Source of the DNA: Prorocentrum cordatum
Taxonomy: Eukaryota > Sar > Dinophyceae > Prorocentrales > Prorocentraceae
NCBI GenBank assembly: GCA_963575745.1
Contig: CAUYUJ010003650.1
Location: 1 to 64,000 of the forward strand
Reading direction: 5' to 3'
DNA length: 64,000 bases
Within the stretch, counting starts at the first letter, position 1. Each line of letters begins with the position of its first letter. Shown here piece by piece: positions 1-64,000 of this stretch. The position numbers and the translations under genes are program-made. Below the pieces are notes generated by a model. It was not told the origin of the DNA, searched no databases, and saw nothing but the letters and a program-made list of their open reading frames with translations.

Positions 1-238
1 CGTCGTCCTCCTCGTTGTCGTAGTGGCCGTCGTCGTCGTCGTCGACGACGACGACGGCCACTACAACAACGAGGTGGTCGTCGTCGTCGTTGTGATATTG
101 TCGTGGTGGTGGTCGTCGTCGTTGTCTTAGCCGCTGTCGTCGTCGCCGTGCTCGCCGTTGTCGCTGTCGTCGTCGTCCTCCTGGTCGCCGTCATTGCCAT
201 CGTCCTCGTCGTGGTCGTTGTCGTCGTAGTAGTCCCGC
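1..238. repeat. (GTC)n trinucleotide microsatellite
   Basis: Imperfect GTC/GTT/CTC triplets run from the window edge to about 238. Apparent Val-rich ORFs here are a product of the triplet period. No gene is supported. Confidence 0.95.
10..74. repeat. Near-perfect inverted repeat (fold-back)
   Basis: Arms 20-40 and 44-64 are perfect 21-bp reverse complements around a 3-nt spacer. With one mismatch the pairing extends outward to 10-74. It lies inside the GTC repeat but includes non-repeat bases (GTAGTGGCC against GGCCACTAC), so it is not explained by the triplet period alone. Confidence 0.85.
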
Positions 239-1673
239 CCGTCAGGGTCCGCCCGCCCGACCCGACCCGCCCGTTAGGGTTCGCGCGTGTTGAGTCGAGC
301 GCGCCCCACACTTTAGTGTCCCGCCCGCCCGACCCGACCGGCGTGATAGGGTCCGCCCGACCCGACCCGACCCGTCCCGCCCGTTAGGGTCCGCTTGCCC
401 GACCCGACCCGCCCGTTAGGGTTCACGCGTGTTCACTCGAGCGCGCCCCACACTTCAGTGTCCCGCCCGCCCGACCCGACCCATCCCGCCCGTCAGTGTC
501 CGCCCGACCCGATCCGACCTGCCCGTTAAAGTTCACGCGTGCTCGCTCCAGCGTGCCCCACACTTCAGTGCCCCGCTCGCCCGACCCGACCCGCCTGTTA
601 GGGTCCGCCCGACCCCACCCGACCCGTCCCGCCCGTTAGGGTCCGCTTGCCCGACCCGACCCGCCCGTTAGGGCCCAGGCGTGCCCACTCGAGCGCGCCC
701 CCACACTTTAGTGTCCCGCCCGCCCGACCCGACCCGCCCGTTAGGGTCCGCCCGACCCGACCCGACCCGTCCCGCCCGTTAGGGTCCGCTTGCCCGACCC
801 GACCCGCCCGTTAAAGTTCACGCGTGCTCGTGCCGGCGCGCCCAACACTTTAGTGTCCCGCCCGCCCGACCCGACCCGCCCGTTAGGGTCCGCCCGACCC
901 GACCCGACCCGTCCCGCACGTTAGGGTCCGCCCGCCCGACCGGACCCTGCCGTTGGGCCTACCGTGCTCAGTCGAGCGCGCCCCCACACTTTAATGTCCC
1001 CGCCCGACCGACCCGACCCGCCCGTTTAGGGTCCGCGCGGCCCGACCCGACCCGTCCCGCCCGTTAGGGTCCGCCCGCCCGACCCGACCCGCCCGTTAGG
1101 GTTCACGCGTGCTCGTTCCGGCGTGCCTCACACTTCAGTGTCCCACCCGCCCGACCCGACCCGCTTGTTAGGGTCCGCCCGCCAGACCAGACCCGCGTGT
1201 TAGGGCCTGCCTGACCAGACCCGCGTGTTAGGGTCCGCCCGACCCCACCCGACCCGTCTCGCCCGTTAGGGTCCGCGCTCCCGAGCGGACCCGCCCGTTA
1301 GGGTTCACGCGTGCCCACTCGACCGCGCCCCCATACTTTAGTGTTCCGCCTGCCAGACCCGACCCGCCCGTTAGGAACCGCCCGACCTGACCCGACCCAA
1401 CCCGCCTGTTAGGGACCGCCTGTCCCACCCGACCCGCCCGTTAGGGTTCGCGCGTGTTGCTCGGGCGTGACCCACACTTCAGTGCCCCCGCCCGCCCGAC
1501 ACGACCTGCCCGTTAGGGTCCACGCGGCCCGACCCGACCCGTCCCGCCCGGTAGGGTCCGCCCGCCCGACCGGACCCGCCCGTTAGGGTTCACGCGTGGG
1601 CCCACGCGTGCTCAGTCGAGCGCGCCCCCACATTTTAGTGTCCCACCCGCCCCGACCCGTCCGATAGGGTACC
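239..1673. repeat. GC-rich satellite with GTTAGGG boxes
   Basis: Tandem degenerate units of CCCGACCCGACCCGCCCG followed by TTAGGGT. They are punctuated by a higher-order marker, CACACTTTAGTGTCCCGCC, near 308, 449, 558, 702, 846, 984, 1127, 1331, 1467 and 1629, a spacing of roughly 110-205 bp. ORFs in it (103-387, 429-671, 1228-1428 reverse) are Pro/Arg low-complexity artefacts. Confidence 0.9.
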
Positions 1674-2222
1674 CGGATTTGTTTACGCCGGCGGCTCCCT
1701 CGGGTCCGCAGTCGTTCCTAAGGACAGGTTTTTATCTTGGCGCGTCCTAGGGCCGTCCCGGCCCCCCTGCGGCCGAGCCCGGCCCACAAAAACCTACCGT
1801 TTTGTGTTTCCCAGGCGTCGGAGGTCTCGGCGCGCCCCCTTCCGCCACAGTTTCCACTACCACCGCCAATGCCCCCACCAGCTGCGACCGCCACCACGAC
1901 CGCTGGCCGCTTCCGGGGGCGAAGAGAAATAGAGAAATTGCTCAGAGGGGACAGGAGACATACCCCATCACCGGTTCATCGCCGATTGGCGTCAGAGCGC
2001 CCCGCCCCTTCAGGAACGCGCGGCTTCCCTGTCTGGGGGCTTATCGCCAACCTGTCGGCGATGTGTCAACTATTCTGGAGCATCCGGCACCTCCCTGAGC
2101 CTCCCCCCGCGTCTCTTCGCCCCTTTCGCCTGGGCAAGCGGCGCTCCTGAAGGGTTCCCGGGGGTCACGACGGCGGCGGCGTCGGCCACGCCAGCGGCGA
2201 CGGCGCCTGTTCCCCTCCCCGC
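1674..2222. other. No gene recognised
   Basis: GC-rich sequence with overlapping short open frames in several phases. None has a recognisable domain, and I see no RNA gene. Confidence 0.5.
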
Positions 2223-2431
2223 CCCGGCGAAAGCCAACCCCGTCGAAAGCCAACCCCGGCGAAAGCCAACCCCGGCGAAAGCTTAGCCAACCCGGCGAAA
2301 GCCAACCCCGGCGAAAGCCAACCCCCGGCGAAAGCCAACCCCGGCGAAAGCCAACCCCGGTGAAAGCCAACGAAACGAAGCCCGGCGAAACGAAACCCGG
2401 CAAAGCGAAGCCCGGCGAAAGCCAACCCAGG
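2223..2431. repeat. 16-bp tandem repeat CGGCGAAAGCCAACCC
   Basis: About a dozen units of CGGCGAAAGCCAACCC, drifting at the 3' end into variants such as CGGCGAAACGAAACC. The reverse-strand ORFs at 2041-2694 and 2165-2425 are translations of this array. Confidence 0.95.
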
Positions 2432-2861
2432 CGAAAAGCATCCGTGCCTTCTTGAGGCGGCGCGGATGTTTTTCCTCCCCTTTCTCCTCCTTCCCCTCCC
2501 TCTTCTCCTCCGTTCTCTAGTTCTTTTTCTCTCCGCAGTGTTTCATCAAGGGGTTCCACGACGGCTGTGGGAGCACATAGCCAAATAGCATGGCCCAATG
2601 GCCACCGCAGGCTATGTCGATTCACCAACCCTGAGGACTCAGGGCGGAGGACTACAGGGGACCCGAGAACACTCCAGCTCGTGCCTCGCGGCACGGTGGC
2701 CGACGAGACGCTCTGCTCGAAAACCCCTCCCGACTTTTTCCTTTCTCGCAGGCCCAGCCCACTTGCGCTCCAAGGTCGGGGCGCGTGGCTCCGCCAGGAC
2801 TGTCTGGGGGGGGGGGCGGCGGGAGTTCAGGGTTATGGCGCGTGCTCTTGTGGTTCCTCCT
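2432..2861. other. No gene recognised; pyrimidine-rich stretch
   Basis: Contains a C/T-rich tract (about 2470-2535) and a G10 run near 2808-2817. Short overlapping ORFs only. Confidence 0.5.
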
Positions 2862-3050
2862 TCTCGTCTCCCTCCTCCTCCTCCTCCTCCTCCTCCTCCT
2901 CCTCCTCCTCCTCCTCCTCCTCCTCCCCCTCCTCCCCCTCCTCCGCCTCCTCCTCCTTTTCCTCCTCCGCCTCCTCCTCCTCCTCCTCCTCCTCCTCCCC
3001 CTCCTCATCCTCCACCTCCACCTCGTCCTCTCCTCCTCCTCTTCCTCCTC
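2862..3050. repeat. (CCT)n polypyrimidine microsatellite
   Basis: Almost pure CTC/CCT triplets with a few CCC, CCG and TTT interruptions. Depending on frame it gives poly-Ser, poly-Pro or poly-Leu forward and poly-Glu or poly-Arg reverse, so the six open frames across it are not genes. Confidence 0.97.
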
Positions 3051-3984
3051 CTCGCGCCCAAATCTGCGACTCCTTGTTTTATGAGTTCGAGGGACGCATT
3101 TACTACCGATCTTTCGACTTCCTGAGGTGTACCACGTCTTCTGTGGGTCCCCATGGCCACCGGGGGGATCAGACATTTTCGTGGGGCACCTTCTGACACT
3201 CTGATTTCTCCCTCGACGTGCCCACTGTGGAAAAGGGGCCTCGCTCTTGGCGCACCCTCGCTTTCTCTGCGGAAGGCTGGCGGACGCTGGCGGAATTACA
3301 ACGGCGGCGGATTTGCCAGCGGAAGTTGGCGGAAGGCCGCGGAGGTAAGCACGAGACGTGGACCTTGTTGTTTCCAGGGCTTCAGATTCAGCCACACGTG
3401 CTCCAAGCCTACAGTCGACCCGCATGGTAGGCATGGGCGACCTTCCCAAGGGTACCCTTGCATCCTTGCCTCATCGGTCCATCCGTGGCCACTTTCGTTG
3501 GCCGCGCCCCGCTCGAAAAGCTTCGAGATGGCCTTCCAAGGCCCTTGCATCCTTATCGCGCATCCTTATGATACGGGTCGGCTGTACGTCTTCCAACACC
3601 CATCCTGCCAGGGATGGTGCGTGCAAGGAAGGCGTGGGGCATCTTCTGATGTATGGCTGTGCTGTCCTGTCAGGAGTGGTGGCCTGGGGTTTCTTTGTGC
3701 AGTCGCGCCCCTACTGAGACTCGTTCTGGCTGCTGTGCTGGGAACTGCTGAAGAAAAGGATTGCTCGACTAGCGTCAAGTCGGGCCTGTCCCTCTACAGG
3801 AGAAATCTTCAAGGTCAGTCAAAATATAGCCAGGGGACGATGTTGTTTGTTTCTTGTTCTTCCCTACCTAGGCTCTGCCTAGAGGGTTCTTACTCTCTTC
3901 CTTAAAGGGGCCGGGCAGTGGAAATCGCCCCGGGCGGTTCCCCCGGTGTCCGCCCCGCGGTTCCCCCAGTTGCACCCCCTGGGC
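3051..3984. other. Unassigned stretch; one weak ORF
   Basis: A forward frame of 250 codons (3153-3905) starts in good context but contains no recognisable domain. Other frames across the same bases are open for comparable lengths. Locally repeated GGCGGA/GGCGGAA motifs occur near 3280-3345. I do not call a gene. Confidence 0.4.
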
Positions 3985-4255
3985 TCACCCAGCTTAGTTT
4001 AGCTAAGCTTAGCTTAGCTTTGCTTAGTTTTGCTTAGCGTTGCTTAGCTTAGCTTTGCCTAGCCTAGCTTAGCTTAGTTTAGCTTAGCTTAGTTTAGCTT
4101 AGTTAGCCTAGCTTATCTCATATCAGCTTAACTTATCTAGCTTAGCCGAGCTGAGTTTAGCTTGGATTGACTTGGCTTAGCTTAGCTTAGCCTAGCCTAG
4201 CCTAGCTTAGCTTAGCTTAGCATAGCTTAGCTTACCTTAGCTTAGCTTAGCGCAG
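3985..4255. repeat. (TTAGC)n pentanucleotide array
   Basis: Imperfect TTAGC pentamers with TTTGC, CTAGC and TTAGT variants. It grades into the following ATAGC array. Confidence 0.92.
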
Positions 4256-4762
4256 CGCAGCATGACGCAGCGCCGCATTAGCACAGCATAGCACAGCATA
4301 GCATAGCATAGCCAACCAAGCATAGCATAGCATAGCATAGCTCAGCATAGCAAAGCATAGTACAGCATAACGCAGCATGGCAAAGCATAGCATAGCACTG
4401 CTTAGCATAGCACAGCGCAGCATAGCATAGCATAGCACAGCACATCATATCATAGCATGGCGCAGCATATCATAGCATATCATAGCATAGCACAGCATAT
4501 CATAGCATAGCATAGCATAGCGCAGCATAGCATGTCATATCATAGCATAACATAGCGCAGCATGTCATATCATAGCATAGCATAGCGCAGCATATCATAG
4601 CATAGCGCAGCGCAGCATAGCATAGCATAGCATGGCATAGCATAACACAGCGCAGCCGAGCGTACCCTAGCATAGCATAGCATAGCATAGCGCAGCATAG
4701 CAAAGCATAGCATATGATAGCATCGCATAGCACAATTTAGCATAGCATAGCATATCACATAA
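4256..4762. repeat. (ATAGC)n pentanucleotide array
   Basis: AGCAT/AGCGC/ATCAT pentamers, apparently a derivative of the adjacent TTAGC array. Reverse ORFs of the MLCYA type (4247-4438, 4500-4733, 4570-4833) are artefacts of this 5-bp period. Confidence 0.95.
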
Positions 4763-4839
4763 ACAACAAAGGCAAAGGCAACAGGAAAGGCAATAACAAA
4801 ATCAAAGGCAATGCAAAGCAACAGCAACACCAATGCGAA

Positions 4840-5015
4840 CGTGTAGATGTAGATGTAGGTGTAGGTGTAGATGTGGATGTAGGTGTAGATGTATATGTAG
4901 GTGTAGGTGTAGATGTAGATGTAGATGTGAGTCTCGCTGTTGATGTTGATGTAGATGTAGATGCAGGTGTAGATGTAAATGTAGCTGTCGGTGTAGATGT
5001 AGATGTTGCTTTCCT
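4840..5015. repeat. (GTAGAT/GTAGGT)n hexanucleotide array
   Basis: Hexamers GTAGAT, GTAGGT and GTGGAT. Read in reverse they give Thr-Ser or His-Leu dipeptide ORFs, which are not genes. The flanks 4763-4839 and 5016-5150 hold nothing recognisable apart from short A/T palindromes near 5085-5115. Confidence 0.93.
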
Positions 5016-5150
5016 AAATGCTCCAACTCCTAGGTAGGGTCGCACTGGGATAATTTATGCACGGGCAATGTACAGATATACACATACATATACATGTTAT
5101 ATATAACGTGTATATTGGACATGTTTGGAGTGTTTTTGATTTTCATTTCA

Positions 5151-6966
5151 AATCCCCCTGTAGGAGGACATGGCCGACCTAAGACGGGCGTCGGCCCGAG
5201 CGGTAGGCTCACCTCCCGGCCAGCCGCCGACGCACCCCCCTGCCTCCTGGCGGCCTGTCGGGCAGTCTCGGGCCATCTTCGTAGGCATCTTGTCCGAGGC
5301 GGGAAGTTATCCATATCCACCGACTGGAGGGTCAGTTTTCGGAGCCTCGGCAGGCGGTGGATCTGGACATATTCAGGCCTCTGGGGGCCAAAATATATCC
5401 ATATGCTCCGCCCGCTGGGGCACCAGGACGTCGGTTCCCAGGCGGTGGATATGGATAAATCCCCGGCTCGCATCTTGGGCTGTCTAGGGCAGCCCTGGAA
5501 GCTCGAACAAGCGCGAACCACAACACGTGTGACACATTTTTCCTGTTTTTGCACTGGATGCCCTCCTGGGGGTCCCCTTGGGGTCCTCTTGGGCAGTCTC
5601 TTGGGCCTCTCTGGCCGTGCTGGGGTCCTCCTGGGGCGTTTCGGGGCCATCTTGGGCCGTCCTGGGCTGTCGTGGCCGGCTGCACTTGGCGGAGCAGATC
5701 TCGGCACGTCCCTGCGATGATTATATAGGCTTACGCCACATCCGCCGACCCCTTTTTTTCATCAGGGGTTATCGCCGGGTCTCGGGAGCTCTCTCGGAGG
5801 CTTTGCGGGGCGGCCTAGGGGCATCGTGGGTTGTCTGGATGCCATCTTGGGCGTCTTGGAACGGTATTTCGGCGAGTCGGGGTTCTCTTGGACTGTCTTG
5901 GGGGCTTTTTGGGAGGCCTCGAGGGTTGTCCTGGAGCTCCGGAGTGAGGCCAGGGAGGGCCGATCTCCCGTGGTGAGTTTGGCGGGGGACGGGGGGGATG
6001 CTACCCGGAGGCCGGGGGAGTGGAATTGTCGGTTCGGGGTGCCCATGGGGCGAATATAGGGGGGAAGACTCTCACGCGCCTAGAGACTCCACGGGGTCGG
6101 GGGAATTCTTCGATGCGCTAGTCCCAGAGCTGTCGACTTTGGACGGTCGAGCACCGCGACTGCCGCCCATTCCGCCATGCGTTGTGTTGGGCTTTGTTTG
6201 ACCAGGCGATGTGGTAAGAAGGAAGAGGAGGAGGATAAGAAGGAGGATGCGGTGGAGGAAGAGGAGAAGAAGGAGGTCAAGGAAAAGGAATTCTGCGAAT
6301 TTGGTGTTTCCTGAGAGGCGTACTGGGGGGCCTTTTGGGATGTCTTGACGGATTCTTGGTGCCTTCGGCCGCTCCCTTGGGCCCTCTTGGGGGCCTCCAG
6401 GGGCGGAAGGCTCGGATTATCGGTTCGGGCTCCCCTTCTTGGGCCCCTCTTGGGGCCGCCTGGGGGTTCTCTTGGGCTGTCTTGGGCGCCTCTTCGGCCG
6501 TCTTGGCGCCTTCGTTGGCCGTGTTGGGGCCCTCTTGGGAGCCTCTTGGGCCCTCTTGGAGCGGTCTTGGCGGCCTCGTGGGCCATTGTCAACGCCGCGT
6601 TGGCCGAAAAGGCGTATATGCCGAAAATGTACGTTTCCCTATAGGAATGGCACGATTTCGGCCTCTGGGGCCCCACTTCGGCAGCCGGTTGGAGGCCTCT
6701 TGGAGCGTCGTGGCGCCCTCTTAGGCCGCCTGGGGCCCACCTTGGGCGTCTTGAAGCGATCATTCCGCGACTTTGTGCTCTCTTGGGCCATCTTGGGGGT
6801 GGCGTCGGAGGCTCCCAACCGAGCCCGGGGAGCCCAGACCGCCTCGGATGAGTTCGGCGGAGGGTCGTCCACCACGAGGGGGGGGGGTCAAATTGCCGGT
6901 TTGGGGTCCCGGGGGGGGGGTTCTTGGGGGGGAACTGTCTCACACGCCTAGAGACCCGCAAGGGGT
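5151..6966. repeat. Degenerate GC-rich minisatellite (CTTGGGCCGT-like)
   Basis: A long run of degenerate units resembling CTTGGGCCGT and CTTGGGGGCC. Forward translation is Gly/Leu/Ser/Trp-rich and reverse translation is Pro/Arg/Lys-rich, in several frames at once. The overlapping ORFs (5094-5720 and 6439-6951 forward; 5030-5707 and 6080-6961 reverse) show no domain and shift register with the repeat. An A/G-rich tract lies at about 6205-6300. Confidence 0.7.
5307..5458. repeat. Separated perfect 16-bp inverted repeat
   Basis: TTATCCATATCCACCG at 5307-5322 is the exact reverse complement of the sequence at 5443-5458. Partial copies of the same words (GGTGGATCTGGACATAT, TATCCATATG) lie between the arms, so nested pairing is possible. 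Confidence 0.85.
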
Positions 6967-7066
6967 CGGCGGATGACGGGAAGCGCGTACGAGGAACGAG
7001 GAGCGTGGACCGTTTTTCTCAAAGAAATCTTTATATGGGGCTCCGGGCCGCACTTCGGACAGGCGT

Positions 7067-7848
7067 TGGCGGATGACGGGAAGCGTCTTCGAGGTACGAG
7101 AAGCAAGCGGGACGTTCTGGCTGAATCCTTGAGTAAATATATATATATATATATATCTTTATATCTATGGGTTGCGGGATCGCACGGGGGTTTTCGTTGG
7201 CGGATGACGGGAAGCGTCTTCGAGGTACGAGAAGCAAGCGGGACGTTCTGGCTGAATCCTTGAGTATATATATATATATATATATCTTTATATCTATGGG
7301 TTGCGGGATCGCACGGGGGTTTTCGTTGGCGGATGACGGGAAGCGTCTTCGAGGTACGAGAAGCAAGCGGGACGTTCTGGCTGAATCCTTGAGTAAATAT
7401 ATATATATATATATATATATCTTTATATCTATGGGTTGCGGGGGCGCACGCGCCGTTCGTTGGCGGATGACGGGAAGCGTCTTCGAGGTACGAGAAGCAA
7501 GCGGGACGTTCTGGCTGAATCCTTGTTTAAATATATATATATATATATATCTTTATATCTATGGGTTGCGGGCGCACGGCGCCGTTCGTTCGGATGACGG
7601 GAAGCGTCTTCGAGGTACGAGAAGCAAGCGGGACGTTCTGGCTGAATCCTTGAGTATATATATATATATATATATATATCTTTATATCTATGGGTTGCGG
7701 GATCGCACGGGGTTTTTCATTGGCGGATGACGGGAAGCGTCTTCGAGGTACGAGAAGCAAGCGGGACGTTCTGGCTGAATCCTTGAGTAAATATACATAT
7801 ATCTTTATATCTATGGGTTGCGGGATTGCACGGTATTTTTCGTTGGCG
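7067..7848. repeat. ~130-bp tandem satellite with (AT)n core
   Basis: Six units begin at GGCGGATGACGGGAAGCG or a close variant, near 7067, 7199, 7327, 7461, 7590 and 7722. Each holds GAGGTACGAGAAGCAAGCGG, an (AT)7-12 tract and TATGGGTTGCGGG. Unit length varies mainly with the AT tract. The last unit runs into the ~75-bp satellite. Confidence 0.95.
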
Positions 7849-8117
7849 GATTCCCCAAAATGGCCCTTTCGCTCGAGACATCCTCGAAAAATCGAGGTGT
7901 TGGAGCCTATCGTTTCAGACGTCTTATGTCAAAAATGACGGTTTCGCTCGAGACATCCTCAAAAAATCGGGATGTTGAAAAATACCAAAAAATTTTGATA
8001 TGATGAAAAATGAGCGTTTCGCTCGAGACATCCTCGAAAAAATGAGATGCCGACAGAGGTGTTTTACAACCTCTCATGGTAAAAATAACGTTTTCGCTCG
8101 GGACGTCCTCAGAAAAT
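7849..8117. repeat. ~75-bp satellite block, copy 1 (four units)
   Basis: Four units spaced 74-78 bp share TTTCGCTCGAGACATCCTC followed by an A-rich stretch. The same four-unit block recurs at 17100-17370, 45541-45815 and 48829-49098, and its last part at 34145-34310. Unit-specific differences are kept between blocks, so the whole block was copied as one piece. Confidence 0.95.
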
Positions 8118-8484
8118 GAGCAGGAGCACGGCAGGCGGAAAAAAAGGAGCACGGCAGACCACACAGGAGCACGGCAGACTCCACAGGAGCACGGCAGACC
8201 ACAAAGGGAACACGGCAGACCACACAGGAGCCCGGCAGACCCCACACGAATACGGCAGACCCCAAAGGAGCACGGCAGACCACACAGGAGCACGGAAGAC
8301 CACACAAGAGCACGGCAGACCCAACAGGAACACGGCAGACCCAAAACGAGCACGGCAGAGCCGACAGGAGCACGGCAAACCCCGCAAGAGCACGGCAGAC
8401 CGCACAGGAGCACGGCAGACCACACAGGATCACGGCAAACCCCACAGGAGCACGGCAGTCCACACAGGAGCACGGCAGTGGTGT
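8118..8484 (+). repeat. 20-bp tandem array (ACACAGGAGCACGGCAGACC)
   Basis: Consecutive 20-bp units with CCACA/CCCCA/CAACA variants. Neither strand contains a stop in any phase, so all six frames are open. Forward frames read EHGRPHRSTADHT-like and reverse frames read VLLCGLPCSCVV-like peptides. Confidence 0.97.
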
Positions 8485-8792
8485 TGCTGGTTTGGTCCCC
8501 TCGGGATACCGCATTGACGTGTTGCTGGTTTGCCCCCCCCAGGATACCTTCTTGACGTGTTGCTGGTTTGTCCCCTCAGCACCTTCTTGACGTGTTGCTG
8601 GTTTGCCCCCTCAGGATGACTTCTTGGCGAGTGGCTGGTTTTGCCTCAGGGTAACTTATTGAAGTGTTGGTGGTCGACCACCTCAGCACCTTCTTGGCGT
8701 GTTGCTCGTTTGCCCCCCTCAGGATAACCTTTGACGTGTTGCTGGTTTGCCCCGTCAGGATAACTTCTTCACGTGTTGCTGGTTTGCCCCCA
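8485..8792 (-). repeat. ~38-bp array (GTGTTGCTGGTTTGCCCCCT)
   Basis: About eight units of GTGTTGCTGGTTTGCC..CAGGATAACTTCTTGAC, 36-39 bp each. The reverse complement of this array, with the same flanking 20-bp units, lies in intron 1 of the Helitron gene (34425-35210). Confidence 0.93.
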
Positions 8793-9442
8793 CAGGAGCA
8801 CGGCAGACCACGGAGCACGGCAGACCCCACACGAGCACGGCAGACCAAAGAGACGACACAAGGAGCACAGCAGATCCCGCAGGAGCAGGGCAGACACCAC
8901 ACGGGCACGGCAGATCCCAAATGAGCACGGCAGACACAGAAGCACTGCAGACCACACCAGAGCACCGCAGACCTCACAGGAGCACGGCAGACCCCACAGG
9001 AGCACGGCAGACCCCACAGGAGCACGGCAAACCACAAAGGAGCACGGCAGACCACAGAAGCACGGCACACCACACAGGAGCACGGCAGACCACACAGGAG
9101 CACGGCAATCCCCACAGGAGCACGGCAGACCGCGCGCAGGTACAACATAACGCGCCTTTTGTTGTACCCCGAACGCCGCTGGCGTTTCCCCCACAGGAGC
9201 ACGGCAGACCCCACAAGCTCGCGGGAAACCCCAAATGAGCACGGCAGACCACAGGAGCACGGCAGACCACACAGGAGCACGGCAGACGCCACAGGAGCAC
9301 GGCAGACCGCGCAGGAGCACGGCAGACCACACATGAGCACGGCAGACCCCACAGGAGCACGGCAGACCCCATAGGAGCACGGCAGACCATAGAAGAGCAC
9401 GGCAGACCAACAGGAGCACGGCAGACCACACAACAGCACGGG
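8793..9442 (+). repeat. 20-bp tandem array upstream of LINE A
   Basis: 20-bp units in + orientation, broken by a double-hairpin module at 9139-9190. The last unit, CACACAACAGCACGG (9427-9441), carries the unusual AACAG variant and is repeated exactly after the 3' end of LINE A, so it is the upstream copy of its target-site duplication. Confidence 0.95.
9139..9190. repeat. Double-hairpin module, copy 1
   Basis: GGTACAACA pairs with TGTTGTACC around an A/T-to-GC loop, followed at once by AACGCC-GCT-GGCGTT. It is embedded in 20-bp units. Other copies lie at 16433-16483, 47033-47083 and 57440-57490. Confidence 0.85.
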
Positions 9443-9464
9443 TCCGTAGCCATTTTGGCTCAAG
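9443..9464 (+). other. Dinoflagellate spliced-leader sequence, copy 1
   Basis: All 22 nt match the dinoflagellate SL consensus (core CCGTAGCCATTTTGGCTC, ending CAAG). No GT splice donor follows, as it would in an SL RNA gene. Instead the element's leader follows directly, so this is a copied, already trans-spliced mRNA end. An ATG in strong context (GCCATGG) begins 3 nt later, at 9468. Confidence 0.95.
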
Positions 9465-9619
9465 GCCATGGCGCACCCGACGACCGCGAGTCCGTCGGGC
9501 GTTCTGGAGCGCGAGGGGCGCTTCGCCAAGAGCCAGAAGCTTCGCCAATTTTGTTTCTCCACGTTCCTGCAGGGCCGTGGGTCTCGGCCGAGCATCAGTC
9601 AGTCCCACGGTGTGCCGCC

Positions 9620-10918
9620 ATGTCGGAGGTTGCCTCGGGGCTGGCCAAGCGGGCGTACTGGCTGTGTGTTAAGCGTGGCTGCAACGCTTGGAACTGGTGC
9701 GACAAGCGTTGGACGTGCAAAGTTTGTGGCACCAGTGCGCCCCCTTGGACGAAGGATTACCGTACTGACAAGGGCCCCCCGAGAGTGGACGCTGACGGGT
9801 TCGTACAGCAGCCCAGAGGGAGGGCTGAACAGCGGGCTGCGAGGCGCTCAGCTTCCCAGCGGGCCCTCTCTGGGAGCACCGCGCCCAGCAGCACCCCCAA
9901 CAGCAGGGCGCGGCGTGGGCGACCTTGGGGGGAGGCCAAGGCCCAGTTCGAGGAGCTGCAGGCGCAGCTCGTGGCGGCCAGGGAGCGCGTCGGCAAGCTC
10001 CAGGGGGCCCTGGCGCTCGGGCTCTCGGCTGACTTCCAGCGTGAGGCCGAGAGCGCCCTCCAGCTGGGCAAGGACCAGGTCGCAGCCCTGGAGCTGGCCG
10101 TCCAGGACGCCCAGCGGACGGTGCGCCCACCTCACTCGGTGCTCCACATCGAGGCCAACGCCATTAAGAAGGTCGAGCGCCAGCTGGCTGCGGCGCGCAC
10201 CAAGAAGGAGAAGCTCCAGATGCAGGCGTCCGAGCTGCGCGAACTCATCGCGGAGAAGCAGGAGCAGCTCTCGGCAGCCGAGCTGGGAGTGGATGAGGTC
10301 GCGGGGCAGATTGCCGAGCTGGAGGATACCCGAGCCAAGGTCACGCAGCAGGCGATCCAGCGGGCCAACGTGGCCGTCGGAGGTGTTCCGAGCCCGCTTG
10401 GGGACGCAGTCCAAGGGCTGCTCACTCAGGTCGGCGCCCTGTCGGATCTCCTCAAGCAGCACGGGTCGGAGCTGCCCCCGAGGTTTTCCGAGATCGTCGG
10501 GATTCTCAACACGCAGAAGGAGGCGGTCGCCGAAGTGCTCAGGCCCCGCAGCAGCTCGGCCACGACGCGTTGGGGGGACAGCGTCGGGGACGATGGCCTC
10601 GCGACCGATGATGACGACATGCCGCTTGACATCGTGGCCTCTGGGGGGCCTACGGCCGCCCCGCCCTCTGCAGCCCCGCAGGCAGGGCCCACCGCGGCTG
10701 GGCCGCCAGGCCCGCGGGCCAAGTCAGTGGACGGGCCCTACGGCCCTGCTGCGGCCCGCGGCCAGCACGGGGCGACCCTGGGCACGTGGCCTCAGGTGGA
10801 GCCGGGCCTCGCCAAGGCCCTCGCCGAGCAAGGGGCGGCCCTCGCGGATAGCGACCCCCTGGTGGCTGCGGGTGCTGTTGCTGCTCCTGCTGCTGGATAC
10901 GGGCCGCGCCGTGGGTGA
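9620..10918 (+). CDS. LINE A ORF1: Cys-rich, coiled-coil RNA-binding-type protein
   Basis: 432 residues. The N terminus holds five cysteines (C16, C21, C27, C33, C36) with Trp residues between them, suggesting a zinc-binding finger. Ser/Arg-rich sequence follows to about residue 110. A long helical, charged region with heptad-like Leu spacing (about 110-250) predicts a coiled coil, and the C-terminal third is Pro/Ala/Gly-rich. Finger plus coiled coil fits a LINE ORF1 chaperone that coats element RNA; that role is inferred from position and layout. The ATG at 9620 is in GCCGCCATG context and is shared by copies B and C. Protein conservation among the copies is clearly higher in this frame than in the +1 frame, which is also open. 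ORF1 appears intact although ORF2 of this copy is not. Confidence 0.85.
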   Translation: MSEVASGLAKRAYWLCVKRGCNAWNWCDKRWTCKVCGTSAPPWTKDYRTDKGPPRVDADGFVQQPRGRAEQRAARRSASQRALSGSTAPSSTPNSRARRGRPWGEAKAQFEELQAQLVAARERVGKLQGALALGLSADFQREAESALQLGKDQVAALELAVQDAQRTVRPPHSVLHIEANAIKKVERQLAAARTKKEKLQMQASELRELIAEKQEQLSAAELGVDEVAGQIAELEDTRAKVTQQAIQRANVAVGGVPSPLGDAVQGLLTQVGALSDLLKQHGSELPPRFSEIVGILNTQKEAVAEVLRPRSSSATTRWGDSVGDDGLATDDDDMPLDIVASGGPTAAPPSAAPQAGPTAAGPPGPRAKSVDGPYGPAAARGQHGATLGTWPQVEPGLAKALAEQGAALADSDPLVAAGAVAAPAAGYGPRRG

Positions 10919-11312
10919 TGCGAGAGCGTTGGAGTGGGCAGCTTCCACCGCCGACATCGACGTCTGGGGCAGCGGTGCGCCCTTCTTTCAGGACGTGCGA
11001 GGGCCCAGCTGCTGGGACAGGTGGAGGAGGTGCTGTGGTGGCTGCTGGCGCACCCGCGGCCATCACAAGCGGCGGGCGGCGCCGTGCACCCCTGCCCGAG
11101 GTAGCCAACTGGCGCGGTCGGGAACACCGAGGTGGCCCCCCGACGGCCAGCCAGGGGCCGTGAGCGGTGGGATTCAGCCCCACGACGTCGCAGCTCTCGG
11201 CCCCGTTGGTGATGGGCAGGGACGCCCCCCGCTGGCAACCGGAGGGGTCGAGGGATGGCCTCCTCCTCTGCGGTGGCCACCTCCCGCGCAGGCCAGCGGC
11301 CCGCCCTCGCCG

Positions 11313-13560
11313 ATGAGGAGCGCTGGAGCGTGGGGCCAGGTTCCCCCTCCAGTCCTAGTGGGGGCGGAGGGTCCCGCGACCAGGGGCTCGGCGTCCTCTG
11401 TGTCGTGCGCTGGGCAGCGTGCAGTCCGCGTGGCAGCCGTCATGGGCAAGGCGCCGATGGTGGACAGGGGGGGAGGCCAGCAGCTACGAGCTGGCCTTGT
11501 CCTCCTCGGCTGCAATGGCAACACTTGGAGCAGGAGCATCGAGGTCATAGAGGCCTTCTCCAAGACGTGCTACTACTGGCTCGACGTGGTGGCGCGGCAG
11601 GAGACGAGGCTATCGCATGTGCGCCTGCCCAGTGCAGCGGCTCAGGCCCGCGGCCTGGGCTACGTGGCAGTCCTCCCCGAGGCAGCGCTGTCGGTCAACC
11701 AGGGGCCCCAGGCGACCTCAGGCGGGGCGGCGGTCCTTGTGCGAGACGGCGTGCAGGCCGCCGAGTCAGAGTTCTCGCTGCCCTCCGCCTTGCGGCACCG
11801 CATTCGCTGTGTGGAGGTAGCCTCAGCCTCGGGCCCGCAGTCCCTGGCGGTCTCTGAGTATGTCCAGCACCCTGCGGGCCCGCGAGTCTCCGACCTGGTC
11901 CTGTTTTCGGCCTTCTCGGAGGTGACGGGCCTCTCTGCCGACATCCTGCGGGTCCTCCAAGCCGTCTTCAACGTGGAGCCTGAGCCCCTCGTGGAGTTGG
12001 GGTGGCAGTGGCGGTGCGGGGACACTTCCTGGAGCCCTCGGAGGCGACGTGCTATGCCGAGGGCGGCGACCTCCTCTCCGATTGGTTCGAGGCTTCATCG
12101 GCGTTGGCAGCCAGCGCGGCCTCCTGCGCCACCGCGCGCGAGGGCTTCGGTGCGCACCCTCATCGCCCCGTCCTGCTTCGCCTCCAGGATGTCTGCTCGC
12201 TTCCTGGGCCCGCGTGTGGAGGAGATCCTCATCGGCTGTGCGTCTACGGTCAGCTGTCTCACGTTGGGCAAGAGGCACGCAACGGCAGCCAGCAGGCCCA
12301 ATGCCCCTCTCTGGGAGGGGATCTACGCCTCGCTGGACGTGGACACGCTCAAGGCGACCACGGCTGCAGCTCACTGTACCGCCTGTGGCGTGCTGGACAG
12401 CAAGGTCACGGAGGCCCACCTCAGCGGCAACGGCCTTGCCGACAGCTGGGCCAAGGCAGGTGCGGAGCGGCACCGAGCCAGTGCGGTGGCCAGGCGCGGG
12501 CTCTTCGGCACGATGGAAGTGGTGATTGAGCTTTCTGGCGGGGAGGCGCAAGTCTCCCTCATCTGGCAGTGGATTGCCTTCGACAGGTGCGGAGTCGGCG
12601 CGGCCAAGCTGGAGCTGATGGCGGGCACCCACGGCGGGGCTTATGCGAGGCCTGGCGGGAGCAGAGGTGCGGCGCCCAAGCTCAAGGAGCTATGGCCTGG
12701 CGCTGCGGCGGCTCGGCCCGAGCCAGCGCAGCCGAGGCGCAGCATCGCGCCCAGGCTTGAGCGGCAGCTCGCTGTATGGGCGCGCTTCTGGACCCAGACC
12801 CCCGAGGTTGGCGAAACGATGGAAGGCTACAGCGAGTGGATGGACCACTGCGTCGGCTACGTCACGCAGATCCTGTCCCAGCCGCGCTTCGCCTCCAGGC
12901 TGCGGGCGCGTGGGAGGACGGCCGAGGAGTTAGCCGAGGAGATCTGCGAGCGGGCCTGGGGGACTGGCATGCCTGCGAGGAGGGCCTACTACAGGTGGCG
13001 CTACACGCTGACGCGGTCGCAGATGATCGTGTCGGACTGCATACGGCGCTACGAATACGTCTGCCTGCGGACGTGGATGGCCGAGCTGCAGCGGGAAGGG
13101 CAGCCCCCGCCCATTGGCCCGCTCAGAGCGCCCATCGGCCCATTGCCGTGGAATGCGGGACGCAGGAGGCGACGAAGAAGTGGTTGATGTCGGCCTCCCC
13201 TGGCACGCCCCACTGCGGCAGCAAGGGGGTCGGCTCGGCTGCACCCTGCCTTCGCAAGGAGGAAGTGGTGCCGTTGGCGCGGGTGCGCTTCCTTCAGTGG
13301 CTGGGGGCCCGCCCCGTGCACGCCCCTTGCGGCAGGCCGCTGGCGACGGCAGTGGGCCCCCCAGCGGCGCGGCGGCGGCTGCAGAGGCGGCGGCGGAGCC
13401 GCTGGCGCCTGGCCCCGCGGGGGCCACGGGTGAGGACTAGCTTGCGCCTACGGCCTTGGGAGGCGAGCCTCCATGAGCGGTCAGCCGCGGCTGAGTCGGC
13501 ACGCGTGGGCAGGCGCAAGAGGCGCCGCCGCGCCGACGGTGACGGTGGGGTGCGATGCAG
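11313..13560 (+). pseudogene. LINE A ORF2 remnant: damaged APE endonuclease joined to RNase H
   Basis: The endonuclease part (about 11490-12180) keeps GCNGNTWSRSIEV and QETRL. However, QADFN of the other copies is QAVFN here, so a catalytic Asp is lost, and ALQETR is ARQETR. An indel near 12001 shifts frame until the deletion junction near 12190, where sequence jumps to SARFLGPRVEEILIGC of RNase H. The reverse transcriptase is absent. Later, GNGLADSWAKAGAE of RNase H is recognisable. An insert of about 0.4 kb (12720-13160) reads WMDHCVGYVTQILSQPRF and has no counterpart in B, C or D; it ends at a stop (13185-13187). The original C terminus continues out of frame to about 13560. The start is tentative: ATG 11313 (MRSAGA) is the first in-frame Met after ORF1 and is shared with copy C. 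Confidence 0.85.
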
Positions 13561-13862
13561 CATCTTCCTCCCTTCTGTTGTGTCCGCCCCCCGTCATCCT
13601 TTTCCTTTCTGTGCGTGAGGCAGCTCTTCTGGCCTTGTCGCACTCGCAGCGTTGGGGGCATGTTGGGCGTGCGTACGCGCCGCTGCCTCTGCTGCCTTCT
13701 TGATTTCTCTGAAATCTTGCGCTTCGCGCGTCTGGCGCTCCGCGCCTCCCTCCCTGCGGAGGCCCCTCTCGGGCCCCCAGGGCTGGCCCTTGAGGCCCTG
13801 GGGCCACTGCGCTCCGTGGGCCTCGGGCTTCTTTTAGCCTTCATAGGCCCCGCACGACACGA
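13561..13862 (+). other. LINE A 3' tail
   Basis: Untranslated tail shared with copies B, C and D: TTGATTTCTTTGAAATC-type opening, GCGCTTCGCGC words, GGCCCTTGAGGCCCTGGGGC, then GCCTCGGGCTTCTTTTAGCC. It ends GCACGACACGA, the same subtype as element E2 (B, C and D end GCAGCTCACAGCT). There is no poly(A). A conserved 3' tail is what a LINE reverse transcriptase would recognise; that role is inferred. Confidence 0.75.
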
Positions 13863-14178
13863 CACACAACAGCACGGCAGGCCACACAGGAGCATGGCAG
13901 ACCACACAGGAGCACGGCAGACTACAAAGGAGCACGGCAGACCACACAAGAGCACGGCAGACCCCACAAGAGCACGGCAGACCCCACAGGAGCACGGCAG
14001 ACCCCACAGGAGCACGGCAGAGCAGACCCTAAAGGAGCACGGCAGACCACACAGGAGCAAGGCAAACCACAGGAGCACGGCAGACCACACAGGAGCACGG
14101 CAGACCCCACAGTAGCAAGGCAGACCCCAAAGGAGCACGGCAGACCACCGGAGCACGGCAGACCACACAGGAGTACGG
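13863..14178 (+). repeat. 20-bp tandem array between LINE A and E1
   Basis: The array starts with the downstream TSD of LINE A (CACACAACAGCACGG, 13863-13877) and ends with the upstream TSD of E1 (CACACAGGAGTACGG, 14164-14178). Units keep + orientation. Confidence 0.95.
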
Positions 14179-14200
14179 TCCGTAGCCATTTTGGCTCAAG
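14179..14200 (+). other. Dinoflagellate spliced-leader sequence, copy 2
   Basis: All 22 nt match the SL consensus, directly abutting the TSD that ends GAGTACGG. The leader CCAGGTCGGGCGCGCGCG follows, without a splice donor at the SL boundary. Confidence 0.95.
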
Positions 14201-14236
14201 CCAGGTCGGGCGCGCGCGCGCGCGGGCTCGAGTTCG

Positions 14237-15775
14237 ATGGCGACGGGGAGACGGCCAGATGTTCGGCTGTCTGGAGGGCAACGGCGGGCGCCGCGCGAGC
14301 GCCGCCAGGCTCAGCGTTGGGCCGCCCTCTCACGTGAGAGATTGGCGCAGAGGCAGGCAGCGCAGCTCCTGGAGCTGCAGGGCCTGGCCGAGGCGCCTCC
14401 GAGCATCCTGCGCCGCCTGGCCCTCGTTGCGCCCGTGCTTATCGCGCAGGAGAAGGGCGAGCAGCTACAGGAGGGCAGGATACTAGAGCGGAGCGTCGGC
14501 TGCCACGCGCAGGACCTCCCGCGGCCTGGAGCTCCGCGGCGCGCCTGGCGGATCGCCCAGCGCGGCCCGCGGCTCCCGCGCCCGCGGTCGCTCCTGTCTG
14601 GGTCGAGGGATTTCCCGACTGGCTCGGCGGTCTCGCACGTCGCTGACGTCGAGGCCGCCCTTCTGGCGGATTCCGCTGCCCGCGCCGCCGTGCGCGCGGA
14701 GAGCGAGGGCCACGTGGAGCCTAGCGAGTACGTGGACACGCTGCGGCGCGATGCCGACCTCTTCTGGCCGCTTCGGCCCCCGGGACGCTGGGACGACGGC
14801 GGAGTGGTGATGAGCGGCACCGAGGAGGTCGGCACGGGACGCACGCCGCTGAGGTCGTCTGCTGAGCCTTTCCTGCTGTCGGGCAGCGTCAGCCAGCGAC
14901 GGAGCGACGAAGGCGTTTTGTGCTCTTGTGGAGCAGTTCTGTACTCTTCCTGCCGTGCCGCCGCTGGTATTGTGGGTATTGTGCAGGCGGATGATGTGAG
15001 CCCTGGAGGTACTGCAGGCCGTGCGCCGCTGCCTCCCGCTACTGCTGCTGACGGAGGTGCCACTGCTGATGTGCCAGGCGCGTCTTGCGACGGCTCCGAC
15101 GTCGACGACGTTACCCTGGACGGTGAGGCCGACGCGGACACCTCGTGCTCGGTCGGCGAGCCGCCAGGTGCCGACCATGCCGGTACTGCTGCAGCAGCCG
15201 CCGCGTACCTCGCCGCCTTCCCGCAGGCCCTCTTCAGCGGGGGCGGTGGCGGCTGGGGCCGCTGCGAGGTCGGGGCAGGGGACTGGTGGCGTGCGAGGGC
15301 CGTCGTTGCCCGCGTTTGGCTCACCACAGGTGCTGCGACGGTGCAGGAGAGCGGTGCTGCTGGATCTGCCGCTCCGCCGCCGCCGCTGCCTGACGATCTC
15401 TTGCGGGCCGAGTGCCAGATGTCGGGGCGTGCCGCAGGCGCTGTGGCGCCGCCGCTGCTGCGGAGGGTCCGCTTCGCAGATGCCCCGTGCGTGCTCGATA
15501 TTGGCTGTTGCTCGGGCATGCGTGGTATCCTTCGGCGGGGGAGCGTGCCAGGGTTTCTGGATCCCGCTTGGACGCGCCAAGCCAAAGCTGTTGACCTGAT
15601 GCACATGATCGAAGGCGACTCCTTTGGCCTCACGGTTCCTCCCATGCGGAGGCCGCACCAACTTCGTGCGCGATTCGCGGATGAGTCCCGTCTGGTTGAC
15701 GCCCTTCCGCCAGGGATGTCCGTTGAGCGTGCCAGAGAGATCGATCGTCTTATCTCATTGTGCGGAGGGCAGTAA
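14237..15775 (+). CDS. E1 cargo protein, function unknown
   Basis: 512 residues from the first ATG after the SL (leader of 36 nt) to TAA. I do not recognise the family. The N-terminal ~60 residues are Arg/Gln-rich and helical (RRQAQRWAALSRERLAQRQA). Residues ~60-120 are Leu/Arg-rich, and the middle (about 250-350) is acidic and Ala/Gly/Asp-rich low complexity. The last 110 residues look most structured: LRRVRFADAPCVLDIGCC contains RVRF, which fits the RVxF docking motif of protein phosphatase 1 partners, and a second LRARFADES follows. The RVxF reading is a guess from four residues. The reading frame is intact over 1.5 kb inside a retrocopy, suggesting it is recent or selected. It could be a captured host gene or a non-autonomous element's own protein. 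Confidence 0.6.
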   Translation: MATGRRPDVRLSGGQRRAPRERRQAQRWAALSRERLAQRQAAQLLELQGLAEAPPSILRRLALVAPVLIAQEKGEQLQEGRILERSVGCHAQDLPRPGAPRRAWRIAQRGPRLPRPRSLLSGSRDFPTGSAVSHVADVEAALLADSAARAAVRAESEGHVEPSEYVDTLRRDADLFWPLRPPGRWDDGGVVMSGTEEVGTGRTPLRSSAEPFLLSGSVSQRRSDEGVLCSCGAVLYSSCRAAAGIVGIVQADDVSPGGTAGRAPLPPATAADGGATADVPGASCDGSDVDDVTLDGEADADTSCSVGEPPGADHAGTAAAAAAYLAAFPQALFSGGGGGWGRCEVGAGDWWRARAVVARVWLTTGAATVQESGAAGSAAPPPPLPDDLLRAECQMSGRAAGAVAPPLLRRVRFADAPCVLDIGCCSGMRGILRRGSVPGFLDPAWTRQAKAVDLMHMIEGDSFGLTVPPMRRPHQLRARFADESRLVDALPPGMSVERAREIDRLISLCGGQ

Positions 15776-16207
15776 GCTGTTGTCTCTGAAGCTGCGAGGT
15801 CTGTGAGTGAGTCCTTCCTCCTCTCCTCTGCTTGGCTTCCTCTCTCCCGCTTGCATTCGCATTTTTGTATGTGCACGTGGGCATCGTGTGGCACTTGTTG
15901 ATCTTTGAAGTCCTTTTTCTTCAGCGTGATCTTCGGTGCAGCTTCGCTGCTTCTGCATGCCTCTCGGCACCGCCCGCCCTCGTGGCCCTGGGGCCTAGGC
16001 GCCCCCGTTGGCCCTGGCGGCCTGCCCTCGGGGGGGCCCGTAGCGGCCCCTCGTGAGGGTGTGCTGGAGGTTCGCCCGAAGCGGCCCCTCGGGGAGGGCG
16101 GCCCGAAGCGGCCCCCTCCTGCTGGCCCTGGAGGCTCCCGAGAGCCTCGGGCTTGGTCCTCAGTGGACCTCTCCTTTTTTCCAGCCTTTAGAGGCCCACC
16201 ACACACA
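15776..16207 (+). other. E1 3' tail
   Basis: Contains GCATTCGCATTTTTGTATGTG and GCAGCTTCGCTGCTTCTG, both matched in the E2 tail (from about 26833). A GC-rich GGCCC-repeat stretch follows, then the LINE-like terminus before the TSD at 16208. Confidence 0.75.
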
Positions 16208-17006
16208 CACACAGGAGTACGGCAGACCCCACGTGAGCACGGCAAATCCCAAATGAGCACGGCAGACCACAAGAGCACGGCAGACCACACAGGAGCACGG
16301 CAGACTCCACAGGAGCACGGCAGACCACAAAGGAGCACGGCAGACCACACAGGAGCCCGGCAGACGCCACAGGAGCACGGCAGACGCCACAGGAGCACGG
16401 CGGAACCCACAGGAGCACGGCAGACCGCGCGCGGGTACAACATAAACGCGCCTTTTTGTTGTACCCCGAACGCCGCTGGCGTTTCCCCAACAGGAGCACG
16501 GCAGATCTCACAGGCGCGCGGCAGACCCCAAATGAGCACGGCCGACCACAGGTGCACGGCAGACCCCAAATGAGTACGGCAGACCCCAAAAGAGCACCGT
16601 AGACGCCTCAGGAGCACGGCTGACCACACAGGAGCACGGCAGACCACACAGGAGCGCGGCAAACCACAAAGGAGCAAGGCAGACACCAAATGAGCACGGC
16701 AGTCCACACGTTCGCACGGCAGACCGCACAGGAGCACGGCAGACCCCACATGAGCACGGCAGACCAAGAAGGAGCACGGCAGACCACACAGGAGCACGGC
16801 AGACCACACAGGAGCACGGCAGACCACACAGGACACGGCAGACCCCACGGGAGCACGGCAGACCACACAGGAGCACGGCAAACCACACAAGAGCACGGCA
16901 GACCATACAGGAGCACGCCAGACCACACAGGAGCACGGCAGACCACACGTTCGCACGGCAAACTCCACAGGAGCACGGCAGACCCCAAAGGAGCACGGCA
17001 GTGGTA
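16208..17006 (+). repeat. 20-bp tandem array after E1
   Basis: The array opens with the downstream TSD of E1 (16208-16222). The stretch 16208-16610 is matched almost base for base by 46808-47210 and by 57215-57625. The stretch from about 16610 onward is matched by 48345 onward. Distinctive units with CACGTTCGCACGGC occur near 16705 and 16945. Confidence 0.95.
16433..16483. repeat. Double-hairpin module, copy 2
   Basis: GGGTACAACA (16433-16442) pairs perfectly with TGTTGTACCC (16457-16466). AACGCC (16469-16474) pairs with GGCGTT (16478-16483) across GCT. The two stems are only 2 nt apart. Confidence 0.9.
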
Positions 17007-17370
17007 CGTGGCACTGCTGTGGTATGCCGTACTAAAAACGTGGAATATCTCATAAGCCCAGGGGACAAAAGGACGCTTCCCGTTCTTGTCCGGTCAGGTT
17101 CCCCAAAATGGCCATTTCGCTCGAGACATCCTCGAAAAATGGAGGTGTTGGAGGCTATCGTTTAAGACGTCTTATGTCAAAAATGACGGTTGCGCTCGAG
17201 ACATCCTCAAAACATCGGGATGTTGAAAATATCAAAAATTTTTGTTATGCATGAAAAATGAGCGTTTCGCTCGAGACATCCTCGAAAAAATGAGATGCCG
17301 ACAGAGGTGTTTTAGAACCTTTTATGTCAAAAAAGACGTTTTCGCTCGGGACGTCCTCAGAAAATGAGCA
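17007..17370. repeat. Spacer plus ~75-bp satellite block, copy 2
   Basis: 17007-17099 is a spacer (GTGGTATGCCGTACTAAAA, then CCCAGGGGACAAAAGGACGC) also present at 45443-45540 and 48732-48828. 17100-17370 is the four-unit TTTCGCTCGAGACATCCTC block. Confidence 0.93.
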
Positions 17371-17371
17371 G

Positions 17372-17410
17372 GTGGTCTGCCGTGCTCCCGTGTGGAGCAC
17401 GGCAGACCAC
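17372..17410. repeat. Perfect 17-bp hairpin from head-to-head 20-bp units
   Basis: GTGGTCTGCCGTGCTCC (17372-17388) pairs with 17394-17410 around CGTGT. It marks a strand switch of the 20-bp repeat. It is also found near 45823-45862 and 49100-49138, and with mismatches near 34310-34348 inside Helitron intron 1. Confidence 0.93.
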
Positions 17411-17776
17411 GGCCATTTCGCTCGAGACATCCTCAAAAAATCGAGGTGTGGTCTGCCGTGCTCCTGTGTGGTCTGCCTTGCTCCTGTGGTCTGCCGTGCT
17501 CCTCAGAGGAGCACGGCAGACCGCGCGTAGGAACCGAGAGGAGCACGGCAGACCAAGACGAGGAGCACGGCAGACCAGGCACCAAGAGCGCCCTCAAGAC
17601 GACGGAAAGGATGACCAAGACGAGGAGCACGGCAGACCAAGACGAGGAGCACGGCAGACTATTCCCTAAGAGTGCCCTCAAGACGGCCGAACAACGGCAG
17701 ACCCCATAGGAGCACGGCAGACCACAGAAGAGCACGGCAGACCAACAGGAGCACGGCAGACCACACAAGAGCACGG
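17411..17776. repeat. 20-bp array with orientation switches, upstream of LINE B
   Basis: A half unit of the ~75-bp satellite (17412-17447) is followed by reverse-oriented 20-bp units to about 17504. A second perfect hairpin (GGTCTGCCGTGCTCCTC, one A, then its complement) follows, then forward units with inserts such as CACCAAGAGCGCCCTCAAGA. The array ends at CACACAAGAGCACGGC (17762-17777), the upstream TSD of LINE B. Confidence 0.93.
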
Positions 17777-17798
17777 CCCGTAGCCATTTTGGCTCAAG
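17777..17798 (+). other. Dinoflagellate spliced-leader sequence, copy 3
   Basis: 21 of 22 SL positions match. Position 1 (A, G or U in the consensus) is C here and may belong to the target unit (GAGCACGGC). ATG 17802 in GCCATGG follows 3 nt after the SL, as in copy A. Confidence 0.93.
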
Positions 17799-17953
17799 GC
17801 CATGGCGCACCCGACGACCGCGAGTCCGTCGGGCGTTCTTGAGCGCGAGGGGCGCTCTGCCGCGAGCCAGAAGCTTCGCCAATTTTGTTCTTCTTCGTTC
17901 CAGCAGGGCCGAGTGTCTCGGCCAAGCTGCGGCCAGTCCCTCGGTGAGCCGCC

Positions 17954-19252
17954 ATGTCGGAGGTTGCCTCGGGGCCCGCTCGGAGGGCTTACTGGTTGTG
18001 TGCTAAGCGTGGCTGCAACGCTTGGAATTGGTGCGACAAGCGTTGGACGTGCAAGGCGTGTGGCACCTGTGCCCCCCCATGGACGAAGGAGTACCGCTCC
18101 GACAAGGTCTCCCCTCGGGTGGACGCCGACGGGTTCGTGCAGCAGCCCAGGGGAAGAGCTGACCAGCGCGCTGCGAGGCGCTCCGCCTCTCAGCGGGCCC
18201 TCTCAGGAAGCACGGCACCCAGCAGCGCCCCCAACAGCAGGACACGGCGTGGACGTTCCTTGGGAGAGGCCAAGTCTCAGTACGATGAGCTCCAGGCGCA
18301 GCTCGTGGCGGCCAAGGAGCGGGTCGACAAGCTCCAGGCGACCGCGGAGCTCGGGCTCTCAGAGGGCTTCCAGCGTGAGGCGGAGAAGGCCCTCCAGCAG
18401 GGCAGGGACCAGGTCGCCGCGCTCGAGCAGGCGGCCCAGGAGGCCCAGCGTACGGGGCGCCCGCCCCACTCGGTCTTCCACATCGAGGCCAACGCCATCC
18501 AGAAGGTCGAGCGCCAGCTGGCCAATGCCCGCACCAAGAGGGAGAAGCTCCAGCTGCAGGCGGCTGAGCTGCGTGACCTCATCGCGGAGAAGCAGGAGCA
18601 GCTGTCTGCGGCCGAGTTGGGAGTTGATGAAGTTACTGGGCAGATTGCTGAGCTGGAAGAGACCAAGGCCAAGGTCACGCAGCAGGCGATCCAGAGGGCC
18701 AACGCGGCAGTCGGTGGTGTGCCGAGCCCGCTCGGGGACGCTGTCCAGGGGCTGCTCACGCAGGTTGGGGCCCTGTCGGACCTCCTCAAGCAGCACGGGG
18801 ATGAGTTGCCCCCCAGGTTCTCCGAGATCGTCGACATTCTCAACACGCAGAAGGAAGCGGTCGCCGACGTGCTCAGACCCTGCAGCAGCTCGGCCAGGAA
18901 GCGCTGGGGCGACTGCGTTGGCGACGACGGCCTCGCGACTGAGGACGACGACATGCCGCTTGACACCGTGTCCTCAGGCGGGCCCGTGGCCGCCCCCGCC
19001 CCTGGAGGCCCGCGGACTGGCCAGTCCGCGGCTGGGCCGCCCGCCCCTCGGGCCAGGTCTGCGGGCGGACCCTACGGGCCCGCAGTGGCCCGTGGCCAGC
19101 ACGGAGCGACTCTGGGTGCGTGGCCCCAGGTGGAGCCCTGCCTCGCCAAGGCCCTCGCAGAGCAGGGGGCGGCCTTCTCGGACGACGACCCCTTGGTGGC
19201 TGCGGCTGCTGCCGTGGCTCCTGCTGCAGGGTACGGGCCGCGCCGTGGGTGA
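17954..19252 (+). CDS. LINE B ORF1: Cys-rich, coiled-coil protein
   Basis: 432 residues, collinear with LINE A ORF1 and roughly 85% identical by eye. It keeps the five N-terminal cysteines and Trp residues (CAKRGCNAWNWCDKRWTC), the Ser/Arg-rich linker, the long coiled-coil segment (KVERQLANARTKREKLQL, LIAEKQEQLSAAELG) and the end PAAGYGPRRG. ATG 17954 (GCCGCCATG) is conserved in all three copies. It is probably an RNA-coating protein of the element; the function is inferred from position. ORF2 lies in another frame, so translation must reinitiate, shift, or use a separate trans-spliced mRNA. Confidence 0.87.
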   Translation: MSEVASGPARRAYWLCAKRGCNAWNWCDKRWTCKACGTCAPPWTKEYRSDKVSPRVDADGFVQQPRGRADQRAARRSASQRALSGSTAPSSAPNSRTRRGRSLGEAKSQYDELQAQLVAAKERVDKLQATAELGLSEGFQREAEKALQQGRDQVAALEQAAQEAQRTGRPPHSVFHIEANAIQKVERQLANARTKREKLQLQAAELRDLIAEKQEQLSAAELGVDEVTGQIAELEETKAKVTQQAIQRANAAVGGVPSPLGDAVQGLLTQVGALSDLLKQHGDELPPRFSEIVDILNTQKEAVADVLRPCSSSARKRWGDCVGDDGLATEDDDMPLDTVSSGGPVAAPAPGGPRTGQSAAGPPAPRARSAGGPYGPAVARGQHGATLGAWPQVEPCLAKALAEQGAAFSDDDPLVAAAAAVAPAAGYGPRRG

Positions 19253-22200
19253 CGCAGGAGGGCTGGTGTGGCAAGCCTCCACAGCTCGGGGGCCCAGCAG
19301 CTGGGACAGGTGGAGGCGACGCTGCGACGGCCGCTGGCGCGTCAGAGCCCCTCGCAGGCGGCGGGCGGCGCCCAAGGCCCTGGCCCGAAGTAGCCAGCTG
19401 GCGCGGTCGGGAACACCGTGGTGGCCCCCCGACGGCCAGTCAGGGGCCGAGAGCGGTGGGATTCAGCCCCACGACGTCGCAGCTCTCGGCCCCGTTGGTG
19501 AAGGGCAAGCGCACCCCCCGCTCGCTACCGGAGGGGCGGAGGGACGGCCCCCCCCCCCAGCGTTGGCCACCTCCCGTGCAGGCGTGCAGCCCGCCGACGC
19601 CGTCAAGGAGCGCTGGAGCGCGGGGCCAGGTCCCCCCTCCAGTCCTGGTGGGGGCGGAGGGCCCCGCGACCTGGGGCTCGGCGGGTTTGGAGCCTCGCGT
19701 TGAGGAGCATGCGGCTCGCGAGGCCGCCGTCATCGGCAAGGCGCCGCCTGGTGACAGGGCAGGAGGCCAGCAGCTCCGATCTGGCCTCGTCTTGCTCGGC
19801 TGCAATGGCAATACTTGGAGCAGGAGCATTGAGGTCATCGAGGCCTTCTTCAAGGCGCACGACTACTGGCCCGACGTCGTGGCGCTGCAGGAGACGAGGC
19901 TCCCGCATGAGCGCCTGCCCAGTGCGGCGGCTCAGGCTCGGGGCCTAGGGTACGTGGCCTTCCTCCATGCGGCAGTGTTGACGGAGAAGCAGGGGCCCCT
20001 GGCGACCTCAGGCGGCGTGGCGGTCCTAGTGCGGGACGGCTTGCAGGCCGACGAGTCTGCAGCCCCGCTGCCCTCGGCTCTGCGGCACCGCCTCATCGGA
20101 GTGGAGATTGCCGCAGCTTCGGGCCTTCGGCTTCTGGTGCTTGCTGGTTATTTTCAGCACTCTCTGGGCCCCCGTGGCATCAACCTCGACTTGTTTTCGG
20201 CCATCTCGGAGGTGACGGGCTTCGATGCAGACATCCCGTGGGTCCTCCAAGCGGACTTCAACATGGAGCCCGAGCCCCTGGAGGAGTTGGGCTGGCCCGC
20301 GGCAGTGCGGGGGCACGTCCTGGGGCCCACGGAGGCGACGTGCCATGCCGAGGGCTGTGACCACCTCTACGACTGGTTCGTGGCGTCTGCGGCGTTGGCT
20401 GCATGCACGGCCTCCTGTGCCACCACGCTCGAGGGCTTTGGTCTGCACCCTCATCGCCCTGTCCTACTTCGCCTTCAAGATGTGCGGGCTGATGCGTTGG
20501 TCGAGGTTCCGTCCAGGCCCGCCCGCTTCCCCGAGGTAGCCCCTGAGCTCCTTCGGGCACACGAGGACGCGGAGATTGTGCGTTACTCGTTTAGCAAGAA
20601 GGGGCAGGTCACGTCCAGGGAGGTCTCGTGGTCCTGGGACGTGGGCTCTGCCCCGACCAGCCTCTCCGTCGCCTTCGGAGAGTGGGCGGCTGCTGCAGAG
20701 GGCACCCTGGTCGGCATCCACGGCATCGGCCAAGCTGACCTGGCCCGTCATCTCGGCAGAGGAGAGGGGCCGAGGCTGACCCTCAAGCCGCTCAGCGCCC
20801 TCGTCAGGCGGGAAGCCAGGTTCAGGTTCAGCCTCCTCACGCACCGCCTAAGGAGTTGCCTCGACGTGGCCCTCCAGCGGCTGCGCGCGGAGAGCTCGGG
20901 CCGATGGCACCCTCGGCATGCCGACTGGTACGAGCACCAGGCCGAGCTCAGGGCGCAGCTCTTGCTGGAGGCGGTGCAGGAGGCGGACGACTCGGTCGGT
21001 CAGGGTCTTCCTGGTGCTGCGCCTGAGCGGTTGAGCGACCTGGTGTACCAAGCGGGCGTCCGCGGCAGTCCTGAGGCAGTGCGGGACCTCCAAGGGCTGC
21101 TCTATGCTTCGCAGCGCCGCGATGCGGCTCAGAGTGCCCAGGCCTGGCGCAGCTGGGCCCAGACAGCGGTCGAGAAGGGCGGCCGCCTGGCCCACCGCTT
21201 CTCGAAGGCGACGCCCCCGCCGACGGTCAGGGATGCCGACTCGGGCAGGAGGCTGGTGGGTATGGCAGCGATTGGCGAACTCACGAGGGTCTGGCAGAAG
21301 CTATGGCTCCAGGACGGGTTTGCCTCGGGCGCAGGGGCCAGCAGCTGGGATGTGGGCGAGTGGCAGTTGCCCCCCATCTCGCTGGAGCAGCTCCAGGCAG
21401 CCTGCAAGCGCTACAGCCCCTCGGTGGGCCTCGGGTGCGACTCCCTGCACCCTCGGCAGATCCTCCTTCTGCCAGTGGCGCTGCAGCTGCGCATCCTGGA
21501 CATCCTGGCGGCCTACGACGAGGCCCCTGCGTCGATCCACGGGCAGGTCTCCCTGATGGTGTTCATTCCGAAGGCGGACGGTGGGGTAAGGCCCATAGCG
21601 CTGCTGCCGTTGGTCCTGCGGCTCTGGTCGCGCCTCCGCCAACCGTGCTGTGCGCGCTGGGAGGCGGACCACAACTTCCCCTTCTTCTGGGGACGTGATG
21701 GGCGGGACTGTGAGAGGGCTGGTTGGCTGCACAACTGTTTCGCGGGGTTCGCGAAGTCGAACCTGCAGTTCGAGGCCGCGAGCCTCTTCCTGGACATCAG
21801 CAAGTTCTACGAGCACGTGCGGCACGACGTTCTCTGGGCGAATGCGGTACGTTTCGGGTTCAACCTCAGGTTGCTGCGCGGCCTCCTCACGTCCTACCAG
21901 GCCCCTAGGATGATCCTCGCGGCGGGCATGGCCTCCCCCGCCTTCGGTACTACAGGAACGGTGCTGGCTGGGTGTGCGTGTGCGACAGCAGTTGCGAAGC
22001 TCCCAGTCCTGGGAGCCCTCCTGGCAGCGGGGGCTACCAGCCCGTTGGTCACGCCGAGGAATGTTGTCGACGATATTTCTCTCCAGGCGGTCGGCACGGC
22101 TCGGCTCGTGAAGCTGCAGATGGTGGCCGCCAGTCGGGAAGTGGTCCGACAGCTGCGCGAGCAGCACCTCCCACTCAACGAGAGTAAGTCGGTCTTCTTG

Positions 22201-24648
22201 GCCTCGTCGCCGCAGCTCGCCAAGGAGCTCTCCGAGGCTTGGGCGGAGCATGGCTTTACCTTCAAGAGGGGACTTCAGGCGAGGAACCTCGGCACCGACG
22301 CCAACATCACTCGTCGTGGAGTTCATGAAGGAGCTGTGCGTGCGGTCAGCGGCCTTCGCCGAGGACGCAGGCTAGGGGTGCTTCGCTCAGCTGGCGCGGT
22401 CACCGAGATGGTTCATCGTGCTGGGCCCACCGCGGCGATGCTGTGGGGGCGCACTGTGACTGGCGTACCTGATAGGGAGCTGCATTCGTGGCGCCTGGCG
22501 GCGATACGCTCAGCTGGGAAGTTCCCTAAGGGCGCCTCGCTCGGGCTGAGGCTCAGAGTGGTGGAGGTCATGAGGTCCACCGATCTCGACCCGAGCCCAG
22601 CGCTGCTTCGCGCCGCGGTGCAGATGGCGGCCAGTCTCCTCCAGTCGGGGGAGGTCCCGCTGCGCATGTTCGAGTCGGCCGTGCAGGAGGCAGTGCAGAG
22701 GCATGCGGGGGCAGCAGCCCCTTGGGTGCACTGCCGCACGCCGGTGGAGGCCCTGGCCCTCTCGCTCGCCAGGGTTGGATGGAGGCTTGTTCACGGGGCC
22801 CGCCTCGCAACCGACGACGGCCATCTCCTGGACCTGCGAATGTTGGGGCCGCGTGAGCTGGGCCTGCTGGCTGCTGCAGGGGCACGGCGCGCGTCGGACA
22901 AGTCGGAGCTGGCCCGCCTCGGCCACGGGGCGCTCCCCCAGTCGCCCCTGTTCTGGGAGGCCTTCGCGGAGGTCCTCGGGCCTGGCAGCAAGCTCAGCCA
23001 CAGGGAGAAGGCGGCGGTGGTGAGCTTCCTTTCCAACGCCCACTGGCCCCAGACCCGTCTGCACTCGGCGGGAGAGAGGGAGCACGCTCGCTGCTGTGCC
23101 TGTCAGGCCCCCCGCGGCAGCCTCTGGCACAGGCTGTTCGAGTGTCCTGTCCTTGCGGGGGCCAGGCGTGACTCTACCTCTGACCGCCTTCGGCGCTGTG
23201 CGCATCGTGCGCGCGGCCGTGGCGAGGAGGCGGGCGAATGTTTCGCGCGCTGCTGGCTCCCTCAGCCACCGAGGGCCGCCACGAGGACAGACGCCATGTC
23301 AGTCATGTGGTGCAATCGCCCCGCTGACGGTCTTCTCGGGGGGCGGCTCTATCTGGATGGGTCGGCGCTCGACCCTGAGCACGAGAGCCTGCGGCGTGCG
23401 GGATGGAGCATCGTGCAGTGCGACTCCGACGGCAACTTGGAGTGCGCGGTGTACGGCAGCGTGCGCCAGGACCTCTGCCCGTTCCAGACGGCGAAGGACG
23501 GCGAGGATTTCGCGGTCTGGATGCTGTCTCGCTTCCTGGGCCCGAGCGTTGACGAGATCCTCATCGACTGCGCGTCCACGGTCAGCTGCCTCACGTTGGG
23601 TAAGAAGTACGCGACGGCAACCAATAAGCCCAACGCCCACCTCTGGGAGGGGATCTACTCGTCGCTAGACGTGGACACGCTCAAGGTGACCAAGGTCGCA
23701 GCCCACTGCACCGCCAGAGACGTGATGGATGGCAAGATCACGGAGGCGGACCTCCGTGGCAACGGACATGCAGACCGCTGGGCCAAGGCGGGGGCGGAGC
23801 TCCACCGTACCAGCCCAGCTGCCAGGCGCGAGTTCTTTGGCACGATGGAGGTGGTGAGGGAGCTCTCGTGCTGGGTGGCGCAAGCCTCCCTCATCTGGCA
23901 GGGGATCGAGGTCAAGGACTGCGAGGGCCTCCCCGAGGGCAGCGAGCGGGCGGCCGTTTCCTTCGCAGTGCCAGTGGTGGAGCCCGCCAGCAGCCGCCCT
24001 CCCGACCCGTGTTCGAGCGACGGGTGGGCATCGGCGGCGAGCGCTGGTGGCGTCTCCCTCGGGGCGACGGCCTTCGTCGTCGTCGGCCACGTCCTGGCCT
24101 ACGCCAAGTGCGGGGAGGGAGCCGCCGAGCAGGAGCTGATGGCGTGCACCCACTGCGGGGCGTACGCGCGGCTGGGCGGGCGATCAGGTGCGGCGCCCAA
24201 GCTCAAGGAGCAGTGCCCTGGGTCGGCTGGGCTTCCCAAGGGCAGGAGAGACCAGAAGGCGCGCTGGTTGCAGGGGCGGCACCCTGCTGGCACGCCCCAC
24301 AGCGGCAGCAAGAGGGTCGGAGCGTCCGTGCCCAGCTTGCGCAAGGAGGACGTTGTGCCGATGGCCGCCAGGGTGCGCTTCCTGGAGTGGCTGGGTGTCC
24401 GCCCCGATGATGCACCTGGCGGCGAGGCCGCCGACGCCGGCCGAGGGCCCCCCAGCGGCGCGGCGGCAGCAGGTGAGGCGGAGGCTGAGCCCCTGGCGCC
24501 TGACTCCTCGGGGACCTCTAGGGAGGCTTGGCTGAGCGCCTACGGGCTCGACGAAGCGAGCCTCCTTGAGTGGTCAGCCGCAGCAGAGACGGCGCGCGAA
24601 GACAGGCGCAAGAGACGCCGTCGCGCTGAAGGTGACGAAGGGGAGTGA
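19120..24648 (+). CDS. LINE B ORF2: APE endonuclease, reverse transcriptase, RNase H polyprotein
   Basis: An open frame of 1842 codons that overlaps the end of ORF1. APE-type endonuclease lies at about 19785-20490 (GCNGNTW; ALQETRLPHE at 19881; QADFNMEPE near 20250; HRPVLLRL near 20453). Reverse transcriptase lies at about 21300-22300 (VFIPKADGGVRPIALLP; motif A FLDISKFYEH at 21787; motif C VVDD at 22063-22074). A CCHC knuckle (CCACQAPRGSLWHRLFECP) starts near 23090. RNase H (about 23337-23810) has YLDGSALD, ILIDCASTVSC and GNGHADRWAKAGAE. A basic tail, REDRRKRRRRAEGDEGE, ends the protein. The listed start is a GTG and probably not real: no in-frame ATG precedes the endonuclease, whereas copies A and C offer MRSAGA (11313, 51337). 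The C11 run at 19548-19558 is 1 nt out of step with A; one C less would join ORF2 to the frame used in A and C. All catalytic motifs look intact. Confidence 0.92.
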   Translation: MAPGGALPRQGPRRAGGGLLGRRPLGGCGCCRGSCCRVRAAPWVTQEGWCGKPPQLGGPAAGTGGGDAATAAGASEPLAGGGRRPRPWPEVASWRGREHRGGPPTASQGPRAVGFSPTTSQLSAPLVKGKRTPRSLPEGRRDGPPPQRWPPPVQACSPPTPSRSAGARGQVPPPVLVGAEGPATWGSAGLEPRVEEHAAREAAVIGKAPPGDRAGGQQLRSGLVLLGCNGNTWSRSIEVIEAFFKAHDYWPDVVALQETRLPHERLPSAAAQARGLGYVAFLHAAVLTEKQGPLATSGGVAVLVRDGLQADESAAPLPSALRHRLIGVEIAAASGLRLLVLAGYFQHSLGPRGINLDLFSAISEVTGFDADIPWVLQADFNMEPEPLEELGWPAAVRGHVLGPTEATCHAEGCDHLYDWFVASAALAACTASCATTLEGFGLHPHRPVLLRLQDVRADALVEVPSRPARFPEVAPELLRAHEDAEIVRYSFSKKGQVTSREVSWSWDVGSAPTSLSVAFGEWAAAAEGTLVGIHGIGQADLARHLGRGEGPRLTLKPLSALVRREARFRFSLLTHRLRSCLDVALQRLRAESSGRWHPRHADWYEHQAELRAQLLLEAVQEADDSVGQGLPGAAPERLSDLVYQAGVRGSPEAVRDLQGLLYASQRRDAAQSAQAWRSWAQTAVEKGGRLAHRFSKATPPPTVRDADSGRRLVGMAAIGELTRVWQKLWLQDGFASGAGASSWDVGEWQLPPISLEQLQAACKRYSPSVGLGCDSLHPRQILLLPVALQLRILDILAAYDEAPASIHGQVSLMVFIPKADGGVRPIALLPLVLRLWSRLRQPCCARWEADHNFPFFWGRDGRDCERAGWLHNCFAGFAKSNLQFEAASLFLDISKFYEHVRHDVLWANAVRFGFNLRLLRGLLTSYQAPRMILAAGMASPAFGTTGTVLAGCACATAVAKLPVLGALLAAGATSPLVTPRNVVDDISLQAVGTARLVKLQMVAASREVVRQLREQHLPLNESKSVFLASSPQLAKELSEAWAEHGFTFKRGLQARNLGTDANITRRGVHEGAVRAVSGLRRGRRLGVLRSAGAVTEMVHRAGPTAAMLWGRTVTGVPDRELHSWRLAAIRSAGKFPKGASLGLRLRVVEVMRSTDLDPSPALLRAAVQMAASLLQSGEVPLRMFESAVQEAVQRHAGAAAPWVHCRTPVEALALSLARVGWRLVHGARLATDDGHLLDLRMLGPRELGLLAAAGARRASDKSELARLGHGALPQSPLFWEAFAEVLGPGSKLSHREKAAVVSFLSNAHWPQTRLHSAGEREHARCCACQAPRGSLWHRLFECPVLAGARRDSTSDRLRRCAHRARGRGEEAGECFARCWLPQPPRAATRTDAMSVMWCNRPADGLLGGRLYLDGSALDPEHESLRRAGWSIVQCDSDGNLECAVYGSVRQDLCPFQTAKDGEDFAVWMLSRFLGPSVDEILIDCASTVSCLTLGKKYATATNKPNAHLWEGIYSSLDVDTLKVTKVAAHCTARDVMDGKITEADLRGNGHADRWAKAGAELHRTSPAARREFFGTMEVVRELSCWVAQASLIWQGIEVKDCEGLPEGSERAAVSFAVPVVEPASSRPPDPCSSDGWASAASAGGVSLGATAFVVVGHVLAYAKCGEGAAEQELMACTHCGAYARLGGRSGAAPKLKEQCPGSAGLPKGRRDQKARWLQGRHPAGTPHSGSKRVGASVPSLRKEDVVPMAARVRFLEWLGVRPDDAPGGEAADAGRGPPSGAAAAGEAEAEPLAPDSSGTSREAWLSAYGLDEASLLEWSAAAETAREDRRKRRRRAEGDEGE

Positions 24649-24951
24649 TGCAGCATCACTTTCCTCTTTCTGTTGTATTCGCCCCTCGTCACCTCTTTTG
24701 GCGTGCGCGGGTGGCAGCGTCTTCTGCCCCGCATTGTTGATGCAGCGTGGAGGCTGTCAGGCGGATGTGCGCCTCCGCCCCGCTGCTTTCTGATTTCTTT
24801 GAAATCGTGCGCTTCGCGCTTTTGGCGCTTCGCGCCCTTCCCCTGGCGGCTCCCTTGGGGCCCCTAGGGTTGGCCCTTGAGGCCCTGGGGCCAACGGGCT
24901 CTGTGGGCCTCGGGCTTCTTTTAGCCTTCACTGGCCCCGCAGCTCACAGCT
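24649..24951 (+). other. LINE B 3' tail
   Basis: Untranslated tail from GCAGCATCACTTTCC to GCAGCTCACAGCT, almost identical to the tail of copy D. It shares GATTTCTTTGAAATC, GCGCTTCGCGC and GCCTCGGGCTTCTTTTAGCC with A and C. Confidence 0.85.
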
Positions 24952-25170
24952 CACACAAGAGCACGGCAGGCCACACAGGAGCACGGCAGACCACACAGGA
25001 GCACGGCAGACCACAAAGGAGCACGGCAGACCACACAAGAGCACGGCAGACCCCACAAGAGCACGGCAGACCCCACAGGAGCACGGCAGACCCCACAGGA
25101 CCACGGCAGAGCAGACCCAAAAGGAGCACGGCAGACCACACAGGAGCAAGGCAAACCACAGGAGCACGGC
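24952..25170 (+). repeat. 20-bp tandem array between LINE B and E2
   Basis: Opens with the downstream TSD of B (24952-24967) and closes with CACAGGAGCACGGC (25157-25170), which recurs after E2. Unit order resembles 13863-14100, 46505-46720 and 56914-57120. Confidence 0.95.
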
Positions 25171-25192
25171 TCCGTAGCCATTTTGGCTCTAG
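25171..25192 (+). other. Dinoflagellate spliced-leader sequence, copy 4
   Basis: 21 of 22 nt match the SL (CTCTAG instead of CTCAAG at the end). It directly abuts the array unit ending GAGCACGGC. Confidence 0.93.
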
Positions 25193-25231
25193 CCTGCTCG
25201 GGCGCGCGCGCGCAGCGTGTGCTTGGGAGCG

Positions 25232-26764
25232 ATGGCGACGGGAGGGGACCCTCCGCGGTTCCCCCGCTCGCGCGGCGAGCGCAGCGAGGCTGCGCGGCGT
25301 GCCCGTGCCGCGGCCGATGCGGCCGTGCGGCACGCCCGTGCGCGCGCCGGCGAGCTGGAGAAGGAGGTCGCGCGCCTCAGGGAGGTCATCGCGGGCCTCA
25401 CGGGTGGCGTGCCTGCTGCCGAGCCTGGCTCGTGGCAGGACAGGGAGGCTGCCGCTCGGCCCGCCCTGATCCTGGCCTCTGGCGGCCGGCCCGTGCCAGG
25501 GGCCGTGAGATTCCGCCGGAACACGGCCTTGCACGCGGCTCGTGCGCCTGCAGCGGGGTTTGCGGCGGCACCGCGGGCTGGCTTGGCCTGGGCGGCGGCG
25601 GGTCCGCGCCTTGGAGGCGTGCTCGGCCGGGGGGCGGCGGCCGCCGTCGTGTGCGAGGTCGAGATCTGCGAGTGCGAGGTGCCCGCGCGGCCCTCCCCTC
25701 CGGCCCCGCCGCGACGTGAGCTGCCAGAGGCGGCCGACGCGAGGCGCACGCCGCTTAGCTCCGCGCTCTCGGAGCAGCTCGGCTTGCTGCAGGGCGACCT
25801 GGCGAAGCTGTCCGAGCGGAAGGGCGCGCTCGAGGAGGGCGCTGAGCTCACGGTCGAGCTGGAAGCGCTCCCGCAGCGGCTGTGCGCGCTGGAGGACACC
25901 GCCGAGCCCAAGGCCGAACTGGAGGCGCTCTCGGAGCAGCTTGGCTCGCTGGCGGGCGACGCGGCGACGGGGTCCGAGCGGCAGGGCGCGTTCGAGGAGT
26001 GCGCGGAGCCTAGGGGCGAGATGCAGGAGCTCTCGCAGCGGCGTTGCGCGCTGGGGGATTCTACCGAGGCCGAGGCCGAGATGAAGGCGCTTTCGGAGCA
26101 GCTTGTCTCGCCGAAGGGAGACGTGGCGGCGTTGTCCGAGCGGCAGGGCGCGCTCGCGGAGGGCGCCGAGCCCACGGTCGAGCTGGAGGCGCCCTCGGGG
26201 CGGCTGGGCGCGCTGGAGGAGGGCGCCGAGCCCACGGTCGAGCTGCAGGACGACCTGGCGGCGCTGTCCGTTCGGCAGGGCGCGCTCGAGGAGGGCGCCG
26301 AGGCCAGGGGCGAGCTGGAAGTGCTCTCGCAGCGGCCGTGCGCGCAGGAGGCGACCTCCGAGCAGCTGGTCTTGCAGAAGGGCGACCTGGCGGCGCGGTC
26401 CGAGCGGCTGGGCGCGCTGGAGGAGGGCACCGAGCCCAAGGGCGAGCGGGAGGTGCTCTCGAAGCCGATGAACGCGCGGGAGGCTCGGGGCGAGCAGAAG
26501 GAGGCGCAGAAGGCCTCCCGCCTAGCGTTCAGCGAGAGCTTGTTTTACTTCCTGGACGATTTCTCGGTGGCGGCGGTGCTGTGCGTGGCCATTGGGCCCA
26601 AGACGGGAGTTGAGGCACTCCTGAGCTCGGCCGAGGCCCGCTTTCTCGGCGTCAGCCCCAGCACTGCAGGCTGGCCAGTTGCCGAGGAGCGTGAGCGTAT
26701 CCTCGAAGGCCGCCTGCAGGTCGTCCAGATGCCGAGGGGCGTAAGGGGCCCCCTCGATGATTGA
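25232..26764 (+). CDS. E2 cargo protein: acidic heptad-repeat coiled-coil protein, function unknown
   Basis: 510 residues from ATG 25232, the first ATG after the SL. It begins MATG like the E1 protein; an upstream in-frame GTG at 25217 is less likely. An Arg/Ala-rich helix (about 15-60) and an Ala/Pro/Gly-rich linker (about 75-170) precede the main region. Residues ~180-420 consist of about eight or nine diverged ~28-31-residue repeats of the form LSERQGALEEGAEPTVELEA, rich in Leu, Glu and Ala with heptad spacing, so a long parallel coiled coil is likely. The C terminus (SLFYFLDDFSVAAVLCVAIG) is hydrophobic and may form a small globular or membrane-associated cap. I do not recognise the family. 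The repeats have no counterpart in E1 although the two elements share their ends. Confidence 0.62.
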   Translation: MATGGDPPRFPRSRGERSEAARRARAAADAAVRHARARAGELEKEVARLREVIAGLTGGVPAAEPGSWQDREAAARPALILASGGRPVPGAVRFRRNTALHAARAPAAGFAAAPRAGLAWAAAGPRLGGVLGRGAAAAVVCEVEICECEVPARPSPPAPPRRELPEAADARRTPLSSALSEQLGLLQGDLAKLSERKGALEEGAELTVELEALPQRLCALEDTAEPKAELEALSEQLGSLAGDAATGSERQGAFEECAEPRGEMQELSQRRCALGDSTEAEAEMKALSEQLVSPKGDVAALSERQGALAEGAEPTVELEAPSGRLGALEEGAEPTVELQDDLAALSVRQGALEEGAEARGELEVLSQRPCAQEATSEQLVLQKGDLAARSERLGALEEGTEPKGEREVLSKPMNAREARGEQKEAQKASRLAFSESLFYFLDDFSVAAVLCVAIGPKTGVEALLSSAEARFLGVSPSTAGWPVAEERERILEGRLQVVQMPRGVRGPLDD

Positions 26765-27088
26765 GGCAAGCAGTTGCTTTCCGTTTCTGCTGCTTGCCTT
26801 GCGTGCGGACGCTAATTCCGTTTGCTCCGTGCATTCGCATTTCTTGTATTTGAATGTGTACGTGAGCTCTTCTGTGCAGCTTCGCTGCTTCTGATGCCTC
26901 TCGGCACTGCCCGCCCTCGTGGCCCTGGGGCCTAGGCGCCCCCGTTGGCCCTGGCGGGCGTCTGGCGCTCCGCGCCCCCCTGCGGAGGCCCCTTTCGGGC
27001 CCCCAGGGCTGGCCCTTGAGGCCCTGGGGCCAATGGGCTCCGTGGGCCTCGGGCTTCTTTTAGCCTTCATAGGCCCCGCACGACGCGA
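26765..27088 (+). other. E2 3' tail (E1-type then LINE A-type)
   Basis: E1-like sequence to about 26955 switches to the LINE A tail inside GGCCCTGGCGG|GCGTCTGGCGC. This is a visible chimaeric junction. Confidence 0.8.
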
Positions 27089-27291
27089 CACAGGAGCACG
27101 GCAGACCACAGGAGCACGGCAGACCAGGCACCAAGAGCGCCCTCAAGACGACGGAAAGGATGACCAAGACGAGGAGCACGGCAGACCAAGACGAGGAGCA
27201 CGGCAGACTATGCCCTAAGAGTGCCCTCAAGACGGCCGAACAACGGCAGACCCCATAGGATCACGGCAGACCACAGAAGAGCACGGCAGAC
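27089..27291 (+). repeat. 20-bp array with CACCAAGAGCGCC inserts
   Basis: Forward units with the same inserts (CACCAAGAGCGCCCTCAAGA, GAAAGGATGACCAAGACG) as the arrays upstream of LINE B and LINE C. It breaks off at GGCAGACC, where copy D begins inside ORF2. Confidence 0.93.
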
Positions 27292-27293
27292 CG

Positions 27294-30200
27294 ACCAGCC
27301 TCTCCGTCGCCTTCGGAGAGTGGGCGGCTGCTGCAGAGGGCACCCTGGTCGGCATCCACGGCATCGGCCAAGCTGACCAGGCCCGTCATCTCGGCAGAGG
27401 GGAGGGGCCGAGGCTGACCCTCAAGCCGCTCAGCGCCCTTGTCAGGCGGGAAGCCAGGTTCAGGTTCAGCCTCCTCACGCACCGCCTCAGGAGTTGCCTC
27501 GACGTGGCCCTCCAGCGGCTGCGCGCGGAGAGCTCGGGCCGATGGCACCCTCGGCATGCCGACTGGTATGAGCACCAGGCCGAGCTCAGGGCGCAGCTCT
27601 TGCGGGAGGCGGTGCAGGAGGCGGACGACTCGGTCGGTCAGGGTCTTCCTGGTGCTTCACCTGAGCGGTTGAGCGACCTGGTGTACCAGGCGGGCGTCCG
27701 CGGCAGTCCTGAGGCAGTTCGTGACCTCCAAGGGCTGCTCTATGCTTCGCAGCGCCGCGATGCGGCTCTGAGCGCCCAGGCCTGGCGCAGCTGGGCCCAG
27801 ACAGCGGTCGAAAAGGGCGGCCGCCTGGCCCACCGCTTCTCGAAGGCGACGCCCCCGCCGACGGTCAGGGATGCCGACTCAGGCAGGAGGCTGGTGGGTA
27901 TGGCAGCGATTGGCGAACTCACGAGGGTCTGGCAGAAGCTTTGGCTCCAGGACGGGTTTGCCTCGGGCGCAGGGGCCAGCAGCTGGGATGTGGGCGAGTG
28001 GCAGTTGCCCCCCATCTCGCTGGAGCAGCTCCAGGCAGCCTGCAAGCGCTACAGCCCCTCTGTGGGCCTCGGGTGCGACTCCCTGCACCCTCGGCAGATC
28101 CTCCTTCTGCCAGTGGCGCTGCAGCTGCGCATCCTGGACATCCTGGCGGCCTACGACGAGGCCCCTGCGTCGATCCACGGGCAGGTCTCCCTGATGGTGT
28201 TCATTCCGAAGGCAGACGGTGGGGTAAGGCCCATAGCGCTGCTGCCGTTGGTCCTGCGGCTCTGGTCGCGCCTCCGCCAACCGTGCTGTGCGCGCTGGGA
28301 GGCGGACCACAACTTCCCCTTCTTCTGGGGACGTGATGGGCGGGACTGCGAGAGGGCTGGTTGGTTGCACAACTGTTTCGCGGGGTTCGCGAAGTCGAAC
28401 CTGCAGTTCGAGGCCGCGAGCCTCTTCCTGGACATCAGCAAGTTCTACGAGCACGTGCGGCACGACGTTCTCTGGGCGAATGCGGTACGTTTCGGGTTCA
28501 ACCTCAGGTTGCTGCGCGGCCTCCTCACGTCCTACCAGGCCCCTAGGATGATCCTCGCGGCGGGCATGGCCTCCCCCGCCTTCGGTACCACAGGAACGGT
28601 GCTGGCTGGGTGTGCGTGTGCGACAGCGGTTGCGAAGCTCCCAGTTCTGGGAGCCCTCCTGGCAGCGGGGGCTACGTGCCCGTTGGTCACGCCGAGGAAT
28701 GTTGTCGACGATATTTCCCTCCAGGCGGTAGGCACGGCTCGGCTCGTGAAGCTGCAGATGGTGGCCGCCAGTCGGGAAGTGGTCCGACAGCTGCGCGAGC
28801 AGCACCTCCCACTCAACGAGAGTAAGTCGGTCTTCTTGGCCTCGTCGCCGCAGCTCGCCAAGGAGCTCTCCGAGGCTTGGGCGGAGCATGGCTTTACCTT
28901 CAAGAGGGGACTTCAGGCGAGGAACCTCGGCACCGACGCCAACATCACTCGTCGTGGAGTTCATGAAGGAGCTGTGCGTGCGGTCAGCGGCCTTCGCCGA
29001 GGACGCAGGCTAGGGGTGCTTCGCTCAGCTGGCGCGGTCACCGAGATGGTTCATCGTGCTGGGCCCACCGCGGCGATGCTGTGGGGGCGCACTGTGACTG
29101 GCGTACCTGATAGGGAGCTGCATACGTGGCGCCTGGCGGCGATACGCTCAGCTGGGAAGTTCCCTAAGGGCGCCTCGCTCGGGCTGAGACTCAGAGTGGT
29201 GGAGGTCATGAAGTCCACCGATCTCGACCCGAGCCCCGCGCTGCTTCGTGCCGCGGTGCAGATGGCGGCCAGTCTCCTCCAGTCGGGGGAGGTCCCGCTG
29301 CGCATGTTCGAGTCGGCCGTGCAGGAGGCAGTGCAGAGGCATGCTGGGGCAGCAGCCCCTTGGGTGCACTGCCGCACGCCGGTGGATGCCCTGGCCCTCT
29401 CGCTCTCCAGGGTTGGCTGGAGGCTTGTTCACGGGGCCCGCCTCGCAACCGACGACGGCCACCTCCTGGACCTGCGCATGTTGGGGCCGCGTGAGCTGGG
29501 CCTGCTGGCTGCTGCAGGGGCACGGCGCGCGTCGGACAAGTCGGAGCTGGCCCGCCTCGGCCACGGGGCGCTCCCCCAGTCGCCCCTGTTCTGGGAGGCC
29601 TTCGCGGAGGTCCTCGGGCCTGGCAGCAAGCTCAGCCACAGGGAGAAAGCGGCGGTGGTGAGCTTCCTTTCCAACGCCCACTGGCCCCAGACCCGTCTGC
29701 ACTCGGCGGGAGAGAGGGAGCACGCTCGCTGCTGTGCCTGTCAGGCCCCCCGCGGCAGCCTCTGGCACAGGCTGTTCGAGTGTCCTGTCCTTGCGGGGGC
29801 CAGGCGTGACTCTACCTCTGACCGCCTTCGGCGCTGTGCGCATCGTGCACGCGGCCGTGGCGAGGAGGCGGGCGAATGTTTCGCGCGCTGCTGGCTCCCT
29901 CAGCCACCGAGGGCCGCCACGAGGACAGACGCCATGTCAGTCATGTGGTGCAATCGCCCCGCTGACGGTCTTCTCGGGGGGCGGCTCTATCTGGATGGGT
30001 CGGCGCTCGACCCTGAGCACGAGAGCCTGCGGCGTGCGGGATGGAGCATCGTGCAGTGCGACTCCGACGGCAACATGGAGTGCGCGGTGTACGGCAGCGT
30101 GCGCCAGGACCTCTGCCCGTTCCAGACGGCGAAGGACGGCGAGGATTTCGCGGTCTGGATGCTGTCTCGCTTCCTGGGCCCGAGCGTTGACGAGATCCTC

Positions 30201-31284
30201 ATCGACTGCGCGTCCACGGTCAGCTGCCTCACGTTGGGTAAGAAGTACGCGACGGCAGCCAACAAGCCCAACGCCCACCTCTGGGAGGGGATCTACGCGT
30301 CGCTAGACGTGGACACGCTCAAGGTGACCAAGGTCGCAGCCCACTGCACCGCCAGAGACGTGATGGATGGCAAGATCACGGAGGCGGACCTCCGTGGCAA
30401 CGGACATGCAGACCGCTGGGCCAAGGCGGGGGCGGAGCTCCACCGTACCAGCCCAGCTGCCAGGCGCGAGTTCTTTGGCACGATGGAGGTGGTGAGGGAG
30501 CTCTCGTGCTGGGTGGCGCAAGCCTCCCTCATCTGGCAGGGGATCGAGGTCAAGGACTGCGAGGGCCTCCCCGAGGGCAGCGAGCGGGCGGCCGTTCCTT
30601 CGCAGTGCCAGTGGTGGAGCCCGCCAGCAGCCGCCCTCCCGACCCGTGTTCGAGCGACGGGTGGGCTCGGCGGCGAGCGCTGGTGGCGTCTCCCTCGGGG
30701 CGACGGCCTTCGTCGTCGTCGGCCACGTCCTGGCCTACGCCAAGTGCGGGGAGGGAGCCGCCGAGCAGGAGCTGATGGCGTGCACCCACTGCGGGGCGTA
30801 CGCGCGGCTGGGCGGGCGATCAGGTGCGGCGCCCAAGCTCAAGGAGCAGTGCCCTGGGTCGGCTGGGCTTCCCAAGGGCAGGAGAGACCAGAAGGCGCGC
30901 TGGTTGCAGGGGCGGCACCCTGCTGGCACGCCCCACAGCGGCAGCAAGAGGGTCGGAGCGTCCGTGCCCAGCTTGCGCAAGGAGGACGTTGTGCCGATGG
31001 CCGCCAGGGTGCGCTTCCTGGAGTGGCTGGGTGTCCGCCCCGATGATGCACCTGGCGGCGTGGCCGCCGACGCCGGCCGAGGGCCCCCCAGCGGCGCGGC
31101 GGCAGCAGGTGAGGCGGAGGCTGAGCCCCTGGCGCCTGACTCCTCGGGGACCTCGAGGGAGGCTTGGCTGAGCGCCTACGGGCTCGACGAAGCGAGCCTC
31201 CTTGAGTGGTCAGCCGCAGCTGAGACGGCGCGCGAAGACAGGCGCAAGAGACGCCGCCGCGCTGAAGGTGACGAAGGGGAGTGA
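27294..31284 (+). pseudogene. LINE D ORF2 fragment: RT to RNase H, two single-base deletions
   Basis: Open from TSLSVAFGEW through reverse transcriptase (FLDISKFYEH at about 28425; VVDD near 28703), the CCHC knuckle and RNase H (YLDGSALD, GNGHADRWAKAGAE). Two 1-nt deletions relative to B lie near 30597 (GCCGTTCC against GCCGTTTCC) and near 30667 (GGGCTCGG against GGGCATCGG). They shift frame twice, and the C-terminal ~200 residues continue in the third frame to the stop at 31284. The endonuclease is missing, so the copy cannot be autonomous. Near identity to B suggests a young duplicate. Confidence 0.9.
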
Positions 31285-31585
31285 TGCAGCATCACTTTCC
31301 TCTTTCTGCTGTTTTCGCCCCTCGTCACCTTTTGGCGTGCGCGTGTGGCAGCGTCTTCTGCCCCGCATTGTTGATGCAGTGAGGTGGATGTCAGGCGGAT
31401 GTGCGCCTCCGCCCCGCTGCTTCCTGATTTCTTTGAAATCGTGCGCTTCGCGCTTTTGGCGCTTCGCGCCCTTTCCCTGGCGGCTCTCTTGGGGCCCCTA
31501 GGGTTGGCCCTTGAGGCCCTGGGGCCAACGGGCTCTGTGGGCCTCGGGCTTCTTTTAGCCTTCACTGGCCCCGCAGCTCACAGCT
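31285..31585 (+). other. LINE D 3' tail
   Basis: Nearly identical to the B tail, ending TTCACTGGCCCCGCAGCTCACAGCT in two adjoining words, without poly(A). Confidence 0.85.
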
Positions 31586-31940
31586 CACACAAGATCACGG
31601 CAGGCCACACAGGAGCACGGCAGACCACACAGGAGCACGGCAGACCACAAAGGAGCACGGCAGACCACACAGGAGCACGGCAGACGCCACAGGAGCACGG
31701 CGGAACCCACAGGAGCACGGCAGACCACAGAAGAGCACGGCAGACCAACAGGAGCACGGCAGACCACACAAGAGCACGGCAGGCCACACAGGAACACGGC
31801 AGAACACACAGGAGCACGGCAAAGCATTCAGGATCAGTGCAGGTCGCAGGGGCGCCGCGTATCACAGGAGCACACCAGACCAACACGGCCAATCAGCACG
31901 GCAACGCCAGGAGTATAGCAGAGCACAGGAGCGCGCCTTA
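31586..31940 (+). repeat. 20-bp array decaying toward the Helitron
   Basis: Clean units to about 31830, then degenerate words (AGCATTCAGGATCAGTGC, GAGCACACCAGACC, AATCAGCACGGC) to about 31940. The other Helitron boundary (44940-45130) is also degenerate array. Confidence 0.85.
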
Positions 31941-32148
31941 ATTTTTTTCCAGTGCGCAATGCCGTGGGTGCTCTTGATAGCCCTCGACGATTAAGGTCGC
32001 TCTCTCACGTGCTCTATGTTGTTGGCATATGTTGTATTGGGCTCAATGTGGTTGCAAAGCTGCGGCAGGGTGTGCGCGGTGGAGGTGCTTCTATTAGCCC
32101 TGTCAGATCCAACTTTCTAGTAGGTTCTCCTCGGGGCGATTCTTACCG
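31941..32148 (+). other. Helitron 5' leader, nothing specific seen
   Basis: Single-copy-looking sequence with short pyrimidine tracts (TTTTTTTCCAG at about 31943) between the decaying array and the first ATG. No SL sequence is present, in contrast to the retroelements. Confidence 0.5.
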
Positions 32149-34066
32149 ATGTTTATTTTCGGCATGCTCCGACTGGCGTTCTATATGATGTTCTGTGGGT
32201 CTCTTGTTTGTCGAGCGCGTGCTGCTAAGACGATCAAGTATTGCAAAGGGTATCACAAGACCCGCCGTGGTGAGGAGCCCCCGAAGGCTCAGTCCGGTTA
32301 TGACGGTTACTGCAAGTCTTGCTACAAGGAGAAGCATCCTACTCTGTACCGCCAGAAGCAGGAGAAGAGAAAGGGATGTTGTCGATTCTGCGGTGCGCAG
32401 CGCGAGCTCAGCGGTGGCATGTGTAAGCCGTGTTCTCGGTCTCGCAGCTGCCCTGAGTGTACCTGGTGCAACGAGGAAGACGAACCAACGCCGTGCGTGG
32501 CCTGCGAGTCACGCGAGAAGCACCCGCAGGCCGCGGGAAAAAGATGTGCCATGGCGTGTCCGACGCACACTTCGCCTGAGGAACGCAATCTGAAGCTGTG
32601 CTCCGAGTGCTTTACATCTTCGATCCCTTGTTCGCACTGCGCTGCGCCGACTCCTGCTGGCTCCTTGACTCGGTCGAAGTGTAGCAACGAATCTTGCGAC
32701 GCATCAGTGGTGTTGTGCAGCGCGTGTTCTGGCATGTCTAACGGGCAATCGAAAGCGAAGTGCCAGTCGTGCTGGGCCCAGGACGGTCGGTGCTGCGTGC
32801 ATTGCGGTCGGATGCGAGCGAGAACTGCAGTGATATATCGGCGAGCTTGCAGGGCCTGTTTCGCTGCCCGCTCGTGCGCCGTCTGCCACGGTGTGCCGCC
32901 GGCGTCCCTGGAGACCCAGCAGTGCGAGATGTGCGACAACCTCGCTCTGTGGTGTCCTGAGTGCACCACACCAGAGCAGCGGGCGGCGGGCCTGTGTAAA
33001 ACACATTGGGATTCCCCCGAGTGCGCATTCTGTTGCAGGACCGAGGACCCCGCCACCAAGGAACCGCTGCAGGTGTCCATGATCGAATGCGGAACAGAGA
33101 GCTGCTCCAAAGTCGTGAGAAGCTGCTCTGTGTGCTCGTCGAATTTCAAGAAGAGCGCGGCGCTGTGCGACGTGTGCTGGAAGGCAGCTGGCTCCATGTG
33201 CATCGGATGCGGTGTCAGACCAGCCCAGAACGCCAGGGTATATCAGCACTTTTGCAAGAAATTCTTCGGGGAGGAGAGGCTCGCAGACCTCGTCCGTGAC
33301 GAGAGCAGGAAGTTCCTCGCCGACGAGCCGCGACCGCAGAGGCTCGACGACGACGTCGCCCGATCCGCACCCGCTTTGCAGGTACTCCTCGCTCTGGCAA
33401 AGCCCGAGCCCGGGTCCTTGCCGAAGTACGCGGAGACGCCCGAGTACCTGGACCCGAACCATTGCCGCTTCTGCAAGCAACCGTGGGGTGACTCCGACGA
33501 CGACGACAAGCGACGGCACCTGCTCGAGGAGTGCAGGCATGATCTCCATCAACGAGACGGCGAAGACATTCTCCAGACGTACCGGAGGACAGTGCTGGAA
33601 CGGGCGCGCGCAGAGGGCCTGGACGCGGTCAGTCCGCAGGTGGGCAGGTTTTGTGTGGCGCAGTACAAGAATGCGCAGACGGACGAACGATACGTCCATG
33701 ATGCCTGTGCCGTCTGCTGTCGAAAGACGCCCAAGTGCGACTTGAATCGAGTTCACATCCCATCGTCGAGCAGCGCAAAGTGCCCGGAGTGGTTATCGTG
33801 GTCCGAAGAGTTCTGGAATGAAAACAAGGAGACGTGGTACGAGCAGGTCGACAAGCTCCTCAGCATTGAACAGCATTTGAAAAAGTTCTTCAAGGTGTCT
33901 GAGCGAGCCCAGGAAGCGCGAGAGAGCGTGGAGGCGTGCAGCCGCGGGGAGCCGCACGAGCTCGGGTTCACGAAGGTGGAGGACGCAAAGAACTGGGTCG
34001 ACCGCGTGCGCCTTTGGGAAGACAATCTGAGGAGAGACATGCGGGAGCACTCCGTTGTCTCTCCAG
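32149..34066 (+). CDS. RepHel exon 1: multi zinc-finger N-terminal region
   Basis: 639 codons from ATG 32149 to a donor at 34066/34067. After a short hydrophobic start come at least six Cys-rich modules, several of the form CxxCG...CxxC (CRFCGAQRELSGGMCKPC, CVHCGRMRARTAVIY, CIGCGVRPAQNARVY), across residues ~30-370. A CxxC...H...C finger follows (CRFCKQPW with HLLEEC, about 435-465). ACAVCCRKTP (about 520) resembles the finger that precedes DUF6570 in Helitron proteins. The fingers probably bind the transposon DNA; this is inferred. The open frame runs on to 34191 into intronic repeats. Splicing at CCAG|GTGGCG to the acceptor CCCCAG|GT (35364) restores the frame (SPG-DPNHRW). Confidence 0.85.
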
Positions 34067-35364
34067 GTGGCGCTCTCTCTCGTTGTCCCAGCTTCTGTTG
34101 TCGTGGTGCTCCTGTGGTCTGCCGCGCCCCCCGTGCTCCGGTGCAAAAAATCGGGATGTTGAAAAATATCAAAAATTTTTGTTATGCATGAAAAATGAGC
34201 GTTTCGCTCGAGACATCCTCGAAAAAATGAGATGCCGATAGAGGTGTTTTAGAACCTCTTATGTCAAAAATGACGTTTTCGCTCGGGACGTCCTCCGAAA
34301 ATGAGCAGGTGGTCTGCCGTGCTGACGTGTGGAGCACGGCAGACCACGGCCATTTCGCTCGAGACATCCTCAAAAAATCGCAAAGTGGTCTGCCGTGCTC
34401 CTGTGTGGTCTGCCTTGCTCCTGGGGGGCAAACCAGCAACACGTCAAGAAGTTACCCAGGGGACCAATCAGCACCACGTCAAGAAGTTATCCTGGGGGGC
34501 AAACCAGCAACACGTCAAGAAGTTATCCCGAAGGGGCAAACCAGCAACACGTCAAGAAGGTGCTCAGGGGGGCAAACCAGCAACACGTCAAGAAGTTATC
34601 CTGGGGGGCAAACCAGCAACACGTCAAGAAGTTATCCTGGGGGGGGCAAACCAGCAACACGTCAAGAAGTTATCCTGAGGGGGCAAACCAGCCACAGGTC
34701 CAAAAGATGCTGAGGGGGGCAAACCAGCAACACGTGAAGAAGTTATCCTGACGGGGCAAACCAGCAACACGTCAAAGGTTATCCTGAGGGGGGCAAACGA
34801 GCAACACGCCAAGAAGGTGCTGAGGTGGTCGACCACCAACACTTCAATAAGTTACCCTGAGGCAAAACCAGCCACTCGCCAAGAAGTCATCCTGAGGGGG
34901 CAAACCAGCAACACGTCAAGAAGGTGCTGAGGGGACAAACCAGCAACACGTCAAGAAGGTATCCTGGGGGGGGCAAACCAGCAACACGTCAATGCGGTAT
35001 CCCGAGGGGACCAAACCAGCAACACCACTGCCGTGCTTCTTTGGTGTCTGCCGTGCTCCTGTGGAGTTTGCCGTGCGAACGTGTGGTCTGCCGTGCTCCT
35101 GTGTGGTTTGGCGTGCTCCTGTATGGTCTGCCGTGCTCGTGTGTGGTTTGCCGTGCTCCTGTGTGGTCTGGCGTGCTCCTGCTCCTGCTCCTGTGGTCTG
35201 ACGTGCTCTTATGCCCACTCGAGCTGTGTTGCTGTGCCGTGATCATGTCTGCTGCCGTGGATTGCGTGCTATAGTCGTCTGCCGTGCTCCTGCTGTCTGG
35301 CGTGCTCGGCCCCCGTACCCACGTCAGCCGGGAAAGTTGTCATGTTGTCTTGTGCGCACCCCAG
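34067..35364 (+). repeat. RepHel intron 1 (1298 bp), built from satellites
   Basis: Predicted GT-AG phase-1 intron. The donor context is CTCCAG|GTGGCG and the acceptor context CACCCCAG|GTGATC, so CCAGGT is present at both ends like a target-site duplication. Contents: half of the ~75-bp satellite (34145-34310), an imperfect head-to-head hairpin (34310-34348), a 38-bp array (34425-35025) and reverse-oriented 20-bp units (35026-35210). The 38-bp and 20-bp part is the reverse complement of 8118-8792. Confidence 0.82.
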
Positions 35365-38300
35365 GTGATCCGAATCATCGGTGGGTATTGTACAAGTCCG
35401 CAGTATGCACGGATGCGCCCGAGGGCAGCGGCGGAGATCTTCGCGTGAGCATGTGCAAGGAGTGCGCCGAAGCATTGTCGAACACGCACACAGACAGCCG
35501 CGGGCGGTGCCGCCCGCGCGTACGCATGCCCAGCGAGGCTCTCGCGAATGGCATGTGGCGTGGTCCTGACCCGGAAGAGCTGACGAACTTAACGTACACC
35601 GAGTGCAAGGTGATCAACCTGGCGAGGGTGTACGTCAGCGTGAAGCGCGTGTTGTTGGACAGGGCGTCTTTCGCCAGGACGAGTGCCGACGAGGCGCCGC
35701 GCTATCACCAGAAGAACGTTGTTGCGTACCCGCAGAGCCCGGACGCGGCTCTGACTGCCATCGGACTGTCGCCGATGGCCCTGGCGCACACTCTGATCGT
35801 CCAGTTCGTGGGAAGCCGCGCTGACGGTATCTGGCATCATCCTGACTTGCAAGTTTCCGTGGTGCGACTTCGAGCAGCATTTCGTTGGTTGTGCTCCAAC
35901 AGCTGGAACCACATGGAAGCCACGCGACACCATGCCGCATGTGCGGATTCTGGCTTACTCCACGAGTCGATCGAGGAGTTGCTGGACGCGTACGCGACGA
36001 GCGTTGGTGGATCCTCGGGCGTTCCGCGCGAGCTCGTCGACTCGGCGACGTCGATCAGCGGCTCAAGAGCTTCGGTGCAGTCTAAAGGACCAGCTGACTG
36101 CACGGAAGAAGGTGAACGCGACACGGAGGAGAACGGGCCCGAAGAGGCGGAGAACGCCGCCGTCGTTAACGGCGGTTTAGCAGACGTCGACTCCCTGCAG
36201 CTGTGGACACAGGTCATCAAAAACTTTAAGGCGGCACAGCGGTTTAAAGAGGAATTGGCCGCTCTAGACCCCGCCGACTTATCTGCTCGCGCCGAGAAGA
36301 AGAGAATGCACGGTGTGAGCATGGCCCAGGCCATCGAAGACCTGGAGAAGCTGTCGAATGAGAAGATGCGAAAACGTTTGGAAGAGTGGGCGCGGTCGGA
36401 GACTGACGACAGAGCGCCCTTGAAGATCACGCACGAGACCACGTTCTTGTCTGCTCGCACGCCGAACTTTTGGGCGTCCTGCTTCGTTCGGCTGTTTCCT
36501 CGGGGAGATTGTCAGGAAACATGCCCAGAACGTAAAGCGGCGGATAGTACCGTATCGTTCTTGTCTTCCAATAAGTGGATCCAGTGCTTACTTAAACGAG
36601 CAGATTGTGATTACTGGCGGAAGGACCTGGAGTTCGTCGCATCCGTGGTCAACATCTTTATGCGTCGAGATCAGATGAGCAAGGTGGAAGCGTGCATGAG
36701 GGAGACGCCCGGCGGCGGCTTCATGGGCATAACTCCCGATGAGATGCAAAGGATGAACGAGATCACAGCGGAAGGTTTGGTTGCCGCCGCGATCGCGATG
36801 GGAGGTGATGCGAAGGGCATGAGCGATCTTCTGAGGAATAAAAAGTTGACCCAACCAGTCCGCACAGCCGCTGAAAAAATGCAGGCCGTGTCCCGGAAAG
36901 TGCGTGGATCTGCCGAAGAGCGGGACTCGTACAGGTGGAATTTCCGAGCTCTTCAGATAAACTCGGGCTGCTCGACTTTGTTCTTTACGCTGAATCCCCG
37001 CGACATTCGCAGTCCGCTGACGGTGCTACTGGTGCAGGACGGCACGGAGATGCAGAGGCGATTCTCCCTGAACATGAGCGACAAGGAGGCGGAGGACTGG
37101 ATGAAAGAATTTCAAGCAGAGCACCCTCGTCTTCTCCACCGTCGCGTGGCGCAAGACCCTTACTATGCCCAGAAAGTTTTCCACTCGACCGTCAAAGACG
37201 TGATGCGCTATATATTCAACTGCGCTGATGGACCCTCGAACCTGCCTCCGGATGGCATCGCGGCGAGCGAGGTGCCCGGTGTATTCGGGTACGTGCGCTC
37301 CTATCTCGGAGTTGTTGAGGAACAGATGCGGAAGGCGCTGCACATACACATGCTCGTGCAGATTCTTGGCTTCTCGCATCCCGACGATATCTTCAAGAAG
37401 AACTCTTTCCTCGACGAATTTAAGCGTCTCTACTACTATCACGCCTCAGTCATGTTCCGCAGCCAGGAAGCCGTAGCGCATCATTTCGCCGTTCCTGTGG
37501 CGATGAGAACCACCGCCGGGCTGCCGTTGTTCCCGGTGACTCTGAAGCAGCGGAGCACGATCGGCAGCGCTCGCGTTCAGGAGAGCAACCTCGCGCAGAC
37601 TGTGGCGCGCGGACTCGACGTGCCGCCTGCTCTATCCAGGAGCGTGCCTGAGTATCCCTTCTTCGTGGGTTCGTATCACGGCGACGAGAACGTGTCCGGT
37701 AGCGACTGGGGCAGCCGCGCTGTTGTCGAGATTTTTTCAAGGAGTCGCAAGACGGGCAACCACGTGTGCAAGCCGTCCGTCTGTCACAAGGGGCGTCTCG
37801 GAAAGCGTGGTTTTTGCCGCATGTTCTATTGGCATCTCGTGAAGGTGGAGGACCCGAAGACGGGGCGCCTCGTCGCCAAACGACAGCATGGCTTGCAGCT
37901 GCATCCTCGATGGGATGGCGTTGGGCCTCCGCCGATTCTAGGGTATCCACACGTTGGGTTGCCGGCTCTGGAGACGACGCACCAGTGGCACTTCAAGCTT
38001 TCCTACCCGATCATTCTCGGCCCGCAGTGCAATCACGACATCCAAGTGCTCCCGCGGTTGTGCGCTCTGAAGAGCAGCAGCCCAGACGCCGTGCCCGATG
38101 AGGCAGAGGTTGCCACCGCCAGAGCGGGAATGATAGAGCAGCAGGCGGCGAATGAGTTTTACTGTTCGTCATACTCTAGCAAGTCCGCGCCGCACGCGGA
38201 GGGACTCGTGCTGACTCTTGCAGTCTCGCTCCATCAGAAAGAGCAAGACGCGAAGGAGGCTGCTGGCCGCGGCGACGAGCCTGAGAACGTGCACGAGAAG

Positions 38301-40986
38301 GCGAAGCGGATTCTCCACAGGCTGTTGTCGGCGACGAACAACAGGATGCACAAAGGGTTTCCAGAGATGCTCAGTTACCTGCTTGAGGAGCCGACCCTGT
38401 ACTCTAGCCACGAGTTCGTTACCGTCTTGACGCCAGGCCTCAGCATGCTGATCTCGAGAAGGTTGAGCGAGGTCGCAACCGGTGCAGAGACGAGTGGACC
38501 CTCCACTGCCGCGCGTCCGTACTCTACGAAACTCTACCGAAGGCCGTTCCTGACGGAGTACGATTACCTCTACCGCCCCGACGAGCTGGAGGATTTCCCA
38601 TTGTACTTTTTCTTCGCGGCTTGCGAAGCTCGGCAAGCTCGCCCTGACGGACATCGCCCCGTGAACACTCTGGCGTGGCACGTCGCGGCCGACGGTAAGC
38701 GTCAGTTCTCTGCAGAAAAGCTATACAGCCGGGAGCACGAAAAAGTGCCTCTGCGCGGAGATCCTTCGGAGCATCACCCCCTCGGGCCTGAGCTATACAA
38801 GTGCGCGTACTACGTGACCGTCCGCTTGAGCATCGCGTGGCGGATACCTGTTCTTCGCGGATTTCTCCCTCCGTGCCCGGAGGCAAAGAAAGACGGAGAT
38901 GACGAAGCTAAGAGATTAGAAGACGAGGTTAAGTACGCGGTGTACGTGCAACTGCTCTTTCGACCTTTCCGAACAGTGGAGGACGTGCTGCGTCGCGCCC
39001 CGCCCGCGCCGTGGACGCACATACCTACGGAGTACTACGGCGCATTTTTGAATGAGTTCGAGGATTGGCGCAGCACTCAGGAGTCCATCGCTTCTCGAGC
39101 ACGTAGTGATACGCCACCTCTCAGCAAGGAATGGTGGGCTTGTCGCGTGTGTGAATGCCTGAGGAATTACGACCTCGTCGCAAAGCGCCACGTATCGGTT
39201 GTTGATCGTGTGCCGACAGGGGACGCTCTCCGTGGTTATCCCGACGCTGCTGCCGATATCGATGGCCCCGATCCGAGCAGGGCCGACGACGAGGAGATGT
39301 TGATGGAGTCCGATTCGGACGAGAGTCGCGGCGATGCTGCGATGGAGGACGATGCCCCAAGTGATGCGGCAGTACCTCGCGCGTCGGGTCGCGAAGCAGA
39401 TCCAGTCAGCCAGCTTTGCGGAACCGTGGAGATTGACTTGAACGAACTGGTCAACTCGGATACTCTGGCGAAAAGCAGATCCAACGAGGCAAAATATCTC
39501 CGTGGCTTTATCGAAGAGGAAAAGAAGTGCGTTTCGGGGCGCACAGCTGCCGCTGACGGCGACGGTGCGTTCCAAGAGTGCTCGTTGTCAGCACGAAAGT
39601 CGCTCATCGTCTCTGACGTGCAGCAGAAATTTTTCAAGATCGTCAACGAGGGCGAGGATAATGTCGAGATGGTCAGGAAAGTCGAGAAGACGAAGTCAGA
39701 TGTGCTACAGCAACGCATCGACGCGGCGATGGCGAGTATTCCCGTAGCACTTGAGCGCAAGGTGCCCTTGTTGGCCCGTAAGTCATCGACGTCTGTTGTA
39801 GAGGCTGCGCTGTTCTTGTTGAGCCAAAAGGTTCTCGACATCCCTGATGTGGGCGGTATCAACGTGAAGCAGGCGCGGGCGCTTCTGTGGAATGCGTTGT
39901 GGCTGCAAGACGTGATGAATCGGGAATGGTCCCTGGACGACCCGTCCGGATCGCAGTGCTCTTCGAGCTCCTCTTTGGCGGACGGCTTTCAGCTCGCGCT
40001 CATGGGCCCTGGCGGCACCGGTAAAACTGCGGTGCTCCGCGTTACGGAGGCATTGGTCTCTTATTTTTTGGGAGCCGAATCCGTGCGAAAGTGTGCTCCA
40101 TCCAACTCGGCGGCCCGGCTCATCGGCGGCGACACCATACACGCTGTGTGTAAGCTCCCGTTCGGGAACATTTCTGTCAGGGACCGGAAAGCCCGTTCGA
40201 GCGTTGCTGCGCTGGAGAAGCACAGACAACGCTGGAAGAAAGCTCGCGCGTGCTTCATTGACGAAGTCTCTATGGTCTCCAGTGACCAGCTCCATGCCTC
40301 CGAGGTCCGCATCAGGGAAGCGAAGGATGACAGGAAACCCTTCGGGGGCCTCGGTATGATTCTTTCTGGAGACTTTTGCAGTTGCCCCCCGTGGATCCAG
40401 GAGACGCGCAGAAGAGTTTAGCGACTCCTCTGAAGGAGACTGGCGCCCTGGACGCGGCCCCTGAGAACCCCGACGCAAAGGATCAGGACGTGAAGCGAAA
40501 GAAGCTCGCCGATGCCGCTCAGGGGGTTCAGTTGTGGCAACGGGTACGGCATGTCGTGTGCCTTGACGTGAACATTCGCGCCCCGGGTAAGCTCAGCAAG
40601 TTACTCGCGGAGATGCGAGACGGCAAGGGTATCTCTGACGAGTGTTGGCAGATGTACCTGGATCGCATCATGGAGCGGAACGACCAGAGACTTTCCGAGG
40701 GGAGTTCTATTTTCAGTAAATACGACTGGCAGTTCATTGTTCATCGCCACAAGATCCGCGTGCATCGCTCGCTCGTGAACGCCAAGGCAGCTACGTCTTG
40801 TGGGCATAAGCCGCTATTCATCGTACAGGCCAGGGATGAGGCGGTGCATTCGAAAGATGATCGCAAAATGCCACACGTCAGGGAAGAGCTTTTGCGCAGA
40901 GCGTCGCCCCGAGACACTCAAAGCTTGCCAGGCATACTTCCACTGTACGTCGGGATGCGGTTGACGTTCCAGGAGAAGGACGGGGT
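35365..40986 (+). CDS. RepHel exon 2: DUF6570-like, HUH Rep and start of PIF1-type helicase; 1-nt frameshift
   Basis: DUF6570-like start: MCKECAEAL, then SEALANGMWRGPDPEELTNL (about 35450-35590). Helitron_like_N: GCSTLFFTLNPRDIRSPL near 36967. The HUH motif is HIH (LHIHMLV) at 37341-37349. CNHDIQVLPRL lies near 38028. Two tyrosines in Y-x3-Y spacing (FYCSSYSSK) lie at 38160-38162 and 38172-38174, the expected strand-transfer residues. An acidic linker lies near 39260-39400. Helicase: Walker A GPGGTGKT at 40005-40028 and Walker B FIDEVSM near 40254. Motif III should read GDFCQLPPV, but one base is missing near 40379: GDFC is in one frame and QLPPVDPG in the next. The frame then stays open to the exon end (YVGMRLTFQEKDG). 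Three exons plus one restored base give a multiple of 3 (2708 residues), so this is the only break seen. Confidence 0.9.
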
Positions 40987-42383
40987 GCAGAACCCACAGG
41001 AACACGGCAGACGCCTCAGGAGCACGGCAGGCCACACAGGAGCACGGCAGATCCCACATGATCACGGCAGACCAAACAGGAGCACGGCAGACCACAAAAG
41101 GAGCACGGAAGACCTCACAGGAGCACGGCAGACCACACAGGAGCACGGCAGACCCCACATGAGCACGGCAGACTTCAAAGGAGCACGGCAGACCACGCAG
41201 GAGCACGGCGGACCCCACAGGAGCACGGCAGATTACAAAAGGAGCACGGCAGACCACACAGGAGCACGGCAGACCGCACAGGAGCACGGCAGACTCCACA
41301 GGAGCAAAGCAGACCACACAGGAGCCCAGTAGACCAAAAAGAAGCACGGATGACCCCAAAGGAGCACGGCAGACCCCAAAGGAACACGGCAGACCTCAAA
41401 GGAGCACGGCAGACCACGCAGGAGCACGGCAGACCCCACAGGAGCACGGCAGACCACAAAAGGAGCACGGCAGACCACACAGGAGCACGGCAGACCACAC
41501 AGGAGCACGGCAGACTCCACGAAGCAAAGCAGACCACACAGGAGCCCGGTAGACCATAAAGGAGCACGGAAGACCCCAAAGGAGCACGGCAGACCCCATA
41601 GGAAGACGGCAGACCACAGGAGCACGGCAGACCACACAGGAGCACGGCAGATCACACAGGAGCACGGCAGACCACACAGGAGCACGGCAGACACACACAG
41701 GAGCACGGCAGACCACACAGGAGCACGGCAGACCCCACGGGAGCACGGCAGACCCCACAGGAGCACGGCAGACCCCACAGGAGCACGGCAGATACAAAAG
41801 GAGCACGGCAGACCACACAGGAGCAACGGCAGACAGACCACAGCAGACCACAAGGAGCCCAGTACACCAAAAAAAAACACGGACGACCCCAAAGGAGCAC
41901 GGCAGACCCCAAAGGAACACGGCAGACCTCAAAGGAGCACGGCAGACTACGCAGGAGCACGGCAGACCCCACAGGAGCACGGCAGACCACAGAAGGAGCA
42001 CGGCAGACCACGCAGGAGCACGGCAGACCACACAGGAGCACGGCAGACTCCACGAAGCAAAGCAGACCACACAGGAGCCCGGTAGACCATAAAGGAGCAC
42101 GGAAGACCCCAAAGGAGCACGGCAGACCCCATAGGAAGACGGCAGACCACAGGAGCACGGCAGACCACACAGGAGCACGGCAGATCACACAGGAGCACGG
42201 CAGACCACACAGGAGCACGGCAGACACACAGGAGCACGGCAGACCACAGGAGCACGGCAGACCACACAGGAGCACGGCAGACCCCACGGGAGCACGGCAG
42301 ACCCCACAGGTGCACGGCAGACCACAGGAGCACGGCAGACACCACAGGAGCTGGCGTCTGCCGTGTTCATCTTGTCTTTTCAG
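40987..42383 (+). repeat. RepHel intron 2 (~1.4 kb), a 20-bp array
   Basis: Almost wholly 20-bp units in + orientation between helicase motifs. The acceptor side has a clear pyrimidine tract (CATCTTGTCTTTTCAG, ending 42383). Two splice solutions keep the frame: GC-AG 40987-42383 (KDGV-TRED) or GT-AG 40985-42393 (KDG-DCPR). The array has higher-order structure: a block around CAGACTCCACGAAGC at 41511 recurs at 42044, a 533-bp period. Confidence 0.8.
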
Positions 42384-42969
42384 TACCCGTGAGGACTGTC
42401 CGCGCCTCGGCATTATGAAAGGATGCGTGTGCACAGTTCTTCATATAGTTTTCTCGGAGAGCGAGACATTTCCAAAGCCGAACGAGGAGGATAATGTGGT
42501 CCACTTGCGCTGCATGCCAGTATCGTTGTGGCTGCAGGCGGCGGATGTCTCGTGGACGTTGGACGAGTCACACTTCCCAGACGACATGCCAGTCACGACG
42601 GACCGCAAAGGATTGTTTCAGCTACGTCCCACGTGTGAGTACTTAAGCGCGACTTGGGAGGAGGAGACATTCAGCGTACGCCGTACCACTTTCAAAGTTC
42701 TCCCCGCCGACACTATCATCGTCTACGGCGCACAGGGCGGCACGTTCGACGCGGCGATAGTGGACATGAAGAAGCCGCCGACAATGGATGCGGACACCCA
42801 CTGGCTTGCCTGTTACGTTATGTTGTCGCGGCCGAGATCGTTAGAGGGTCTGCTTATTCTTCGTCCCGCCGAAAAACACGAGCTGGAAAGGCCGCCGCCT
42901 GCTTTCCTTACACGAGAGTTGGACAGGCTGAAGGACCTGGAGGACTCAAGCCGTTCAAAACGTATTTGA
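42384..42969 (+). CDS. RepHel exon 3: C-terminal helicase motifs
   Basis: About 195 codons ending at TGA 42967-42969. RLGIMKGCVCTVLHIVF corresponds to the segment after the VG.R region of PIF1/Pfh1 helicases. VYGAQGGTFDAAIVDM, then YVMLSRPRSLEGLLILR match the final motifs (usually HKSQG and VALSR). This confirms that the helicase continues beyond the repeat-filled gap. The usual His-Lys of HKSQG is replaced by YGA, a difference of unknown consequence. The start is defined by the acceptor at 42383 (or 42393). Confidence 0.88.
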
Positions 42970-43097
42970 AGCTTTAGTTTTTCATATAAAAAACGGTATT
43001 AGCCACCAATAGCCATACATATCGTGCACTCACCTCCAACACCCTCCCCCGTGTGGCTCGCTGACAGGAGTGTGCGTTGGGCGAGCTCATCCAACGT
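42970..43097 (+). other. Gap between RepHel and OTU gene
   Basis: A/T-richer sequence with CTCACCTCCAACACCCTCCCCC and a possible acceptor CGCTGACAG (ends 43069) upstream of the OTU ATG. An unseen intron joining the two genes cannot be excluded. Confidence 0.45.
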
Positions 43098-44600
43098 ATG
43101 AAGAACATGAACGACCTCCACATGCCTGACAGCATCCGCGCCGAGATCTGGAACAGCGTGTTGGCAAGGAACGGTGGCCCAAAACAGGCGGCGGCAGTCG
43201 CCGCGGCGAGAGCGAAGCGTCCGGAGGCCGCCTGTTCGCAGCAAGTGTCAACAAGCACAGGTGTGCACGATGCTTCTGACGACGAGCCTGCAGGACCACC
43301 TGCGCGTGCCGAGGGATCTCGGAGACGCCTCCGCGCGAAGACTGCGGTGGGCCCTGGCAAATCTTATTCCGGCGAACTTTATCCACCCGCTAAGAGTGCA
43401 CGGACGGATAAAATGGCAAGGGTCGTCGACGACGGAGGCGCTGCCGGGAGACCAGCTAAGAGCGCCAGGGTGTGCCCCCCAAGATCTACGCCGCGCCCGG
43501 CTCTCGACGAGGGACGCAAGGCTGCCGCGGAGAGTATGAGAAAGCCGCGCCTCCACATCTGCACAGAATACACGCATGTCTGCGCGATTGACAAAGAGTT
43601 TGGATGTCGCTCGTGTTCCCGCATGTGTCACACAGATTGCACAAGTGTTCTCTGCCAAGATAAACCTTGTGAATTCTGCCTCAGTTTCGGCGAGATCGTT
43701 GCTGCCGGTTCCCCTGAGTGCTCAGGATTTCAGAGGCGCAATGGCTGCCATTACTGTGGTCGACATCGGTGCTGGAACTTCTCTCCGACGTGCCTTGGCA
43801 GCCGCGACGATTCCGTCAACGCGCAGAGTGCCGGGTTCGCCTCTGCTGACTCCTCACTTGCCCCCCCAGGCACGTGTTTGCAGTACAGCCACCGCTGCTG
43901 CGAAGACCGTGACGACGGATGTCAAAGCTGTATGAAGACTTGCCACCGCGACAACACTAGCCCCCTATGTCCTTATTTCGGTCGAGACCGCGGACAGCTC
44001 GCGTGGACACCGAACGCGGATGACATGCTCGACACGCAAAGGTTTCTTCGCGATCTTCGAGGTCGGAGGAGGCACCGTACGCAATTTCAGTGGCAGCGCG
44101 AAGGCAGAGATGCTGAGGGACGTCGGATTGTGCACATCCCTGGAGAAGGTTATCATTACTTGGGTGTCGCTGATGGCCATGACTGCAACTGCTTCGTGTA
44201 CTCTTTAGAGCAGTGTGTTGAAATCGCAACGGACGTGGACGCTGTCAGGACAAGCTTGCAGGTGGAATTCCCGCGCGTGTGCGGGGTCGGCTGCTCTCCC
44301 ACCGCTGATGCCTGCACGGGCAATTGCATGAAAGTCTACCCGCGGAACTATTTGAGTACAGATCGCTGGTCCGCCGTGCTACGGAGCATCGGGCAACATG
44401 CGCGTGCAGGGCCTCAGAATGTCGATGAGTCTCATTACTGTCTGCGCGTGATGGACCTCGCTTACGACGGAAGCGGCGTCGTTCTCGGGAACCCATCTGC
44501 CCCTCGACGGATCACCGTTGCCAGAGAGAATCGCAACCACTTTGTACCTGTGTTACCTTACCCTCACAATACTGAAGGCGGGCGCTGGTTGCCCTGGTGA
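43098..44600 (+). CDS. Helitron accessory protein: duplicated Cys/His modules plus OTU-like cysteine protease
   Basis: 500 residues from ATG 43098 (the frame opens a little upstream without an ATG) to TGA. An Ala/Arg/Lys-rich N terminus (to ~140) contains two PAKSAR words. Two copies of a ~33-residue Cys/His module follow at about 154-186 and 259-291, each C..(Y)(T/S)H.C..D...GC.SC...CH.D.TS.LC. The C-terminal domain (~340-500) resembles OTU peptidases: DCNCFVYSLEQC places Asp362, Asn364 and nucleophile Cys365 in the DGNCF pattern with Gly replaced by Cys, and NRNHF supplies the late His481. OTU enzymes remove ubiquitin; activity here is unproven. Its place 129 nt after RepHel on the same strand supports its being part of the transposon. 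Confidence 0.75.
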   Translation: MKNMNDLHMPDSIRAEIWNSVLARNGGPKQAAAVAAARAKRPEAACSQQVSTSTGVHDASDDEPAGPPARAEGSRRRLRAKTAVGPGKSYSGELYPPAKSARTDKMARVVDDGGAAGRPAKSARVCPPRSTPRPALDEGRKAAAESMRKPRLHICTEYTHVCAIDKEFGCRSCSRMCHTDCTSVLCQDKPCEFCLSFGEIVAAGSPECSGFQRRNGCHYCGRHRCWNFSPTCLGSRDDSVNAQSAGFASADSSLAPPGTCLQYSHRCCEDRDDGCQSCMKTCHRDNTSPLCPYFGRDRGQLAWTPNADDMLDTQRFLRDLRGRRRHRTQFQWQREGRDAEGRRIVHIPGEGYHYLGVADGHDCNCFVYSLEQCVEIATDVDAVRTSLQVEFPRVCGVGCSPTADACTGNCMKVYPRNYLSTDRWSAVLRSIGQHARAGPQNVDESHYCLRVMDLAYDGSGVVLGNPSAPRRITVARENRNHFVPVLPYPHNTEGGRWLPW

Positions 44601-44940
44601 GCGGATAGCGCGATTGCGATGTGGGCTGTCAAGTGCACTTTGCTGACTGTCCGAAATCTTAGTGCATTTGGTGTGAGTAAGGCTTTTTACCCAAAGACGT
44701 CGATAGGAGCGCCTACTCTTCGCCGCGCGTTCTGAGTTCGAGCGAACGTTATTGAAACGCGCGCTTAGCACGGTATGTCTGCTTTATATACGGTGGTGAT
44801 GCTTTAAACCCACTGGCGCTCCGTGGTGCCACCGTGACATGCATAATTGCGGCTTGCATTGCACACGACGGAATCTCAAAAAAAAAAACCCCATTGTTCT
44901 GTGCATCGCGCCTCTTTGTGAGATTCTGTACCAGATATCG
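44601..44940. other. Helitron 3' flank, no gene recognised
   Basis: Short words can pair (GGTGGTGATG..., CCGTGGTGCCACCG near 44830), but no convincing CTRR end is visible. An A11 run lies at 44878-44888. Degenerate 20-bp units begin near 44950. Confidence 0.45.
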
Positions 44941-45440
44941 GAGCACCGCATACGATGCAGGAGCACGGCAGAACACACAGAACGCACAGGAGCGCGGCTG
45001 TATGCACAGGAGCATGGCAGACTGTACAGTAACACGGCGGAACATACTGAAGTACAGCAGAACGCACACAACACAACGGAGCACGGCATAACGGACAGGA
45101 TCACGGCAAACTCCACAGGAGCACGGCATACCATACAGGACTACAGCAGACCACGCATGAGCACGGCAGACTACGCACGAGCACGGCAGACCACAGGAGG
45201 ACGGAGGATTACACAGGAGCAAGGCAGACCACAGGAGCACGGCAGACCCCAAAGGAGCACGGCAGACCACACAGGACACGGCAGACTCCACGGGAGCACG
45301 CCAGACCACACAGGAGCACGGCAAACCACACACGAGCACGGCAGACCATACAGGAGCACGCCAAACCACACAGGAGCACGGCAGACCACACGTTCGCACG
45401 GCAAACTCCACAGGAGCACGGCAGACACCAAAGAAGCACG
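44941..45440 (+). repeat. Degenerate then regular 20-bp array
   Basis: Divergent units (GAACACACAGAACGCACAGG, AGTACAGCAGAACGC) to about 45130, then regular units including the CACGTTCGCACGGC variant (about 45393). From 45230 on it parallels 16770-17006 and 48500-48730. Confidence 0.9.
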
Positions 45441-45895
45441 GCAGTGGTACGTGGCACTGCTGTGGTATGCCGTACTAAAAACGTGGAATATCTCATAAGC
45501 CCAGGGGACAAAAGGACGCTTCCCGTTCTTGTCCGGTCAGGTTCCCCAAAATGGCCATTTCGCTCGAGACATCCTCGAAAAATCGAGGTGTTGGAGGCTA
45601 TCGTTTAAGACGTCTTATGTCAAAAATGACGGTTTCGCTCGAGACATCCTCAAAAAATCGGGATGTTGAAAAATATCAAAAATTTTTGTTATGCATGAAA
45701 AATGAGCGTTTCGCTCGAGACATCCTCGAAAAAATGAGATGCCGACAGAGGTGTTTTAGAACCTCTTATGTCAAAAATGACGTTTTCGCTCGGGACGTCC
45801 TCAGAAAATGAGCAGGTGGTCTGCCGTGCTCCCGTGTGGAGCACGGCAGACCACGGCCATTTCGCTCGAGACATCCTCAAAAAATCGAGGTGTGG
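45441..45895. repeat. Spacer, ~75-bp satellite block copy 3 and hairpin
   Basis: Spacer 45443-45540, four-unit satellite 45541-45815, head-to-head hairpin near 45823-45862 and a half unit to 45893. It is almost identical to 17007-17447 and 48732-49175. Confidence 0.93.
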
Positions 45896-47229
45896 TCTGC
45901 CGTGCTCCTGTGTGGTCTGCCTTGCTCCTGTGGTCTGCCCTGCTCCTCACAGGAGCACGGCAGACCGCGCGTAGGAACCGAGAGGAGCACGGCAGACCAA
46001 GACGAGGAGCACGGCAGACCAGAGCACGGCAGACCAGACGAGCGCCCTCAAGACGACGGAAAGGATGACCAAGACGAGGAGCACGGCAGACCAAGACGAG
46101 GAGCACGGCAGACTATGCCCTAAGAGTGCCCTCAAGACGGCCGAACAACGGCAGACCCCATAGGAGCACGGCACCTGTGGTCTGCCGTGCTCCCCACAGG
46201 AGCACGGCAGACCGCGCGTAGGAACCGAGAGGAGCACGGCAGACCAAGACGAGGAGCACGGCAGACCAGGCTTAGGAACCGAGAGGAGCACGGCAGACCA
46301 AGACGAGGAGCACGGCAGACCAGGCACCAAGAGCGCCCTCAAGACGACGGAAAGGATGACCAAGACGAGGAGCACGGCAGACCAAGACGAGGAGCACGGC
46401 AGACTATGCCCTAAGAGTGCCCTCAAGACGGCCGAACAACGGCAGACCCCATAGGAGCACGGCAGACCACAGAAGAGCACGGCAGACCAACAGGAGCACG
46501 GCAGACCACACAAGAGCACGGCAGGCCACACAGGAGCACGGCAGACCACACAGGAGCACGGCAGACCACAAAGGAGCACGGCAGACCACACAAGAGCACG
46601 GCAGACCCCACAAGAGCACGGCAGACCCCACAGGAGCACGGCAGACCCCACAGGAGCACGGCAGAGCAGACCCAAAAGGAGCACGGCAGACCACACAGGA
46701 GCAAGGCAAACCACAGGAGCACGGCAGACCACACAGGAGCACGGCAGACCCCACAGTAGCAAGGCAGACCCCAAAGGAGCACGGCAGACCACCGGAGCAC
46801 GGCAGACCACACAGGAGTACGGCAGACCCCACATGAGCACGGCAAATCCCAAATGAGCACGGCAGACCACAAGAGCACGGCAGACCACACAGGAGCACGG
46901 CAGACTCCACAGGAGCACGGCAGACCACAAAGGAGCACGGCAGACCACACAGGAGCCCGGCAGACGCCACAGGAGCACGGCAGACGCCACAGGAGCACGG
47001 CGGAACCCACAGGAGCACGGCAGACCGCGCGCGGGTACAACATAAACGCGCCTTTTTGTTGTACCCCGAACGCCGCTGGCGTTTCCCCAACAGGAGCACG
47101 GCAGATCTCACAGGCGCGCGGCAGACCCCAAATGAGCACGGCCGACCACAGGAGCACGGCAGAGACCCCAAATGAGTAGGCAGCCCCACCACCGTAGACG
47201 CCTCAGGAGCACGGCTGACCACACAGGAG
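45896..47229. repeat. 20-bp arrays with strand switches and double-hairpin module copy 3
   Basis: Reverse units (45896-45948) switch to forward units. A second switch lies near 46170-46200 (GGTCTGCCGTGCTCC, CCACAG, then complement). The insert CACCAAGAGCGCCCTCAAGA occurs near 46326, with a related form near 46040. 46505-47220 is closely matched by 56918-57650. The double-hairpin module is at 47033-47083. Confidence 0.93.
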
Positions 47230-48110
47230 CACGGCAGCCTGGGCCGGTTCCGGCGCCGGCCGGCGCCGGAAAATTGAATTCCGAGGCGGTGCCGAAAAAA
47301 GGCCACTCCAAGACATATTTTTCTTTCGAAAATATTGATTTTCTCCTCCCGGCGCCCTGGAACCCCTTCCGGGCCGATTCCGGCACCCGGGCCGGCGCTC
47401 GAGCCAAACGCCCGGGCCGGCACCCGGGCCAGCGCCCGGGCCGGTTCCGGCGCCGGCCGGCGCCGGAAAATTGAATTCCGAGGCGGTGCCGAAAAAAGGC
47501 CACTCCAAGACATATTTTTCTTTCGAAAATATTGATTTTCTGCTCCCGGCGCCCGGGAACCCCTTCCGGGCCGCTTCTGGCACCCGGGCCGGCGCTCGAG
47601 CCAAACGCCCGGGCCAGCACCCGGGCCAGCGCCCGGGCCGGTTCCGGCGCCGGCCGGCGCCGGAAAATTGAATTCCGAGGCGGTGCCGAAAAAAGGCCAC
47701 TCCAAGACATATTTTTCTTTCGAAAATATTGATTTTCTGCTCCCGGCGCCCGGGAACCCCTTCCGGGCCGCTTCCGGCACCCGGGCCGGCGCTCGAGCCG
47801 AACGCCTGGGCCAGCACCCGGGCCAGCGCCCGGGCCGGTTCCGGCGCCGGCCGGCGCCGGAAAATTGAATTCCGAGGCGGTGCGGAAAAAAGGCCACTCC
47901 AAGACATATTTTTCTTTCGAAAATATTGATTTTCTGCTCCCGGCGCCCTGGAACCCCTTCCGGGCCGATTCCGGCACCCAGGCCGGCGCTCGAACCGAAC
48001 GCCCGGGCCGGCACCTGGGCTGGCGGCCGAGCCGGATCCAGCGCTGGCGTCGGCTCTGGCCGTCGCCGGAAAAATTGAATTCCGAGGCCGCGCTAACAAA
48101 ACTCATCCAA
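47230..48110 (+). repeat. 197-bp tandem satellite, array 1
   Basis: Four full units and a diverged fifth, period 197 bp (GGAAAATTGAATTCCGAGGC at about 47463, 47660 and 47857). Each unit has the 20-bp perfect palindrome CCGGCGCCGGCCGGCGCCGG, an A/T-rich middle (TATTTTTCTTTCGAAAATAT) and CCCGGGCC words. 66-residue ORFs in + and 300-500-residue ORFs in - are artefacts of stop-free units. Confidence 0.96.
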
Positions 48111-48345
48111 ACAGATTTTTCGAAAGTGCATCATTTCTGCTCCCGGCGCTCGGAGGCTTCTGCGTCTCAAGGAGAGGTGGAGCAGACATTAAAGGAGGTA
48201 AAAGCAAGCACACGAACGCTATGGACGCGCGATGCGCTGCCACAAGCCAGCTTCCCGCAAGATCGGTCCAGAGTGGGAGGGGACGGAGCTGGGCGGGTGA
48301 TGGACCACCAGAGCACTGCTCCAGCCTTCCCTCAGCCCTGGGTCT
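48111..48345. other. Short unique spacer, no gene recognised
   Basis: Contains ACGCGCGATGCGCTGCCACAAGCCA split across 48225-48250. The same words lie at 58247-58271, where the second 197-bp array ends, so both arrays once shared this 3' flank. Confidence 0.6.
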
Positions 48346-49558
48346 GCTGACCACACAGGAGCACGGCAGACCACACAGGAGCGCGGCAAACCACAAAGGA
48401 GCAAGGCAGACCCCAAATGAGCACGGCAGTCCACACGTTCGCACGGCAGACCGCACAGGAGCACGGCAGACCCCACATGAGCACGGCAGACCAAGAAGGA
48501 GCACGGCAGACCACACAGGAGCACGGCAGACCACACAGGAGCACGGCAGACCACACAGGACACGGCAGACCCCACGGGAGCACGGCAGACCACACAGGAG
48601 CACGGCAAACCACACAAGAGCACGGCAGACCATACAGGAGCACGCCAGACCACACAGGAGCACGGCAGACCACACGTTCGCACGGCAAACTCCACAGGAG
48701 CACGGCAGACCCCAAAGGAGCACGGCAGTGGTGCGTGGCACTGCTGTGGTATGCCGTACTAAAAAAGTGGAATATCTCATAAGCCCAGGGGACAAAAGGA
48801 CGCTTCCCGTTCTTGTCCGGTCAGGTTCCCCAAAATGGCCATTTCGCTCGAGACATCCTCGAAAAATCGAGGTGTTGGAGGCTATCGTTTAAGACGTCTT
48901 ATGTCAAAAATGACGGTTTCGCTCGAGACATCCTCAAAAAATCGGGATGTTGAAAAATATCAAAAATTTTTGTTATGCATGAAAAATGAGCGTTTCGCTC
49001 GAGACATCCTCGAAAAAATGAGATGCCGACAGAGGTGTTTTAGAACCTCTTATGTCAAAAATGACGTTTTCGCTCGGGACGTCCTCAGAAAATGAGCAGG
49101 TGGTCTGCCGTGCTCCCGTGTGGAGCACGGCAGACCACGGCCATTTCGCTCGAGACATCCTCAAAAAATCGAGGTGTGGTCTGCCGTGCTCCTGTGTGGT
49201 CTGCCTTGCTCCTGTGGTCTGCCGTGCTCCTCACAGGAGCACGGCAGACCGCGCGTAGGAACCGAGAGGAGCACGGCAGACCAAGACGAGGAGCACGGCG
49301 GACCAGGCTTAGGAACCGAGAGGAGCACGGCAGACCAAGACGAGGAGCACGGCAGACCAGGCACCAAGAGCGCCCTCAAGACGACGGAAAGGATGACCAA
49401 GACGAGGAGCACGGCAGACCAAGACGAGGAGCACGGCAGACTATGCAGGAAGAGTGCCCTCAAGACGGCCGAACAACGGCAGACCCCATAGGAGCACGGC
49501 AGACCACAGAAGAGCACGGCAGACCAACAGGAGCACGGCAGACCACACAAGAGCACGG
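48346..49558. repeat. 20-bp arrays, ~75-bp satellite copy 4 and hairpins upstream of LINE C
   Basis: Almost the same sequence as 16610-17777 upstream of LINE B, with one extra block (about 49284-49337). It ends with CACACAAGAGCACGG (49544-49558), the upstream TSD of LINE C. Confidence 0.94.
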
Positions 49559-49607
49559 TCCGTGTGTATCGGCCGAGCAGCTGTCAGTCTTCCCTCGGTG
49601 AGCCGCC

Positions 49608-50915
49608 ATGTCGGAGGTTGCCACGGGGCTGGCTAGGCGGGCGTACTGGTTGTGTGCTAAGCGTGGCTGCGACGCTTGGAACTGGTGTGACAAGCGGTGG
49701 ACGTGCAAGGCGTGTGGCACCAGTGCTCCCCCATGGACGAAGGAGTACCGCTCCGACAAGCCCCCCCCGCGGGTGGACGCAGACGGGTTCGTGCAGCAGC
49801 CCAGGGGAAGGGCTGAGCAGCGCGCCGCGAGGCGCTCGGCCTCCCAGCGGGCCCTCTCGGGGAGCACCGCGCCCAGCAGCGCCCCCAACAGCAGGGCACG
49901 GCGAGCGCGGCCTTGGGGAGAGGCCAAGACCCAGATCGAGGAGCTGCAGGCGCAGCTCGCGGCGGCCAGGGAGCGCGTCGACACGCTCCAGGGGGCCTCG
50001 GCGCTCGGGCTCTCAGTGGACTTCCAGCGTGAGGCGGAGAACGCCCTCCAGCAGGGCAAGGACCAGGTCGCCGCCCTGGAGCGGTCCGTCCAGGAGGCCC
50101 AGCGGACGGAGCGCCCGCCTCACTCGGTGCTCCACATTGAGGCCAACGCCATCCAGAAGGTCGAGCGCCAGCTGGCCTCGGCACGTACCAAGAAGGAGAA
50201 GCTCCAGCTGCAGGCGTCCGAGCTGCGAGAGCTCATCGCGGAGAAGCAGGAGCAGCTGTCGGCAGCCGAGTTGGGGGTTGATTCAGTTGATGAAGTCACT
50301 GGGCAGATTGCAGAGCTGGAAGAGACCAGGGCCAAGGTCACGCAGCAGGCGATCCAGCGGGCCAACGCAGCTGTCGGAGGCGCGCCGAGCCCGCTTGGGG
50401 ACGCCGTCCAGGGGTTGCTCACTCAAGTCGGCGCCCTTTCGGATCTCCTCAAGCAGCACGGAGCCGATCTGCCACCCAGGTTTTCGGAGATCGTCGAGAT
50501 TCTCAACACGCAGAAGGAGGCGGTCGCTGACGTGCTCAGGCCCCGCAGCAGCTCGGCCAGGAAGCGTTGGGGCGACAGCGTCGGTGACGACGGCCTCGCG
50601 ACTGAGGATGACGACATGCCGCTCGACATCGTGGCCTCAGGTGGGCCTGCGGCCGCCCCTCCCGCTGCCGCCCCGCCGGCAGGGCCGACCGCGGCTGGGC
50701 CGCCCGCCACGCGGGCCAGGCCAGCGGGCGGACCCTACGGCCCTGCAGCGGCCCGCGGCCAACACGGGGCGACCCTGGGCGCGTGGCCTCAGGTGGAGCC
50801 CTGCCTCGCCAAGGCCCTCGCCGAGCAAGGGGCGGCCCTCTCGGACGGCGACCCCTTGGTGGCTGCGGCTGCTGTCGTTGCTCCTGCTGCTGGGTACGGG
50901 CCGCGCCGTGGGTGA
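49608..50915 (+). CDS. LINE C ORF1: Cys-rich, coiled-coil protein
   Basis: 435 residues. It has the same layout as in A and B: five N-terminal cysteines (CAKRGCDAWNWCDKRWTC), Ser/Arg-rich linker, coiled coil (KVERQLASARTKKEKLQL; LIAEKQEQLSAAELG) and C-terminal PAAGYGPRRG. A 3-residue insertion (VDS within GVDSVDEVTGQ) accounts for the greater length. ATG 49608 keeps GCCGCCATG. The three ORF1 copies stay in frame and differ mostly by conservative changes, a sign of purifying selection during their spread. Confidence 0.87.
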   Translation: MSEVATGLARRAYWLCAKRGCDAWNWCDKRWTCKACGTSAPPWTKEYRSDKPPPRVDADGFVQQPRGRAEQRAARRSASQRALSGSTAPSSAPNSRARRARPWGEAKTQIEELQAQLAAARERVDTLQGASALGLSVDFQREAENALQQGKDQVAALERSVQEAQRTERPPHSVLHIEANAIQKVERQLASARTKKEKLQLQASELRELIAEKQEQLSAAELGVDSVDEVTGQIAELEETRAKVTQQAIQRANAAVGGAPSPLGDAVQGLLTQVGALSDLLKQHGADLPPRFSEIVEILNTQKEAVADVLRPRSSSARKRWGDSVGDDGLATEDDDMPLDIVASGGPAAAPPAAAPPAGPTAAGPPATRARPAGGPYGPAAARGQHGATLGAWPQVEPCLAKALAEQGAALSDGDPLVAAAAVVAPAAGYGPRRG

Positions 50916-51336
50916 TGCTGGAGCGTGGGAGTGGTCAGCTTCCACAGTCGGCCTCGACGTCGGGGACAGCGGGACGCCTCCCCCTCGGGATGTGCGCGGG
51001 CCCAGCTGCTGGGACAGGTGGAGGAGGCGCTGTGACGGCCGCTGGCGCGTCCGCGCCCCCCGCAGGCGGCGGGCGGCGCCGAACGCCCTCGCCCGAGGTA
51101 GCCAGCTGGCGCGGTCGGGATCACCGAGGTGGCCCCCCGACGGCCAGTCAGGGGTCGAGAGCGGTGGGATTCAGCCCCACGTCGTCGCAGCTCTCGGCCC
51201 CGTTGGTGATTGGCAGGCGCACCCCCCGCTGGCAACCGGAGGGGCGGAGGGACGGCCCCCTCCTCAGCCCTCCGATGGCGCGCGGCGGAGGGAGCGACGG
51301 CCACCTCCCGTTCTGGCGAGCGGCCCGCCGACGCCG

Positions 51337-54300
51337 ATGAGGAGCGCTGGAGCGAGGGGCCAGGGCCCCCCTCCAGTCCTGGTGGGGGCGGAGGGTCCCG
51401 CGACCAGGGGCGCAGCGGGCCCCGTGTCTGACGCGGGTGGGCGGGCCGCTCGCGAGGCAGCCGTCATCGGCAAGGCGCAGCTGGTCGGCAGGGCAGGAGG
51501 CCAGCAGCTTCGAGCTGGCCTAGTCATGTTCGGCTGCAATGGCAACGCTTGGAGCAGGAGCATTGAAGCCCTCGAGGCCTTCTTCAAGGCGTACGACTAC
51601 TGGCCTGACGTGGTGGCGCTGCAGGAGACGAGGCTCCCGCATGAGCGCCTGCCCAGTGCTGCGGCTCAGGCCCGCGGCCTGGGTTACGCGGCCTTCCTCC
51701 ACGAGGCGGCGCCGACGGAGAAGCAAGGGCCCCAGGCGACCTCAGGCGGCGTGGCGATTCTGGTGCGAGACGGCTTGCAGGCCGACGAGTCTGCGTACCC
51801 TTTGCCCTCGGCCTTGCGACACCGCCTCATCGGGGTGGAGGTCGCCGCCGCCTCGGGCCTTCGGGTCCTGGTGCTTGCTGGGTACTTTCAGCACTCTGTG
51901 GGCCCTCGAGGCACCAACCTGGACTTGTTTTCGGCCATCTCGGAGGTGACGGGCTCTTCTGCCGACATCCCGTGGGTCCTCCAAGCCGACTTCAACATGG
52001 AGCCCGAGCCGCTGGAGGAGTTGGGGTGGCCTGCTGCGGTGCGGGGGCATGTCCTGGGGCCCTCGGAGGCGACGTGCCATGCCGAGGGATGTGACCACCT
52101 CTACGACTGGTTCGTGGCTTCCGCGGCGTTGGCAGCCTGCACGGCCTCCTGCGCCACCGCGCTCGAGGGCTTCGGTCTGCACCTTCATCGCCCTGTTCTG
52201 CTTCGTCTCCAGGACGTTCGGGCAGATGCGTTGGTGGAGGTTCCGTCCAGGCCCGCACGCTTCCCCGAAGTTGCTCCCGAGCTCCTTCGGGCACACGAGG
52301 ACGCGGAGGTTGTCTGCTACTCGGTTGGCAAGAAAGGACAGGTCACGCCCAGGAGCGTCGCGTGGTCCTGGGACACAGGCACTTCACCGACCAACCTCTC
52401 CGTCGCCTTCAGCGAGTGGGCGGCGGCGGCTGAAGGCACCCTGGTCGGCATCCACGGCATCGTCCAGGCAGACTTGGCCCGTCATCTCGGCCGAGGAGAG
52501 GGGCCGCGGCTGACCCTCAAGCCCCTCAGTGCCTTGGTCAGGCGGGATGCCAGGTTCAGGTTCAGCCTCCTCACGCACCGCTTGAGGAGCTGCCTGGACG
52601 TGGCCCTCCAGCGGCTGCGCGCCGAGAGGACTGGCCGCTGGCACCCTCGGCATGCAGACTGGTACGGGCACCAGGCCGGGCTCAGGGCGCAGCTCTTGCT
52701 AGAGGCGGTGCAGGAGGCTGCCGACTCGGTCGGTGGGGCTCTTCCTGGCGCAGCTCCTGATCGACTTGGCGACCTGGTGTTTCAGGCGGGGGTCCACGGC
52801 AGCCCTGATGCCGTTCGGGACCTCCAAGGGCTGCTCGGTGCATCGCAGCGCCGCGATGCGGCTCAGAGCGCCCAGGCCTGGCGCAACTGGGCACAGACAG
52901 CGGTCGAGAAGGGCGGTCGTCTGGCCCACCGCTTCTCGAAGGCGACGCCCCCGCCGACGGTCAGGGACGCTGACTCTGGCAGGAGGCTCGTTGGGATGGC
53001 AGCGATCGGCGAGCTCACGAGTGTCTGGCAGAAGCTGTGGCTCCAGGACGGGTTTGCCCTGGGCGCTGGGGCCAGCAGCTGGGACGTTGGCGAGTGGCGG
53101 CTGCCTCCCATCTCGCTGGAGCAGCTCCAGGCGGCCTGCAAGCGCTACAGCCCCTCGGTGGGGCTCGGGTGCGACTCTCTGCACCCTCGGCAGATCCTCC
53201 TGCTGCCCGTGGCGCTGCAGCAGCGCATCCTGGACATCCTGGCGGCCTACGACGACGCCCCTGCATCGATCAGCGGGCAGGTCTCCCTGATGGTGTTCAT
53301 CCCGAAGGCAGATGGAGGGGTAAGGCCCATTGCGTTGCTGCCGCTGGTCCTGCGGCTGTGGTCGCGCCTCCGCCAGCCTTGCTGCGCCCGCTGGGGGGCT
53401 GACCACGACTTCCCCTTTTTCTGGGGACGTGACGGGCGGGACTGTGAGCGGGCTGGGTGGCTGCACAACTGTTTTGCGGGGTTCGCGAAGGCGAACCAGC
53501 AGTTCGAGGCCGCGAGCCTCTTCCTGGACATCAGCAAGTTCTACGAGCACGTGCGTCACGATGTTCTCTGGGCGAATGCAGTGCGTTTCGGGTTCAACCT
53601 CAGGCTGTTGCGCGGCCTCCTCACCTCCTACCAGGCCCCTAGGATGATCCTCGCGGCGGGCATGGCTTCCCCCGATTTCGGCACTACGGGTGCGGTTTTG
53701 GCTGGGTGTGCGTGTGCGACAGCAGTTGCGAAGCTCCCAGTGCTGGGCGCCCTCCTGGCAGCGGGGGCGACGTGCCCTTTGGTTACGCCGAGGAATGTTG
53801 TTGACGACATCTCGCTCCAGGCGGTCGGCACGGCCCGACTAGTTAAGCGGCAGATGTTGGTCTCCAGCTGTGAAGTGGTCCGCCTGCTGCGTGAGCAGCA
53901 CCTCCCACTCAACGAGAGCAAGTCGGTCTTCCTGGCCTCGTCGCCGCAGCTCGCCAAGGAGCTTTCCGAGGAGTGGGCTGCGCAGGGCCTGGCCTTCAAG
54001 AGGGGACTGCAGGCGAGGAACCTCGGCACCGACGCCAACATCACTCGTCGAGGCGTGCATGAAGGAGCAGGGCGCGCGGTTGGCGGCCTTCGGCGTGGAC
54101 GCGGGCTCGGGGTGCTTCGCTCAGCTGGGGCGGCGACCGAGATGGTCCACCGTGCTGGGCCCACCGCAGCGATGCTGTGGGGGCGTACTGTGACTGGTGT
54201 ACCTGACAGGGAGCTTCATGCGTGGCGTTTGGCGGCTGTGCGCTCGGCTGGGAAGTTCCCCAAGGGCGCCTCACTCGGGCTGAGGCTCAGAGCGGTGGAG

Positions 54301-56384
54301 GTCATGCGGTCCATCGACCTCGACCCGAGCCCCGCGCTGCTTCGGCCGCTGTGCAGATGGCGGCCAGCCTCCTTCAGTCGGGGGAGGTCTCGCAGCGCAT
54401 GTTCGAGGCGGCCGTGCAGGAGGCGGAGCGGAGGCACGCGGGAGCAGCAGCCCCATGGGCGCACTGCCGTACGCCAGTGGATGCCTTGGCCCTCTCGCTC
54501 ACCAGGGTGGGCTGGAGGCTCGTCCAAGGCACCTGCCTCGCCACCGACGACGGCCACATCCTGGACCTGCGCATGATGGGGCCGCGCGAGCTGGGCCTGC
54601 TGGCAGCGGCAGGGGCGCGGCGTGCTTCGGACAGGTCGGAGCTGGCCCGCCTAGGCCACGGGGCGCTCCCCCCGTTGCCCCTGTTCTGGGAGGCCTTCTC
54701 GGAGGTCCTCGGGCCGGGCAGCAAGCTCAGCCCCAGGGAGAAGGCGGCGGTGGTGAGTTTCCTTTCCAACGCCCACTGGCCCCAGACCCGTCTGCACTCG
54801 GCGGGGGAGAGGGAGCATGCTCGCTGCTGCGCTTGCGATGCACCCCGCGGCAGTCTCTGGCACAGGCTGTTCGAGTGTCCCGTCCTCGCGGGGCCGAGGC
54901 GCGACTCTACCTCCGACCGCCTTCGGCGCTGCGCACACCGTGCACGTGGCCGAGGTGAGGAGGCGGGGGAATGCTTTGCGCGCTGCTGGCTCCCTCAGCC
55001 CCCGAGGGCCGCACCGAGGTCGGATGCCATGGCTGTCACGTGGCGCAATCGCCCCGCTGACGGTCTCCTCGGGGGGCGTCTCTACCTGGATGGGTCGGCG
55101 CTCGACCCCGAGCACGCGAGCCTGCGGCGTGCGGGCTGGAGCATCGTGCAGTGCGACTCCGACGGCAACATGGAGTGCGCGGTGTACGGCAGTGTGCGCC
55201 AAGACCTCTGCCCTTTCCAGTCGGCCAAGGACGGCGAGGATTTCGCGGTCTGGATGCTGTCCCGCTTCCTGGGCCCGTGTGTGGACGAGATCCTCATCGA
55301 TTGTGCGTCTACGGTCAGTTGCCTCACGTTGGGCAAGAGGTACGCGACGGCAGCCAACAAGCCCAATGCCCATCTCTGGGAGGGGATCTACGCTTCGCTG
55401 GACGTGGACATGCTCAAGGTTACCAAAGTGGCAGCCCACTGCACCGCCCGTGACGTGATGGACGGCAAGATCACGGAGGCGGACCTCCGCGGCAACGGTC
55501 ATGCCGACCGCTGGGCCAAGGCAGGTGCGGAGCTGCACCGCTCCAGCCCCGTGGCCAGGCGTGAGTTCTTCGGCACGATGGAGGTGGTGAGGGAGCTCTC
55601 ATGCTGGGTGGCGCAAGCCTCTCTCATCTGGCAGGGGATCGAGGTCAAGGACTGCGAGGGCCTGCCTGAGGGCAGCGAGCGGACGGCTGTTTCCTTCGCC
55701 GCGCCCATGGTGGAGCCTGCCAGCAGCCGCCCGTCCGACTCGGGTTCGGGCGACGGGTGGGCCTCGGCGGCGCGCGCTGGTGGAGTATCCCTCGGTGCGA
55801 CGGCCTTCGTCGTCGCTGGCCACGTCCTGGCCTTCGCCAGGTGCGGGGAGGGCGCCGCCGAGCAGGAGCTGATCGCTTGCACCCACTGCGGGGCGCACGC
55901 GCGGCTGGGCGGGCGCTCAGGCGCGGCGCCCAAGCTCAAGGAGCAATGCCCAGGGTCTGCTGGGCTTCCCAAGGGCAGGCGCGACCAGAAGGCACGCTGG
56001 CTGCAGGGGCGGCATCCTGCTGGCACGCCCCACAGCGGCAGCAAGCGGGTCGGCGCGGCAGTGCCCAGCCTGCGCAAGGAGGACGTGGTGCCGATGGACG
56101 CCAGGGTGCGCTTCCTGCAGTGGCTGGGGGTCCGCCCCGAGGATGGGGCCCCTGGTGGCGATGCCGCCAGCGCCAGCCGCGGGCCCCCCAGCGGCGCGGC
56201 GGCCGCTGGAGAGGCGGCGGGGGAGCCGCTGGTGCCAGGCCCCGCGGGGGCCTCGAGGGAGGCATGGCTGAGCGCCTACGGCCTGGACGAGGCGAGCCTC
56301 CTCGAGTGGTCAGCCGCGGCTGAGACGGCGCGCGAGGACAGGCGCAAGAGGCGCCGCCCTGCAGATGATGACGAGGGGTCGTGA
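51337..56384 (+). pseudogene. LINE C ORF2: full EN-RT-RNase H with a single frameshift
   Basis: The likely start is ATG 51337 (MRSAGARG), matching copy A. Endonuclease motifs are intact (GCNGNAW, ALQETRL, QADFNMEPE, HRPVLLRL), as is reverse transcriptase (FIPKADGGVRPIALLP, FLDISKFYEH near 53523, VVDD near 53800). A 1-nt deletion near 54345 (CTTCGGCCGCTG against CTTCGCGCCGCGG in B) moves the frame. The second frame continues through the CCHC knuckle (CCACDAPRGSLWHRLFECP), RNase H (YLDGSALD, GNGHADRWAKAGAE) and the basic C terminus to TGA 56382-56384. An insertion of roughly 20-30 nt near 51260-51300 relative to B alters the region between ORF1 and the endonuclease. Confidence 0.9.
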
Positions 56385-56913
56385 TGCAGCATCATCTTCC
56401 TCTTCCTGTTGTGTCCGCCCCCTCTCGTCACCTTCTTTCTGTGTGTTCGTGAGGCCGCACCTTCATTTTGTTGTGTGTTTCAGCCCTCACGTCGAGGTCA
56501 GACATGTTAGCGTTGGCTATGCGTGTGCTGGCCATCACCCTTGAGGCTCGTGGTGTGGCGGCACCGTCATTCTTTGTGTGCTCAGCCCTCTCGCCGAGGT
56601 CAGGCCCGTTTGGCTTTGCAATGCGTGTGCTGGCCTCACCTCGAGGTTCGTGAGGCCCATCGTCCTTCGTTGAGTTGTGGGCCTCGCGTTTCATTTGCAG
56701 CGAGGCAGGCATGTTGGCCGTGCTATGCGTGCCTTTGCCTCCTCTGCTTCTTGATTTCTTTGAAATCTTGCGCTTCGCGCGTCTGGCGCTTCGCGCCCTC
56801 CCCTGCGGTGGCTCCTTCGGGGCCCCTTGGGTTGGCCCTAGAGGCCCTGGGGCCAACGTGCTCCGCGGGCCTCGGGCTCCTTTTAGCCTTCATAGGCCCC
56901 GCAGCTCACAGCT
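56385..56913 (+). other. LINE C 3' tail with internal duplication
   Basis: Longer than the other tails because a ~100-bp piece (TCAGCCCTC...CGAGGTCAG...ATGCGTGTGCTGGCC) occurs twice, near 56481 and 56582, with a third partial echo near 56700. It then joins the common tail (TTGATTTCTTTGAAATC to GCAGCTCACAGCT). Confidence 0.8.
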
Positions 56914-57650
56914 CACACAAGAGCACGGCAGGCCACACAGGAGCACGGCAGACCACACAGGAGCACGGCAGACCACAAAGGAGCACGGCAGACCACACAA
57001 GAGCACGGCAGACCCCACAAGAGCACGGCAGACCCCACAGGAGCACGGCAGACCCCACAGGAGCACGGCAGAGCAGACCCAAAAGGAGCACGGCAGACCA
57101 CACAGGAGCAAGGCAAACCACAGGAGCACGGCAGACCACACAGGAGCACGGCAGACCCCACAGTAGCAAGGCAGACCCCAAAGGAGCACGGCAGACCACC
57201 GGAGCACGGCAGACCACACAGGAGTACGGCAGACCCCACATGAGCACGGCAAATCCCAAATGAGCACGGCAGACCACAAGAGCACGGCAGACCACACAGG
57301 AGCACGGCAGACTCCACAGGAGCACGGCAGACCACAAAGGAGCACGGCAGACCACACAGGAGCCCGGCAGACGCCACAGGAGCACGGCAGACGCCACAGG
57401 AGCACGGCGGAACCCACAGGAGCATGGCAGACCGCGCGCGGGTACAACATAAACGCGCCTTTTTGTTGTACCCCGAACGCCGCTGGCGTTTCCCCAACAG
57501 GAGCACGGCAGATCTCACAGGCGCGCGGCAGACCCCAAATGAGCACGGCCGACCACAGGAGCACGGCAGACCCCAAATGAGTACGGCAGACCCCAAAAGA
57601 GCACCGTAGACGCCTCAGGAGCACGGCTGACCACACAGGAGCACGGCAGC
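56914..57650 (+). repeat. 20-bp array after LINE C, with double-hairpin module copy 4
   Basis: Opens with the downstream TSD of C. The double hairpin is at 57440-57490. The unit order is the same as in 46505-47220, so one block was copied from the other. Confidence 0.95.
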
Positions 57651-58250
57651 CTGGGCCGGTTCCGGCGCCGGCCGGCGCCGGAAAATTGAATTCCGAGGCG
57701 GTGCCGAAAAAAGGCCACTCCAAGACATATTTTTCTTTCGAAAATATTGATTTTCTGCTCCCGGCGCCCGGGAACCCCTTCCGGGCCGCTTCTGGCACCC
57801 GGGCCGGCGCTCGAGCCAAACGCCCGGGCCAGCACCCGGGCCAGCGCCCGGGCCGGTTCCGGCGCCGGCCGGCGCCGGAAAATTGAATTCCGAGGCGGTG
57901 CCGAAAAAAGGCCACTCCAAGACATATTTTTCTTTCGAAAATATTGATTTTCTGCTCCCGGCGCCCGGGGGGAACCCCTTCCGGGCCGCTTCCGGCACCC
58001 GGGCCGGCGCTCGAGCCGAACGCCTGGGCCAGCACCCGGGCCAGCGCCCGGGCCGGTTCCGGCGCCGGCCGGCGCCGGAAAATTGAATTCCGAGGCGGTG
58101 CGGAAAAAAGGCCACTCCAAGACATATTTTCCTTTCGAAAATATTGATTTTCTGCTCCCGGCGCCCTGAAACCCTTCCGGGCCGATTCCGGCACCCAGGC
58201 CGGCGCTCGAACCGAACGCCCGGGCCGGCACCTGGGCTGGCGGCCGACGC
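57651..58250 (+). repeat. 197-bp tandem satellite, array 2
   Basis: Three units (ORF-like starts at 57686 and 57883 are 197 bp apart; the third is 3 bp longer through a GGGG insertion). It has the same palindrome and same terminal variant unit (CCCAGGCCGGCGCTCGAACC) as array 1, but one unit fewer. Confidence 0.95.
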
Positions 58251-59040
58251 GCGATGCGCTGCCACAAGCCACTGGAATAGATGCTGCGGTTACTAACTGA
58301 TACCGCTGGTTATATGTATTTGCGGCATATATATTTCAGTTAGGTAATTAGGTTACTCCCGCAGCTCCTATGTTGATTATAAGTCCGTTACTAACCTGAT
58401 TACTAAGTAGATCAGGCGCGCTTTAGCATCAGGTTCGCGCGGCTATGTTGACGCGCCGATCGCCGCTTCAAACTTGCGTTTCCAAAAATCAGCGCGGCGT
58501 TTTCAAGAAAATATGCGTCAAAAATTTCAAAACTACGCAGTAAATTTTGAAAACTGCATGTCGCTTTCGAAGGGGATCTATCCAGTGCAGCGCCGCCACC
58601 GCCCCGCCGCGCCCCATCCCCCGCTCAGCTCACCTGCCTCGCTTCGCCCCTCCAACGCATCGCGCTGCACGCGGCCCCCATTGGATATGTGCGGCAGCCG
58701 AAGGTTGTCAGTGTTTCGCACCTTCCGTTTGATCCAACCGACAAGCTCCGCTTCTCCAGGATTCCCCCCCCCCCCGCCGCCCCCCAGCCCCGCCCCGACC
58801 GCCCGCGCCCGCCCGCCCACCAACCACCGCCCAGTCCGCCGCCGCCGCGCCCGCACACCACAACACCGCGCGCCGTCATAGTTCGTTCGCGCCGCCGCCG
58901 CCACCGCCCCGCCACCCATGCCCGCTGCGCCAACCAGGGGCACGCGTGCATCTTAACTGCGCTGCGTCGGCGCCCACGAGCCCGCGCCGCGCAACGCATG
59001 CTCCGCCGCGCGATGCATCGCGAATTCAAACGAAAGCCAC
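58251..59040. other. No gene recognised
   Basis: 58270-58600 is A/T-richer and holds two GTTACTAAC words and CGCGGC patches. 58600-58990 is C-rich (C10 at 58766-58775) with stop-poor frames in both directions. None has a recognisable domain. Confidence 0.5.
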
Positions 59041-61990
59041 ATGACTGAAACCGAATGTAACGTTCCAGTACCAAAAATAACAATGCGATGCCCCCAATGC
59101 GGGGAATCTACGCACGATGCAGCGCGGGCACGCGCGCGTGCAATCCGCGGCCGAGTCCTCGAGCACTTGCCTCGCGCTTGACACTATGCGACATGCATGG
59201 CCAACAGCCGCGCGGGCCACCCGAATGCTCGCTGCGGTCCGCAACGTGATTTCGGGCGACGCGCGCGGCCGTCGGTCGCGACCCGCCCGCGCGCCGCGAG
59301 AGCGCTCGCGCGCAATTTGGACGCGCGCGAATGCGATGGCTGCGCGCGGGCGACCTGAGACCAACGGCCGATCGGACCGCCCGAAACATTTTGCAATCGA
59401 TTCCTCGCCGCTATAACATGATCTTTGAAACTGCGGCTTGCACGCGCGAGCGGTGAATTGCATGCGCACATGGATTGCGTCGCCCGATCTGAGAATTAGA
59501 ATTTACAGCAGGTGTTCGTTATCAGGTTCTCCATGTATAACATCTACGCGACGTGAAAAAACGCATGCGCCATGCCGCGCGCGCGGGCGTTACATCTCTG
59601 CATTGCAGGCGACTGCCATGCCCGAGCAGAGTTCAAGTTCAGGTGGCCCTCGCACGCTCAGGGAATACATCCCCACATTGTGTTCAACCAGGCGGCGGTG
59701 GTGTCTTCAAGATCGCTGCGCGCTTAAATCGTCATGCCGCTCGCGCGCTCGCTGTCGCCGCCGAAGCACATCGGCGCGCCCACGCCCCGCGGGTCAGAAA
59801 CCGAAGTGCGCAGCGGGAGTCCACAATTACAGGTTTCTGGTCCGCGCATGGCCGCGTTGCGCACAAAACGCACGCGCGGCGCCGCGCGCGCGATGCAGCG
59901 CGGCCGTCTCCCAGTCGCCATCAATGTCCTTGTGTCCGAAAGCTGCCCTGCAACGTTGCCCCTGCAAGGCCGCGCGCTACTTCAACAGTGTCGCAGGGCG
60001 GCGGCGAGCTTGGTATAAACGCACGTGCGCCATGCAACGCGTCGGCGTTGCATTGCGTTCGCCTCCACATGCGCCCCGCAATTGCGCGGTCGCCCCATGA
60101 GTTATGGCATGCTGGGAAATTGCATTGGGTTTTGGTAAGTTGCTTGCTTTGTTTAACGCATGCGCGGCTGTGCACCCATGCGCCATGCGCTTCCGCGCGC
60201 AGCTGTTCATCGAGAGCACCGCCTGGCAAGATAATGAAAGGTTGCATCGGGTGTTTGCCGTGTGGGCTTCGATCCAACATGGATGCGCATTTCCATCAGT
60301 ATTCAGCGCGCGTTCGCGAGCCGTCATGGCGATGATAACGCAAATGCACCGCCATGTTTTTTTTCCTGGCGGGCAACTACTCGGGTTGCATACAAACGCA
60401 TGCACGAGCCCGCGCGCGCGATGCATTGTGCACATTGGGGTGGCCGCGTCGTCCGATATGGGAGTGCAGATTTCCATTCGTTGCTCGCCATTGGGCGTTC
60501 CCTTCCACTTCGCTGCACTCCGCTACGTGCAGAGCGCACCATGCCGCCCGTTTGCGCCGTTGCACTGCGCGTGCCGATGTTCGCACCCTCAAATCACATT
60601 GAAGAGTTGCCGCGGGTTCTGCCGCCTGGGCTCTCGATTTAACATCGGACCTGCTCTATATAATGCATGTGCGATGCCCTGTCCCTCGCCCGCGCGCGAC
60701 GCGCGCCGCCCGCTCGCGCGCGCGCGATCGCGCGCGGCGGCGCGATGCGCGCGATTCCCAGGGGGCTGCGTTAAATCAGAAACCCAACAGTGAAAACCCA
60801 TTGTAAAACATCATTGTCAGTTCAGAAGGTGTTGCCATCTGGGCGTGGAATACACGCGGCCCGCGCGCAGCCCTTGCGCGCGCGGCGGCATGGCGCATGC
60901 AGCCCCTATATGCACATGGGCGAATGCGCGCGGGTGGCGCGGGCCGATGCCAACTCGACAACGCCGTGGCGAAAAGCAAATGTAACCTTTCATTCCCTGG
61001 TCGGAAGAGGTACTCGTCCCAAACTGGAGTATGCAAAGCCAGATGCAAATTGCGAAGCGCCAGCGGGGTCGCGCGCGCAATCTGCATTGAACGCAGGCGC
61101 TGGCATTTCACGTGCATGTGATCACTTCGTCAGACATGGGAGTGCAATTTTACATTTGGTATTGGCCATTGGATTTCTGAGATAACACGTCTGCCAATGA
61201 CTTAATCTAGAGCTGGTGGAGCTAGCGATGCCGCGCGCGCGCGCCTGCTTGACATAGTGCTTCTGCAGGTTCTCACGCGGCCGCTTCAGATGAGAAAGTG
61301 AAATTTTACATTGGGTTTTGACCATTGGCTTTCTGAAGTAAGATGGCCACCATGGCAAGCAAACAAACATGCGCGAGGTCGGGCGGTCGAGTGCGCGCGC
61401 GCTGGGCATGCAAATTGCATGCCTTCCTGAATGGACAGGCCGCACCTTTTTCGATCGGGGAGCGATTTTTTCATTGGGTGTTCACCATTTGGCTTCCGAG
61501 TAAACATCGCTTCCGCTATATAAGCGGCGTGCGCGGGCTCGGGCAGCGGCGCGCGCGCGCGTGGGCACGTTGATTGGTTTGAGCTTCGCTTGGTTCACGA
61601 TCAGCTGGTCGCCTCTTCCGATCTGAGAATGGACTTTTGCATTGGGTGTTCACCCTTGGGTTTTCGACCTGACATTGCTCGTTCTGCGCTGTGAAAAAGC
61701 CTCGGTCGTTTCAGTTGCCTGGGTGTTCGGCCAAGCGCGTTGGAGCAAGTGCCAAGGTTAGGGGGCGTGCGCTTTCGCCCGCGCGCGTGCAAAATGGAAT
61801 CGGTCCAGCGCGCCGTTGCGCGACGCAAGCCATACCTGATGCGCAGGCGCATTGCCGCGCAAGGCGCGCGCGCCGTCGCGACCTCAGAACATGAGTTGAA
61901 GAGTGTTCCAAGTTCGAGCCCGCGAGAGCTCAACCCGCCAAACCAACATTCGAGACAACTCAATGCAGCGATTGGGGCTTAAAGCGTAAC
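59041..61990. repeat. Diverged ~160-bp repeat family in CG-rich sequence
   Basis: A degenerate motif close to TTTTGCATTGGGTGTTCACC, then ATTGGCTTTCTGA and AACATC, recurs clearly near 61150, 61305, 61472 and 61640. Weaker echoes lie near 59490, 60120, 60245, 60470 and 60620, and inverted near 60776. Between copies the DNA is CGCG-rich. CCGCTATATAAGCGG (61512-61526) is a perfect palindrome with a TATA-like centre. No coding region is supported. Confidence 0.6.
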
Positions 61991-63140
61991 CCATGGCAGA
62001 TGCCGAAGCTCATCCCGCACCAAACAAACGAAGCGCCTTGATAAACCCAGCGATCAAGATGCCAAAGTTCGGCGGGGCCACGAACCGCGTGAACAGGCGT
62101 GCCGAACTATTGGCTGCGGTGACGGTGGGGCCCCTTGCGGTTTGCGACCGCGGGCGGTGCGATGGGCGCGCCGAATTGGGCGGCGGCGGCGCGTGCAGCC
62201 GCTGACGACGTGACATTCGATGGAGCTGCGCGCCGACTTGCGCGGCTGCGGCGCATGGAACCTCATCCACGAAAACATTCGGCGGGGCTCCGGTTGGGCG
62301 TCGAATTGCGCGGGGGGGGGGGGGAGGGGGCATGCGGGGGGGGGACGCAAAGGGGGGATCGCGCGCCCCAGCGTCGCGCCCCAACGCAAGACCTGAATGG
62401 CCGCGCGCCTGCAGAGGGACCGCGGGCATCAGCGAGCGCGCGGCCCCGCTGCGCAAATAGGCCGCACATGCAAACGCGCAAGGATGCGGGCGGGCTGAGC
62501 GACATAACCTGCGCACAAGCGCGGCGTCATGCAGCGGGCGCGCAACAGTGGCGGGAGGGGCAGACGGGGGCGGGGTGGCGGGCGGTCGCCGCGGCGACGA
62601 TGTCAGAATACAGCGGCGCAGGGCAACCCAAGCCAGCGACGCATGCGATCGCGCGCCATGTGCGCAACCACGCCAACAACATTTCACGTCAACCCGAAGC
62701 AAACCAAACCATTGCAAACGCGAAAGGGCAGCAATGCCAATCATCGCGCACCAGCGCAGGGCGGCGACGGGCGACGGCGGCGGGCGGCGCGCTCCCCGAC
62801 GCGCGGCGACTTGCGGTCACCGCCCGACGGGTGGTGGCGGCGGCGGGCGGTGACACGCGGCTGCGGGCGGCGGCCGACGGCTGTCCGCCCCTCCCCGCAT
62901 CCCCCCTCCGACCATGTCCTTGCCATCCCGCTCGCCGCCACTCCCCGCCCGCCCCGCGCCCCCCCGCGCGCCCGCCAGGTGGCTGCGAGTTGTCGTGGTG
63001 CCACATGGTGCAGCCCGCTGGAATGGATGCATGTATGTATACGATTGTACATATGTATATGCATGCACAACCACGTTACCATTAGGTGCGTTTCGCCCGC
63101 ACCAGCACCCTTCGCGCCCGATGCTTCGCACGCCCTCGCT
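61991..63140. other. No gene recognised; G- and C-run sequence
   Basis: Very GC-rich with G runs (62311-62345) and C-rich clusters (62880-62980). Overlapping frames (62135-63085, 62529-63227, 62010-62744 reverse) are Arg/Ala/Pro-rich without domains. Alternating ATGTATGTAT words occur near 63028-63065. Confidence 0.5.
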
Positions 63141-63149
63141 CGCCCCCGC

Positions 63150-63720
63150 CCCGTGCGCCAAGGTGGTAGCAGTGCAGCGGCAGAGCGTGGGCAATTGCGT
63201 AGCGTCGTATACGCAGCAGCGTGGTAGCAGTTGCAGCAGTGTAGCAGCAGCCGCAAAAACAGCATTGCCATAGCATCACTACACTAAATCAGCGCACTGT
63301 GCTAGCAGTAGCAGTAGTTGTTGCAACAGCGTGCAGCAGTAGATGCAGTAATGCGGGGCATCAGTAGTAGGTAGTAGTGAGGGTGGCGGGCGGGGTAGCA
63401 GTGGTCGCAGTAGTAGACAGCAGTGTAGTATCAGTGCCTGTCATATTGTTATTGCAAAATAGCAGTATTGATAGTATGTGGTAAGACGTAAGTAACGTCA
63501 TAGCAGCATTGGTGGTGTGATAAGTAGCAGTAGGAGCAGAAACCGCTGCGGAAGCAGTAGTAACATTAATAGTCATGGAAGTACAATCATAGTCATAGCA
63601 GCAGCAACGTAGCAGTAGTAGTAGAAGTAGTAGTATAATAGTAGTAGTACGAGTAGCATCAGCAGTAACAGCCGTAGCGTCGGAGCCCTATAGTATATAA
63701 TAGTTTAGCGTTGGAGTGTG
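63150..63720. repeat. Imperfect AGC/AGT trinucleotide region
   Basis: GCAGCAGTAG, GTAGCAGTAG and related triplets interspersed with non-repeat sequence; it leads into the pure array. Confidence 0.8.
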
Positions 63721-63736
63721 GGTAGTAGTCGTCGTG

Positions 63737-63800
<64 letters not shown>

Positions 63801-63856
63801 CAGTAGTAGTAGTAGTAGCAGTAGTAGTAGTAGCTGTAGTAGTGGTAGTAGTAGTC

Positions 63857-63903
<47 letters not shown>

Positions 63904-64000
63904 CGTAGTAGTAGTAGTAGTAGTGGTAGTAGTAGTGGTAGTAGCAGTAGTAGTAGTAGTAGTAGCAGTAGCAGTAGTAGCAGCTGTATCGGTACAGTTG
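63721..64000. repeat. (TAG)n microsatellite to the window end
   Basis: Nearly pure TAG/GTA triplets with occasional TCG, TGG and AGC variants, continuing to the end of the window. Confidence 0.97.

What the first reader, a model, noticed from the sequence alone, without database searches (positions are those of the whole stretch)
9427..27102. SL-headed LINE family inserted at one fixed position of a 20-bp satellite
Four elements (A, E1, B, E2) begin with the mature dinoflagellate spliced leader exactly where the upstream array unit breaks, always after GAGCACGG(C). Short duplications flank each: CACACAACAGCACGG (A), CACACAGGAGTACGG (E1), CACACAAGAGCACGGC (B), CACAGGAGCACGGC (E2); C adds a fifth (CACACAAGAGCACGG). 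The A and E1 duplications carry unit variants that are rare in the arrays, which makes chance matching in a repeat unlikely. All elements point the same way relative to the 20-bp unit, and none has poly(A). Site-specific LINEs are known (R1, R2, telomeric TRAS/SART), and retroposed SL-bearing cDNAs are known in dinoflagellates. A LINE that uses its trans-spliced mRNA as template and a short-period satellite as fixed target appears unusual.
Basis: partly seen in the sequence, partly recalled or inferred. Interest (0 to 1): 0.93.

Follow-up and report, generated by a model that had tools for sequence, protein, structure and literature searches.

The report
Leader-capped jumping genes targeting one satellite
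In a red-tide alga, a family of jumping genes that still carry the leader of finished messenger RNA is found inserted again and again at one fixed point of a 20-base DNA repeat, which offers a testable route by which these algae turn RNA back into genes.

Summary
An unoccupied paralogue of the flanking array lies in the window (46434-47030), so the 14-16 bp target duplications are real. Of 58 usable genomic copies of the tail, 45 are followed by the 20-bp satellite at unit phase 1 and 5 at phase 3, where the unit is two bases short. Of 40 windows placed by distance alone upstream of tails, 12 hold the LINE 5' end with a leader, 10 of them against the satellite at phase 15. Leaders follow GAGCACGG 113 times; two other phases give 21 and 5; two did not complete.

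Corrections: A, B, C and D sit in one unit of a higher-order repeat; C is a duplicate of B; D has lost its leader. E1 and E2 show no RT; E2 has the LINE tail, E1 a different one. Sister LINEs use (CA)n, (CAGACA)n, (TA)n and another repeat; 61 of 90 leader-headed inserts of any kind abut a tandem repeat. Mechanism inferred: target-primed reverse transcription of capped trans-spliced mRNA. Clade and activity untested.

The parts
9443..13862 (+). LINE A: leader 9443-9464 preceded by one extra G (9442); internally deleted, lacks about 3 kb including RT
9427..9441 (+). 5' target copy of A, CACACAACAGCACGG
13863..13877 (+). 3' target copy of A, CACACAACAGCACGG
14179..16207 (+). element E1: leader 14179-14200, 512-aa frame 14237-15775, no Pfam domain, own tail without the common motif, CA-rich 3' end
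14164..14178 (+). 5' target copy of E1, CACACAGGAGTACGG
16208..16222 (+). 3' target copy of E1
17778..24951 (+). LINE B, the most complete copy: leader 17778-17798, ORF1 17954-19252, ORF2 19120-24648 with APE (about 19801-20460), RT (about 21559-22203), RNase H motifs (23347-23790), tail 24908-24926
   Evidence: RNase H by motif only, recalled
17762..17777 (+). 5' target copy of B, CACACAAGAGCACGGC
24952..24967 (+). 3' target copy of B
25171..27088 (+). element E2: leader with one mismatch 25171-25192, 515-aa frame 25217-26764, no Pfam domain, LINE tail 27047-27065
25157..25170 (+). 5' target copy of E2, CACAGGAGCACGGC
27089..27102 (+). 3' target copy of E2
27293..31585 (+). LINE C: 98.6% duplicate of B over 4.3 kb, 5' part missing; 3' target copy at 31586-31600 with one change
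49559..56913 (+). LINE D: 87-89% identical to B, same site 1, only TCCGT left of the leader
46507..46522 (+). empty site 1 (second empty site 1 at 31765-31780)
46712..46725 (+). empty site 2 (the E2 target; also empty at 14068 and 57119)
46808..46822 (+). empty site 3 (the E1 target; also empty at 57215)

Best explanation
A family of APE-type non-LTR retrotransposons of Prorocentrum cordatum is specific for one position of a 20-bp satellite. Most likely steps: (1) the element's RNA is trans-spliced and begins with the capped 22-nt leader (inferred); (2) the APE endonuclease nicks the bottom strand between AGAC and CACACA of a unit (position shown, enzyme inferred); (3) the 3' end of the RNA, a possible stem-loop followed by short CAC-rich repeats, pairs with the nicked strand and is copied through to the leader's first base (intact leaders shown; priming inferred; a single extra G at 29 of 100 junctions would fit copying of the cap); (4) the top strand is cut 15-16 bp downstream after GAGCACGG(C), giving the duplication (shown by empty sites). 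Elements without RT (E1, E2) use the same cut and are probably moved by the LINE (inferred).
For: Empty sites with one target copy. Tails: 45 of 58 at phase 1, 5 at phase 3 in short units, 34 distinct 38-mers round the first unit. 12 of 40 windows placed by distance hold the LINE 5' end with a leader, 10 of the 12 at phase 15; 9 of these 10 repeat the same 15-mer at their own 3' end. Leaders after GAGCACGG 113, after ACAGGAGC 21, after ACGGCAGA 5, reversed controls 0. B, D and A are diverged while their flanks are 97-100% alike. APE and RT domains.
Against: Of 58 tails, 8 are not scored at phase 1 or 3 (L165 phase 14; L120, L132, L139, L140, L161 below threshold; L153, L157 unparsed); L132/L192 and L153/L205 lie in other or degenerate repeats. 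L203 has the LINE 5' UTR without any leader, D has lost its leader. 21 leaders follow ACAGGAGC, so the 5' cut is not perfectly fixed; two phase controls did not complete. Many tails lie in duplicated flanks, so independent events are fewer than 58. The tail fold is only weakly better than shuffles (z -1.7 to -2.3). RT scores below Pfam's cut-off. No RNA or enzyme data.
Confidence: 0.8

Rival explanations
1. No target specificity: a few chance insertions into the satellite were multiplied by duplication and gene conversion of the higher-order repeat.
For: A, B, C, D share one unit; B/C are one duplication; many tails share flanks (10 + 7 at site 1); contig C15471 repeats the spacing of the window's tails.
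Against: 34 distinct 38-mers round the first unit; two tail types at both site 1 (10 and 7) and site 3 (3 and 3); elements differ by 11-21% where flanks differ by 0-5%; empty copies exist.
Confidence: 0.08
2. General landing of leader-headed cDNA at tandem repeats (fragile or open DNA, break repair), without a family-specific endonuclease site.
For: 47 of 70 leader sites have a periodic 60 bp upstream, control 1 of 30; 61 of 90 abut a named repeat motif, random 24 of 1069.
Against: Constant phase and 14-16 bp duplications in this family; the six LINE-clan copies seen among 100 leader sites lie in CA- or TA-rich repeats or an AATGCC context, none in (TCC)n/(GGA)n, which hold 52 of 90 (assignment by eye).
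Confidence: 0.1
3. The leader is inherited as element DNA (for instance as promoter) and is not renewed by trans-splicing each cycle. This concerns the template step only and can be true together with the target claim.
For: No LINE copy seen here has a stacked relic leader, though about 10 of the 100 other leader sites do by eye; a promoter role of the leader has been proposed (PMC6050394 passages). Within the young family leader and UTR diverge equally little: 5 of 315 against 20 of 1410 sites.
Against: Across 14 clan copies the leader differs at 13 of 1911 pairwise sites and the next columns 21-120 at 2640 of 8268, but the older copies were picked by their leader. L203 starts exactly at the leader/UTR boundary.
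Confidence: 0.25

Closest known systems
Microsatellite- and repeat-specific LINEs (for example Togen in (TG)n, YURE in U2-derived satellite; PMC4640811 passages)
   Same: LINE with a fixed or preferred place in repeated DNA
   Different: Those named there carry a restriction-like endonuclease; here APE-type, 20-bp satellite, insert headed by a spliced leader
R1 / TRAS / SART, APE-type site-specific LINEs (recalled)
   Same: APE-type endonuclease, fixed cut in a tandem array
   Different: Targets there are 28S genes or telomeric repeats; no leader; RT clade of the present family not tested
SLACS / CZAR / NeSL (leader-gene LINEs; recalled, NeSL also in PMC4640811 passages)
   Same: LINE and spliced leader next to each other
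   Different: There the leader gene is the target; here the leader is the 5' end of the insert and the empty sites contain none
Leader-tagged retrogenes of dinoflagellates (PMC6050394, PMC12014239 passages)
   Same: Leader at the 5' end of an insert
   Different: Here the insert encodes RT and endonuclease, has an exact target and a single leader without relic

Membership tests
APE-type non-LTR retrotransposon | RT and APE-like endonuclease in one long frame | tested here: met
   PF03372 above cut-off, PF00078 E 4.5e-5 but below cut-off in B; 10 and 5 of 14 relatives
APE-type non-LTR retrotransposon | target-site duplication and no LTR | tested here: met
   empty sites; 9 of 10 satellite copies with exact 15-mers
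Site-specific LINE | same position in independent insertions | tested here: met
   45 of 58 phase 1, 5 phase 3; 113/21/5 leader counts; two phases unanswered
R1 clade (R1, TRAS, SART) | RT phylogeny within the clade | not tested
   no reference RT set at hand; PDB matches too weak
Leader-gene LINEs (SLACS, CZAR, NeSL) | target is the spliced-leader gene | tested here: not met
   empty sites are satellite without leader
Dinoflagellate leader-tagged retrogenes | insert begins with the leader | tested here: met
   12 of 13 LINE 5' ends in windows placed by distance; in the window A, B, E1, E2 yes, D lost
Dinoflagellate leader-tagged retrogenes | relic leader stacked after re-splicing | tested here: not met
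   single leader in A, B and the 12 copies
Partner system LINE + RT-less element | RT-less elements share tail and target with the LINE | tested here: inconclusive
   E2 shares tail and cut; E1 shares the cut, not the tail; L074 pair in (CAGACA)n with near-equal tails; no genome count

The most novel reading that the evidence does not exclude
One clan of APE LINEs in this dinoflagellate, with RT-less coding partner elements, uses capped trans-spliced mRNA as template and has radiated by switching among repeat targets (20-bp satellite, (CA)n, (CAGACA)n, (TA)n, an AATGCC-type repeat), while related machinery puts host mRNAs into (TCC)n/(GGA)n. It would be the engine of leader-tagged retroposition in dinoflagellates, and trans-splicing would give each insert a complete 5' end wherever its array is transcribed. 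(Lowered from 0.35 to 0.30 on recheck, because E1 lacks the common tail.)
Probability: 0.3. Interest if true: 0.93.

Novelty: new variant of a known kind. Interest (0 to 1): 0.85.

Why it matters
A review says it is unknown which element type mediates retroposition in dinoflagellates and thinks LTR elements more likely (PMC6050394, passages). Here a LINE is itself leader-headed, with an exact target, duplications and empty sites, so the question becomes directly testable: does its endonuclease nick the satellite, does the nick prime reverse transcription, and is leader-bearing RNA copied to its cap? It also offers a LINE that often inserts in full length at a short satellite.

Tried and rejected
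Viral contigs: two DNA patterns and one protein scan found nothing. Rfam in 9300-27200: only microRNA families far below their gathering scores, in an inverted-repeat spacer; taken as chance. PDB: the RT part resembles a group II intron RT (E 0.0042), the profile an R2 protein (E 0.075); too weak for a clade. The free-start phase finder ran into the tail because tail repeats resemble the satellite; it put only 5 of 60 at phase 1 and was replaced by the anchored version. A 4-5 bp deletion instead of a duplication was rejected by the empty sites. Leader-versus-UTR divergence inside the young family did not discriminate.

Literature: eight full-text searches on dinoflagellate leader/LINE/retroposition, target-specific LINEs and trans-spliced LINEs and one for the P. 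cordatum genome; their listings (top rows only) show no title or abstract start describing leader-headed LINEs or this satellite as a target. Most subscription papers are not held.
Full report
WHAT WAS CHECKED. The leader CCGTAGCCATTTTGGCTCAAG stands at 9444, 14180, 17778 and (one mismatch) 25172, all on the + strand, none in 100 shuffles. The common tail stands at 13821, 24908, 27047, 31542 and 56870, that is in A, B, E2, C and D; E1 has another tail. At each leader the upstream satellite unit CACACAGGAGCACGGCAGAC stops at phase 15 or 16 and the 3' flank restarts at phase 1; none of 11 other satellite ends that I placed by eye (partly paralogous) stops at 15/16 (E2's 3' flank was set one base early there and starts at 27089).

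EMPTY SITES. An unoccupied copy of the same array at 46434-47030 reads straight through all three target units with one copy of each: CACACAAGAGCACGGC (46507, site 1), CACAGGAGCACGGC (46712, site 2), CACACAGGAGTACGG (46808, site 3); filled copies have two. Hence the duplications are real and not a by-product of periodicity. A second empty site 1 lies at 31765; D's flank holds empty sites 2 and 3, A's flank an empty site 2.

THE LOCUS. The window holds several copies of a higher-order repeat (array, non-satellite spacer, array). Site 1 is filled by A, B, C and a fifth LINE, D (49559-56913), site 2 by E2, site 3 by E1. C is 98.6% identical to B over 4.3 kb with its 5' part missing, so it is no independent event. 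A, B and D differ much more (B/D 87-89%, A/B 79-85%, A/D 80-88% in the aligned pieces), while flanks hardly differ: D against the empty copy 301/301 downstream and 87/87 upstream, B 218/220 and 87/87, A 297/301 and 84/87; the spacer differs at 2 of 446 (empty/D), 7 of 445 (B/D) and 5 of 445 (B/empty) sites. B is closest to annotated protein P0007 (95%), D to P0003 and P0011 (93-94%); B/P0003 and D/P0007 are 86-87%. The simplest reading is that A, B and D are separate insertions into the same unit of young repeat copies; wholesale conversion is not excluded.

WHAT THE ELEMENTS ARE. B has two overlapping frames, 432 and 1842 aa. ORF2 has an APE-type endonuclease (PF03372, E 9.6e-6; 6.7e-8 in D) and an RT (PF00078, E 4.5e-5, below Pfam's cut-off); over 14 relatives 10 and 5 match. 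RNase H follows by motif only, recalled, without a Pfam match. A lacks about 3 kb of B including RT. Twenty-seven of 29 homologues are Prorocentrum cordatum proteins; contig lengths there and (284,862; 112,935; 56,630; 30,023) equal contigs of the window's own assembly, so the host is P. cordatum. E1 (512 aa) and E2 (515 aa) have no Pfam domain; all 11 E1 homologues are P. cordatum, one of them identical on the 284,862-base contig that repeats this locus. E2 matches P0024 (76% over 190 aa), a model that also has LINE-like segments. E-type proteins of other loci share only short stretches. E2's last 138 nt are 93% like A's; E1 shares 71 nt at the 5' end and 98 nt near the 3' end with E2.

GENOME TEST, 3' SIDE. 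The tail (26 nt, up to one mismatch) occurs 73 + 61 times in the 4.13-Gb assembly, reversed control 0. I fetched 60 3' flanks: all 39 exact tails listed outside the window and contig C15471, one of the four exact tails of C15471, and the first 20 one-mismatch tails outside the window. Two were dropped: one reads N, one is the second copy of A on C15471. Of 58, the anchored finder gives phase 1 for 45, phase 3 for 5 (L130, L159, L163, L170 with CACAGGAG, and L141; I read these as the same cut in units two bases short, as at site 2), phase 14 for 1 (L165), below threshold for 5 (L120, L132, L139, L140, L161), no parse for 2 (L153, L157). By eye L120, L139, L140 and L161 also begin with CACA. There are 34 distinct 38-mers round the first unit, three of them without a recognised core; the largest groups are site 1 with one tail type (10) and with the other (7); site 3 has 3 and 3. 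Two tail types in the same unit suggest at least two insertions in each of those units.

GENOME TEST, 5' SIDE. I placed 40 windows of 671 bp at full-length distance upstream of tails, without using the leader. Twelve hold the LINE 5' end with a leader (L174, L176, L183, L186, L188, L192; L193, L194, L205, L206, L209, L212), two of them with one mismatch. L203 joins degenerate satellite straight to the first base after the leader; L180 is cut by the window edge and by its sequence belongs to a sister subfamily; the other 26 show no LINE 5' end at that distance (three read partly N). Of the twelve, ten abut the satellite at phase 15, and nine of these ten repeat the exact 15-mer at the start of their own 3' flank, among them CACACCAGAGCACGG and CACACAGGAGTACGG; L188 differs by one base. 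L205 repeats CAGCATGCCAGACC and L192 13 of 14 bases, in degenerate or other repeats.

PHASE COUNTS. Leaders right after GAGCACGG (0-3 bases between): 59 + 54, the window's B and E2 and their second copies included. After ACAGGAGC: 9 + 12; a sister subfamily cuts near there (L012, L028). After ACGGCAGA: 3 + 2. CAGACCAC and CCACACAG did not complete. Between GAGCACGG and CCGTAG the 100 listed places have T in 46 and GT in 29, other in 25. The unit's next base is C, so the extra G is not from a consensus target; copying of the cap is my inference.

BEYOND THE SATELLITE. The assembly holds 11,042 + 10,963 leader copies with up to one mismatch. Of the first 70 listed, 47 have a periodic 60 bp just upstream, against 1 of 30 control stretches 700 bp downstream. 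Of 90, the 24 nt next to the leader match (TCC)n in 37, (GGA)n in 15, the satellite in 3, (CAGACA)n in 2, and TCA, CACATA, TA, CA in 1 each; 29 are 'other', several of them imperfect versions by eye; random stretches of 30 of these loci give 24 of 1069. Ten more sites were read by eye only. Among these 100, six belong by eye to the LINE clan (leader + GCHATG + CCCGACGAC): L011 in (TA)n, L028 in the satellite, L036 in (CAGACA)n, L056 and L109 in an AATGCCMTYRCCG context that recurs, L095 in (CA)n; none in (TCC)n/(GGA)n. L074 has an RT-less leader-headed element and a LINE in one (CAGACA)n with near-equal tails; L108/L109 is a similar neighbourhood. One insert not recognised as LINE (L076) has a 17-bp perfect duplication.

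READING. The phase is fixed most likely because each unit offers one AGAC|CACACA site. Shown: position, duplication, orientation, intact leaders. Inferred: capped trans-spliced mRNA as template, target priming through CAC-rich 3' repeats, the role of the endonuclease, moving of E elements in trans. The tail can fold, but only weakly better than shuffles (z -1.7 to -2.3). A single leader per LINE without stacked relic, unlike some retrogenes (relic after position 7, PMC12014239 passages), leaves open whether the leader is renewed each cycle or inherited as DNA.

LITERATURE. PMC6050394 says the mediator of dinoflagellate retroposition is unknown and favours LTR elements. PMC12014239, PMC10666404, PMC7245778, PMC4640811 and PMC11453091 were seen as passages only. 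R1, TRAS, SART, SLACS and CZAR are recalled. The listings describe no such element.

Noticed in passing
35211-40418, satellite 40987-42351, on to about 44600: A Helitron-like gene (Helitron_like_N E 2.5e-18, PIF1 E 5.8e-17) is followed by a 1.4-kb array of the same 20-bp satellite; the frame downstream looks by eye like the rest of the helicase and an OTU-like protease (no Pfam match), so the array may sit in an intron or have split the gene.
   Followed up: partly
contig C15471 of the assembly (284,862 bases): A second copy of the whole window locus: tail spacing and leaders correspond, element A's 3' flank reads the same. Haplotype or duplication not resolved.
   Followed up: partly
L203 (contig C6901): A copy that starts exactly at the first base after the leader, joined to degenerate satellite.
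   Followed up: no
5' UTR of the LINE clan, e.g. 9471-9530: CCCGACGACCGCGAGTC...GAGCGCGAGGG is kept across 14 aligned clan copies while the rest of the UTR diverges (copies were partly chosen by the first box).
   Followed up: no
genome-wide leader sites (L001-L070, L080-L099): Leader-headed inserts of many kinds abut (TCC)n or (GGA)n: 52 of 90; several share a start such as ATG...GGATACCGCTAG, suggesting further retro-families.
   Followed up: partly
47237-48153 and 57649-58237: A GC-rich tandem repeat of 197-200 bp next to the empty array and next to D's 3' flank.
   Followed up: no
E1 homologue P0030: A database names the E1 protein 'Snurportin-1'; nothing here supports that name.
   Followed up: no
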